Shown here: piece by piece, positions 1 through 64,000 of the stretch
Layout of the letters: the number at the start of each line of letters is the position of its first letter
How positions within the stretch are numbered: the first letter of the stretch is position 1
NCBI RefSeq assembly: GCF_042477335.2
Contig: NC_091262.1
Span: 14,528,001 to 14,592,000, forward strand
Direction of reading: 5' to 3'
Length of the DNA stretch: 64,000 nucleotides
Origin: Ovis canadensis
Lineage: Eukaryota; Chordata; Mammalia; Artiodactyla; Bovidae
Position numbers and translations under genes: made by a program
The notes under the pieces: model-generated
Database searches by the model: none
Told to the model about the DNA's origin: nothing
The model's input: only the letters and a program-made list of their open reading frames with translations

Positions 1-157
1 CCTACCAGGCTCCTCTGTCCATGGGATTTTCCAGGCAAGAGTACTGGAGTGGGTTGCCATTTCCTTCTCCGGAGGATCTTCCCAACCCAGGGATCGAACC
101 CGGGTCTCCCACATGTTGTAGGCAGATGCTTTACCATCTGAGCCACCAGGGAAGCCT
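1..157 (-). mobile_element. Bov-tA SINE, cut by window start
   Basis: The sequence reads as the reverse complement of a Bov-tA SINE. The tRNA-Glu-derived head lies at the right end (the reverse of 'gggcttccctggtggctcag') and the BovB-derived body to its left. A B-box-like 'ggatcgaaccc' is visible near 91-101. The 3' tail of the element lies outside the window. Such SINEs are RNA polymerase III transcripts mobilised by BovB machinery. Confidence 0.93.
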
Positions 158-200
158 ACCTATGGTTGACTGGACCTCAATTCCCATTAAGAAAAAGAAG

Positions 201-396
201 AAAGTGAAAGTGAAAGTCGCTCAGTCATGTCCAGCTCTTTGCGACTCCATGGACTATACAGTCCATGGACTTCTTCAGGCCAGAATACTGGAGTGGATAG
301 CTGTTCACTTCTCCAGGGGATCTTCCCAACCCAGGATAGAACCCCAGGTCTCCCGCATTGCAGGCAGATTCTTTACTTTCTGAGCCACCAGGGAAG
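201..396 (-). mobile_element. Bov-tA SINE with target-site duplication
   Basis: A complete reverse-strand Bov-tA copy. It starts with the reversed 'ctttcactttcactt' tail and ends with the tRNA-Glu head. An exact 11-bp target-site duplication, cccattaagaa, lies at 183-193 and 397-407. It sits about 45 bp from the preceding SINE, so this spot was hit twice. Confidence 0.93.
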
Positions 397-407
397 CCCA
401 TTAAGAA

Positions 408-1909
408 CTTTGTTAAATCCTCTAGATAGTAACTAAAAAGTTTCTCTGGTGGACAAACAGCAGGAGAGATAGATTGCTGTGTTACTTAATTATCTTCACC
501 ATTTATAATTTTGATATTTATCCTATTTCATGTTAGTTAAGCATGAAGCTTATGATGTTAGTCATTCTTCCTTTAAAAATGAGTATATTAACCTCAAGGA
601 ATTTTGAATTGATTACAAATGTTCTGAAAATGGAGTGGGAACTATAGAAACATCTATTTTGTCATAACACTTCATATACTTCAATTGGATAGTTTAAATT
701 TAGAAGAATGGAAAATATCCAAGTCCCATCAACTATCATCAATATTACCCAAATAAAGCAATCTTAAGCGTCACCCTTTGTGTTATTGAATATACCAATG
801 GGAAGAATTTTTTAACCCATCAAAAATACAAATATATTCAAACTGAAAGTCCCTGAACAATAACACAAAACTCCAACCGCTCTCTGTTTTACATTGCCAC
901 TGGAGTCCAGTTTAACATAACTGAAATTAATGTCAATGAGAAAGAAATATCCCCAGCCCAAATTATAAAAGGTAGTTCCTTGCAAAGTCCCAAAATGTAT
1001 TGTCCCATTAAAAAATAAGCCTACCCTGTTTAGAACTTGACCATCTCCATTCCCCATACTTAAGGTTTCTAGGATCATCAAATGAATTATTTCTTTTAAT
1101 ATTACTACTTCTAATTTGAGTCAGTTCAATTCTACTTGTATGCAATAGGCTTTATCATTATGAAAAGTTTTTACATGAATATTAAAATGGCATCTTGATC
1201 AAACTAAATAGATTTACTAAATAATATGTTTATAGATAAATAGAAACTGAGGCCACAATTACAAACTCTGCTGATATAGAAATAGAGACAAACATACTTA
1301 CTGTCTTGGAACAATTGCAGAAAGATGTAATTCAAATGCAAACAGGGTGGAATCAAAACCTAATACAGAATACAGCAATAGAGAAAAGTGAAAATAGAAT
1401 AGAGGAATAACTTGTAATTGGACATCTGGGAATGAAACCTGCTGGAAAAAAAAACATGTAGCCAAATATTTTTCACAAACATTCACTCATATAACTGAAT
1501 AACAATTAGTTATTCAACAACTGCAGAACTGAAATACAAATTTTCACCTATTTAGGGCAATAGTTAGATTTGGGCATGTTACCATATATGAAGAGATTAA
1601 TATAAAAAGATTAATTAAAGATGGAAGAGCTGAAACTTAGCAATCACAGATTGAAACTTCTGAAAACTACAAAAGCTAACTTAACTAAAAGATACAAGTT
1701 TCCTCCTGTACATATTTGAAACTAATATGTTAGATGGGTACCTGTCCTTCAAGGAAATATATTTGAATTGAGACAATAAAACCTTAAGAAAAACATTTGT
1801 GTCTATACCAATTAATGTGCTTATAAGTGAAGAAAAAGTTCATCCATTAAGCTTTGTTCAATGATTTATAATTCCTAATAGTGTTGCAGATTTGGGTTCT
1901 ATCCTTGGC
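408..1909. other. AT-rich intergenic DNA, no gene seen
   Basis: About 1.5 kb of AT-rich sequence. The few short reading frames of under 90 codons show no recognisable domain, and I see no young repeat. The right part, from about 1740, resembles sequence near 3750 and may be one arm of an old duplication. Confidence 0.7.
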
Positions 1910-1943
1910 TTTTTTTTTTTTTCTCTCTCTCTCTCTCTCTCTT
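1910..1943. repeat. (T)n(CT)n microsatellite
   Basis: A run of T passes directly into about ten CT dinucleotides. It is a simple sequence and likely length-polymorphic. Confidence 0.95.
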
Positions 1944-2087
1944 TACATATTACAGTAAGATGTACTGCTAGGAATTACACCTTCACATTAAGTGGCAAGT
2001 GGCAGCCTTATCCATAAATTCATTCCAAAGGTATCACTGGCCAAGGCAGTTAGGTTTATTCTTTTAATCAGCCTGAATATTGATATG

Positions 2088-2286
2088 AAAGTGAAGGTCG
2101 CTCAGTCATGTCTGTGCCACCCCGTGGACTGTAGCCTACCAGGCTACAATCCCCATGGGGATTCTCCAGGCAAGAATACTGGAGTGGGTTGTCATGCCCT
2201 CCTTCAAGGAATCTTCCCAACCCAGGGATGGAACCCAGATCTTCCTCATTGCAGGCGGATTCTTTAACAGCTGAGCTACCAGGGAA
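2088..2286 (-). mobile_element. Bov-tA SINE with 17-bp target-site duplication
   Basis: A reverse-strand Bov-tA with its head at the right end. The flanks 2071-2087 and 2287-2303 are the same 17-bp word (gcctgaatattgatatg) with one difference, which fixes the insertion boundaries. Confidence 0.93.
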
Positions 2287-2489
2287 GCCTGAATATTGAC
2301 ATGGGATAACCTTATTGATTGACTGATCTACTTGATGTCATCTTATGACAAAAAAATCATTGCTTATTATTTGAATTCCACATGATAATTGTTAAGAAAA
2401 TTTTTATTAACCGGTATATAGAAGAATGTTTACTACTCATTCAGGTCTCTATACATGACTAAGACCAATATTTATATAATATCAAAGAA

Positions 2490-2702
2490 AAAAGTGAAAG
2501 TGAAATCGCTCAGTCATGTCTGACTGTTTGCGATCCCATAGACTGTAACCTACCAGGCTCCTCCATCCATGGAATTATCCAGGCAAGAGTACTGGAGTGG
2601 GTTGCCATTTCCTTCTCCAGGGATCTTTCCAACCCGGGGATTGAACCTGGTTCTCCCACATTGCAGGCAGACACTTTACCATCTGAGCCACCAGGGAAGC
2701 CC
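2490..2702 (-). mobile_element. Bov-tA SINE
   Basis: A reverse-strand Bov-tA. It runs from the reversed 'cactttcacttt' tail at the left to the reversed 'gggcttccctggtggctcag' head at the right. No clean target-site duplication is visible. Confidence 0.92.
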
Positions 2703-3056
2703 ACCTGTGGGATCATAATAGTGTCATGCTGCCTTAGGGTCACTGAAAAAATTTTAACAAGTGAAAGACTCTGCCACCATAGATTAAAATATGAGATTCA
2801 GTAATTTTCTATTCTTATTAAACCTAAAGTTGATTATATTAATGAGGAAACCCATATATAAACTTCAGTGCCTGTATATCATGTTAATACATTATTTTCA
2901 GTGTAATGATGTTTGTCCTATGAATGTTGGAGGATGCTTGGAAATGAATACTATTTCTAGTAGCCTGATAATTGATTTGTTTCATGTCATTTCATATGCA
3001 TCATTTTAGGAGAGTTCATATTTGGCGGTAGACAATGCCAGGCGTTACTGGTATGG
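2703..3056. other. AT-rich intergenic DNA, nothing recognised
   Basis: A 354-base AT-rich stretch. It includes a 72-codon open frame at 2791-3009 with no recognisable motif. I see no repeat or gene. Confidence 0.6.
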
Positions 3057-3068
3057 CATCTTTTGATA

Positions 3069-3194
3069 TTAGAGTAAGAAACGGCAGCCCACTTCATTGT
3101 TCTTGCCTGGGAAATCCCATGGACAGAGGAGTTTGGTGGCCTACAGTCTATGCAGTCACAAAGAGTCAGACACGACTGAGTGACTGTATATACA
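3069..3194 (+). mobile_element. 5'-truncated Bov-A type SINE fragment
   Basis: This holds only the BovB-derived body of a Bov-type SINE ('cagcccact...cttgcctgg' to 'gtcagacacgactgagtgac'), with no tRNA head. An exact 12-bp target-site duplication, catcttttgata, lies at 3057-3068 and 3195-3206. It is therefore a short, independently inserted copy. Confidence 0.9.
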
Positions 3195-3206
3195 CATCTT
3201 TTGATA

Positions 3207-4686
3207 AATAAATAAAGGATAATAGTTGAGACCCTCTTGTGTTCTCCTGACATCTTCTGAGTGGTTCTCCAAAGAAACCTGTATTTTGTGTCATTCTTGT
3301 GTAGGATTATCAATAGTCTACAACCTCTGCACTAGGTAATTTTCTGAGTGTTGACCATATTGTTCCATCATTCAAGCATTCAAGGGTCATGTTTCACAAG
3401 ACTTAGTTCTCTGTTTTAATACATGTCCTACTCCTGTACCCTTAAATAATGAGTACAAAGAAGGAACATGGTTTGGCTTGCAACCTTTGAAAATTAATGT
3501 GATTCAGGTGCCCACTACTGAATATATCAAATGCCAGTGCAAATTGGTACCACAATTGTCTGGTATGTACATTCAGGTCCAAGTGTATGAATGTGTATCA
3601 AGTGCCATGTCTTGGAACAATGATGAGAACTTGTAGTCTTAAAGTAAGATGAAGACCTTACTGATCATGAAAAGTATGATAAATATAATTAAAATGGAGA
3701 TAAACCTAGTTAACAATACAGGGAAATATGTTAATATAGGAAATCATTATGTCCTTTTTAGACACTCTATTTGGGATTTGAGACAGTGAAACCTTGAAAG
3801 AAACTCTTGTGAACCGATCCTGTCTATCTAACTCAAAGATTTAAAAAAAAAAAAAACCTCATCCTATAAGCTTTGTTTCAGAGATTTATGTTTTTTATAC
3901 TACATTCAGAACCTAGTCCACTGCTTTTATCTCAATGCATCTTTGAGTAAGACATTCAACCAAGAAATGCAACACTGCATTAATGATAGGTGTCCAGTTT
4001 GGTCATATTTATATTCCAAATAGAAAATTGACTGAGGAAGATGCACTCCTAAGCATAATAGGTTTAAGCAGAAGACAAACTGAATAGGGATATGGGATTT
4101 CCTTTTGACTGAGTGACTGACTTACTTGATATAAGCTTATAACTTTCATTTGAACATGAAATTAATAATACTGAAGTTGAGAAATTTTGTTTCACTGGTC
4201 CCCAGCATAGTGGTTAATCTAATTCAACAAATGATGAAAATATTTTTATTTTCACAGGATTCTATTTGAAGTACTAAAGAATGTCCTATACTGAAGGAAA
4301 AAGACATTAAAAAGGTTAGAGATACAGTAGTACTGTCACAGAACCCAAATTCTTACCTAATATTTAGTATATACACTAAGAAACATAAAAAATTATAGAT
4401 CCTAATATGGACTAACTATATAATATAATAAAGAATATGCTATAAATGATGTCAATAGATTATCGTTTACAACTGAACATAAGTCACCAAATTAGAAATA
4501 GTCTTTTTTTTTTTTTTTCTCAGTGAGCAACCAGATAACATTAAGGGCAAATCCAGTATTTTGAATGACGCTGTACTGAAATAGTCTGAGACACTTTCTG
4601 ATCCATGTTTGCTGCAGGTTGGTGTAATTTATTTTTACCTAAATATATAAGAAGATGTATTTACATGCATTATGAAATGAGTTCCT
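3207..4686. other. AT-rich intergenic DNA with A and T tracts
   Basis: No gene is recognised. There is an A-run at about 3841-3855 and a T-run at about 4503-4520. The part at about 3745-4290 resembles 1740-2430 in order and wording, for example 'gagacagtgaaaccttg' against 'gagacaataaaacctta'. This suggests a very old direct duplication. Confidence 0.55.
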
Positions 4687-4939
4687 CTGTATCAAGTTGT
4701 TAGTCAGTCTTTAAATCATATCCAATTCTTTGTGACCCCATGACCTGCAGCACACCAGGCTTCCCTATCCTTCATTATCTGCCAGAGTTTGCTCAGATTC
4801 ATGTCCTCTGAATCTTCCCCCTTATCCTCTGCTGCCCCCTTCTCCTTTTGCCTTCAATCTTTCCCAGCATCAGCATCTTTTTCAATGAATCAGCTCTTTG
4901 TATCATGTGGCCAAAGTACTGGAGCTTCAGCTTTAGCAT

Positions 4940-5184
4940 TCAGTTCAGTTCAGTCGCTCAGTCATGTCCGACTCTTTCTGACCCCATGAATCGCAGCATG
5001 CCAGGCCTCCCTGTCCGTCACCAACTACCGGAGTTCACTCAGACTCACGTCCATCGAGTCAGTGATGCCATCCAGCTATCTTATCCTCTGTCGTCCCCTT
5101 CTTCTCCTGCCCCCAATCCCTCCCAGCATCAAAGTCTTTTCCAATGAATCAACTCTTTACATGAGGTGGCCAAAGTACTGAAGT
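4940..5184 (-). mobile_element. BovB 3'-terminal fragment nested in BovB
   Basis: This begins with the BovB terminal 'ttcagttcagttcag' reversed-tail motif and repeats about 245 bp already present, in more diverged form, at 4699-4939. The word ttcagctttagcat occurs at 4926-4939 and again at 5185-5198. It would serve as a target-site duplication, but it is also normal BovB sequence. A partial tandem duplication is therefore an alternative explanation. Confidence 0.7.
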
Positions 5185-5500
5185 TTCAGCTTTAGCATCA
5201 TTCCTTCCAAAGAAATCCCAGGGCTGATCTCCTTCAGAATGGACTGGTTTATCATTAGTCCTTCCAATTTGTATTCAAGATTGATTTCCTTTAGGATTGA
5301 CTGGTTTGATCTTCTTGCTCTCTGAGGGACTTTCAAGAGTCCTCTCTAGCACCACAATTTGAAGGCGTTAATTCTTCAGAATTCAGTCTTTTTTATGGTC
5401 CAACTCTCACATCCATACATGACTACTGGAAAAACCATAGCTTTGACCATACTGACCTTTGTTGGCAAAGTGATATATTTGCTTTTTAAAATGTTGTCAT

Positions 5501-5710
5501 GGGCTTCCCTGGTAGTTCAGCTGGTAAAGAATCTGCCTGTAATGCAGGGGAACCCAGTTCTATCCCTAGGTTGGGAATATCCCCTGGAGGAGGGCATGGC
5601 AACCCATTCCAGTATTCTTGCTTGGAGAATCCCCACAGACAAAGGAGCTTGGTAGGCTACAGTCCATGGGGTCACAAACAGTCAGACACGACTGAGTAAG
5701 TACAGCAGAT
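5501..5710 (+). mobile_element. Bov-tA SINE inside BovB
   Basis: A forward Bov-tA copy starting 'gggcttccctggtagttcag' and ending 'cagacacgactgagtaag'. It interrupts the BovB copy. A short duplication, ttgtcat, lies at 5494-5500 and 5711-5717. Confidence 0.9.
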
Positions 5711-6086
5711 TTGTCATAGCTTTCCTTCCAAGGGGCAAGCATCTTTTAATTTCATGGCTGCAGTCACCATCCACAGTGATTTTGGAGCTCAAGGAAACAA
5801 AATCTGTCACTGCTTCCACTTTTCCCCCATTTATTTGCCATGAAGTGATGGGACCAGATGTCGTGATCTTAGTTTTTTGAATGTTTGAGTTTTAAGCCAG
5901 CCTTTTCACTCTGCTTGAGGGTGAACCCCTCAAGAGGCTGTATCAAGTTAGCAAGATATTAAAGAAAACAAATGACATAACAAAACCTTATTAACATGGT
6001 TCAAAAAAGGCCATAAATTAATTTCGAGCTAAAAAATCAAAATTACAAATAGGTGTATATTTTATTTATAATCAAAAGACACATGT

Positions 6087-7127
6087 GCATTCTTGCCTCC
6101 TTTGTCAAAGATAAGGTGTCCATAGGTGCATGGATTTATCTCTGGGCTTTCTATTTTGTTCCATTGATCTATATTTCTGTCTTTGTGCCAGTACCATACT
6201 GTCTTGATGACTGTGGCTTTGTAGTAGAGCCTGAAGTCAGTCAGGTTGATTCCTCCATTTCCACTCTTCTTTCATAAGATTGCTTTTGGCTAATTTTCCA
6301 TAGAAATAGTGAAATTATTTGTTCTAGCTCAGTGAAAAATACTGTGTAGCTTGATAGGGATTGCATTAAATGCTGGAGAGGGTGTGGAGAAAAGGGAACC
6401 CTCTTACACTGTTGGTGGGAATGCAAACTAGTACAGCCACTATGGAAAACAGTGTGGAGATTCCTTAAAAAACTGGAAATAGAACTGCCTTATGACCCAG
6501 CGATCCCACTGCTGGGCATACACACTGAGGAAACCAGAAATGAAAGAGACACATGTACCCCAATGTTCATCGCAGCACTGTTTATAATAGCCAGGACATG
6601 GAGACAACCTAGATGTCCATCAGCAGATGAATGGATAAGAAAGCCGTGGTACATATACACAATGGAATATTACTCAGCCATTAGAAAGAATACATTTGAA
6701 TCAGTTCTAATGAGGTGGATGAAACTGGAGCTGATTATACAGAGTGAAGTAAGCCAGAAAGAAAAACACCAATACAGTATACTAACACATATATATGGAA
6801 TTTAGAAAGATGATAACGATTACCCTGTATGTGAGATAGCAAAAGAGACACAGATGTATATAACAGTCTTTTGGACTCTGTGGGAGAGTGGGATGATTTG
6901 GGAGAATGGCATTGAAACATGTATAATATCATATATGAAACGAATCGCCAGTCCAGGTTCGATGCATGATACTGGATGCTTGGGGCTGCTGTACTGAGAC
7001 GACCCAGAGGGATGGTATGGGGAGGGAAGTGGGAGGGGCATTCAGGATGGGGAACACGTGTATACCTGTGGTAGATTCATGTTGATGTATGGCAAAACCA
7101 ATATAATATTGTAAAGTAAAAAAAAAA
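6087..7127 (+). mobile_element. L1-BT fragment with 5' inversion (twin priming)
   Basis: The right part, from about 6370, is the forward 3' end of an L1. It holds the last part of ORF2 (reading frame 6452-6805, ending in the L1 C-terminal 'ILTHIYGI'), the 3' UTR and a poly(A) run. The left part, 6087 to about 6369, is upstream ORF2 sequence in reverse orientation. An exact 13-bp target-site duplication, aaaagacacatgt, lies at 6074-6086 and 7128-7140, so both arms belong to one insertion event. It is not coding-competent. Confidence 0.92.
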
Positions 7128-7140
7128 AAAAGACACATGT

Positions 7141-7608
7141 AGCTTCAAAATATTTGAAAAAGTTTTTATGCAATAAAAAACAGGTATCAATATAAATCAT
7201 AACTGATAAAACTCATCAATGAAACTATCTCATATATCATAATTAAACATGAAAAAAAAGTAACAAAATGTACAAACAGTCCATTTCTGTGGGAAATAAT
7301 GGGGTTAACAAAACTATAACAATTACTTTTGAAAAAACATATAATTATCACTAAAAAAGTATATTTTCAACTATGAAAATCCTAAAATTGAGAAAATAAC
7401 AAGGAAAAAGCAACTATGCTTAGTAAAAAAAATTCCTAAAAATATTTCTAATGAATATCAAAAATATTATAGAGTTAAATAGTCATAAAATATTAATGTT
7501 AACATTTTATACTAAGCATGTTGAAGAAAGAGGAAAACAATACATGAAAATTTAAAAAAAAATTCCTGAAAATAAAACATATTAACTCCTATTAACTCTC
7601 CTGTTAGA
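7141..7608. other. Very AT-rich intergenic DNA
   Basis: 468 bases dominated by A and T, with no gene or recognised repeat. The composition changes sharply at about 7609, where the 2.08-kb array begins. Confidence 0.65.
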
Positions 7609-8049
7609 GAGATGATGACCTAAAAATCATGTTCAATAGGATTATACTGAGGCCCAATGGAGGTGGCAGTCTAGGGGCAAGATGTCGAGTGTGATTCTGT
7701 CCCCTTCAGAGCCCTGGGATTTGGGTGTGGAGGCACCCAATCCCTCAAGGAAAGCCCTTGAGACTCCACTTTTTCTAGGGGCTTCCACATGGCCAAGGTG
7801 TGGTCCTGCCTTCAGCTTTCTTTCCTGATCACTACTTCCACCAATCACCCAGAGATCATAGATGAGGCTTTTCCTTAACTCCTTCAAATTGTGCCTTTCC
7901 ATCAGATATTCTGGTGAGAGTCTCACCAGAGACCAAATGAATACTTTTCAAAATTCATCAGAAATATTTTTAGAGGTAGTTTTACTAAGTATAGTTATTT
8001 TTTCCTTGTTTATTTTTTCAACTTAGGATTGTCGTAGTTGTGTCTGTTT

Positions 8050-8900
8050 TTTTAAAGTCTTGTTAAATACATGTTTTGTGTGTGATCATTATATACTTTT
8101 TCAAAACATTGACATGAATCAGCCATGGGTGTACATGTGTCCCCCATCCTGAACTGCCCTCCCACCTCCCTCCCTATCCCATCCCTCAGGGTCATCCCAT
8201 GCACCAGCCCTGAGCACCCTGTTTCATACATCAAACCTGGACTGGTGATCTATTTCATATATGATAATATACATGTTTCCATGCTATTCTCTCAAATAAT
8301 CCCACTTCTTCCACAGGGTCCAAAAGTCTGTTCTTTATCTCTGTATCTCTTTTGCTGTCTCACATATAGGGTCATTGTTACCATCTTTCTAAATTCCATA
8401 TACATGGAATTCTAAATTCCATATACATGCATTAATATACTGTATTGGTGTTTTCTCAAGTGTTTTTCTTCCTGACTTACTTCACTCTATATAATAAGAT
8501 CCAGTTTCATCCATGTCATTAGAACTAATTCAAATGCGTTCTTTTTAATAGCTGAATAATAATATTCCATTGTGTATATGTACCACAGCTTTCTTATCCA
8601 TTCGTCTGCTGATAGACATCTAGGTTACTTCCATGTCCTGGCTATTGTAAACAGTGCTGTGATGAACACTGAGGTACACATGTCTCTTTCGGTTCTGGTT
8701 TTCTCAGTGTGTATGCCCAGCAGTAGGATTGCTGGGTTGTATGGCAGTTCTATTTCCAGTTTTTTTAAGGAGTCTCCACACTGTTCTCCATTGTGGCTGT
8801 ACTAGTTTTCATTCCCACCAACAGCATAAGAGTGTTCGCTTTTCCCCACACCCTCTCCAGCGTTTATTGCTTGTAGACTTGTTGGTAGCAGCCATTATTA
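8050..8900 (-). mobile_element. Older L1 3' end inside array unit 1
   Basis: The reverse complement of an L1 3' UTR and the end of ORF2. The recognisable ORF2 C-terminal stretch is antisense to about 8430-8830. It is more diverged than the young L1 copies elsewhere in the window. About 110 AT-rich bases to the left (7942-8050) probably belong to the same insertion, but I cannot place that edge exactly. Confidence 0.8.
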
Positions 8901-9115
8901 GGGCTTCCCTGATAGCTCAGTTGGTAAAGAATCTGCCTGCAATGCAGGAGACCCTGGTTTGATTCCTGGGTCAGGAAGATCCCCTGGAGAAGGAAATGGC
9001 AACCCACTCCAGTATTCCTGCCTGGAAAATCCCATAGATGAAGCAGAATGGTGGGCTACAGTCCATAGAATCACAAAAAGTCAGGAAGGACTGAATGACT
9101 TCACTTTCACTTTCA
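8901..9115 (+). mobile_element. Bov-tA SINE at the edge of the old L1
   Basis: A complete forward Bov-tA, from 'gggcttccctgatagctcag' to 'cttcactttcactttc'. It lies exactly where the old L1 similarity stops. No convincing target-site duplication is visible. Confidence 0.92.
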
Positions 9116-9584
9116 TTCTGACCAAAAATGGTCCGGATCTTGCCATTCTGACTTGAATAATTTGAGATCAGTGGTTCTCTTTGGTTCTGGACACCAGACA
9201 CAGAGGCTGTTGGACCTCAACGCAGTCCAGAAGAGGGAGTCCTTTCGAGAACCTCAGTCTTTACAAAGGAAGGAATCTGGCTGCCACACCATCTTGCTAG
9301 GCTCCAAGCCCTTGGCCCTGAAAAGCCTTTCCTGAGACCAGAATTCTAGTCAGATAGTACGTGGAGGCAATGTTTGCTTCCCTGCACCCTGGGGAACATT
9401 CACATATACATGTCTCTATACACCTCCACATAGCACACACTGAGCTACTGAAGGGACAATCACCAGGTGTGTGCTTTTCAGTCTCCCAAGAACTATTGGT
9501 AGGAAAATATCATGCCCCTGGCCTGGCAACAGTGAGAGGCAGGCAGAAACCTGTCAACCAGGTTTTGGCAGGTAGATGTTATTT

Positions 9585-10030
9585 GCTGTTGAGAGAGCTG
9601 AAGTGCAGCCCCTGAGTTTCCATGGGGCTTGGCCAGGTCACTTTCAGGCATGCCAGGGTCTGGGTGACACAAGTGATTCCTGATGGGCTGTTTGATGGGC
9701 TTTGTTTTGATCGCCCACTGGGGCCCCTTGTTTCTCCTGGGGCATTCTTCCTCTCCAGGAGCCACAATCTTCAACAATAGCAGCCCCAGAGGAGAAATCC
9801 CTTCCAAGCACTCCTTCCTAGAAAGAAAGTTGAGAGCCCATAGGAGCCCCGGTATCAACTCCATAGTGAGGCCCTAATTGCCTGAAGTAGAGGGGTGGCC
9901 CCATGACATGGGCCAAGCAGGGAGCATTGCATTGCTTTGTCTGGGGGCCTTGGGTAGGCATGGGAACAGACACCCCACCAGCTGACAGTCGCTATTGTCC
10001 CTGGTATGAGCATTCCCATGCAGGGTGTTT
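9585..10030 (+). repeat. Internal ~445-bp tandem duplication in unit 1
   Basis: The stretch from 'tgctgttgagagagctgaag' (about 9584) through 'cattcccatgcagggtg' is followed at about 10030 by a second start of the same segment, 'tgctgttggctgttaagagagctgaag'. The second copy continues across the L1 insertion to the normal rest of the unit. This accounts for the extra length of unit 1 and shows unequal recombination or slippage within the unit. Confidence 0.75.
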
Positions 10031-10576
10031 GCTGTTGGCTGTTAAGAGAGCTGAAGGGCAGCCTCTGAGATTCCATGAGGCTAGGCCAGGTCACTTTTGG
10101 GCATGGCAGGGTCTCTGTAAAGCCAGTTATTCCTGATGGGCCCTTTGCTGAGTTTTGTTTCATTTGTACTCAGGCACCATGCGCCTCCTGGGGACCATGG
10201 CCTTTAAAAATAACACCTCCAGAGGAGAAACCTCTTTTTTTTTTTTTTAAATTTTTTTTTATTTTTTTTTAATTTTAGTTTTTTATTTTTTAAATTTTAA
10301 AATCTTTAATTCTTACATGCATTCCCAAACATGAACCCCCCTCCCACCTCCCTCCCCATAACAACTTTCTGGGTCATCCCCATGCACCAGCCCCAAGCAT
10401 GCTGCATCCTGCGTCAGACATAGACTGGCGATTCAATTCACATGATAGTATACATGTTAGAATGTCATTCTCCCAAATCATCCCACCCTCTCCCTCTCCC
10501 TCTGAGTCCAAAAGTCCGTTATACACATCTGTGTCTCTTTCCCTGTCTTGCATACAGGGTCGTCATTGCCATCTTC

Positions 10577-12460
10577 CTAAATTCCATATATATGTGTTAG
10601 TATACTGTATTGGTGTTTTTCTTTCTGGCTTACTTCACTCTGTATAATCGGCTCCATTTTCATCCATCTCATCAGAACTGATTCAAATGAATTCTTTTTA
10701 ACGGCTGAGTAATACTCCATTGTGTATATGTACCACAGCTTTCTTATCCATTCATCTGCTGATGGACATCTAGGTTGTTTCCATGTCCTGGCTATTATAA
10801 ACAGTGCTGCAATGAACATTGGGGTACATGTGTCTCTTTCAGTTCTGGTTTCCTCGGTGTGTATGCCCAGCAGTGGGATTGCTGGGTCATAAGGTAGTTC
10901 TATTTGCAATTTTTTAAGGAATCTCCACACCGTTCTCCATAGTGGCTGTACTAGTTTGCATTCCCACCAACAGTGTAGGAGGGTTCCCTTTTCTCCACAC
11001 CCTCTCCAGCATTTATTGCTTGCAGATTTTTGGATCGCAGCCATTCTGACTGGTGTGAAGTGGTACCTCATTGTGGTTTTGATTTGCATTTCTCTAATAA
11101 TGAGTGATGTTGAGCATCTTTTCATGTGTTTGTTAGCCATCCGTATGTCTTCTTTGGAGAAATGTCTATTTAGTTCTTTGGCCCATTTTTTGATTGGGTC
11201 GTTTATTTTTCTGGAATTGAGCTGCATGAGTTGCTTGTATATTTTTGAGATTAGTTGTTTGTCAGTTGCTTCATTTGCTATTATTTTCTCCCATTCAGAA
11301 GGCTGTCTTTTCACCTTGCTTATAGTTTCCTTTGTTGTGCAGAAGCTTTTAATTTTAATTAGATCCCATTTGTTTATTTTTGCTTTTATTTCCAGAATTC
11401 TGGGAGGTGGATCATAGAGGATCCTGCTGTGATTTATGTCTGAGAGTGTTTTGCCTATGTTCTCCTCTAGGAGTTTTATAGTTTCTGATCTTACATTTAG
11501 ATCTTTAATCCATTTTGAGTTTATTTTTGTGTGTGGTGTTAGAAAGTGATCTAGTTTCATTCTTTTACAAGTGGTTGACCAGTTTTCCCAGCACCACTTG
11601 TTAAAGAGATTGTCTTTACTCCATTGTATATTCTTGCCTCCTTTGTCAAAGATAAGGTGTCCATATGTGTGTGGATTTATCTCTGGGCTTTCTATTTTGT
11701 TCCATTGATCTACATGTCTGTCTTTGTGCCAGTACCATACTGTCTTGATGACTGTGGCTTTGTAGTAGAGCCTGAAGTCAGGCAAGTTGATTCCTCCAGC
11801 TCCATTCTTCTTTCTCAAGATTGCTTTGGCTATTCGAGGTTTTTTGTATTTCCATACAAAGCTTGAAATTATTTGTTCTAGTTCTGTGAAAAATGTGGCT
11901 GGTAGCTTGATAGGGATTGCATTGAATTTGTAAATTGCTTTGGGTAGTATACTCATTTTCACTATATTGATTCTTCCAATCTATGAACATGGTATATTTC
12001 TCCATCTATTAGTGTCCTCTTTGATTTCTTTCATCAGTGTTTTATAGTTTTCTATATACAGGTCTTTAGTTTCTTTAGGTAGATATATTCCTAAGTATTT
12101 TATTCTTTTCGTTGCAATGGTGAATGGAATTGTTTCCTTAATTTCTTTTTCTACTTTCTCATTATTCGTGTATAGGAATGCAAGGGATTTCTGTGTGTTG
12201 ATTTTATATCCTGCAACTTTACTATATTCATTGATTAGCTCTAGTAAATTTCTGGTGGAGTCTTTAGGGTTTTCCATGTAGAGGATCATGTCATCTGCAA
12301 ACAGTGAGAGTTTTACTTCTTCTTTTCCGATTTGGATTCCTTTTATTTCTTTTTCTGCTCTGATTGCTGTGGCCAAAACTTCCAGAACTATGTTGAATAG
12401 TAGCGGTGGAAAATTAGAAATGAAAATGGAGAGATCACAACAGACAACACAGAAATACAA
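10577..12460 (-). pseudogene. L1 ORF2 C-terminal part, one nonsense codon
   Basis: The minus-strand reading frame covers L1 ORF2 from just upstream of the 'FADD' reverse-transcriptase active site to the natural C terminus 'ILTHIYGI', including the Cys-rich 'CWRGCG...HCWWEC' motif. A TAG codon at 11981-11983 replaces a tryptophan present in the other L1 copies here. It divides the frame into 159-codon and 461-codon pieces. The upstream part of ORF2 is inverted, so no complete protein can be made. Confidence 0.92.
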
Positions 12461-12487
12461 AGGATCATAAGAGACTACTATCAGCAG

Positions 12488-13212
12488 TTGTATGCCAATA
12501 AAATGGACAACGTGGAAGAAATGGACAAATTCTTAGAAAAGTACAATTTTCCAAAACTGAACCAGGAAGAAATAGAAAATCTTAACAGACCCATCACAAG
12601 CACGGAAATTGATACTGTAATCAGAAATCTTCCAGCAAACAAAAGCCCAGGTCCAGATGGCTTCACAGCTGAATTCTACCAAAAATTTCGAGAAGAGCTA
12701 ACACCTATCCTCCTCAAACTCTTCCAGAAAATTGCAGAGGAAGGTAAACTTCCAAACTCATTCTATGAGGCCACCATCACCCTAATACCAAAACCTGACA
12801 AAGATGTCACAAAAAAGGAAAACTACAGGCCAATATCTCTGATGAACATAGATGCAAAAATCCTCAACAAAATTCTAGCAATCAGAATCCAACAACACAT
12901 TAAAAAGATCATACACCATGACCAAGTGGGCTTTATCCCAGGGATGCAAGGATTCTTCAATATCCGCAAATCAATCAATGTAATTCACCACATTAACAAA
13001 TTGAAAAATAAAAACCATATGATTATCTCAATAGATGCAGAGAAGGCCTTTGACAAAATTCAACATCCATTTATGATAAAAACTCTCCAGAAAGCAGGAA
13101 TAGAAGGAACATACCTCAACATAATAAAAGCTATCTATGACAAACCCACAGCAAACATTATCCTCAATGGTGAAAAATTGAAAGCATTTCCCCTAAAGTC
13201 AGGAACAAGACA
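12488..13212 (+). pseudogene. L1 ORF2 middle segment, inverted arm
   Basis: The plus-strand open frame encodes the linker and the first part of the reverse-transcriptase domain of L1 ORF2, with 'NKSPGPDGF' and 'LIPKPDKD' visible. It ends artificially after 'SGTRQG', where it runs through the target-site duplication into host DNA. It is the detached 5' arm of the inverted L1. Confidence 0.9.
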
Positions 13213-14625
13213 AGGAGAAACCTCTTTTGAGCTTACTTCCTAGTGAGGCAGTTTAGAGCTCTTTGCAGCTCTTTCCATCATAGGGCACTGTTTACCTGAA
13301 GTAGAGGGGTGGTTCCATGACATGGGCCAAACAAGGAGTAGTTGCCTTCTTGTTGTTTGTAGGCCTTCAGCAGGCCATGGAGGGGATGCCCTAGCAGGCA
13401 ATGATGGCTCTTGTTTCCAGCTTGAATGTTCCCTTGCAGGGCATTGCCAGGTTGACTCGTGATGAGCCCATGGGCCTGGCCACAGGTACCTGCTTCCTTG
13501 AGCATCCATTCTGTGGAACTTCTTGGCCTCTTTTTTCGTGTGATTGTGGCAAATGGCCAAACTTCATGTCCGCTCAGCCACCCCTTGCTAGCACAGACCC
13601 AGACTGAGCTTGGAGGAGCATCTCCATTCCCCAAGACATGTCCATGGAATCTTGGCAGCTGAGAGGTCCTTGTGAGCCTCTCAGAGCCTATGAGGCTCTG
13701 TCTTCTCTCAGGACTCTTTCTTAGAGTCACCATTTCTATCTCCCTGGATGTATTGTTATTCATATACTCACTCAAATATTGATTCATTCATCCACTTGTT
13801 TCTTCATGTTTGTCAGTATGTAGGGTGGGAGGCAAAGATGGACAAAAGTGAGGATGTAGGGAGGTAGCGAACCAGAGAGGATGGGAGGTTGGAACTTAGA
13901 GAGGTAAGGAGGAAGGTAGACAAGAATTTCAGCCAGGGGTTTGTGTCTCTGCATATAGGTGCATTTCATTGCTTTCTTGTGTCCCTGGACTTATTGTTCT
14001 AGGTATGTCTTATAGCAACATTTGCTACATCAAAGTGTAGCGCACTTTGTAGCAAAGCCTACAGAGACAGACTAGGAGCTCTCACAGGAGTCTTTCTGCT
14101 CCCTAGATAGATAACATCTGCAAAGGAAGGATTATCTGAGTGTGGCTTGCTGCCCTTCGTGCAACTGTCTCAGCCTTGGTGCCACAGCTGGCTAGACAGA
14201 AACTCAAGTCCTTTACAGCTTCCTTATTTCCAGAAAGCTTTGGAGGTAAGACCACTTAGGTTCCTGTGCATAGATGCACTTCATGGGGCATGGCTCATTT
14301 GGGTTGATGAGAAGAATTCATATAGTTCTGAAGAGAAATGATCACCTAAAAATCATGTTCAATAGAAGTATGCTGAGGCCTATTGGAGGTTGCTGTCCAG
14401 AAGCTAGAGGTCAGGGACCTTTCTTTTTTCTCTGAAACCATGGGATTTAGGTGTGGAGGCACCTTACCCCTTGAGGAAAGCCCTTGAGGAAAGCCTACAG
14501 TATCTAGGGGCTTCCACAGGGCAAAGGCCTGGTCCTGCCTTTGGTGATCCCAATTTCCACAGCCCACCTGGAGGCATTAGGTGGGGCCTTTCCATAGTTC
14601 CTTCTCTTCAAATTGTTTCTTTTAG

Positions 14626-14670
14626 GCAGATGTTCTATAGAGATTCTTGCCATATGCTAAATAACTTGAG
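14626..14670 (+). other. 45-bp exon-like block 'a' (unit 2)
   Basis: It is preceded by a pyrimidine tract ending 'ttcttttag' and followed by 'gtgagt'. The block is 45 bp without indels in units 2-6 (14626-14670, 16700-16744, 24784-24828, 26848-26892, 31242-31286). Entered after one base, it is open in units 2, 3 and 5. Units 4 and 6 have a TGA at a site read as AGA or CAA in the open units, which fits decay of a CGA codon. Acceptor AG is lost in units 5 and 6. No known protein is recognised, and splicing is inferred from motifs only. Confidence 0.4.
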
Positions 14671-15000
14671 GTGAGTGGCTTTCTTTGGTCCTGCACATGG
14701 GCCCCAGAGGGAGGTGGACCATGGAGGAGGCACCCCTTTAGGCTTTCCAGAGGTGGGAATCCTTTTGGGAACCTCAGTCATCACCACGGTGGAACTTATG
14801 CTACAGTGGCATTTCCAGGGGCTAGTAACTCAGGTACTGAAAAGCCTTTCATTAAACCTGAATTCTAATTAGATTAGACATGGAGGCAATGTTTGCATCC
14901 CTGGCCAACTGGAGTCATCCACACAAAGGTCTCTGCACACCTCCATGCAGAGCATGCTGATTGACTGAGAGAATGGTCAGCTGTGGTGTGTTCTTTTCAG

Positions 15001-15050
15001 TCTCCCAAGAACCATAAGCAGAGAAAGATGGTGCCCCAGGACCAGTGATG
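15001..15050 (+). other. 50-bp exon-like block 'b' (unit 2)
   Basis: It is preceded by 'ttcttttcag' and followed by 'gtaaga'. Counterparts are 9482-9531, 17072-17122, 25160-25209, 27209-27258 and 31626-31663. The AG before the block is kept in all units except unit 4. The GT after it is kept in units 1-5. In the phase that follows from block 'a' it is open in units 1, 2, 4, 5 and 6, and stopped by TGA in unit 3. The function is unknown. Confidence 0.4.
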
Positions 15051-16187
15051 GTAAGAGGCGGGCAATCTTGGCAGATAAACCCTGCTGGCTATTGAGAAAG
15101 CTGAAGGTCAGCCCATGAGATTTCATAGGGCATGGCCAGCTCACTTTCAGGCATGGTAAGTTCTCAATGTGGCCACTTGTTCCTAAGGGGCCCTATGATG
15201 GGTTTTGTTTCATTTATTCAGTAACTCGGGCCGCTTGTGTTTCATGTGGCATTCTTCCTCTCTGGGGGCCAATGATAGCACCTTCCAGAGGAGAAGTTCC
15301 TGCCATGCTTACTTTCATAATAAGGTTGTTGAGAACCTTTCAGGGTCACAGTATCACCTCCATCGAGAGGCACCATTTGCCTGAAGTAGAGAGTCAGTCC
15401 CATGATATGGACTGAGAAAGGACTAGATGCACTGCTGCTGTTTGAGGGGCTTGGGCAAGCCCATGGGAGGGAGTGCTGAACCAGCCAGCAATGGTTCCTG
15501 TCCCCATCCTGAAGGTTCCCATGTAGGGCACTGATGTGTTAACTGGTGCTGAGCCCTCAGGTCCCGTCTCCAAATATCTGCATCCTCGACCACCTCTTCT
15601 GAGGGATTTCATGACCTTGTTTTCTGCATGTTTGCAGTAAGTGGCCAGCCCCGTGTCCCCTCTGTGATCCCTTGCTTGCAAAGACCAGGTTTGACCATGG
15701 AGGAAGTCTCCATTCCCAAAACAGATCCATAAACTCTTGGAGGTTGAGAGGCCCTTGTGCCAAGCCTCTGCTGGGTGGAAAGTCCATGAGGCTCTGCCTT
15801 CTCTTGGAACTCCTCTTTGAATATGCCATTTCAGGCTGCTTGTACACGTTATTGTTATATTCACTCATGCCTTAATCACTTGTCCACTCATTCCCTCACA
15901 TTTGGCAGTAAGTATGGTGGGAAGGAAGGAGTATTTGTTAAAAAGTAAAGAGGTAAGGAACTAGAGAGGTAGAGACCTAGCAGGGAGGAAGATTGGTAGT
16001 AGTTATGCATTTCAGCCAGGGATTTTTGTCTCTGCATATAGGTGTATTTAGTTGCTTTCTAGTGTTCCTGGATGTGTCTCTATAGTTGTCTTGCAGCGTC
16101 ATTCACTGCATGAAGGTGCAGCATGCGTAACCACCAAAGCCTGCAAGGATGGAGTAGGTATCCTCATAGCTGTTGTTCTCCTTCTAG

Positions 16188-16328
16188 ACAGACAACAACC
16201 CCAGAGGAAGGAAGATCAGAGCATGGCCTGCTGCCCCTAGGGCAATTGGTATCAGCCTTGATCCAGCCTTTGGTGTGGACAGAAACTCACATCCTCTGGG
16301 GCATCCTCCTTTCCAGAAAGCATCAGAA
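16188..16328 (+). other. ~140-bp exon-like block 'c' (end of unit 2)
   Basis: It is preceded by 'gttctccttctag' and followed by 'gtaagc'. Counterparts are 14107-14245, 24258-24397, 26325-26464 and 28414-28559 (the donor is decayed to GC in unit 4's copy and AT in the last). In this copy one frame is open over all 141 bp. It ends in the phase that block 'a' of the next unit needs. Other copies carry stops or indels. I do not recognise the encoded sequence. Confidence 0.35.
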
Positions 16329-18059
16329 GTAAGCCTACTCAGGTGCCTGTGCATGCATACAATGCGTGGGGCATGCCTCGTTTGGGTTGGTGATGAGAAT
16401 TCCTACGGTCCTGAAGAGAGATGGTGATCTAAAATCATGCTCAATAGGACTGTGGTGAGGCTCAATGGAAGTGACATTACAGGGCCCAGAGGTTGTGGTT
16501 TCTTCTGTTCTTTCTAGAGCCCTGGGATTTGAGTGTGGAGGCACCCTATCCCTGAGTCTCTACAGTGCTCAGGAGCTTCCATGTGACCAAAGCCTGTCAT
16601 GCCTTTGGCTTTCTTTCCTAATCCCTGCTTCTACCACCCACCCAGAGGACATAGCCGGGACCTTTCTGTAGCTACTTCTCTTCAAATTGTGTCTTTCAGT
16701 CAAACATTCTGGAGAAGGCCTCACTGTGACCTGAACAATTCGAGGTAAGTGACTCTCTTTGGTCCTGAACATGGGCCCCAGAGGACATTGGGCTATGGAG
16801 TAGGCCCACCTCAAGGCAATCAAGAGTGGGGAGTTGTTTGTGGTCCGTAGTCCTCTCAAAGGGGAACTTCTGCTGCAGTGCCTTCAAGACCCTCTATTAT
16901 CTTGGAGACTGAAATGCTTTCTATTGGTCCTACATTCTAATCAGATTGATCATGGAGGCAGTGTTTGTTTCCTGGCTCCCTGAGGAATATCCACACACAG
17001 GTCTCTGCACACTTTTGTGCAGAGCTTGCTGAACATCTAAGAGGATGGTCTCCTGTTTGTGTGCTTCGCAGTCTCTGAAGAACAAGCAGATAGAAAAAGA
17101 TTATGCCCTAGACTGGACAATGGTGAGAGGCAGGAAACTGTCCAGTGGGTCATGGAAGTTAGACAGTTCTGGCTGTTAAGAGAGCTAAAGAGTAGCCCCT
17201 GAGATTCCATGGGGTGTGGCTAATTAACTTACAGGCATGGCAGGGTCTTAGTGAGACCCCTTGTTCCTGATGGGCCCTTTGATGGATTTTTCATTTTTCC
17301 ACTTGGGCCCTAGGCATATCTTGAAGCGTTCTCCCTCTCGGGGGCATGGCCTTCAATGATCACACCCCCAGAAAAGAAACCTTTTGGAGCTTAACTTTCT
17401 AGTAAGGCTGTTGCAAGCCCTTCAGAGCCCTGGTAGCATCTCCATTATGAGGCTGTATTTACCTGGAGTAGAACAATGGCCTCAAGATGTGGGTCAGTCC
17501 AGGAACAGTTGCCTTGTTTTTGTTTGGGGGCCTTCAGCAGGCCATGGGAGAGGACACGCGCCAGGTGATGAGGCCTCTTGTTCCCAGCCTGAATGTTCCC
17601 ATGCAAGGCATTACCAGGTTGACTGGTTCTGAGCCTTTGTGCCCTGTCACCAGATACCTGCTTCCTCAAGAATCTATTCCGTGGGACTTTGTGGGCTCAT
17701 TTTCTGTGTGTTGGCTGCAAATGGCCTAGCCTCATGTCTTTTTTTTTTTTTTAATTTTTAGTTTTTTATTTTTTAAATTTTAAAATCTTTAATTCTTACA
17801 TGCATTCCCAAACATGAACCCCCCTCCCACCTCCCTCCCCAGAACATCTTTCTGGGTCATCCCCATGCACCAGCCCCAAGCATGCTGCATCCTGCGTCAG
17901 ACATAGACTGGCGATTCAATTCACATGATAGTATACATGTTAGAATGTCATTCTCCCAAATCATCCCACCCTCTCCCTCTCCCTCTGAGTCCAAAAGTCC
18001 ATTATACACATCTGTGTCTCTTTCCCTGTCTTGCATACAGGGTCATCATTGCCATCTTC

Positions 18060-21000
18060 CTAAATTCCATATATATGTGTTAGTATACTGTATTGGTGTT
18101 TTTCTTTCTGGCTTACTTCACTCTGTATAATCGGCTCCATTTTCATCCATCTCATCAGAACTGATTCAAATGAATTCTTTTTAACGGCTGAGTAATACTC
18201 CATTGTGTATATGTACCACAGCTTTCTTATCCATTCATCTGCTGATGGACATCTAGGTTGTTTCCATGTCCTGGCTATTATAAACAGTGCTGCGATGAAC
18301 ATTGGGGTACATGTGTCTCTTTCAATTCTGGTTTCCTCGGTGTGTATGCCCAGAAGTGGGATTGCTGGGTCATAAGGTAGTTCTATTTGCAATTTTTTAA
18401 GGAATCTCCACACTGTTCTCCATAGTGGCTGTACTAGTTTGCATTCCCACCAACAGTGTAGGAGGGTTCCCTTTTCTCCACACCCTCTCCAGCATTTATT
18501 GCTTGCAGATTTTTGGATCGCAGCCATTCTGACTGGTGTGAAGTGGTACCTCATTGTGGTTTTGATTTGCATTTCTCTAATAATGAGTGATGTTGAGCAT
18601 CTTTTCATGTGTTTGTTAGCCATCCGTATGTCTTCTTTGGAGAAATGTCTATTTAGTTCTTTGGCCCATTTTTTGATTGGGTCGTTTATTTTTCTGGAGT
18701 TGAGCTGCAGAAGTTGCTTGTATATGTTTGAGATTAGTTGTTTGTCAGTTGCTTCATTTGCTATTATTTTCTCCCATTCAGATGGCTGTCTTTTCACCTT
18801 GCTTATAGTTTCCTTTGTTGTGCAGAAGCTTTTAATTTTAATTAGATCCCATTTGTTTATTTTTGCTTTTATTTCCAGAATTCTGGGAGGTGGATCATAG
18901 AGGATCCTGCTGTGATTTATGTCTGAGAGTGTTTTGCCTATGTTCTCCTCTAGGAGTTTTATAGTTTCTGATCTTACATTTAGATCTTTAATCCATTTTG
19001 AGTTTATTTTTGTGTGCGGTGTTAGAAAGTGATCTAGTTTCATTCTTTTACAAGTGGTTGACCAGTTTTCCCAGCACCACTTGTTAAAGAGATTGTCTTT
19101 ACTCCATTGTATATTCTTGCCTCCTTTGTCAAAGATAAGGTGTCCATATGTGTGTGGATTTATCTCTGGGCTTTCTATTTTGTTCCATTGATCTATATGT
19201 CTGTCTTTGTGCCAGTACCATACTGTCTTGATGACTGTGGCTTTGTAGTAGAGCCTGAAGTCAGGCAAGTTGATTCCTCCAGCTCCATTCTTCTTTCTCA
19301 AGATTGCTTTGGCTATTCGAGGTTTTTTGTATTTCCATACAAAGCTTGAAATTATTTGTTCTAGTTCTGTGAAAAATGTGGCTGGTAGCTTGATAGGGAT
19401 TGCATTGAATTTGTAAATTGCTTTGGGTAGTATACTCATTTTCACTATATTGATTCTTCCAATCCATGAACATGGTATATTTCTCCATCTATTAGTGTCC
19501 TCTTTGATTTCTTTCATCAGTGTTTTATAGTTTTCTATATATAGGTCTTTAGTTTCTTTAGGTAGATATATTCCTAAGTATTTTATTCTTTTCGTTGCAA
19601 TGGTGAATGGAATTGTTTCCTTAATTTCTTTTTCCACTTTCTCATTATTCGTGTATAGGAATGCAAGGGATTTCTGTGTGTTGATTTTATATCCTGCAAC
19701 TTTACTATATTCATTGATGAGCTCTAGTAATTTTCTGGTGGAGTCTTTAGGGTTTTCCATGTAGAGGATCATGTCATCTGCAAACAGTGAGAGTTTTACT
19801 TCTTCTTTTCCAATTTGGATTCCTTTTATTTCTTTTTCTGCTCTGATTGCTGTGGCCAAAACTTCCAGAACTATGTTGAATAGTAGCGGTGAAAGTGGAC
19901 ACCCTTGTCTTGTTCCTGACTTTAGGGGAAATGCTTTCAATTTTTCACCATTGAGGATAATGTTTGCTGTGGGTTTGTCATAGATAGCTTTTATTATGTT
20001 GAGATATGTTCCTTCTATTCCTGCTTTCTGGAGAGTTTTTATCATAAATGGATGTTGAATTTTGTCAAAGGCCTTCTCTGCATCTATTGAGATAATCATA
20101 TGGTTTTTATTTTTCAATTTGTTAATGTGGTGAATTACATTGATTGATTTGCGGATATTGAAGAATCCTTGCATCCCTGGGATAAAGCCCACTTGGTCAT
20201 GATGTATGATCTTTTTAATGTGTTGTTGGATTCTGATTGCTAGAATTTTGTTGAGGATTTTTGCATCTATGTTCATCAGAGATATTGGCCTGTAGTTTTC
20301 TTTTTTTGTGACATCTTTGTCAGGTTTTGGTATTAGGGTGATGGTGGCCTCATAGAATGAGTTTGGAAGTTTACCTTCCTCTGCAATTTTCTGGAAGAGT
20401 TTGAGGAGGATAGGTGTTAGCTCTTCTCGAAATTTTTGGTATAATTCCGCTGTGAAGCCATCTGGACCTGGGCTTTTGTTTGCTGGAAGATTTCTGATTA
20501 CAGTATCAATTTCCGTGCTTGTGATGGGTCTGTTAAGATTTTCTATTTCTTCCTGGTTCAGTTTTGGAAAATTGTACTTTTCTAAGAATTTGTCCATTTC
20601 TTCCACGTTGTCCATTTTATTGGCATACAACTGCTGATAGTAGTCTCTTATGATCCTTTGTATTTCTGTGTTGTCTGTTGTGATCTCTCCATTTTCATTT
20701 CTAATTTTATTGATTTGATTTTTCTCTCTTTGCTTCTTGATGAGTCTGGCTAATGGTTTGTCAATTTTATTTATCCTTTCAAAGAACCAGCTTTTGGCTT
20801 TGTTGATTTTTGCTATGGTCTCTTTTGTTTCTTTTGCATTTATTTCTGCCCTAATTTTTAAGATTTCTTTCCTTCTACTAACTCTGGGGTTCTCCAACTC
20901 TTCCTTTTCTAGTTGATTTAGTTGTAGAGTTAGGTTATTTATTTGACTTTTTTCTTGTTTCTTGAGGTATGCCTGTATTGCTATGAACTTTCCTCTTAGC

Positions 21001-21878
21001 ACTGCTTTTATAGTGTCCCACAGGTTTTGGGTTGTTGTGTTTTCATTTTCATTAGTTTCTATGCATATTTTGATTTCTTTTTTGATTTCTTCTGTGATTT
21101 GTTGGTTATTCAGAAGTGTGTTGTTCAACCTCCATATGTTAGAATTTTTAATAGTTTTTCTCCTGTAATTGAGATCTAATCTTAATGCATTATGGTCAGA
21201 AAAGATGCTTGGAATGATTTCGATTTTTTTGAATTTATCAAGTTTAGATTTATGGCCCAGGATGTGATCTATCCTGGAGAAGGTTCCATGAGCACTTGAA
21301 AAAAAGGTGAAATTCGTTGTTTTGGGGTGAAATGTCCTATAGATATCAATTAGGTCTAACTGATCTAATGTATCATTTAAAGTTTGCGTTTCTTTGTTAA
21401 TTTTCTGTTTAGTTGATCTGTCCATAGGTGTGAGTGGGGTATTAAAGTCTCCCACTATTATTGTGTTATTGTTGATTTCCCCTTTCATACTTGTTAGCAT
21501 TTGTCTTACATATTGCGGTGCTCCTATATTGGGTGCATATATATTTATAATTGTTATATCTTCTTCTTGGATTGTTCCTTTGATCATTATGTAGTGGCCT
21601 TCTTTGTCTCTTTTCACAGCCTTTGTTTTAAAGTCTATTTTATCGGATATGAGTATTGCCACTCCTGCTTTCTTTTGGTCTCTATTCGCGTGGTATATCT
21701 TTTTCCAGCCCTTCACTTTCAGTCTGTATGTGTCCCTTGTTTTGAGGTGGGTCTCTTGTAAGCAGCATATAGAGGGGTCTTGTTTTTGTATCCATTCGGC
21801 CAGTCTTTGTCTTTTGGTTGGGGCGTTCAACCCATTTATGTTTAAGGTAATTATTGATAAGTATGATCCCGTTGCCAT
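18060..21878 (-). CDS. ORF2: L1 ORF2 protein, intact (endonuclease and reverse transcriptase)
   Basis: ORF2p nicks DNA and reverse-transcribes L1 and SINE RNA at the target (target-primed reverse transcription). The 1272-residue frame is uninterrupted and of normal L1 length. The apurinic-type endonuclease occupies about residues 1-240, with 'LNINGLN' near 12-18, 'LQETHL' around E42, 'VGDFNTPL', and 'SDH' before the linker. The reverse-transcriptase domain has 'SPGPDGF', '[10 protein letters not shown]' and the catalytic 'FADD' near residue 700. A Cys-rich motif C-x3-C-x8-H-C-x3-C lies at about 1129-1146, close to the C terminus. The start MATGSY lies 51 bp after the ORF1 stop, as in the other copy. 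No inactivating change is visible, but activity cannot be judged from sequence, and the element's promoter appears to be missing. Confidence 0.95.
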
Positions 21879-21929
21879 TTACTTTATTGTTTTGGGTTCG
21901 GGTTTATACACCCTTTTCGTGTTTCCTGT

Positions 21930-22856
21930 CTAGAGGATATCCTTTAGAATTTGTTGGAGAGCTGGTTTGGTGGTGCTGAATTCTCTCAGCTTTTGCTTGT
22001 CTGTAAAGCTTTTGATTTCTCCTTCGTATTTGAATGAGATCCTTGCTGGGTACAGTAATCTGGGCTGTAGGTTATTGTCTTTCATCACTTTAAGTATGTC
22101 TTGCCATTCCCTCCTGGCCTGAAGAGTTTCTATTGACAGATCAGCTGTTATCCTTATGGGAATCCCCTTGTGTGTTATTTGTTGTTTTTCCCTTGCTGCT
22201 TTTAATATTTGTTCTTTGTGTTTGATCTTTGTTAATTTGATTAATATATGTCTTGGGGTGTTTCGCCTTGGGTTTATCCTATTTGGGACTCTCTGTGTTT
22301 CTTGGACTTGGGTGATTATTTCCTTCCCCATTTTAGGGAAGTTTTCAACTATTATCTCCTCAAGGATTTTCTCATGATCTTTCTTTCTGTCTTCTTCTTC
22401 TGGGACTCCTATAATTCGAATGTTGGAGCGTTTCATATTGTCCTGGAGGTCTCTGAGATTGTCCTCATTTCTTTTAATTCGTTTTTCTTGTTTCCTCTCT
22501 GATTCATTTATTTCTACCATTCTATCTTCTATTTCACTAATCCTATCTTCTGCCTCCGTTATTCTACTATTTGTTGCCTCCAGAGTGTTTCTGATCTCAT
22601 TTATTGTGTTATTCATTATATTTTGACTCTTTTTTATTTCTTCTATGTCCTTGTTAAACCTTTCTTGCATCTTCTCAATCCTTGTCTCTAGGCTATTTAT
22701 CTGTGTTTCCATTTTGATTTCAAGATTTTGGATCATTTTCACTATCAATATTCGGAATTCCTTCTCCGGTAGATTCCCTACTTCTTCCTCTTTTGTTTGG
22801 TTTGGTGGGCAACTCTCCTGTTCCTTTACCTGCTGAGTATTCCTCTGTCTCTTCAT
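21930..22856 (-). CDS. ORF1: L1 ORF1 protein, intact (RNA-binding chaperone)
   Basis: ORF1p coats L1 RNA as a trimer and acts as a nucleic-acid chaperone in the cytoplasmic L1 ribonucleoprotein. The 308-codon frame is open. A basic, polar N-terminal tail is followed by a long coiled coil at about residues 36-130, with heptad-like 'INSLETRIEKM' and 'RISEIEDRM'. Next comes an RRM-like domain with 'SNIRIIGVPE', then a C-terminal domain with 'PIRITADLS' and 'ARREWQDI'. It lies directly upstream of ORF2 on the same strand. The copy at 39216-40142 has the same length and differs at only a few residues. Confidence 0.95.
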   Translation of the reverse strand: MKRQRNTQQVKEQESCPPNQTKEEEVGNLPEKEFRILIVKMIQNLEIKMETQINSLETRIEKMQERFNKDIEEIKKSQNIMNNTINEIRNTLEATNSRITEAEDRISEIEDRMVEINESERKQEKRIKRNEDNLRDLQDNMKRSNIRIIGVPEEEDRKKDHEKILEEIIVENFPKMGKEIITQVQETQRVPNRINPRRNTPRHILIKLTKIKHKEQILKAAREKQQITHKGIPIRITADLSIETLQARREWQDILKVMKDNNLQPRLLYPARISFKYEGEIKSFTDKQKLREFSTTKPALQQILKDIL

Positions 22857-23694
22857 CTTGGTTATATTGCTGCGTTTGGGGTGGCCTTTTTATATTCTGA
22901 TAATTTGTGGAGTTCTCTTTATTATGGAGCTTCCTCACTTTGGGTGGGGTTCTATCAGTGGCTTGTCAAGGTTTCCTGGTTAGGGAGGCTTGTGTTGGAG
23001 TTTTGGTGGGTGGAGCTGGGTTTCTTCTCTCTGGAGTGCAATGGAGTGACCCGTAATGGGTTATGAGACATCAAAGGTTTTGGGATAATTTTGAGCTGCC
23101 TGTATATTGAGGCTCAGGGGAGTGTTCCTGTGTTGCTGGAGAATTTGCATGGTATGTCTTGTTTTGGAACTTGTTGGCCCTTGGGTGGAGCTTGGTTTCA
23201 GTGTAGGTATGAAGGCATTTGATGAGCTCCTATTGCTTAATGTTCCCTGAATTCAAGAGTTCTCTAATGTTTTCAGGCTTTGGGTTTAAGCCTCCTGCTT
23301 CTGGTTTTCAGTTTTATTTTCACAGTAGCCTCTAGACTTCTCCATCTATACAGCACCGATGATAAAACATCTAGGTTAAAGATGAAAAGTTTCTCCACCT
23401 TGAGGGACACTCAGAGAGGTTCACTGAGTTACAAGGAGAAGAGAAGATGGAGGGGGTAGTTAGAGGTAACTGGAATGAGATGCGGTGAGATCAAGAGAGG
23501 AGAGAGCAGGCTAGCCAGTAGTCACTTCCTTATGTGCGCTCTATAGTCTGGACCGCTCAGAGGTATTTACAGAGTTATACGGGGAAGAGGAGAGGGAGGA
23601 AGTAGACAGAGGTGACCAGGAGGATAAGAGAGAGGAATGAGTAGGAGAGAGACAAATCCTGCCAGTAACCAGTTCCTTAGGTGTTCTCTACCGT
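22857..23694 (-). other. Truncated L1 5' UTR
   Basis: 838 bp homologous to the ORF1-proximal part of the 5' UTR at 40143-42719. It lacks the distal CpG-rich region and the terminal YY1-like site present in that copy. The purine-rich stretch near 23400-23650 is shared by both copies, and this copy keeps about 15 bp near 23447 that the other lacks. Confidence 0.85.
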
Positions 23695-24487
23695 TAGCCT
23701 CATGTCTTCAATTCCACCCCTTGCTTGCACAGACCAAGATCGAACTGAGAGGTGCATCTCTGTTTTCCAAAACACATTTATAGAATTTTATTGACTGAGA
23801 GACCGTTGCAGTAGGCCTTCTTCTGGGTATAGAGCCCATGAGGCTCTCCCTTCTCTTGGGGCACCTTTGTGGAGCTGCCATTTTTCCCTCTCTGGACACA
23901 TTACTTATGTATTCACTCAAGCACTGATATGCTAGTCACTTGTTTCCTCAGGTTTGGCAGTAGGTTTGTTGGGCGGTAAGGATAGATGAAGAAAAGTGAG
24001 GAGGTAGATAACTAGAGACAGGGAACATAGAAAGCTAGAGAGGTAGCAAGGAAGGTTGGTGGTAGGAGTACATTTTACCCAGGGGTTTGTGTCACTGTGT
24101 ATAGATAGATGCATTTTGTTGCTGTTTTGGGTTCTTGGATTTATCACTCTAGATAGGTCTTGTAGCATCATTCACTGCGTGAAGGTGTAGCATACATGAC
24201 TACCAAAGCCTACAGGGCCAAACTAGATGTTGGCACAGCTGTTGTGCTCCTCTCTAGACAGACAATGCCCCAAAGGAAGGAAGATCTGACTCATACCTGT
24301 TGCTTCCAGGGCCATCGATGTCAGCCTTGGTGCAGCACCTAGGGTAGACAGAAACTCACATACTTTGGGGCTTCATCATTTCCAGAATGCATTGAAGGCA
24401 AGCCTACTCAGACTCTTGGTATAGATACAATGTGTGGAGCATGCCTTGTTTGGCTTAATGATGAGAAGTCATATGGTTCTAAAGAGA

Positions 24488-26556
24488 GAAAATGACATAA
24501 AAATTATCCTCAATAGGATTGTGCTGAGCTGAATGGAAGTGGCAGTCCAAGGGCAAAAGGTCCTAGTTCCTTCTGTCCCTTTTGGAGCATTAGAATTTGG
24601 GTGGGTAGGCAACTGATCCCACAAGGAGAGCCCCTGTGTCTCTCCCTTGTCTACAGTCTTTTACATAGGCTAATTCCTAGTCCTGCCTTTGACTTTCTTT
24701 GCTGATCCCTGCTTCTACCGCCTACCTGGAGGCCATAGGCAAGGCCTTTCCTTAGCTCCTTCTCTTTGCATCTTGTCTTTCAGTAAGATGCTCTGGTGAG
24801 GGTCTCACTACAACCTGGATGATTCAAAGTGAATGGTCCCCTTTTTTCCTGGACATGAACACCAGAGGACGAAGAGCTATGAGGGAGGCACACCTCAAGG
24901 CAGTCCAAAGTGAGGAGTCCTTGCGGGAACCTCAGTCTTCACAAAGGGTGAACGTATTCTACAATGCCATCTAGACAGGCTAGGATGTCTGACATTAAAA
25001 GGCCTTTTGTTAAACCTGAATTCTAGTCAGACTGGACATCAAGACAGTGTTCGCTTCCCTGGCCCCCTGGGGAACATCCACACAAATATCTCTGCAAACT
25101 TCCATGCAGAGCACATCGATCACCTGAGGGGATGGTCACCTATGGTGTGTGCTTTCCAATCTCCCAAGAATGGTTGGTAGGGAAGGATCATGCCCCAGGC
25201 CTGGCAATGGTGATAAGCAAGTAGTAACTTGTCCACTGGGTCTTGGCGAGTGGACTCTGTTGCTGTTGAGAGAGCTGAAGGGCAGCCCGATGGAGCTTGG
25301 CCAGATCACTTTCAGGCATAGTGAGTTCTCAGTGTGGTCATTTGTTCCTGATGGGCCCTTTGATGTGTTTGTTTTGTTCACCCACTCAGGCACCTTGCAT
25401 CTCCTGGGGTGCTCTTCCACTCTGGGGCCACAGCCTTCAATGATAGCACCCCCCAGAAGAGAAACCCCTCCCAAATATACCTTTTTGGTAAGGCTGTTGA
25501 GAGCCCTTTGGAGCCTCTATATCAGCCCCAGCATGCGGCCCCGTTTGCCTGAAGGAGAGCTGTGACACGGTCACGAGGGTCAAGTGAGGAGTACTTGCGT
25601 TGGTGTTGTTTGGGGCCTTTGGTGGGGCACAAGAGGGGACGCTGCTCCAGGCAACAGTGGCTCCTGCTCCAGCCTGAACATTCCTATGTAGAGTGTTGCC
25701 AGGTTGACTAGTGCCCTGTCACCAGATAGCTGCTTCCTTCAGAATCAATTCCATGGGACATTGTGGCCTCATTCTCTATGTGTTGGCAGCAAGTGACCAG
25801 ACCCAATGTCCCCTCCACCACCCCTTGCTTGAACAGACAAGAATTGAGCTCAGAGGAATGTTTCCATCCCACAAGACACATCTGTAGAATCTTGGCAGCC
25901 AAGAGGTTCTGTCAGGTGGAGAACCCATGAGGGTCTGCCTTCTCTCTCAATTCCTTTATGGAATTACCATTTCTTTCCTCCTGGTCACGTTATTCATGTA
26001 CTCACTCATGCACTTATCCACTCATCCACTCATTCCCTAATGTTTGCCCATACGTAAGGTGAGAGGGAAGGATGAATAAAAGTAAGGAGGTGAGGAGGTA
26101 GAGAACTAGAGAGGTAGGGAGGGAGATGGGTGGTAGTCATGCATTTTAGCCAGGGGTTTGTGTCTCTGTGTGTAAGTGCATTTTGTCACTTTCTTGGGTT
26201 CCTGTATGTCTTGTTCTAGATATGTCTTGTAGCATTAGTCACTGCATGAAGATGTAGCACATGTGACCATCAAAGCCTACAAGAAATAACAAGGAATTCT
26301 CACAAGTATCTTTTTGCTCTATAGACAGACAACATCCCCAGAGGAAGGAAGATCTGAATGTGGCTTGCTGCCCATGGGAAATAAATGTCAGCCTTGGTGC
26401 AACACCTAGGGTAGCCAAAAACTCACAGTCTTTGGGACATACTCATTTCCAGAAAGCTTCAGAGGTAAGCCTACTCAGGTGCCTGTGCCTGAATGTGATA
26501 TGAGGGAAGTGCCTCAGTTGTGTCAATGTTTAGAATTCATATGGTCCTGAAGAAAG
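24488..26556 (+). repeat. Array unit 4, uninterrupted
   Basis: 2069 bp by landmark spacing. Block 'a' is 24784-24828 with flanking 'tctttcag' and 'gtgaat'. Block 'b' is 25160-25209, with the preceding AG changed to AA. The following block 'c' is 26325-26464. An open frame of 138 codons (25149-25565) overlaps block 'b' but is not maintained in other units. Confidence 0.85.
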
Positions 26557-28640
26557 ATGATGACCTAAAAATCATTCTCAAAAATATTATGCTGAGACCC
26601 AATGGACATGTCCATGCAAAAGCAGGAAGTCTCTCTGTCCCTTCTGGAGCCCTGGGATTTGGCTGTGGAGGCACCCTATCCCACGGAGAGTGTACTTAAG
26701 TACTCTCTGCAGTGTCTAGGGGCTTCCATGTGGCCAGGGACTGGCCCTGCCTTTGGCTTTCTTTCCTAATCCCTGCTTTCACCACTCACCCAGAGGACAT
26801 ACACTGGGTCTTTCCTTAGCACCTTCTTTTTGAATTGTGTCTTTTGGTCAGACATTCTGGCAAGGATCTTGCCACGGCCTGAATGATTCAAGGTTAATGG
26901 CTCTCTTTTGTCCTCAACACAGGCCCCAGAGGAAGACGGACTATGGGGGAGGTGAGCGTCAAGGCAGTGGAGAGCCTCAGTTCTCACAAAAGGGGAACTA
27001 CTGCTGTGGCACCATCACAACAGGCTAGGAACTCGGGCACTGAAAAGCCTTTCGTTAAACCTAAATTCTTGTCATATTGTACACGGAGGCAATGTTTGCT
27101 TCCCTTGCCCCCTGGGGAACATCCATCCACACACAGGTCTCTGCACATCTTTGTCCAGAGCACACTGATCTGCTGAGAGGATGGTCACCTATGGTGTGTC
27201 CTTTTCAGTTTCCCAGTAATTTTTTGTAGGGAAGGATCCTGCCTCAGGCCTGGCAACGGTGAGAGGCAGGTATGAACCTGTCTAGGCACATAGACACTGC
27301 TGGCTGTTGAGAGAGCTGAAGGGTAGCCCTGAGATTCCATGGCACTTGGCCAGGTCATTTTCAGGCATGGCGAGTTCTCATGAGACCAATTATTCTGATG
27401 GGCCCTTTAACATATTTTGTCCTGTTCATCCACTCAGTCCCCTTGAATCTCCTGCAGTGTTCTTCCTCTCTGGGGGCCATAGCCTTCAATGATAGCAACC
27501 CCGGAAAAGAAACCCTTCCAAACTTACCTTCTTAGTAAGGCTGCTGAGAGCCCTTCAGAGCCCCAGTTATCATGTTCATCGTGAGGTCCCATTTGCCTGA
27601 AGTAGAGGAGTGGCTTCATGATGTGAACCAAACAGGAAGTAGTTGCACTGTTGTTGCAGGACCTTTGGCAAGCCATTGGAGGTGAGGCTGCACCAGATGA
27701 CAATGTCTCCTGTCCCCAGCCTGAATGCTCCTGTGTAGGGCATTGCCAGGTTGACTGGTGCTGAGCCCACATGCCCCAAATCCATATATCTGCTTCCTGA
27801 AGCATCATTTCATGCTTGTTGCTTCATTTTTCTGTATGTTGGTGGCAAGCGGCCAAGCTCCATGTCTTTTCACCCACTCCTTGCTCACAAAGGCCAGATT
27901 ATAACTCAGAGGAACATCTTGTCCCCCAAGACACAACCATAGAATCTTGGTAACCAAGAGGCCCTCTCGCCGGACCTTCTGCCAGGTGGAGAGCCCATGA
28001 AGCTCTGCTTTCTCTCAGTACTCCTTTATTGATTCACCATTTCTTCCTCCCTGGACTAGTTATTCATCTACTCACTCATGCACTGATCCACTTTTTCACT
28101 CTTTCCCTCACATTTGGCAGTAGGTAAGATGAGTGGGAGGTTGTAAGGGAGAAAAGTAAGGTGGTGGGGAGGGAAAGAGCTAGAAAAGTAGGGAGATAGG
28201 AAGCTGGAGAGGTAGCGAGGAAGGTTGGTGGTAGGTATGCATTTCAGCCAGGGATTTGTGTATAGATGAATTTTGTCATTTTCTCTTGATCCTGGATATG
28301 TCACTGTAGGTGTGTCTTGTAGCATATTTGTTGCATGAAGGTATAGACCATGTGACCACCAAATCCTTCATGGACATACTAGGTGTTCTCACAGCAGTCA
28401 TGCTTCTCTCTAGACAGACAATATCAGAGAGGAAGGAAGATCTGAGTGTGGCCTGCTGTCCCCAGGCCAATCAATGTGTCTTGGTCTAGAATCTGGGGTA
28501 GGCAGTCTCTTGTCCCATGGGACATACTCATTTCCAGAAATCCTCAGAGATAAGCCATCTCAAGCCCCTATGCGTAGATGCAATGAGTGGGAACTGCATT
28601 GTTTGGCGTGATGAATAGAATGCATATAGTCCTGAAGAGA
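26557..28640 (+). repeat. Array unit 5, uninterrupted
   Basis: 2084 bp by landmark spacing. Block 'a' is 26848-26892 (AG before it changed to GG). Block 'b' is 27209-27258 with intact 'cttttcag' and 'gtgaga'. Block 'c' is 28414-28559. Confidence 0.85.
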
Positions 28641-28870
28641 GATGATGACCCAAAAGTCATGCTCAGTACAATTGCACTGAGGACCAATGGACACGGCAGT
28701 CCAGGGACAGGATGTCAGGGATCTTTCTGTCCTTTCTGGAGCCCTGGGATTTGACTGCCAAGATACCCTATCCCTCAAAGAAAGCCCTTATGTCTCTACA
28801 GTGCCTAAGGCCTTCCATGTGGCCAAGGCCTGGTCCTGCCTTTGGCTTTCATTCCTGTTCCCTACCTCCA

Positions 28871-31172
28871 GAGTTTTGCCAAGAGAACGCACTGGTCATA
28901 GCAAACATCCTCTTCCAACAACACAAGAAAAGACTCTACACATGGACATCACCAGGTAGCCAACACCAAAATCAGGTTGAATAATCTTTGCAGCCAAAAA
29001 TGTAGAAGCTCTATACAGTCAGCAAAAACAAGACTGGGAGCTGACTGTAGCTCAGATCATGAACTCCTTATTACCAAATTCAGACTTAAATTGAAGAAAG
29101 TAGGGACAACCACTTGACCATTCAGGTATGACCTAAATAAAATTCCTATGATTATTCACTGAAGTGAGAAATAGATTTAAGGGACTAGATCTGATAGACA
29201 GAGTGCCTGATGAACTATGGATGGAGGTTCGTGACATTGTACAGGAGACAGGGATCAAGACCATCCCCAAGGAAAAAGAAATGCAAAAAAGCCAAATGGC
29301 TATCTGAGGAGGCCTTACAAATAGCTGTGAAAAGAAGAGAAGCAAAAAGCAAAGGAGAAAAGGAACATATAAGCATCTGAATGTAGAGTTCCAAAGAATA
29401 GCAAGGAGAGATAAGAAAGCCTTCCTCAGTGATCAGTGCAAAGAAATAGAAGAAAACAATAGAATGGGAAAAGCTAGAGATCTCTTCAAAAAAATTAGAG
29501 ATACCAAGGAAATATTTCATGCAAAGATGGACTCAATAAAGGACAGAAATGGTATGGACCTAACAGAAGCAGAAGATACTAAGAAGAGGTGGCAAGAATA
29601 CACAGAAGAACTATACAAAAAAGATCTTCATGATCCAGATACTCATGATGGTGTGATAATTCACCAGGAGCCAGACATCCTGGAGTGCGAAGTCAAGTGG
29701 GCCTTAGAAAGCATCACTACAAACAAAGCTAGTGGAGGTGATGGAATTTCACTTGAGCTATTTTAAATCCTGAAATATGATGCTGTGAAAGTGCTGCACT
29801 CAATATGCCAGCAAATTTGGAAAACTCAGCAGTGGCCACAGGCCTGGAAAAGGTCAGTTTTCATTCCAATTCCAAAGAAAGGCAACACCAAAGAATAATC
29901 AAATTACTGCACAATTGCACTCATCTCACATGACGCAAAGTAATGCTTAAAATTCTCCAAGCCAGGTTTCAGCAATATATGAATCATGAACTTCCAGATG
30001 TTCAGGATGGTTTTAGAAAAGGCAGAGAAACCAGGGATCAAATTGCCAACATCTGTTGGATCATTGAAAACTCAAGAGAGTTCCAGAAAAACATCTCTTT
30101 CTGCTTTATTGACTATGCCAAAGCCTTTGACTGTGTGGATCACAATAAACTGTGGAAAATTCTGAAAGAGATGGGAATACCTGACCTGCCTCTTGAGAAA
30201 TCTGTATGCAAGTCAGGAAGGAACAGTTAGAACTGGACATGGAACAACAGGCTGGTTCCAAATAGGAAAAGGAGCACATCAAGGCTGTATATGTCACCCT
30301 GCTTATTTAACATACATCATGAGAAACGCTGGGCTGGAGGAAGCAAAAGCTAGAATCAGGACTGCCAGGATAAATATCAAAACCCTCAAATATAAAGATA
30401 TCACCACCCTTATGGCAGAAAGTAAAGAAAAACTAAAGAACCTCTTGATGAAAGTGAAAGAGGAGAGTGAAAAAGTTGGCTTAAAATTCAACATGCAGAA
30501 AACTAAGATCATGGCATCTCATCCCATCACTTTGTGGCAAATAGAAGGGGATACAGTGGAAACAGTGGCTGACTTTATTTTTCTTGGCTCCAAAATCTCT
30601 GCAGATGGTGACTGCAGCCATGAAATTAAAAGATGCTTGCTCCTTGGAGGGAAAGTTATAACCAACCTAGACAACATATTAAAAAGCAGAGACATTACTT
30701 TGCCAACAAAGGCCCGTCTAGTCAAGGCTATATTTTTTCCAGTGGTCATGTATGGATGTGAGAGTTGGACTATAAAAAAAGCAGAGCGTCGAAGAATTGA
30801 TGCTTTTGAACTGTGGTGTTGGAGAAGACTCTTGTGAGTCCCTTGGACTGCAAGGATATCCAAACAGTCCATCCTAAAGGAGATCAGTCCTGAGTGTTCA
30901 TTGGAAGGACTGATGTTGAGGCTGAAACTCCAGTACTTTGGCCACCTGATGGAAACAACTGAGTCATTTGAAAAGACCCTGATGCTGGGAAAGATTGAAG
31001 GCATTTGGAGAAGGGGACGACCAAGGATGAGATGGCTGGATGGCATCACCGTCTCGATGGACATGAGTTTGAGTAAACTCTGGGAGTAGGTTATGGACAG
31101 GGAGGCCTGGCGTGCTGCAGTTCATGAGTTTTCAAAGAGTCAGACCCGACTGAGCAACTGAACTGAATTGAG
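28871..31172 (+). mobile_element. BovB LINE, 5'-truncated, 2.3 kb
   Basis: A forward BovB (RTE clade). It retains the end of the endonuclease region, the reverse-transcriptase region and the characteristic 3' terminus 'actgagcaactgaactgaattga'. The short word cctcca at 28865-28870 and 31173-31178 is a candidate target-site duplication, and unit sequence is continuous across it. BovB is known in ruminants as a horizontally acquired LINE, and its 3' end gave rise to the Bov-A SINE body. Confidence 0.93.
29464..30837 (+). pseudogene. BovB reverse transcriptase remnant
   Basis: Three overlapping frames (29464-29766, 29943-30230, 30193-30837) together cover the BovB reverse-transcriptase region. 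Visible are 'NKASGGDGI', 'CFIDYAKAFDCVDH' and the C-terminal 'WCWRRLL'. Frameshifts and stops separate them. The catalytic aspartates are lost: 'YKDI' stands where the copy at 48543-48896 reads 'YADD'. It is non-functional. Confidence 0.9.
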
Positions 31173-32285
31173 CCTCCACTGCCCACCCAGAGGATGTTGG
31201 CGGGCCCTATTTAGCTCCTTCTCTCAAATTGTGTCTTTCTGTCAGATATTCTGGTGAGGATCTTGCAATAGCTTGAATTATTTAAGGTGAGTGACTCTCT
31301 TTGGTTCTAGACACAGGCTCCAGAAGTGCTGGACTGCAGAGAAGGCCTTCCTCAAAGCAGTCAGAGGGCCGAGTCTTTTCTGTAATTTCATTCCTCACAG
31401 AGTAGGACTTCTTGATTTCTGTCAAGATGGTGGCACCATGTTGATGGGTTAAGATCTTGAACACTGCAGAACCTTTTGTTAGGCTTGAATTCTAGTCATA
31501 TGGTCACAGAGGCAATGTTTGCTTCCCTGGTCCCTGGAGAACATCCACACGCAGGTTTCTGCATACCTCCATGCAGAGCACACTGATCCACTGGGGGTCA
31601 GTCACCTGTGATGTGTGTTTTGCAGTCTCCCAAGAAGAGGGATCATCCCCAGGCCTGGCAATGTTAAGAGGCTGGCAGGAACCCATCCACCAGATCTTGG
31701 CAGGTAGGTGCTGCTTGCTGTCGAAAGATGAAGCACAGTCCCTGGGATACCATAAGACTTGACCAGGTCATGTTCAGGCATGGCAAACAACTGTGAGGCC
31801 AGTTGTTTCTGATGGACCCTAGAGTGGGTTTTGCTTCACTGACCAACTCAGGCCTCTTGTATCTCCTAGGGCATTCTTCCTCTCTGGGGGCCACAACTTT
31901 TAAAGATGTCTCCCCCTAGAGGAGAAATCCCTCTGAGATTACCTTCCTAATAAGGCCTTTGAGAGCCATTTGGAAACCTGGTATCATGTGCAACATGAGG
32001 CCTTGTTTGCCCAAAGTAAAAGGTTGGCCCCATGACATGGACTGAGTAGGGAGTAGTTGCATTACTGTTTGGGGAGTTTGGTCAGGTCATTGGAGAGGAT
32101 GCTGCAGCAGACAGTGATGGCTCTTTTGCACAGCCTGAATATTCCCATGCGGGGCATTGCAAGGTTGACTGGTGCTAAGCCCATGGGCCTTTCTCAGTAT
32201 ATCTGATTTCTTGAGCATAAATTCATGTGGTCAGATAGCCACATTGTGTATTTTTACCAAGAAAAATAGAAGCCTAGTGTCTTGC

Positions 32286-33455
32286 ACAACCTGGGTTTCA
32301 AAGAGGTAGAGGAACCAGAGATCAAATTGCCAGCATTCACTGGATGGTGGTGAAAGCAAGGTAGTTTCCGGAAAACATTTATGTTTGCTTCATTGACTTC
32401 ACTAAAGCCTTTGTGCTGATCACAACAAACTGGAAACTTCTTAAAGATGAGAGTACCAGACCACCTTACCTCTCTCGTGAGAAACCTGTATGTGGATCAA
32501 AAAGCAATAATTAGAGTCAGACATGGAACAATGGACAGGTTCAAATTTGGAAAGGAGTGCAAGGATGTATATCATCACCCTGCTTATTTAACTTATTTGT
32601 AGAGTATATCATGTGAAATGCTGACCTGGATGAAGCACATCTAAAATCAAGATTGCCAGGATAATTATCAACAACCTCACATATGCAGATGATAGCACTT
32701 TAATGGCAGAAAATAAAGAGAAACTAAAGAGCCTCTTAATGAGGGTCAAAGAGGAGAGTGAAAAAGCTGGCTTGAAACGCAACTTTAAGAAAAACTAAGA
32801 TTATGGCATCCAGTACCACCACTGTATGGCAAATAAAAGGAAATAAAGTGGAAGTAATGAAAAAGTTTATTTTCTTGGGCTCCAAAATCACTGTTGACAG
32901 TGACTAAAGACATGAAAGTAAGGAGGGAAAGCTATGACAAACCTAGACAGCATATTAAAAAGCAGAGACATCACTTTGCCAGCAAAGGTCCATATAGTCA
33001 AAGCTATGGTTTTTTCCAGTAGTCATGTATTTACATGAGAGTTGGACTACAAAAAAGGCTAAGCGCAGAATTGATGCTTTCAAACTGTTGTGCTGGGGAA
33101 GACTCTTTAGAGTCCCTTGAACTTCAAGGAGACGAAACCAATCAAAAAGGAAATCGATCTTAAATAGTCATTGGAAGGACTGTTTCTGAAGCTGAAGCTC
33201 CAATACTTCGGCCACCTGATGTGAAGAACCAACTCATTGGAAAAGACCTCAATGATGGGAATGATTGAAGGCAAAAGGAGAAGGGGGCAGCAGAAGTTAA
33301 GATGGAAAGATAGCATCACCGACTCAAAGGACATGAATCTGAGCAAACTCTGGGGGATAGTAGAGGACAGAGAAGCCTGCCATGCTACAGTCCATGGGGA
33401 CTCTAAGAATCAGACAGGACTAAGAGATTGAACAGCAACAGCAGCAGTGTCCTGT
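32286..33455 (+). mobile_element. Older, decayed BovB fragment
   Basis: Forward BovB reverse-transcriptase and 3' sequence, with many more substitutions and indels than the copy at 28871. It starts at 'ctgggtttcaaagaggtagagg' and ends at 'acaggactaagagattgaac', followed by a short CAG-rich stretch. No frame longer than about 65 codons survives. It marks the right edge of the 2.08-kb array. Confidence 0.85.
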
Positions 33456-34481
33456 TTGTCATCTATAGTTTTAACAGACATTGAAGAACCGGTAGGAATT
33501 TCTTCTTTCTTTAATCATTCCATGTTATGTGAATCAACTATTGCATAATTAATGGTGCTTTTGATTGCATTCTATATTTGTTTTTGATATAAAGACATGT
33601 CAAATAAATTATTTACCATTAAAATTTTTATTTCTCATCATTGAATATTGTCCATTTTTTTGTCCTTCATTACAGACTACTTAGTAAGATGACTTTTTGG
33701 TCATTTTTGACTCTACTTTTGCCATCATATCTTCCTGCATTCAATCTAGCCACTTGTACACTGAAATTTATACTTTATTCCCACTAGGTGCTTTCTGGAA
33801 CTGTTATATATATTTGTGAATATGCATATTTCCTAAATAAATTAGTTATTTATTGAATGCCTTCTTAATATCTGATCCTAATTGGCAGGAATTTTCCAAA
33901 TATTTTAATACTCTTCAGTTTTTATTTTTCAAGCATTTTGATACCAGTTTTGGGGTACTTTTTATTCTTTTTTTCTTTCTGCATGTCTGATTGATAGGTG
34001 GTATACAAGTCTATGATTTTATGTGAGTGACACCACCAGTGTAGCATGTAGTGACTCAAACTCCAAATAAAGCATTGGATTAGTGAAAACAGTGTTCTAT
34101 GAAAGTTTCATTCAATTGGGGAACATGAAGATTATAATAGATTTTTGTCTCATAAATGACTGGCATAATTTCCAAGATCTTTTTGAGAAACTTTCCTCTA
34201 TCTTCTGAATTTCCTTTAATTGAAACTTCAGAAGTTTTATTATTCTATGGTGAATATTTATTAAACAGTTCATTTTCATTGTATTTTTTAGGGTGGTTAT
34301 AGTGTTGTGATATGTTTTAAGCATTTGTGGACTACTCACAATTAAGAGACCTAGGCAAATGTGGCCTCATATTTGAGATTCATATATATGTTTTGCCTAT
34401 GATATGTGGTCTTGAATATAATATATGCAAACTGATATATCTTCTAACATTTCTGATATTTCCATTGCTTTACTTCTTTCC
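33456..34481. other. AT-rich intergenic DNA, nothing recognised
   Basis: About 1 kb of AT-rich DNA without a recognisable repeat or gene. A 75-codon minus frame (34112-34339) has no identifiable domain. Confidence 0.6.
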
Positions 34482-34494
34482 TTAGAAAGGATGT

Positions 34495-34705
34495 GGGCTT
34501 CCCTGGTGGCTCAGATGTTAAAGCATCTGTCTACAGTGTGGGAGACCTTGGTTCAACCCCTGGGTTGGGAAGATCCCCTGGAGAAGGAAATGGCCACCCA
34601 CTCCAGTATTCTTGCCTGGAAAATCCCATGGATGGAGGAGCCTATTAGGCTACAGTTCTTGGGGTCACAAAGAGTCAGACATGACTGAGCAACTTCACTT
34701 TCACT
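34495..34705 (+). mobile_element. Bov-tA SINE
   Basis: A forward copy from 'gggcttccctggtggctcag' to 'cttcactttcact'. A 10-bp target-site duplication, ttagaaagga, lies at 34482-34491 and 34706-34715. Confidence 0.93.
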
Positions 34706-35346
34706 TTAGAAAGGAAGTACATAGTGTAATTAATTATTATTGTTCTTGATATTGCATCCTGATAATACACCTAAGGACTTGCTTGTTTATGTCCTTGATT
34801 GATAAACCTGTAGTCAACAATGTAAGCATTTTGGATATTTTAGAGTAAGAATCATATTCCTTGTGTAGAAATTATAGCATAGCCCACATGAATAATATAT
34901 ACATGAGAGATGTAGTTCTCAATAATAATAATGAAAAAATGAAATCTCAATCTCCTAAAGCACCTGGTAGATCCCCAGAAATGTTGTAGTAATTGTTCCA
35001 GTTTACCCTTTTTTTTGGTTTGTTTATAAGATTTTATTTTTATTTTTATTTTTTAGTTTTTTATTTTTTAAATTTTAAAATCTTTAATTCTTACATGCGT
35101 TCCCAAACATGAACCCCCCTCCCACCTCCCTCCCCACAACGTCTCTCTGGGTCATCCCCATGCACCAGCCCCAAGCATGCTGCACCCTGTGTCAGACATA
35201 GACTGGCGATTCAATTCTTACATGATAGTATACATGTTAGAATGCCATTCTCCCAAATCATCCCACCCTCTCTGAGTCCAAAAGTCCGTTTTACACATCT
35301 GTGTCTTTTTTCCTGTCTTGCATACAGGGTCATCATTGCCATCTTC

Positions 35347-38300
35347 CTAAATTCCATATATATGTGTTAGTATATTGTATTGGTGTTTTTCTTTCTGGCT
35401 TACTTCACTCTGTATAATTGGCTCCAGTTTCATCCATCTCATCAGAACTGATTCAAATGAATTCTTTTTAACGGCTGAGTAATACTCCATTGTGTATATG
35501 TACCACAGCTTGCTTATCCATTCATCTGCTGATGGACATCTAGGTTGTTTCCATGTCCTGGCTATTATAAACAGTGCTGCGATGAACATTGGGGTACATG
35601 TGTCTCTTTCCATTCTGGTTTCCTTGGTGTGTATGCCCAGCAGTGGGATTGCTGGGTCATAAGGTAGTTCTATTTGCAATTTTTTAAGGAATCTCCACAC
35701 TGTTCTCCATAGTGGCTGTACTAGTTTGCATTCCCACCAACAGTGTAGGAGGGTTCCCTTTTCTCCACACCCTCTCCAGCATTTATTGCTTGCAGATTTT
35801 TGGATCGCAGCCATTCTGACTGGTGTGAAGTGGTACCTCATTGTGGTTTTGATTTGCATTTCTCTAATAATGAGTGATGTTGAGCATCTTTTCATGTGTT
35901 TGTTAGCCATCCGTATGTCTTCTTTGGAGAAATGTCTATTTAGTTCTTTGGCCCATTTTTTGATTGGGTCGTTTATTTTTCTGGAATTGAGCTGCATGAG
36001 TTGCTTGTATATTTTTGAGATTAGTTGTTTGTCAGTTGCTTCATTTGCTATTATTTTCTCCCATTCAGAAGGCTGTCTTTTCACCTTGCTTATATTTTCC
36101 TTTGTTGTGCAGAAGCTTTTAATTTTAATTAGATCCCATTTGTTTATTTTTGCTTTTATTTCCAGAATTCTGGGAGGTGGATCATAGAGGATCCTGCTGT
36201 GATTTATGTCTGAGAGTGTTTTGCCTATGTTCTCCTCTAGAAGTTTTACAGTTTCTGATCTTACATTTAGATCTTTAATCCATTTTGAGTTTATTTTTCT
36301 GTGTGGTGTTAGAAAGTGATCTAGTTTCATTCTTTTACAAGTGGTTGACCAGTTTTCCCAGCACCACTTGTTAAAGAGATTGTCTTTACTCCATTGTATA
36401 TTCTTGCCTCCTTTGTCAAAGATAAGGTGTCCATATGTGTGTGGATTTATCTCTGGGCTTTCTATTTTGTTCCATTGATCTATATGTCTGTCTTTGTGCC
36501 AGTACCATACTGTCTTGATGACTGTGGCTTTGTAGTAGAGCCTGAAGTCAGGCAAGTTGATTCCTCCAGCTCCATTCTTCTTTCTCAAGATTGCTTTGGC
36601 TATTCGAGGTTTTTTGTATTTCCATACAAATCTTGAAATTATTTGTTCTAGTTCTGTGAAAAATGTGGCTGGTAGCTTGATAGGGATTGCATTGAATTTG
36701 TAAATTGCTTTGGGTAGTATACTCATTTTCACTATATTGATTCTTCCGATCCATGAACATGGTATATTTCTCCATCTATTAGTGTCCTCTTTGACTTCTT
36801 TCATCAGTGTTTTATAGTTTTCTATATATAGGTCTTTAGTTTCTTTAGGTAGATATATTCCTAAGTATTTTATTCTTTTCGTTGCAATGGTGAATGGAAT
36901 TGTTTCCTTAATTTCTTTTTCTACTTTCTCATTATTCGTGTATAGGAATGCAAGGGATTTCTGTGTGTTGATTTTATATCCTGCAACTTTACTATATTCA
37001 TTGATGAGCTCTAGTAATTTTCTGGTGGAGTCTTCAGGGTTTTCCATGTAGAGGATCATGTCATCTGCAAACAGTGAGAGTTTTACTTCTTCTGTTCCAA
37101 TTTGGATTCCTTTTATTTCTTTTTCTGCTCTGATTGCTGTGGCCAAAACTTCCAGAACTATGTTGAATAGTAGCGGTGAAAGTGGACACCCTTGTCTTGT
37201 TCCTGACTTTAGGGGAAATGCTTTCAATTTTTCACCATTGAGGATAATGTTTGCTGTGGGTTTGTCATAGATAGCTTTTATTATGTTGAGGTATGTTCCT
37301 TCTATTCCTGCTTTCTGGAGAGTTTTTATCATAAATGGATGTTGAATTTTGTCAAAGACCTTCTCTGCATCTATTGAGATAATCATATGGTTTTTATTTT
37401 TCAATTTGTTAATGTGGTGAATTACATTGATTGATTTGCGGATATTGAAGAAAATTGCATCCCTGGGATAAAGCCCACTTGGTCATGGTGTATGATCTTT
37501 TTAATGTGTTGTTGGATTCTGATTGCTAGAATTTTGTTAAGGATTTTTGCATCTATGTTCATCAGTGATATTGGCCTGTAGTTTTCTTTTTTTGTGACAT
37601 CTTTGTCAGGTTTTGGTATTAGGGTGATGGTGGCCTCATAGAATGAGTTTGGAAGTTTACCTTCCTCTGCAATTTTCTGGAAGAGTTTGAGTAGGATAGG
37701 TGTTAGCTCTTCTCGAAATTGTTGGTAGAATTCAGCTGTGAAGCCTTCTGGACCTGGGCTTTTGTTTGCTGGAAGATTTCTGATTACAGTTTCAATTTCC
37801 GTGCTTGTGATGGGTCTGTTAAGATTTTCTATTTCTTTCTGGTTCAGTTTCGGAAAATTGTACTTTTCTAAGAATTTGTCCATTTCTTCCACGTTGTCCA
37901 TTTTATTGGCATACAATTGCTGATAGTAGTCTCTTATGATCCTTTGTATTTCTGTGTTGTCTGTTGTGATCTCTCCATTTTCATTTCTAATTTTATTGAT
38001 TTGATTTTTCTCTCTTTGCTTCTTGATGAGTCTGGCTAATGGTTTGTCAATTTTATTTATCCTTTCAAAGAACCAGCTTTTGGCTTTGTTGATTTTTGCT
38101 ATGGTCTCTTTTGTTTCTTTTGCATTTATTTCTGCCCTAATTTTTAAGATTTCTTTCCTTCTACTAACTCTGGGGTTCTCCAACTCTTCCTTTTCTAGTT
38201 GCTTTAGTTGTAGAGTTAGGTTATTTATTTGACTTTTTTCTTGTTTATTGAGGTATGCCTGTATTAATATGAACTTTCCTCTTAGCATTGCTTTTATAGT

Positions 38301-39164
38301 GTCCCACAGGTTTTGGGTTGTTGTGTTTTCATTTTCATTAGTTTCTATGCATATTTTGATTTCTTTTTTGATTTCTTCTGTGATTTGTTGGTTATTCAGA
38401 AGTGTGTTGTTCAACCTCCATATGTTGGCATTTTTAATAGTTTTTCTCCTGTAATTGAGATCTAATCTTAATGCATTATGGTCAGAAAAGATGCTTGGAA
38501 TGATTTTGATTTTTTTGAATTTATCAAGTTTAGATTTATGGCCCAGGATGTGATCTATCCTGGAGAAGGTTCCATGAGCACTTGAAAAAAAGGTGAAATT
38601 CGTTGTTTTGGGGTGAAATGTCCTATAGATATCAATTAGGTCTAACTGATCTAATGTATCATTTAAAGTTTGCGTTTCTTTGTTAATTTTCTGTTTAGTT
38701 GATCTGTCCATAGGTGTGAGTGGGGTATTAAAGTCTCCCACTATTATTGTGTTATTGTTGATTTTCCCTTTCATACTTGTTAGCATTTGTCTTACATATT
38801 GCGGTGCTCCTATATTGGGTGCATATATATTTATAATTGTTATATCTTCTTCTTGGATTGTTCCTTTGATCATTATGTAGTGGCCTTCTTTGTCTCTTTT
38901 CACAGCCTTTGTTTTAAAGTCTATTTTATCGGATATGAGTATTGCCACTCCTGCTTTCTTTTGGTCTCTATTTGCGTGGTATATCTTTTTCCAGCCCTTC
39001 ACTTTCAGTCTGTATGTGTCCCTTGTTTTGAGTTGTGTCTCTTGTAAGCAGCATATAGAGGGGTCTTGTTTTTGTATCCATTCAGCCAGTCTTTGTCTTT
39101 TGGTTGGGGCGTTCAACCCATTTATGTTTAAGGTAATTATTGATAAGTATGATCCCGTTACCAT
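35347..39164 (-). pseudogene. ORF2: L1 ORF2, disrupted by one frameshift
   Basis: The start at 39164 (MVTGSY) gives 580 codons ending early at 37422. The remainder runs as a 685-codon frame (35347-37404) to the normal C terminus 'ILTHIYGI'. The break lies near 37451-37456, where 'aaaatt' stands in place of 'aatcctt' of the intact copy at 18060-21878, a net loss of one base. The endonuclease motifs, 'FADD' and the C-terminal Cys motif are otherwise present. The truncated product keeps the endonuclease but loses the reverse-transcriptase catalytic core. A sequencing or assembly error at this spot should be excluded. Confidence 0.93.
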
Positions 39165-39215
39165 TTACTTTATTGTTTTGGGTTCGGGTTTATACACCCT
39201 TTTCGTGTTTCCTGT

Positions 39216-40142
39216 CTAGAGGATATCCTTTAGAATTTGTTGGAGAGCTGGTTTGGTGGTGCTGAATTCTCTCAGCTTTTGCTTGTCTGTAAAGCTTTTG
39301 ATTTCTCCTTCGTATTTGAATGAGATCCTTGCTGGGTACAGTAATCTGGGCTGTAGGTTATTGTCTTTCATCACTTTAAGTATGTCTTGCCATTCCCTCC
39401 TGGCCTGAAGAGTTTCTATTGACAGATCAGCTGTTATCCTTATGGGAATCCCCTTGTGTGTTATTTGTTGTTTTTCCCTTGCTGCTTTTAATATTTGTTC
39501 TTTGTGTTTGATCTTTGTTAATTTGATTAATATGTGTCTTGGGGTGTTTCGCCTTGGGTTTATCCTATTTGGAACTCTCCGTGTTTCTTGGACTTGGGTG
39601 ATTATTTCCTTCCCCATTTTAGGGAAGTTTTCAACTATTATCTCCTGAAGGGTTTTCTCATGATCTTTCTTTCTGTCGTCTTCTTCTGGGACTCCTATAA
39701 TTCGAATGTTGGAGCGTTTCATATTGTCCTGGAGGTCTCTGAGATTGTCCTCATTTCTTTTAATTCGTTTTTCTTGTGTCCTCTCTGATTCAATTATTTC
39801 TACTATTCTATCTTCTATTTCACTAATCCTGTCTTCTGCCTCCGTTATTCTACTATTTGTTGCCTCCAGAGTGTTTCTGATCTCATTTATTGCATTATTC
39901 ATTATATTTTGACTCTTTTTTATTTCTTCTATGTCCTTGTTAAACCTTTCTTGCATCTTCTCAATCCTTGTCTCTAGGCTATTTATCTGTGATTCCATTT
40001 TGATTTCAAGATTTTGGATCATTTTCACTATCAATATTCGGAATTCCTTCTCCGGTAGATTCCCTACTTCTTCCTCTTTTGTTTGGTTTGGTGGGCAACT
40101 CTCCTGTTCCTTTACCTGCTGAGTATTCCTCTGTCTCTTCAT
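39216..40142 (-). CDS. ORF1: L1 ORF1 protein, intact
   Basis: A 308-codon frame of normal length that begins MKRQRN, as in the copy at 21930-22856. It has a basic N-terminal tail, a coiled coil, an RRM-like region with 'SNIRIIGVPE', and a C-terminal domain with 'PIRITADLS'. It differs from the other copy by a small number of substitutions, for example 'IVEIIESERTQ' against 'MVEINESERKQ'. The spacer to ORF2 is 51 bp. The product should bind L1 RNA and could in principle work with an ORF2 protein from another element. Confidence 0.94.
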   Translation of the reverse strand: MKRQRNTQQVKEQESCPPNQTKEEEVGNLPEKEFRILIVKMIQNLEIKMESQINSLETRIEKMQERFNKDIEEIKKSQNIMNNAINEIRNTLEATNSRITEAEDRISEIEDRIVEIIESERTQEKRIKRNEDNLRDLQDNMKRSNIRIIGVPEEDDRKKDHEKTLQEIIVENFPKMGKEIITQVQETRRVPNRINPRRNTPRHILIKLTKIKHKEQILKAAREKQQITHKGIPIRITADLSIETLQARREWQDILKVMKDNNLQPRLLYPARISFKYEGEIKSFTDKQKLREFSTTKPALQQILKDIL

Positions 40143-41260
40143 CTTGGTTATATTGCTGCATTTGGGGTGGCCTTTTTATATTCTGGTAATTTGTGGAGTT
40201 CTCTTTATTATGGGGCTTCCTCATTTTGGGTAGGGTTCTATCAGTGGCTTGTCAAGGTTTCCTGGTTAGGGAGGCTTGTGTTGGAGTTTTGGTGGGTGGA
40301 GCTGGGTTTCTTCTCTCTGGAGTGCAGTGGAGTGACCCGTAATTGGTTATGAGACAGCAAAGGTTTTGGGATAATTTTGAGCTGCCTGTATATTGAAGCT
40401 CAGGGGAGTGTTCCTGTGTTGCTGGAGAATTTGAGTGGTATGTCTTGTTTTGGAACTTGTTGGCCCTTGGGTGGAGCTTGGTTTCGGTGTAGGTATGAAG
40501 GCATTTGATGAGCTCCTATTGCTTAATGTTCCCTGAATTCAAGAGTTTTCTAATGTTTTCAGGCTTTGGATTTAAGCCTCCTGCTTCTGGTTTTCAGTTT
40601 TATTTTTACAGTAGCCTCTAGACTTCTCCATCTATACAGCACCTATGATAAAACATCTAGGTTAAAGATGAAAAGTTTCTCCACATTGAGGGACACTCAG
40701 AGAGGTTCACTGAGTTACAAGGAGAAGAGAAGAGAGGTAACTGGAGTGAGATGCGGTGAGATCAAAAGAGGAGAGAGCAAGCTAGCCAGTAGTCACTTCC
40801 TTACGTGCGCTCTATAGTCTGGACCACTCAGAGGTATTTACAGAGTTAAACGGGGAAGAGGAGAGGGAGGAAGTAGACAGAGGTGACCAGGAGGATAAGA
40901 GAGAGGAATGAGTAGGAGAGAGACAAATCCTGCCAGTAACCAGTTCCTTAGGTGTTCTCCACCGTCTGGAACACACAGAGATTCACAGAGTTGGATAGAG
41001 AAGAGATGGGGGAGAAAAGAGACAGAGGCCACCTGGTGGAGAAAAAGGAGAGTCTAGAGGAGGAGAGAGTGGTCAAGCCAGTAATCTCGCTCTCAGGTAA
41101 ACTTGGGTAGTGAAGTTTGGGTTTTTAAATGTACAAAATTGACAACAAAAACCTAAGAGCAAAGATTAAAAATCTAGAGTAGAGATTGGATTTTCAAAGA
41201 TAAAATATTAAAGAAAAGCAGAAGGAAAAAGGAAGAAAGGAAAAAAAAGAATTATTAAAA

Positions 41261-41285
41261 AACAAACAAACAAACAAACAAAAAC
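41261..41285. repeat. (AAAC)n simple repeat in L1 5' UTR
   Basis: About six tandem AAAC units within an A-rich part of the UTR. Confidence 0.85.
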
Positions 41286-42701
41286 CACCAACAACCATCC
41301 AAAGACTATATATGGTGTTTGCCTTAAAAAAAAAAAAGTCTTTTTTTTAAATAGTAATAATAGGTTATAGAAATAAAAATTAGAGGAGAAATAGAAGACT
41401 TAACAATTAAAAAAAAGTTAGAAAAAAAAGAAAACAAAAAAACAAAACAACAACAAAAAAAAGGAATGATTTTAAAAATAGTAAAAATATTTCTGGCCCT
41501 TCTTTGGTGTTATGGGCCGTGTGGGATCACTTCCAAGGTGGTTCCCTCTGTTTAACTTCTTCTGTTTGCTGGTTTTTTAGGCTCACTAGTTCAGTCGTGC
41601 TGTGGGGAGGGGGGATGCTGCAAACAAATAGCACTGTCGTGTGCACACAGTATCTTTGCCCCGCCTGACCTGTCCCTTCTCGAGGCGCACAAACCGCTCC
41701 GGCTCTACGATGCTCAGCCGGGAACCGTCTGGGGCCGGCCCTAGGCTGCGTGCACTTCCCTGGTCCAAGCTGCTCAGGTTCGGCGCTCAGGCAGCCCTCA
41801 GAGGCACAGATTCGGCTGGGACTGCGCTTTGTGCCCTTCCCAGGTCCGAGTAGCTCAGGAGTTTGGCGAGCGCGATCGCCGCGGCTTGTCACCTTTTCTG
41901 CCGCTGGTGCTCAGCTTTCTGGGTGGACCGCTGGCGCACCCCGTGAGGCAGATGTGACTGTCCAGCACCCCCAGAAGTCTTAGCAAAGGAGCCTGCTTGC
42001 AGTTAGGTAAGTAAAGTCTCTCCGGGTCTGCAATTGCCCCTTTCCAGTCCTTACGGCTCTGGCTGCCTGTCCCCGGCAGGGGATGGTCTGCAGCCAGCTT
42101 ATTGCGTTCCGTCCTTTGTTCTGTGCTCGGTCCTGGCGGTGTCTTATGTTTGAGCTTTTCGCGTGGTAGCTATCCCACAGTCTGGTTTGCTAGCCCAAGT
42201 TAGATCGTTCTGGTTGCGCGTGGCACATTCCTGCCTGATTCTTACAAAGCTCTGCAGCCCGTGCCTCCCAAGCGTCCCAGCCCTGCCCCCACTTCCCAAT
42301 GGCGGATGCAGGCGTCTGTGCTGCTTTTCCGCTGGGGGAGTTACTGTTGGGCTTGTAATCTGTTGGTTTTAATTATTTATCTATTTTTCCTTCCTGTTAT
42401 GTTGCCCTCTGTGTTTCCAAGGCTCACCACAGACTCGGCAGGGAGAGTGTTTCCTGGTGTTTGGAAACCTCTCTTCTTAAAATTCCCTTCCCGGGACGGA
42501 GCTCCCTCCCCACCTCCTTTGTCTCCTTTTTCGTCTTTTATATTTTTTCCTACCTGTTTTTGGAGACAATGGTCTGCTTTTTTGGTTGCCTGATGTCCTC
42601 TGCCAGCCTACAGAAGTTGTTTTGTGGAGTTTGCTCAGCGTTGAAATGTTCTTTTGAGGAATTTGTGAGGGAGAAAGTGGTCTTCCCGTCCTATTCCTCC
42701 A

Positions 42702-42708
42702 CCATCTT
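42702..42708 (+). promoter_or_regulatory. YY1-like site at the L1 5' end
   Basis: CCATCTT lies at about +12 to +18 of the full-length L1, the same place and orientation relative to the element as the YY1 site of human L1, which positions transcription start. The match is short. Confidence 0.55.
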
Positions 42709-42732
42709 TCCCTCTGTCTCCAGTTTACCCTT

Positions 42733-42796
42733 GAAAGGTTGTTTTGGTCTACAGGTTACGGTTCTTGCCTCAGGCACAAGAGGTCCCAGGTTCAGA
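42733..42796 (-). other. Leader remnant beyond the primer binding site
   Basis: About 64 bases that would be retroviral leader on the minus strand. They end in a second copy of the U5-end word (plus-strand 'tgaaaggttgtt' at about 42732 and 42819). The rest of the provirus is missing. A deletion between short repeats is the simplest explanation. Confidence 0.4.
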
Positions 42797-42814
42797 TCCG
42801 GGACAAGCCCCCAA
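42797..42814 (-). other. tRNA-Pro-type primer binding site
   Basis: The reverse complement reads TGGGGGCTTGTCCCGGAT, which differs at two positions from the proline-tRNA primer binding site usual for gammaretrovirus-like elements. It lies 3 bases outside the LTR end. Together these identify the LTR as a 5' LTR of a class I element in minus orientation. Confidence 0.7.
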
Positions 42815-42817
42815 GAT

Positions 42818-43555
42818 GAAAGGTTGTTGCTGAGCCCTGAAAGACTCCAGGATTCTTGGCCCCCAGAGGAGAGGAATTCAAATGATGAGGCATGATTGCT
42901 CAGAGCTTTTATGTGATAAAGTTTTATTAATGTATAAAAGAGATAGATAAAGCTTCTGACATAGACATCAGAAGGGGGCAGAAAGAGTGCCCCCCTGCTA
43001 TCCTTTAGCAGTATGTTACATATCTATCAGCAGGCTGCTAATTAGAGAAAGGAAATGTCTCAAAACTCAGAGTGGCACCCTCATCCACATGCATTTTGAG
43101 ATAACGTTGGCACAAGATGAGTCATCCCAGGCCATAAAACAACTGACATGAATCTTAAAGAAAGGCAGGTTTCCAAGCAAATATATAGTTTCATTAACAT
43201 AGATTAGGAGAACAATTTTATGAGTAAAACATACTGGTTTGTTGAGCCCTTATCGGTTCTGAGTCTTAAACTGAACGAATTGACTTGAAGAAAGACAGAG
43301 TCTAGGGTAAAAACATAATTCATTAGCATAACTTAAGAAAAACATTTCCATAAGAAAAATGGATTGGTTAGCTCAAGATCTGAGAAAAGTTAAGTTCAGG
43401 TGGAATCAGGTGTCATCATAGCAGCACAGAATTATAAGAGAAAACTTTTAATTTTGTATAGAGGAGGGAAAAAATCTGACACTTGTAGATTGTTTTTTCC
43501 TGATGCTTAAGAGAGAGAGAGAAAAAATGCCTGACACTTGCAGCCTATTGCCTCT
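42818..43555 (-). mobile_element. Class I endogenous retrovirus LTR (solo-like)
   Basis: Read on the minus strand, this is LTR-like: a polyadenylation signal AATAAA (plus strand 42923-42928), a U5-like tail ending '...acaacctttca', and then a primer binding site outside the LTR. The 5' boundary at the right is approximate, near the two similar words 'ctgacacttg[t/c]ag' at about 43480 and 43540. It resembles the BTLTR1 family in general character, but I cannot confirm that. No retroviral reading frame remains next to it. Confidence 0.6.
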
Positions 43556-43681
43556 GTTTGGAGACCCCTAGCCTTCCTGCCTGTTACCCTGTCACCCTGA
43601 CACCAGGATTTAAAGATACTATATCTGGTAAGAATTTTCAGGAAAGAACGGTTAAATCTCTAGGTAGTTTTATAGTTCATC

Positions 43682-43745
43682 ATCTTCATCATCAATTAAA
43701 AACAGGCAAAAGACATGAATATATTTTTTCCAAAGAAGACAAATG
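43682..43745 (+). mobile_element. Small L1 ORF2 fragment, forward
   Basis: About 60 bp matching L1 ORF2 in forward orientation ('GKRHEYIFSKED' in translation). It lies directly against the reverse-oriented old L1 that starts at 43746. It is a relic of rearrangement or of an inversion. Confidence 0.55.
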
Positions 43746-45381
43746 GAAAGCAGATTTGTCATTTCATTGATGAGCTCTAGAATTTTACTGGTAGCATCCT
43801 TAGGATTTTCTATGTATAGTATTATGTCATCTGCAAAGAGTGACAGTTTTACTTTTTCTTGTCCAATTTGGCTTCCTTTCTTTTTATTCTCTCACTGCCA
43901 TAGCTAGGGCTTCCAAAACTATGTTGAATAAGGTGGTGAGAGTGGACACCTTGTCTTGTTCCTGGTCTTAGCTTTCAGATTTCAGGAAAGGCTTTCAGAT
44001 TTTCACCATTGAGTGTGATGTCATCTATGGTTTTGTCACATATGGCCTTTATTATGTTGCACTAGGTTCCCTCTGTGCCCATTTTCTGGAAAGTATCATA
44101 AATGGGTATTTAATTTTATTAAAATAATTTTCTGCTTCTATTGACATGATCATATGGTTTTTATTCTTCAGTTTGTTAATGTGGTGCATCACAGTCATTT
44201 ACAGATATTGAAAAATTCTTGAATCCCACTTGATCATGGTATATGGTCCTTTTAATGTATTTTAATATATTGTTGGATTTGTTTTGCTAGAATTTTGTTG
44301 AGGATTTTTGCATCTATGTTCCTCAGTGCTATTGCCCTGTAATTTTCCTTTTTGTGATGTCTTTGTGTGGTTTGATATCAAAGTGATGGGGACCTCTTGA
44401 ATGAGTTTTGCAGTGTTCCTTTCTCTGAAATTTTTTGGAAGAGTTTCAGAAGGATAGATGTTAACTCTTCTCCAAAAGTTTGATTGAATTTACCTGTGAA
44501 GTCATCTGCTCATAGATGTTTGTTGTGAGAGTTTTTTCCATCACAGTTTCAATTTCAGTACTTGTGGTTGGTCTGTTTATACTTTCTATTTCTTCTTGAT
44601 TCAATTTTGGAAGGTTGTACCTTTCTAAGAATTTATTTCTCCTAGGTTGTTCAGTTTATTGGCATATAGTTCCTGGTGGTGGTCTCTCACAATCCTTTGT
44701 ATTTCTGTGATGCCAGTTGTAACTTCTCGTTTTTCATTTCTAATTTTATTGATTTGAGTCCTCTCCCTTTTTTCTTAATGAACCTGGCTAAAGATTTATC
44801 AATTTTACCTTCTTAAAGAACCAGCTTTTAGTTTCATTGATCTTTGTTATTGTTCTTTTTGTCTCTATTTCAATTATTTCTGCTCTGGTCTTTATGATTT
44901 CTTTCCTTCTAGTAACTTTGAGTTTTAATTGTATCTCTAGTTGCTTTGGGTGTAAGGTTACATTGTTTTACTTGGGATTTTTCTTGTTTCCTGAGGTAAG
45001 ATTGTATTGCTTTAAATTTCTATATTAGAACTGCTTTTGCTGTGTTCCATAAGTTTTGGATCATCATGTTTTCTTTTACATTTGCCTCTATATATTTTTT
45101 TTATTTCCTCTTTGGTTTCTTTAGTGATACATTAGTTATTTAGTAGCATACTATTTAACCTCTATGTGTTTCTGGTTTTTATAGTTTTTTTTTTAATATA
45201 TATATAGTTGATTTCTAATCTCACAGTATTGTGGTCACAAAAGATGCTTGATATAATTTTAATCTTTAAAAATTTACTGAGGCTCAATTTTTGACCCAGG
45301 GTGATCTATCCTGGAAAATGTTCCATGTACACTTGAAAAGAACGGGTATTCTGCTGCTTTTGGATGGAATGCTCTGTATAT

Positions 45382-45643
45382 TGGAGAAGGCAATGGCAAC
45401 CCACTCCAGTACTCTTGCCTGGAAAATCCCACAGCCGGAGGAGCCTGGTAGGCTGCAGTCCATGGGGTTGCTAAGTCAGACACGACTGAGCAACTTCACT
45501 TTCACTTTCATGCATTGGAGAAGGAAATGGCAACCCACTCCAGTGTTCTTGCCTGGAGAATCCCAGGGACGGGGGAGCCTGGTGGGCTGCCGTCTATGGG
45601 GTTGCACAGAGTCAGACATGACTGAAGCGACTTAGCAGCAGCA
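45382..45643 (+). mobile_element. Bov-A2 SINE (dimer of Bov-A)
   Basis: Two successive Bov-A units, each starting 'attggagaagg.aatggcaaccc', followed by a terminal CAG-rich tail. An exact 11-bp target-site duplication, gctctgtatat, lies at 45371-45381 and 45644-45654. Confidence 0.93.
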
Positions 45644-46919
45644 GCTCTGTATATATATCAGTTAAGTCTATCTGGTGTAATGTGTGATTTAATGCCTATG
45701 TTTCCTTATTGATTTTCTTTCTGGATGATATGTTTGTCCATTGATGTAAGGGGAATGTTAAAGTTCTCTACTATTATTATGTTACTGTCAATTCCTCTTT
45801 TTATGGCTGTTAGTATTTGTCTTACATATTGATCTGCTCCTATGTTGAGTGTATATATACAACTGTTATATCTTCTTATTGGGTAATCCCTTGATCATTC
45901 TGTAGTGTCCTTCTTTGCATCTTGTAACAGCCTTTATTTTAAAGTCTATTTTGTCTGCTATGAGTATTGATACTCCAGCTTTGTTTTGATTCCATTTGCA
46001 TGAAATATCTTTTTCCATTCTCTTACTTGAGATCTGTCTGTGTCCCTAGATCTAAAGTGGGTTGCTTGTAGACAGCACCTATACAAGTCTTGTTCTTGTA
46101 TCCATTCAGTCACTCTGTGTCTTTTGATTGGAGCATTTAATCCATTTACATTTAAGCAAATTCCCAATGTTTGTACTTAATGCCATTTTGTTTATTTTTC
46201 TGAATATTTTCTGTAGGTCTTTTTTCTTTCTCTTTTGTTTTCTTTTCTCGTGGTGTGAGGAACAAATTTAGTGTTGTGTTGGTGTTGTTTTTTCTTTTGT
46301 TTGTATGTATCTATTGAAGTTTTTTGGTTTGTGATTACCATGCAGTTTTGATATAGCAGTTTATATAAATATAAGATTAAGTTGCTAGTCTCTTAATTTC
46401 CAATGCATTTCCAGTAACTTGCCTTTTTATACTCCTCACAATTGCTAGATTTGATGCTGTATTTGTGTGCAGATGATTTCCCACTTCTATTTTATCTTTG
46501 CCTTTACCAGTGAGTGATCCCATTTGTAATTTTTGTTGTTGTTTTTGTTTGTTTCTAGTTATGGCCTTTTTGTTTCCACCTACAGAAGTTCTTTAGCATT
46601 CCTTGTAAAGTTAGTTTTGTAGTGCTGAATTCTATGGGTTTTTGCTTGTCTGTAAAGCTTCTGATTTCTTTGTTGATTCTGAATGAGGGCCTTGGTGGGT
46701 ATAGTATTCTTAGTTATAGGTTTTTCCCTTTCATCACTTTAACTATATCATGCCACTCCCTTCTGGCCTGCAGAGTTTCTACTAAAAAATCAGCTGATAA
46801 CCTTCTGGGGATTTCCTTGTATATTATTTTTTGCTTGTTAGTTTTAGTATTTTTTTCTTTTTCCCCAGTTTTATCAGTATGCATCTCTGCATGTTCCTTC
46901 TTGGATTTATCCTGCCTGG

Positions 46920-47126
46920 TGAAGTGAAAGACACTCAGTCGTGTCCAACTCTTGTGACCCATTGGACTGTAGCCTGCAAGTTTCCTCTCTCCATGGGATT
47001 CCCCAGAAGAATACTGGAGTGGGCTGCCATTTCCTTCTCCAGGGGATCTTCCCAAACCTGGAATCGAACCCATGTCTCCTGCATTGCAGGCAGATTCTTT
47101 ACTGACTGAGCTAGGAGGGAAGCCCA
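46920..47126 (-). mobile_element. Bov-tA SINE
   Basis: A reverse-strand copy. The target-site duplication ttatcctgcctgg / ttatcttgcctgg lies at 46907-46919 and 47127-47139 with one difference. Confidence 0.93.
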
Positions 47127-48026
47127 TTATCTTGCCTGGGACTCTGCAATTCCTGGACTTGGGAGACTGTTTCCTTTTTCATGTCAGGGAAATTTTGAGC
47201 TATGATCTCTTCAAATATTTTCTCAAGCCCTTTCTCTCTTCTTCTGGAACATCTATAATGCAAATGTTGGTGAAATTAATGTTGTCCCGAGGTCTCTAAA
47301 ACTGTCCTCATTCATTTATGTTCTTTTTTCTTTATTTTGTTCTTCAGCAGTGATTTCCACCATTTTGTCTTCCTACACATTTATCTGCTCTTCTGCCTCA
47401 TTTACTCTTCTACCGATTTCTTCTAATGTATTTTTAATTTCAGTAGTTGTATTGTTTATCTCTGTTTTTCCTTATATCTTCTAGCTTGTTGTTAAACATT
47501 TCTTGTATCTTTTTAGTCTGTTCCTCCATTCTTTTTATAAGATCTTGGATCATCTTACTATCATTACTCTAAATTCTTTTTCAAATACATTGCCTGTTTC
47601 CACTTCACATAGTTTTCCTCTGGAGTTTGTCTTGTTCCTTCATCTGGAACATATTCTTCAGCCACCTTATTTTGTCTAAGCAATCCACAGGCTACAGGAT
47701 CAAAGTTTCCCTTGGTTCTGGTATCTTCCCCCTTGGGGGTGAGGCTGATCCAAGAGACTTGCTCAGGATTCCTTGTGGGAAGTACTGGTGGCTGCCCACC
47801 AGTGGGTGAAGCTGGGTCCTGACCCTCTGGTGGACAGGGCCCTGTCTAGTGGTGTATTTAGTGGTAGCTGTGGGCTCAGAAAGACTTTAAGTGGCCTATA
47901 CCAAGGGAACATTTCAAGCAAGGGTAGGCTTGATAATGGACAGAAATAGTAGGGACCTAACAGAAGCAGAAGATATTAAGAAGAGGTGGCAAGAATACAC
48001 AGAAGAACTGTACAAAAAAGATCTTC

Positions 48027-48896
48027 ATGACCCAGAGAATCCAATGGTGTGATCACTCACCTAGAGCCAGACATCCTGGAATGGAAGTCAAGTGTGCCTT
48101 AGAAAGCATCACTACGAACAAAGCTAGTGGAGGTGATGGAATTTCACTTGAGCTATTCCAAATCCTGAAAGATGATGCTGTGAAAGTGCTGCACTCAATA
48201 TGCCAGCAAAGTTGGAAAACTCAGCAGTGGCCACAGGACTGGAAAAGGTCAGTTTTCATTCCAATCCCAAAGAAAGGCAATCCCAAAGAAAGGCAATGTC
48301 AAGGAATGCTCAAACTACCACACAATTGCACTCATCTCACACACTAGTAAAGTAATGCTCAAAATTCTCCAAGCCAGGCTTCAGCAATACGTGAACTGTG
48401 AACTTCCAGATGTTCAAGCTGGTTTTAGAAAAGGCAGAGGAACCAGAGATCAAATTGCCAACATCTGCTGGATCATCGAAAAAGCAAAAGAGTTCCAGAA
48501 AAACATCTATGCTTTATTGACTATGCCAAAGCCTTTGACTGTGTGGGTCACAATAAACTGTGGAAAATTCTGAAAGAGATGGCAATACCAGACCACCTGA
48601 CCTGCCTCTTGAGAAATCTGTATGCAGGTCAGGAAGCAACAGTTAGAACTGGACATGGAACAACAGACTGGTTCCAAAAAGGAAAAGGAGTATGTCAAGG
48701 CTGTATATTGTCACCCTGCTTATTTAACTTATATGCAGAGTACATCATGAGAAATGCTAGGCTGGAGGAAGCACAAGCTGGAATCAAGATTGCTGGGAGA
48801 AATGTCAATAACCTCAGATATGCAGATGACACCACCCTTATGGCAGAAAGTGAAGAGGAACTAAAAAGCCTCTTGATGAAAGTGAGAGAAGAATAA
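48027..48896 (+). pseudogene. BovB reverse transcriptase fragments
   Basis: Frames 48027-48347, 48355-48573 and 48543-48896 cover the BovB reverse transcriptase and retain 'NKASGGDGI', 'GFRKGRGTRDQ' and the catalytic 'RYADDTTLM'. Frameshifts separate them, and the L1 insertion at 48893 removes continuity with the C-terminal part at 49490 onward. It is non-functional. Confidence 0.88.
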
Positions 48897-49485
48897 TAGC
48901 CAGGACATGGAAACAACCTAGATGTCCATCAGCAGATGAATGGATAACAAAGCTGTGGTGCATATACACAATGGAGTATTACTCAGCCGTTAAAAAGAAT
49001 ACATTTGAATCAGTTCTGATGAGATGGATGAAACTGGAGCCAATTATACAGAGTGAAGTAAGCCAGAAAGAAAAACACCAATACAGTATACTAACACATA
49101 TATATGGAATTTAGAAAGATGACAATGATGACCTTGTATGCAAGACAGCAAAAAAGACACAGATGTGTATAGTGGACTTTTGGACTCAGAGGGAGAGGGA
49201 GAGGGTGGGATGATTTGGGAGAATGGCATTGAAACATGTATACTATCATGTAAGAATCGAGTTGCCAGTCTATGTCCAATGCAGGATACAGCATGCTTGG
49301 GGCTGGTGCACAGGGATGACCCAGAGGGATGTTATGGGGAGGGAGATAGGAGAGGGTTCATGTTTGAGAACGCATGTACACCCGTGGTGGATTCATGTCA
49401 ATGTATGGCAAAACCAATACAGTATTGTAAAGTAAAATAAAGTAAAAATAAAAGTTAAAAAAAAAGTAAATAAAGAAAAAAAAAA
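48893..49485 (+). mobile_element. L1-BT 3' end inside BovB
   Basis: 593 bp of forward L1: the end of ORF2, the 3' UTR and an A-rich tail. A 15-bp target-site duplication, gaaagtgagagaaga / gaaagtgaaagaaga, lies at 48878-48892 and 49486-49500 with one difference. Confidence 0.93.
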
Positions 49486-49760
49486 GAAAGTGAAAGAAGA
49501 GAGAGAAAAAGTTGGCTTAAAGCTCAACATTCAGAAAACTAAGATCATGGCCTCTGGTCCCATCACTTCATGGCAAATAGATGGGGAAACAGTGGAAACC
49601 GTGTCAGACTTTATTTTTCTGGGCTCCAAAATCACTGCAGATAATGATTGCAGCCATGAAATTAAAAGACACTTACTCCTTGGAAGAAAAGTTATGACCA
49701 ACCTAGATAGCATATTAAAAAGCAGAGACATTACTTTGCCAACAAAGGTCCATCTAGTCA

Positions 49761-51146
49761 GTTCAGTTCAGTTCAGTTGCTCAGTCGTGTCCAACTGCGA
49801 CCCCATGAATTGCAGCATGCTAGCCCTCCCTGTCCATCACCAACTCCCAGAGTTCACTCAGACTCACGTCCATCGAGTCAGTGATGCCATCCAGCCATCT
49901 CATCCTCTGCTATCCCCTTCTCCTCCTGCCCGCAATCCCTCCCAGCATCAGAGTCTTTTCCAATGAGTCAACACTTCGCATGAGGTGACCAAAGTACTGG
50001 AGTTTCAGCTTTAGCATCATTCCTTCCAAAGAAATCCCAGGGCTGATCTCCTTCAGAATGGACTGGTTGGATCTCCTTGCAGTCCAAGGGACTCTCAAGA
50101 GTCTTCTCCAACACCACAGTTCAAAAGCATCAATCCTTCGGCACTCAGCCTTCTTCACAGTCCAACTCTCACATCCATACATGACCACAGGAAAACCATA
50201 GCTTTGACTAGACGGACCTTAGTCGGCAAAGTAATGCCTCTGCTTTTCAACATGCTATCTAGGTTGGTCATAACTTTTCTTCCAAGGAGTAAGCGTCTTT
50301 TAATTTTATGGCTGCAATCACCATCTGCAGTGATTTTGAAACCCCCCAAAAAAATCTGACACTGTTTCCACTGTTTCCCCATCTATTTCCCATGAAGTGA
50401 TAGGACTGGATGCCATGATCTTCGTTTTCTGAATGTTGCTCTTTAAGCCAGCTTTTTCACTCACCACTTTCACTTTCATCAAGAGGCTTTTTAGTTCCTC
50501 TTCACTTTCTGCCATAAGGGTGGTGTCATCTGCATATCTGAGGTTATTGATATTTCTCCCAGCAATCTTGATTCCAGCTTATGTTTCTTCCAGTCCAGCA
50601 TTTCTCATGATGTACTCGGCATACAAGTTAATAAGCAGGGTGACAATATACAGCCTTGACAGAGTCCTTTTCCTTTTTGGAACCAATCTGTTGTTCCATG
50701 TCCAGTTCTAACTGTTGCTTCCTGACCTGCATACAGATTCCTCAAGAGGCAGGTCAGGTGGTCTGGTATTCCCATCTCTCTCAGGATTTTCCAAAGTTTA
50801 TTGTGATCCACACAATCAAAGGCTTTGGCATAGTCAATAAAGCAGAAATAGGTGTTCTTCTGGAACTTTCTTGCTTTTTGGATGATCCAGCAGATGTTGG
50901 CCACTTGATCTCTGGTTCCTCTGCCTTTTCTAAAGCCAGCTTGAACATCAGGAAGTTCACAGTTAATGTATTGCTGAAGCCTGGCCCTGGAGAATTTTGA
51001 GCATTACTTTACTAGTGTGTGAGATGAGTGCAATTGTGCGGTAGTTTGAGCATTCTTTGTCATTGCCTTTCTTTGGGATTGGAATGAAAACTGACCTTTT
51101 CCAGTCCTGTGGCCACTGCTGAGTTTTCCAAATTTGCTGGCATATT
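49761..51146 (-). mobile_element. BovB LINE, reverse, inserted in forward BovB
   Basis: It begins with the reversed BovB terminus 'gttcagttcagttcagttgctcag' and runs back to the reversed 'atgccagcaaatttgg' region near 51140. The forward BovB resumes at 51147-51151 with 'gtcaaggctatgg'. Only the 4-bp word gtca (49757-49760 / 51147-51150) is available as a target-site duplication. Antisense frames 50605-50904 and 50318-50515 carry broken reverse-transcriptase sequence. Confidence 0.9.
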
Positions 51147-53332
51147 GTCAAGGCTATGGTTTTTCCAGTGGTTATGTATGGATGTGAGAGTTAGACTGTG
51201 AAGAAAGCTGAGCACTGAAGAATTGATGCTTTTGAGAGTCCCTTGGACTGCAAGGAGATCCAACCAGTCCATCCTAAAGGAGATCAGTCCTGGATGTTCA
51301 TTGGAGGGACTGACGCTGAAACTGAAATTCCAATACTTTGGCCACCTCATGCGAAGAGTGGATTCATTGGAAAAGACCCTTATCCTGGAAGGGATTGGGG
51401 GCAGGAGAAGTGGACAACAGAGGATGAGATGCCTGGATGGCATCACCAACTCGATGCACATGAGTTTGGGTGAACTCTGGGAGTGGTGATGGACAGGGAG
51501 GCCTGCCATGCTGCAGTTCATGGGGTCACAAAGAGTCGGACATGACTGAGCGACTGAACTGAACTGAGCTGATATGCTGTTGGAGGGTTGGATGTGTTGT
51601 GTTCCAGCTCTGTGGACTTTTTGGCCTGAGGCATCCTAGCACTGGAGCCTAAGGGCTCTTGGGTGGGGCCAGATGTTGGCATCTAATTGGTCGCCTCTAG
51701 AACAGCTCATGCCAGTGAGTACCCCCCAATACTTCTACCACCAATATTCTTGTCCCTGTAGTGAGTCCCTGTAGAGTTGCCCTCTGCCTCCTCAGGAGAC
51801 CCCCCAAGTCCAGGTGGTAGGTCTGGCTGAGGCTCCTATGAAGTCACTCTTTTTCTTCCTGGGTCCTGGTGCACACAAGACCTTGTGTGTGCCCTCCAAG
51901 AGTGTAGTTTGTTTCCCAAAATCCTAAAGTGTCCCCGGAATCCTAGAGTATTCAATTCCTTACATAAATTGGTGTCACTGTAGCTTTTAATGTATTAATA
52001 TTTATTTTTATTGAAATACAATTGATGTGCAATATTATGTTAGTATCAGGTGTGCTAACAGTCATTTGACACTTATTACATACATTATGAAATAGTCACC
52101 ACAATAAATTTAGTAACCACTTGTCTTCATATAAAGTCATTACAATGTTATTGACCATATCTCTTATGCTATATACTACATTCCCAAGGCTTATCTATTT
52201 TATAGCTTAAAATTCGTACCTCTTAATTCCTTTCACCTATTTTACCTATGCGCCCCCACCCCTCTAGAAAACACCATTTTTTTTTCTGTATTTATGAGTC
52301 TGCTTTGGTCTTTTATTTGTATTGACAATTGATTCCATAGTTAAATGAGATCATATGGTATTTGCCATCTGTTTGACTTACTTCACTTACCATAATACTC
52401 TGTAAGTCCACCATGTTTTCATAAATGTCAAATTGTATTCTTATGGATGAGTAATATTCAATTACATATATATATATCTCATATATTTTTATTCATTCAT
52501 CTATCAGTGGACACTTAAACTGTTTCCACATCTTGGCTATGTAAATAATGCTGTAATAAACATGGGAGTGAATATATTTTTTTTCAATTAGTATCTTTGT
52601 TTTATTTGTGTAAATACCCAGCAGTGAAATTGCTGGATTATATAGCAATTGTATTTTAAATATCTTAGGAAGCTCTATACTGTTTTCCATAGTGACTACA
52701 CCAATTTGCAATGCCACCAAAAATGCATGAGTGCACTTTTCACCACATCCTAAGCAACACTTATTCGTTGTTGTTTTTTATTATTTAATGTAATTCTGAT
52801 AGGTCTAAGGTAGTATTTTATGTTGGTTTTTATTTGCTTTTCCCTGATGTTTATTAACGTTAGCATCTTTTCATGTATCTGTTGTCCATCTGTATATCTT
52901 CTTTGGAAAAATGTTTGTTCAGGTCCCCAGCTCATTTTTTAATTGGGTGTTTTTTTCTGATGTACAGTTGTATATGTACATCCAAGCTTGTTTTGGTTAG
53001 TTGGAGTCAAGTTTCCAAATTTTAGAATTATTTGTTCTAGCTCTGTAAGAAAAGAAATACGATTGGTATTTTCATAGGGATTGAATTGAATCTAAGGTTG
53101 GCTTGCATACAATGATCGTTTTAAAAATACTAATTCTTCCAATCTATAAGCATGAAGTGTATTTCCATTTATTTGTGTCATCTTCAGTTTCTTTCATCAG
53201 TGTCTTATAGTTTTTTGAGTGCAAGATTTTTACCTCCTTGGTTAGAGTTATGCCAGGATATTCTATCCTTTTTGATGCAATTATAAATCAGATTGTTTTC
53301 TTAATTTCTCTTTTGATACTTTGTTAGTATAT

Positions 53333-53548
53333 GCTGCTTCCCTAGTCGCTCAGACGGTAAAGCGTCTGCCTGCAATGTGTGAGACCCGGGTTCAATCCCT
53401 GCATTGGGAAGATCCCATAGAGAAGGAAATGGCAACCTACTCCAGCACTCTTGTCTGAAAAATCCCATGGATGGAAGAGCCTTGTAGGCTACAGTTCATG
53501 GAGTCGCAAAGAGTCAGACACAATAGTGAAGTTAGAGACTCCACTATC
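53333..53548 (+). mobile_element. Bov-tA SINE
   Basis: A forward copy starting 'gcttccctagtcgctcag', with a B-box-like 'ggttcaatccc'. A short duplication, agtatat, lies at 53326-53332 and 53549-53555. The host L1 reads continuously across it. Confidence 0.9.
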
Positions 53549-54183
53549 AGTATATAGAAATGCAACAGATTTTTTTTCATCAATATTGTGTCCTGCAACT
53601 CTACTAAAGCCACTGAAGATTTCCAGTAGTTGTTTGGTGATGCCTTGAGAAGTTTTTATATACAGCAGCCTGTCATCTGTAAACAGTGACAGATTTACTT
53701 CTTTCCAATTTAGTCTACTTTTTGTCTGATTTTTGTGGCTAGGACTTCTAATGTTATGCTAAATAAAAGTGGTAAGAATGGGTATCCTTGTCTTACTCCT
53801 GATCTCAGAGATGTATTTAATTTTTCACCACTGATTTGATGTTAGCTGTAGGCTTGTCATAAATGGCCTTAATTTTGTTGTGTTTATTCTATACCTAATT
53901 TGTTGGAATTTTTATTCCTCAATTTGATAGGAATATCACATTGATTGATTGTGAATATTGAACCACCCTTGCATTCCTAGGCTAAATCCTAGGAATTAGG
54001 TAGCCATCTAGTCCTTGACATTTTTGTTAGAAATATTAAAACTAATGATTCTTTTTTATTACTGCTAATTTGGTGTCTATACTGTCTGTTTTTTTATGAT
54101 TCTATCTTGGCAGATTGTATATTTTTAGGAATTGATTCATTTTTTTGAGGTTTTCCATTTTATTGGTGTATATTGTTCATAGT

Positions 54184-54456
54184 CAGAGAAGGCGATGGCA
54201 CCCCACTCCAGTACTCTTGCCTGGGAAATCCCATGGACGGAGGAGCCTGGTAGGCTACAGTCCATGGGGTCGCGAAGCGTCGGACGCGACTGAGCGACTT
54301 CACTTTTTTTCACTTTCATGCACTGAAGAAGGAAATGGCAGCCCACTCCAGCATTCTTGCCTGGAGAATCCCAGAGACAGAGGAGCCTGGTGGGCTGCCA
54401 TCTATGGGGTCACAGAGAGTTGGACACGACTGACGCGACTTAGCAGCAGCAGCAGC
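54184..54456 (+). mobile_element. Bov-A2 SINE
   Basis: Two Bov-A units in tandem and a terminal (CAG)n-like tail. An exact 12-bp target-site duplication, attgttcatagt, lies at 54172-54183 and 54457-54468. Several CpG sites remain in the first unit ('gtcgcgaagcgtcggacgcgactgagcgac'), so this is a relatively young copy. Confidence 0.94.
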
Positions 54457-54829
54457 ATTGTTCATAGTAATCTGTTATGATATTTTGTGTTTCTGTGGTG
54501 CTGATTGTAACATTTTATCTTTATTACTGATTTTATTTGAACCTGCTCTCTTTCTTGGGGATTCTTGGTATCATTGAATTTTTTACTATTTCTTAGTCTC
54601 TTATTATTTCCAATTTTATCTTTATTATTTCTTTTCTTTTAACAACTTTTGGGTTTGTTTGCTCTTTTTTCTAGTTCCTTTAGATGTAATTTTATATTGT
54701 TTGAGATGTGATTGTTTTCTGAAGTAGGTTTGTGTAATTATAAACTTTCATCTTAGAGCTGCTTTTGCGGCTAATATTTTGGAATGTTGTCTTTAGATTT
54801 TCATTTGTCTTCAGGTATATTATTTTTTT

Positions 54830-55150
54830 AATTTATTCGTTTTAGTTGGAGGCTAATTACTTTACAATATTTTGGTGGTTTTTGCCATACATTGACATGA
54901 ATCAGACATGGGTGTACATGTTTCCCCCCATCCCGAAGCCCTCTTCCACCTCCCTCCCCATCCCATCCCACCAAATTTGAGTGCCCTGTTTCACGCCTTG
55001 AACTTGGACTGGTCATCTATTTCACATATGGTAATATACATGTTTCAATGCTATTCTCTCAAATCATTCCACCCTTACCTTCTCCCAGGGTCCAAAAGTC
55101 TTTTCATTACATCTGTGTTTCTTTTGTTGTCTTGTAGATAAGGTTGTTGT
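54830..55150 (-). mobile_element. Ruminant L1 3' UTR fragment
   Basis: The reverse complement of an L1 3' UTR like that at 8100-8400 ('tttttgccatacattgacatgaatcagacatggg'). It is inserted in the old L1. The boundaries are approximate. Confidence 0.75.
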
Positions 55151-55485
55151 TTTTATTGTTTAGACTCCATGTTTTTGCATTCTGTGCCACTTTTCTTGTA
55201 ATTGATTTCTAGTATATAATTGTGATTAGAAAAAATGCTTGATCTGATTTCAATTTTCTTAAATTTATTGAGACATCTTTGTGGCCTAGTATGTGATCTA
55301 TCCTGGAGAATGTTCCATGTGTATTTGAAAATAATATTTATTTTGCTGCTTTTTGGATGGAATGTTCTACATATATCTATTAAGGCTACATGATCTAATG
55401 TTTCACTTAAGCCCAATATTTCCTCATTGATTTTCTGTATGGATGATCTATCTATCCATTGAGGTAATTGTGGTATAAAAGTCCT

Positions 55486-55680
55486 ATGTGTGTGTTAGTC
55501 GCTCAGTCATGTTCGACTCTTTGCAACCTGCCAGTCTCCTCTGTCCATGGAATTGTCCAGGTAAGGATACTGAAGTGGGTAGTCATTCCCTTCTCCAGGT
55601 GATCTTCCAGACCCAGGGACTGAACCCAGGTCTCCTGTGTTTCAGGTAGGTTCTTTACCATCTAAGCTAGCAGGGAAGCC
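55486..55680 (-). mobile_element. Bov-tA SINE
   Basis: A reverse-strand copy. A 10-bp target-site duplication, taaaagtcct, lies at 55476-55485 and 55681-55690. Confidence 0.92.
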
Positions 55681-56000
55681 TAAAAGTCCTGTACTATTAT
55701 TTTATTACTGGCAGTTTCTGTCTTTATGGTTGTCACTATTTGCTTTATGATTTTAGATGATCCTATGTTGAATGCATAGATCTTTTCTATTGTTATATCT
55801 TATTGCTAGGTTGATCACTTAATCATTATATAATATCCTTTCTTGTTTCTTATACAGTCTGTTTCAAGTCTATTTTGTCTGATATAAGTATTTCTATTCA
55901 AGATTTTTTTTGTTTCCATTCACATGGAATGCCTGTTTTTATTCCTTATTTTCAGTCTGTATATATCTTTAAATCTGAAATGAGTTTATAGGTAGTATAT

Positions 56001-56001
<1 letters not shown>

Positions 56002-56035
<34 letters not shown>
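56002..56035. repeat. (GT)n(AT)n microsatellite
   Basis: About seven GT units followed by about nine AT units. A likely polymorphic marker. Confidence 0.93.
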
Positions 56036-56150
56036 CCTGTTTTTATATTTATTTAGCACCATTATATGTCTTTTGAGTGGAATACTCAGTCCATTACAGC
56101 TAAAGTAATTAGTGGTAATTATGTACTTATTTCCATTTTGTTAATTGTTT

Positions 56151-56870
56151 CCTCTTTAAAAAAAAAAAACAACTATGTGTTAAAAAATGTATCCTATCCT
56201 ATGTGTTCAGTATGAACACATGTATTCTGTGGCTATGGAGTATAAATCTTTCAGATAGAAGAAGTATCACACTGAACACTTTGCATACTTTAATAATCTT
56301 TTAGGTGATATAACCCAAGTTCACAGTTAACTACTGTTTCTTTAGACCTGGGTTCGATTGTTTCTATTATACCAAATATACATATCAGCACTGAAAATCA
56401 CTTCACTGCAATAGCACTTCATGTATCTTTCTAGACAGAGGAATCTTGAGATGCTTCTGGAGTTGCCCTTATAACCAAAGTTACTATAATCAAGTCGAAT
56501 CCCCACCTGCGCTGTTTTCCCTATAAGCTGGATGCAAGTGGTAAACTCTCAAGAGAATTAGTATGGTGTAAGGAATGCTTATTGGCTGGTAGTTGTCCTG
56601 TCTGGATCAAGGATGAGCAGAAGTATCAGGGTTACTGAAATCCAGCCAAGTGGCCTTAGACAAGTAACACTCCCAGAACTGGCTTAATTGATAACTTCCT
56701 CAAATATCTCTGAACACCCCTACCACATGCATTGCATTTTTTAATCACAGGATATTTTTATATCATAAGGTATTTATATAGTCTTTATTATATACAACTT
56801 TAGAATTTTCCATTTCAGATAACTGCTCTGTCATTTGCATAGTTCAGTAGAGAGGATTATAGGCTATTTG
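56151..56870. other. Intergenic DNA, no gene seen
   Basis: AT-rich DNA without a recognised repeat. 56545-56640 resembles 58360-58450 ('atgctta..ggctggtagttgtcctgtctggatc' against 'atgcttatttgttgggagggtgcttgtctggatc'), which suggests an old duplication. Confidence 0.55.
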
Positions 56871-56871
56871 T

Positions 56872-57495
56872 TCATGGAAAATAGATGGGGAAACAGTGGA
56901 AGCAGTGTCAGACTTCATTTTTTGGGGCTCCAAAATCACTGCAGATGGTGATTGTAGCCATAAAATTAAAAGACGCTTACTCCTTGGAAGAAAAGTTATG
57001 ACCAACCTAGATAGTACGCAAAAGCAGAGACATTACTTTGCCAACTAAGGTCTGTCTAGTCAAGGCTATGGTTTTTCCTGTAGTCATGTATGGATGTGAG
57101 AGTTGGACTGTGAAGAAGGCTGAACCCCGAAGGATTGATGCTTTTGAACTGTGGTGTTGAAGAAGACTCTTGAGAGTCCCTTGGACTGCAAGGAGATCCA
57201 ACCAGTCCATTCTGAAAGAGATCAGCCCTGGGATTTCCTTGGAGGGAATGATGCTGAAGCTGAAGCTCCAGTGCTTTGGCCACCTCATGCGAAGGAAAAT
57301 ACTCTGATGCTGGGAGGGTTTAGGGGCAGGAGGAGAAGGGGACAGCAGAGAATGAGATGGCTGGATGGCATCACTGACTCGATGGACGTGAGTCTGAGTG
57401 AACTCCGGGAGTTGGTGATGGACAGGAAGGCCTGGCGTGCTGTGATTCATGGGGTCGCAAAGAGTCAGACACGACTGAGTGACTGAACTGAACTG
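56872..57495 (+). mobile_element. BovB LINE 3' end
   Basis: About 620 bp of 5'-truncated forward BovB, from 'atggaaaatagatggggaaacagtgg' to 'gactgaactgaactgag'. It encodes a broken C-terminal part of the BovB protein. No clear target-site duplication is seen. Confidence 0.92.
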
Positions 57496-58695
57496 AGAAA
57501 ACTCAGAGAGGGAACAAGTGGATAAGTGAAATAGGAAGGGTGACAGTGCATGAAGCAGTGAAGTTTGTGGAAAGAAATGCCTACATGATTAATTAAAATG
57601 GAATCATTCATGGTTTGATCTGATCTATTTTCTTTGTGGTGTTTTGCTGCAGGTCAAAAACTAGAACAAGTTACCATCTTTTCACGTGAACAAGTTATTT
57701 TCAAGGAAGGAAAGTGAGCAGCTACACTGGTACAGTTGTAATTCTTATGTGTTTTATGACTAATGATGTCAATAGTCAATGTCTGTGAGGTCATTCCTTC
57801 AGAGAACCAAGGGAGAATACTTTTATGACAGATATATCTTTTCTTGTGAATGTCTCTATATGGTTCAAGGAATTCTGATTATTGTTTCTTCCCTTTTTAG
57901 GAACTTTTTTATAAACAGTAACATGAATAATTTTGGAGAGTCATTGTCATATTTCCTTTCTTCAACATTTTGTATTGAATGACAATAATCTTGTAATTAC
58001 ATACAAATATGCTAAACATTGTTACTTTTAATTTTTATCTGGCACATTCAGAACATAGATGCTTCTACTTATATTTGTACTGTAACTATACTACATATAA
58101 CTTTGCTACATTATTTAAATTTTCAAATTTTTAGTTACATTTTCTTTATTTTCCCAATAGAATTTATCTAATTTTATTAGAAAAATTCAAAGTCACAGTT
58201 TTCTTCATATATATACATATAAATATATATATATGAGGGTTTATATATATATATATGAATTTCATTATTCTTTCATTATTCAGGAACTAAATATAATGTT
58301 TACTATACCAGGTACTGTTCTTTATTCATAATGCAATAGGTAAGCCTGAAGGAAATGAGCCTGGCTATGGAAATGCTTATTTGTTGGGAGGGTGCTTGTC
58401 TGGATCGATGATGAGAAAAACTGTCTGAGGATGCTGAGGGACTCATTCCAGATGTCAATCTGAGGTCCAGTTGAATGCCCCTCTAACCAAACAAGTGAGA
58501 CTCTCAGAGCCTGGCTCTATGTGATGACCCCTCAGTGACAACATGCCAATGTTAGCATGTTTTTTTTCTTTCTCAAAGAAAAGGGCATTAGTGTCCTATC
58601 CTGTAAGGCGGTATATACCATTATGATATAGTGATCAATTTTGCTTTATTTTGCTCTCTTTGAACAAAGAGTCATAAACATGACTTTATATATAC
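57496..58695. other. AT-rich intergenic DNA, no gene seen
   Basis: No recognisable gene. A 67-codon frame at 57779-57982 has no identifiable domain. It contains a TA-rich simple stretch at 58203-58257. Confidence 0.6.
58203..58257. repeat. TA-rich simple repeat
   Basis: Runs of (TA)n, interrupted by 'gagggttta', spanning about 55 bp. Confidence 0.85.
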
Positions 58696-58699
58696 ATGT

Positions 58700-58925
58700 G
58701 TGGCTTTCCTGGTGGATCAGTGCTAAAGAACCCACCTGCCAACACAGGAGATGTGGACTTAATCCCTGGGTCAAAAAGATCCCCTAGAGAAGGAAATTGC
58801 AACCCACTCCAGTATTCTTGCCTGGGAAATCCCAGACAGATGAGCCTGGTGGGCTACAGAGGAGCCAGGTGGGCTAGAATCCATGGGGCTGCAAAAGAGT
58901 CGGATATGACTAAAGCACTTTAAGG
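58700..58925 (+). mobile_element. Bov-tA SINE, diverged
   Basis: A forward Bov-tA from 'tggctttcctggtggatcag' to 'gactaaagcactttaagg'. It contains a small internal duplication ('gagcctggtgggctacaga' then 'gagccaggtgggctag'). Confidence 0.88.
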
Positions 58926-60295
58926 AATGAGAAAATGAAAAAGGTTAAATTAAGAAGGGGACAAGCAACTGTGATAGGTACTGAAAGTCTCATTAAAGTT
59001 GGACTTAAAGAAGGGAACACCACATGCATGCAGTAAATAATGGTAACAAGTAAAATTTGGTAAACCAAATTTTAGTTCTTTATTATTTCTGCTATTGAAT
59101 ATCTTCTAAGACTCTGCTTTCCTTTTTGTCATGTTTTGCTGAGACAGCAGGACTGGAATCAGGTCTTCCATTCAGAGGATGGGGTGAGTAGCTATTTGAA
59201 ATTCATTTATCATATGCTCTGTACCAGGTCCTGAGGTTTCTCTGTTTATCTTGAGAATATTTTGGTGATGTGTCCTTTTGCTCACTAAGGTCACTTACAT
59301 TATTAAATCTTTATAACTTCTTCTTTTGTTTTGACTTTTTTCTGCTTTGATGGAAAAATGTCGAATTTTAGAGAATTTTTGGCAATTTCATAGTGGATCA
59401 AAAAATTATTGTAGTAAAATTCTATACGTGCCAAAATATTTTGAGATTTCCTCATCTTTTTAGTTGTTGGGATTTCAGGATACCAACACAGTAATTCATA
59501 AGTTTTGTCATCTCAGTGCATTATATTTTTGTTTCTGCTTTAGCATAAATTAGTTGTTTGATTAACATAAATTAGTTGTCATTCATTTTTGCACTATGGA
59601 AAGTTGTACATGAACTTTTTAGATCTCTTCAAGACCATGAAGTTTTTATATGATAAATGTTGTTCCTTTTGAAACACAAAATAGTTCAATTTTCAATATT
59701 GTATTGTACTAGAAAAAGAGTATTATTTAGAGATATTAAATAGATAAATATGAAATATTAATATCATATGTGGCATCATCATTATTTCTTCCCAAAACTT
59801 AAAATATGCCTCACCAAAAAGAGTAGTCCATATATTTCCTGGCAAGCTATGTTGAAGATTATGTATTACCTAGGACTGTGACATTAATGCCCTAAGAATA
59901 AGTAAATGTTTTTCTTGACAAACCTGTCACAAATTCTATCAGGTAGTATTTATGCTTGTGTTTATTATGTATTGTTTATTTATGTATATATTCTCTAAAA
60001 CTATAGAATATAATTCTAAAGAGCTGATTAATAACTAAAAAAAAGTCATGGATTAAAAAGGAAATTGGCTTAGCCAGATATTGAAATGAACTCTAGAACC
60101 TCAATCATTAACAAACTTTGAGCAAGCATCTGAATAGTAGGAACAATGCAAAACATGTTTTTACTTTAAAAATACCTTCTCAAAACCCCTTATTTGTATA
60201 TTTATTTCTGTTACTAGATGCACAGTGCCATGAAGTCAGGGATACTGTCTCAGTCCAAAGACTATAATACCTAATTCCCCAGTGGGTTTTAGGGA
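58926..60295. other. AT-rich intergenic DNA, no gene seen
   Basis: About 1.4 kb without a recognisable gene or young repeat. Confidence 0.6.
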
Positions 60296-60440
60296 AAATT
60301 TTTTTTAATTTATTTATTTCAATTGGAGGATAATTACAATATTGTGATGGTTTTTGCCATATATAAATATGAATTGACCACAGGCATACATTTGTCCGCC
60401 CCCATCCCATACCCCCCTTCCCCATCCCTCCCCACCTAAA
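60296..60440 (-). mobile_element. L1 3' UTR fragment
   Basis: About 145 bp of reverse-oriented ruminant L1 3' UTR ('ggaggataattacaatattgtgatggtttttgccata' to the C-rich 'cccccatcccataccccccttcccc'). No ORF2 sequence is left. Confidence 0.8.
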
Positions 60441-60954
60441 AGCAAGTGAGGGAGAGGAGTCACAAGGTGTGTGATCAACTTGTGCAGAACCCTCTTACTG
60501 GCTGATGATGTGGTAACAGGGTTGTGCCACAAGGGTTAACATTATTAGTTCTCAGGATTTAGTAAGTCTGGGGGCTACATGTTCATGGTCATCAAGTAGT
60601 TAACTTCTTCCATTTGGTGGATGTTTTAGCATCTGTAAAACAACTCAGTAAATGTGCATCAGATACTGTTATTTAGGTACTTCAGAGAGAAACTAAAGAG
60701 TCTGTGATTGCCATACAACTGATTTACTTTTTAAATTGTTACCAATTCTCCTGGCCCAAATGCTACTTTTGTCACTTCATGTTCCCATCCTTTCAATCAT
60801 TAATTCTTGAGCCAGACCTTTGTGACTCAGGGGAGTCCTGAGAAACTGTACCTTTTCTACAAACAAGAGGCAGACAGAGGATATGGGGGAAGGGGCCTGT
60901 CCTGGGATGGCCCCATAGAGTCCTGTTTAAATATAAAATAAAATGGAAAAATTT
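60441..60954. other. Intergenic DNA, nothing recognised
   Basis: About 510 bases of mixed composition with no gene or repeat that I can identify. Confidence 0.55.
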
Positions 60955-61385
60955 ACTGAAGGACACAAACTACAAAAATTCAATCATGAAGAGTAGATAA
61001 TCTGAATAACTCTACTAATGAAATAATTAAGCTTGTGGTTAAAATCCTTTCCGTAAAGAAAACTCTAGGTCCATAAAGCTTCACATGAAAAAAACAAAAG
61101 ACAAAAAAACAATCTACACAATTGTCTATAAAATTTGAAAGAAAGAAATACTTTTCTACTCATTCTATATGAACAGCTTTACCTTGATTTTTTTTAAAGC
61201 ATGCCATTTAAAAAATATTTAAAAATTCCTCTTGAGCATAAATGGAAAATAATCTAATCAAAATTGTACTAAATGAAATCTGACAATATATAGAAATACT
61301 GTATGGCCAAGTGAGGCTTATCCAAGAACTGCAAGGTTGGTTAGCATTTAAAAATCAATGACTGTAGGTAAAACACCTCCAGAAA
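60955..61385 (+). mobile_element. Ancient L1 ORF2 relic
   Basis: Forward, strongly decayed L1 ORF2 around the start of the reverse-transcriptase domain. Landmarks still legible are 'gacacaaactac', 'aagaaaactctagg', 'tactcattctat' and 'aactgcaaggttggtt...aaaatcaatga', in the order found in L1 ORF2. No frame survives. Confidence 0.65.
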
Positions 61386-62069
61386 GTCAAAGTGAAAAAC
61401 CTTCAGATAATTTGCTTCTCTATAAAATTAACAGAAACCCTGACAAAAAATGGTCAAAATTACTTTTTAAGAACTTTGGAAATTAACCAAATATTTGTAG
61501 AATTTCAAAACACATTTATTCAAGAAAACTGGCTGACTTTCACCAAGGACAGCAAGCTTCGTAACGTTTTAACTTGCCACTTCCAATACCTCTCTCCTTA
61601 GCACTATGGCAGGCTTAAAAATAGTAGACCAGCAGCCATAAGTGGAAGAACAGGTTTGGAGATCCCTCAAAAGTCCTGTCCTCAGAAAATTATTACATTG
61701 ACCTCTCTGGAAGCTCCCTAAAACAGTCATGTTTACAGGACTTGTATTTGTGATGTGTGTATCTGTAGCAAGGGGGCAGGGCTAACTCCGAGCTCACTCA
61801 GTAGAGTAAGCCCTATTCCAGAAGAGTAACCAAAAGGAACCCATGGAATTTTTTTAGTGTGACATGTCCTTAAAGTGTTGATAGCAACTGGGTTAAAGAA
61901 TGTGGCAAAAAAACTAAAAAAAGAAATCTTGGAAATGAGATGTACGAAGTATTATTTGAAAAATTCTGAAAATTCTTTTTGATCTAGAAAGTTACATACT
62001 TGTGCAGAGTTGCTTGCCTGAATGTGAAACAGTTGAATAGAACCTAATCAATTGCCTCTGGCTTTCTTT
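61386..62069. other. Intergenic DNA, nothing recognised
   Basis: About 680 bases. A 69-codon frame at 61392-61601 has no identifiable domain. It may include further unrecognisable L1 debris at its left end. Confidence 0.55.
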
Positions 62070-62338
62070 TTGTTAATTAATTAATTTTTGGCTGTGCCAG
62101 GTGTTTGTTGTGGTGCATGAGTTTCTCACTGCCATGGCTTATCTTCTTGCAGAGCACAGGCTCTAGGCACATGGGCTTCAGTAGTTGCAGCTCATAGGCT
62201 CTAGAGTGTGGGCTCAGTAGTTGTGGTGCGTGGGCTCAGTTAACCCATGGCATGCGGAAACTTCCTGGACGAGGGGTTGAACCTGTGTCTCCTTCATTGG
62301 CAGGCAGATTCTTAGCCACTGTATCACCAGGTAATCCT
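62070..62338 (-). mobile_element. CHR-type cetartiodactyl SINE
   Basis: Reverse orientation. 'ttaattaatttttggctgtgcc' at the left and a tRNA-Glu-like head at the right ('gaggggttgaacctgtgtctcc', 'ggcaggcagattcttagccactgtatcaccaggtaa'). The body has 'gagcacaggctctaggcacatgggcttcagtagttg'. This family is older than Bov-tA and is shared by whales, hippos and ruminants. Confidence 0.88.
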
Positions 62339-62684
62339 GCCTTTGGCTTTCTTTGAGGATCTGTCCAATCAAAAAGTGAAGAAGGCTAAGGAAGTGTTGT
62401 GAACTACCTGGGGCTTAAATATAAGCCCCAACACACATACACACAAACACACCTTTAACAAAGGGTGAGAGATGTATTTATTAGAGGCATTGAAGGTAAT
62501 CTTGGTCTAATTAATAGCTGACCACTAAAATAACTAAGCAGAAACTTCAGTGTCCACCTACTGCTGGGAATAGAGACTTTACACAGTTAGTCCATGAAGA
62601 TCATTTTTAAGACAACAGCAATAACAGCAAACAACAATAAACTTTTGGAATTGAGAAAAACAGAAAAATGAGCTGCCACGTTAT
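62339..62684. other. Intergenic DNA with a short CA-rich stretch
   Basis: No gene is recognised. It contains 'acacacatacacacaaacacac' at about 62429-62452. The right half may already belong to the ancient L1 that follows. Confidence 0.5.
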
Positions 62685-62753
62685 ATATAAAACATTCAGT
62701 TTTCAACAACAGCAACGAAAAATAAAAGATATTCAAAGAAACAGAAAATTATG

Positions 62754-63381
62754 ACCCAGCAATCCCACTGCTGGGCATACACACCGAGGAAACCAGAATT
62801 GAAAGAGACACATGTACCCCAATGTTCATTGCAGCACTGTTTATAATAGCCAGGACATGGAAACAACCTAGATGTCCATCAGCAGATGAATGGATAAGAA
62901 AGCTGTGGTACATATACACAATGGAGTATTACTCAGCCGTTAAAAAGAATTCATTTGAATCAGTTCTGATGAGATGGATGAAACTGGAGCCGATTATACA
63001 GAGTGAAGTAAGCCAGAAAGAAAAACACCAATACAGTATACTAACACATATATATGGAATTTAGGAAGATGGCAATGATGACCCTGTATGCAAGACAGGG
63101 AAAGAGACACAGATGTGTATAACGGACTTTTGGACTCAGAGGGAGAGGGAGAGGGTGGGATGATTTGGGAGAATGACATTCTAACATGTATACTATCATG
63201 TGAATTGAATCGCCAGTCTATGTCTGACGCAGGATGCAGCATGCTTGGGGCTGGTGCATGGGGATGACCCAGAAAGTTGTTATGGGGAGGGAGGTGGGAG
63301 GGGGGTTCATGTTTGGGAATGCATGTAAGAATTAAAGATTTTAAAATTTAAAAAATAAAAAACTAAAATTAAAAAAAAAAA
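62754..63381 (+). mobile_element. L1-BT 3' end, 5'-truncated
   Basis: 628 bp: the last part of ORF2 (open frame 62822-63064 ending in 'ILTHIYGI'), the 3' UTR and an A-rich tail. An exact 11-bp target-site duplication, agaaaattatg, lies at 62743-62753 and 63382-63392. Confidence 0.94.
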
Positions 63382-63877
63382 AGAAAATTATGGCCCATAC
63401 ACCAGATAAAAATCATAGAAATGTTCTATATTTCAGTAGAAAATTTTCTATTTTCAATAGAAAATATATCTGAGGCAGGTCAATGTTGGACTTAATAGAC
63501 AAAGACATTAAATTAGCTAGTAAAAGTCTATTCAAAGAGCTGAAGTAAAGCATATCTTAAAAATGAAAAGGAAGTATAAGAATTATGTCTTACCAAATAC
63601 ACAGTACCAATAAATAGATAGAAATTGGTAAAAAAAAAAAAAAAAAAAAACCCACATGCAAATTCTGGACCTAAAAAATAAAACAATTAAAATTGAAATT
63701 GCACAAGAAGAGTTATCACAACAGAGCTGGGTAAATAGAAAAGTTAATGAACCTAAAGATAGCTCAGTTGAGATTATACAGTATGTAGAAGGAAAAATAA
63801 TAAAGAAAAACTGAGCTACAGAAAACTGAGATATCATGAAATATACCAATAGACTTATAAATTAGAGCCCTAGAAGG

Positions 63878-63927
63878 AGAAGAAAGAGAAATATTAGAAG
63901 AAAGAGAAATATTAGAAGAAAGAGAAA
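63878..63927. repeat. Short 18-bp tandem repeat
   Basis: The unit 'agaagaaagagaaatatt' is repeated about 2.7 times in a purine-rich context. Confidence 0.85.
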
Positions 63928-63975
63928 ACATAATAACTAAAATCTTTCAAAGCTTGATGAAAAACATTAATCTCC

Positions 63976-64000
63976 AGGCCACTCCAGTACTCTTGCCTAG
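63976..64000 (+). mobile_element. Start of a Bov-type SINE, cut by window end
   Basis: 'ccaggccactccagtactcttgcc' matches the Bov-A body and then the window stops. Probably a truncated Bov-A copy. Confidence 0.6.

Follow-up and report, generated by a model that had tools for sequence, protein, structure and literature searches.

In human and mouse, each ~2-kb unit of a working SNORD115 array, which belongs to a long non-coding host transcript, holds one intronic C/D snoRNA, while turnover among the units maintains homogeneity. SNORD115, a brain snoRNA that in primates and rodents is expressed paternally and in neurons from a host lncRNA and carries a perfect 18-nt antisense element to HTR2C, has been proposed as a controller of the editing and splicing of HTR2C, a serotonin receptor. 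PMC7673782 gives the mouse unit as ~1.9 kb, and its authors describe the effect of a mouse SNORD115 deletion as relatively modest. Human has 41 SNORD115 copies and mouse 130, and the HBII-52 counts for dog, cat, horse and cow are 4, 20, 2 and 0 (PMC4063771 Table 1), with a pseudogene ratio of 0.667 'for other species' (PMC4063771). For cow, Zhang et al. 2014 recorded no SNORD115; a cattle table in PMC10705519 has a single SNORD115 (81 bp, chromosome 21). SNORD115 clusters are described as confined to eutherians in the available text of PMC3349704, and that of PMC8300276 holds nothing on SNORD115 snoRNAs.

Whereas SNORD115 is published as absent from cow, relics of it are present in Ovis canadensis, in a window of 64,000 nucleotides (NC_091262.1, 14,528,001 to 14,592,000) to which the positions below refer. 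We consider it very likely that a transposon-ridden array in this window is the long-decayed SNORD115 part of the imprinted Prader-Willi/Angelman snoRNA locus in a ruminant, its neighbours SNORD116 (mostly) and SNORD109 being intact.

A tandem array of ~2.08-kb units

The earlier note had proposed a ~2.08-kb tandem repeat here, and head-to-tail units of 2.07-2.10 kb do occupy 7606-32260 on one strand (+, as for all features below), with pairwise identities of 68-74%. In self-BLAST, the off-diagonal signal expected at ~2.08 kb appears as long colinear same-strand matches with E-values printed as 0 (13284-15657 with 15369-17738 at 67.7% identity, 13578-17742 with 23714-27870 at 69.2%, and 23831-26774 with 25920-28863 at 70.8%). 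The six landmark words reported earlier lie 5-6 bases after common unit starts at 7606, 14332, 16415, 24483, 26551 and 28636, with unit spacings of 2083, 2068 and 2085 bases, and of 2100 net of an L1 insert. Tandem Repeats Finder, with 500 as the longest period here, detected no ~2.08-kb period and is uninformative at that length. The remark that the unit is richer in G+C than its flanks also holds, with 0.486 for the array pieces, 0.366 and 0.378 for the flanks and 0.383 for the inserts.

Because the landmark word lies inside the snoRNA, the unit phase was corrected: the snoRNA starts 31 bases before the common unit start, at 14301, 16384, 24452, 26520 and 28605. L1, BovB-like and SINE-like inserts cut up the units. 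U1 (7606..10029), delimited by BLAST to the other units, is broken at ~7927-9128 by L1-like and SINE-like sequence, and BLAST found no unit homology upstream of 7606 within the window. By BLAST coordinates, U2 (10032..14300) is a remnant that picks up near unit position 750, with an apparent deletion of ~1.6 kb that includes one snoRNA; it is broken at ~10237-13215 by an L1 with a 16-base target-site duplication. U3 (14301..16383, 2083 bases), U5 (24452..26519, 2068 bases) and U6 (26520..28604, 2085 bases) are complete. U4 (16384..24451, ~2100 bases net) is split at ~17741-23694 by an L1 with a 14-base target-site duplication. U7 (28605..32260, by BLAST) is split at ~28871-31163 by BovB-like LINE sequence, with an RVT_1 domain in 30166-30837, and ends near unit position 1260. 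The L1 label derives from the Pfam matches of one copy, and the BovB and SINE labels from the earlier note, backed only by one reverse transcriptase match and one tRNA match. Splice-site-like words are present in the units.

The repeated unit is a SNORD115 repeat

All six landmark words fall in matches to SNORD115 (HBII-52; Rfam RF00105), on one strand and at 43.5-71.8 bits, exceeding the gathering score of 39 bits at each of the six places. There is one match per ~2-kb tandem unit, in phase with the unit and on its strand. Downstream, at 58402..58468, lies a SNORD109 (HBII-438 family; RF01278, 97.2 bits) with intact C and D boxes, placed as SNORD109B; in the 150 kb upstream, 20 of 21 Rfam matches are SNORD116, on the same strand as the array. 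The RF00105, RF01278 and SNORD116 matches therefore give the order SNORD116-SNORD115-SNORD109, all on one strand, which is also the gene order in human. Judged by this order, the locus is the imprinted Prader-Willi/Angelman snoRNA locus instead of an X or Y satellite. HBII-438A and B are reported to flank both snoRNA clusters (PMC4063771).

An RF00105 search of the 2.97-Gb assembly, with scores for 57 candidates out of 859,121 from the first look, returned at least six places, with no other among the matches listed; across 14 control genomes it gave one signal, below the cut-off. The UBE3A family (PF16558) had 0 matches here and likewise 0 in the 14 control genomes, so that this search is uninformative; neither UBE3A nor SNRPN was located. 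The L1-rich window might suggest the FIRRE locus or an X-linked macrosatellite, but the Rfam result rules out both.

State of the snoRNA copies

The first copy (7606..7644; 43.5 bits, model positions 33-71 of 82) is missing its 5' part, which includes the C box. The D box is kept and the C box broken at 14301..14381 (71.0 bits) and 26520..26600 (71.8 bits), and the reverse is true at 16384..16463 (60.9 bits). At 28605..28685 (56.3 bits) the D box is kept, the stem is mismatched and the C box is broken at its proper register, with a C-like word 3 bases upstream. The copy at 24452..24530 (63.4 bits) keeps C and D boxes; its D' and C' boxes are altered and its terminal stem is disturbed by a two-base loss adjoining the D box, although an offset stem may still form.

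In an alignment read by eye, 0 of 6 copies combine C box, D box and terminal stem in homologous register, a verdict that for copy 24452 was reached on the stem alone; the box-pattern script also scored a C box as present at 28605 (the out-of-register word) and at 7606 (where it caught the C' box). Judged by eye, a full set of C, D', C' and D boxes is present in the 81-base majority sequence of the copies but in no single SNORD115 copy. Compared with the Rfam consensus element, the 18-nt HTR2C antisense element matches at 13-15 of 18 positions in all six copies and is perfect in none. A pattern for the HTR2C target site had 0 matches in the assembly, where the exon carrying it did not turn up either and may be unassembled or missed. 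Counting against decay, all six copies exceed the Rfam gathering score. Folding of three of the six copies against shuffles gave z scores of -3.45 (16384), -2.12 (24452) and +1.30 (26520); since these are mixed and the intact SNORD109 stands at -0.54, folding energy is no guide to live versus dead copies. From the state of its boxes, stems and antisense elements, the SNORD115 array looks dead.

The SNORD116 cluster upstream is still largely preserved. Both C and D boxes are found by pattern in 14 of 20 copies, and five consecutive units show 99-100% identity when compared. Between the units at contig positions 14388183, 14401872, 14409206 and 14411920 (6 pairs, chosen out of 21 tested), snoRNAs are 99-100% and spacers 76-82% identical, and for the box-less copy at 14414700 the figures are 64-73% and 73-74% (5 pairs).

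Divergence of the units

SNORD115 copies have a mean identity of 75.2% versus 70.5% for spacer, and the snoRNA is slightly above its own spacer in 10 of 10 pairs, so that there may have been weak constraint, or constraint early on. Neither at 40 nor at 82 columns was any stretch conserved beyond column shuffles (p 0.243 and 0.399), and 14.6% of 2144 overlapping unit windows were conserved as much as, or more than, the snoRNA. The units differ at 26-32% of sites. Their tree, built from seven partly incomplete rows, is an unsupported star in which none of four inner branches has support; inner branches are printed at 0.0047 and 0.0027 and end branches measure 0.18-0.23. A star with end branches of ~0.2 argues that the array was apparently once homogeneous and that homogenising stopped long ago. 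The mean K2P distance between units, 0.39, would correspond to roughly 50-90 million years at mammalian rates, an uncalibrated figure.

Discussion

The observed divergence, star-like tree and broken elements are consistent with the following course of events. Turnover between SNORD115 units would have ended long ago in this ruminant lineage, after which the units would have drifted independently down to ~70% identity. One after another, boxes, stems and the antisense element would have been lost from the snoRNAs, and L1, BovB-like and SINE-like transposons would have inserted into the units, while most of the SNORD116 array and SNORD109 remained intact. We infer loss of function, its timing, a host transcript and imprinting.

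The earlier note saw here an unrecognised macrosatellite-like array under transposons; the tandem ~2.08-kb units broken by transposons stand, but the unit is a SNORD115 repeat by six Rfam matches. A macrosatellite unrelated to any gene would account for the tandem units, and for an open reading frame list in which no obvious common long frame, nor any shared frame of coding repeats, is evident by eye. We nevertheless regard it as wholly improbable, because every one of the six unit starts is a SNORD115 match that exceeds the gathering score, in phase with the unit and between SNORD116 and SNORD109. Moreover, a macrosatellite is a homogeneous non-genic array, and these units are ~70% identical with snoRNA-derived sequence inside.

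It is also unlikely that a reduced and diverged array still yields a functional snoRNA, with a different target, from one or two copies. Copy 24452 retains C and D boxes, the snoRNAs are slightly better conserved than the spacer, and the condition of SNORD116 and SNORD109 implies that the host transcript probably runs. Yet neither the D' box nor the C' box nor the register of the stem survives in copy 24452, the snoRNA is no outlier among the unit windows, and the best antisense match in any copy is 15 of 18. Similarly doubtful is an array that was never homogeneous, its units arising by successive ordinary tandem duplications over a long time. Such a history suits the great age of all units, but the tree has no supported nesting, with inner branches of 0.003-0.005 against ends of ~0.2, although its power against nesting is limited by the seven partly incomplete rows.

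Taking the array as decayed SNORD115, we lean slightly towards viewing ruminants as natural SNORD115 nulls. Deep in their ancestry there would have been a homogeneous SNORD115 array with at least seven units, in which concerted evolution and constraint then ended, while SNORD116, which lies ~110 kb upstream and presumably on the same transcript, would have remained under constraint. If so, this would favor an old multi-copy array over the very low copy numbers that Zhang et al. 2014 infer for the ancestor, and would speak against the idea that a SNORD115-HTR2C function is essential beyond primates and rodents. The relics are relevant both to the published count, in which SNORD115 is absent from cow, and to how many copies the ancestor had. 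A lineage with SNORD116 and without SNORD115 would be a natural experiment on the SNORD115-HTR2C claim, and the loss of SNORD115 with retention of SNORD116 fits a locus whose constrained element is SNORD116.

The SNORD116 array of this assembly shares with the SNORD115 array its locus, its strand and one snoRNA per unit, but is partly homogeneous and has mostly kept its boxes. Few copies and many pseudogenes, as here, also characterize HBII-52 in other laurasiatherians, outside primates and rodents. The human and mouse SNORD115 arrays are built alike: their head-to-tail units of ~2 kb hold one snoRNA each, all on one strand, and the array follows SNORD116 and precedes SNORD109. In contrast to those arrays of 41 and 130 copies, the one described here has six snoRNA copies in units ~70% identical, with boxes, stems and antisense element broken and transposons inside the units.

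Identity and organization of the array

Self-comparison of the window shows units arranged head-to-tail on one strand from 7606 to 32260, bearing out the tandem array claimed in the earlier note. From start to start, five successive snoRNAs lie 2083, 2100 (with an L1 subtracted), 2068 and 2085 bases apart, in agreement with the net spacing of ∼2.07–2.10 kb noted there, and the array is, as also noted, richer in G+C than the sequence outside it (0.486 versus 0.37–0.38). Identity between the seven whole or partial units (U1–U7) is 68–74% in all 21 pairs. At the U1/U2 junction the unit coordinate drops back from ∼1215 to ∼750, in our reading the trace of a deletion or an exchange by which one snoRNA was lost.

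The repeat had been taken for a new macrosatellite, a reading that we reject. An Rfam search of all 64 kb at a permissive threshold returned 17 rows, the best being SNORD109A (RF01278) at 58402–58468 with 97.2 bits. Ranks 2–7 are plus-strand SNORD115 (RF00105) matches at 26520, 14301, 24452, 16384, 28605 and 7606 (71.8 to 43.5 bits); all six exceed the gathering score of 39 and coincide with the landmark words of the supposed satellite. We identify the repeat as the remains of an imprinted snoRNA cluster that is already known. The remaining ten rows comprise three tRNA matches, of which that at 8908 is above its gathering score and sits in SINE-like sequence, and seven sub-threshold microRNA, snoRNA and lncRNA families.

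L1 elements lie in U2 (10237–13215, with a 16-base target-site duplication) and in U4 (17741–23694, minus strand, with a 14-base duplication). Their two common pieces are 98.9 and 99.4% identical, and the inserts are therefore young relative to the array. The L1 in U4 looks full-length, with an open ORF1 (319 aa, L1 RNA-binding domains) and an open ORF2 (1272 aa, endonuclease and reverse transcriptase). The copies at 10237–13215 and 35007–40965 are 97–99% identical to it; the former is shortened and its 5' piece is inverted, which fits twin priming. BovB-like LINE stretches at 30008–31163 and 32292–33433, 74% alike, lie either side of the last array piece, and one of them has a reverse transcriptase match.

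State of the SNORD115 copies

Boxes and stems were read by eye from the alignment of the copies. The C box is lost in 14301 and 26520 and the D box in 16384, while 7606 is without its 5' part. Copy 28605 has lost the in-register C box, has a C-like word 3 bases upstream and carries stem mismatches. Copy 24452 keeps C and D and has lost D' and C'; the loss of 2 bases beside D shifts its stem, although by hand a 6-pair bulged stem could still form. In a pattern script, C and D come out as present not only in 24452 but in 28605 and 7606 as well, the C box being called from the out-of-register word in 28605 and from the C' box in 7606.

In all six copies, 13–15 positions of the 18-nt antisense element agree with the Rfam consensus. 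The majority sequence of the copies matches at 17 of 18 positions and has all four boxes; the ancestor was therefore a proper SNORD115. The single difference sits two bases before the D box. In PMC4063771, a perfect 18-nt match is reported only for primates and rodents, and elephant and horse have two antisense mismatches near the D box.

Constraint in SNORD115 and SNORD116

At neither width tested, 40 columns (p 0.243) or 82 (p 0.399), is any stretch of the unit conserved beyond column shuffles. Stretches at the low end of conservation do fall below the shuffle expectation (p 0.006 and 0.012); divergence is therefore somewhat uneven along the unit. Conservation of the snoRNA is 0.747, against a mean of 0.710 over alignment windows, 14.6% of which reach the snoRNA value. 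Mean identity over ten pairs is 75.2% for the snoRNA and 70.5% for the spacer, and the snoRNA is higher in every pair. On these alignments the excess would be weak or early at most.

The same test on four SNORD116 units gives 99–100% for the snoRNA and 76–82% for the spacer in 6/6 pairs, which shows the pattern that constraint leaves. The full set comprises 15 pairs in group A (mean spacer 0.776, snoRNA 0.851) and 6 in group B (0.752 and 0.896). Group A contains two box-less copies, 14385451 and 14414700 (coordinates on C18, the contig carrying the window). Between 14385451 and 14388183 the spacer is 95.7% identical and the snoRNA only 81.7%, the opposite of constraint; the snoRNA of 14385451 may be unusually fast-changing or converted. 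By pattern, C and D boxes are kept in 14 of 20 SNORD116 copies and not in the other 6. The SNORD116 array at 14381678–14427821 includes a run of ∼2738-base units, 99–100% identical; adjoining units are 77–80% alike with snoRNAs still identical or one base different, and distal copies are decayed.

Locus and genome-wide occurrence

The window spans 14528001–14592000 of C18. Over the preceding 150 kb, SNORD116 accounts for 20 of the 21 Rfam matches, and these 20 all lie on the plus strand between 14381678 and 14468107. BLAST with three units as queries found no array-unit match in these 150 kb (74 N included). Across the assembly (2.97 Gb, 42 contigs), SNORD116 occurs in at least 19 places, the listed matches all falling in this upstream stretch (55 of 603,120 first-look candidates scored). 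SNORD115 occurs in at least six, with only the window copies among the matches listed (57 of 859,121 scored); of the 14 control genomes, only Bacillus subtilis gave a signal, and that lay below the cut-off. A 563-base piece of the unit matched seven places, all inside the window.

Neither SNRPN nor UBE3A was located. Sheep chromosome 18 corresponds to cattle 21, and sheep chromosome 2 is fused. SNORD115, SNORD116, SNRPN and UBE3A are listed on cattle chromosome 21 in PMC10705519, with UBE3A ∼104 kb past SNORD115. Matches taken to be HTR2A and HTR2B lie on contigs C10 and C2. An HTR2C-like gene on contig C28 was detected by its 3' exon; the HTR2C exon bearing the editing site was not found in the assembly and may be unassembled or missed.

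History of the array

The unit tree is a star, with printed inner lengths of 0.0047 and 0.0027, no supported forks and end branches of 0.18–0.23. The simplest reading is that the array was once homogeneous and that its units later ceased to exchange, a freeze that by rough inference would be some 50–90 million years old. If the star reading is right, an old ancestor had at least seven units. PMC4063771 infers extremely low ancestral copy numbers, reports pseudogenes in all species and gives an HBII-52 (SNORD115) count of 0 in cow, offering incomplete assembly or loss as possible causes; a cattle SNORD115 is annotated in PMC10705519. Among the papers searched on SNORD115 outside primates and rodents, we found no description of a ruminant relic array.

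Unlike these units, the SNORD116 array here is still partly homogeneous, five compared units being 99–100% alike. The locus looks like a natural case of SNORD115 loss next to a SNORD116 array that is mostly conserved, and it is this that gives the array its moderate interest.
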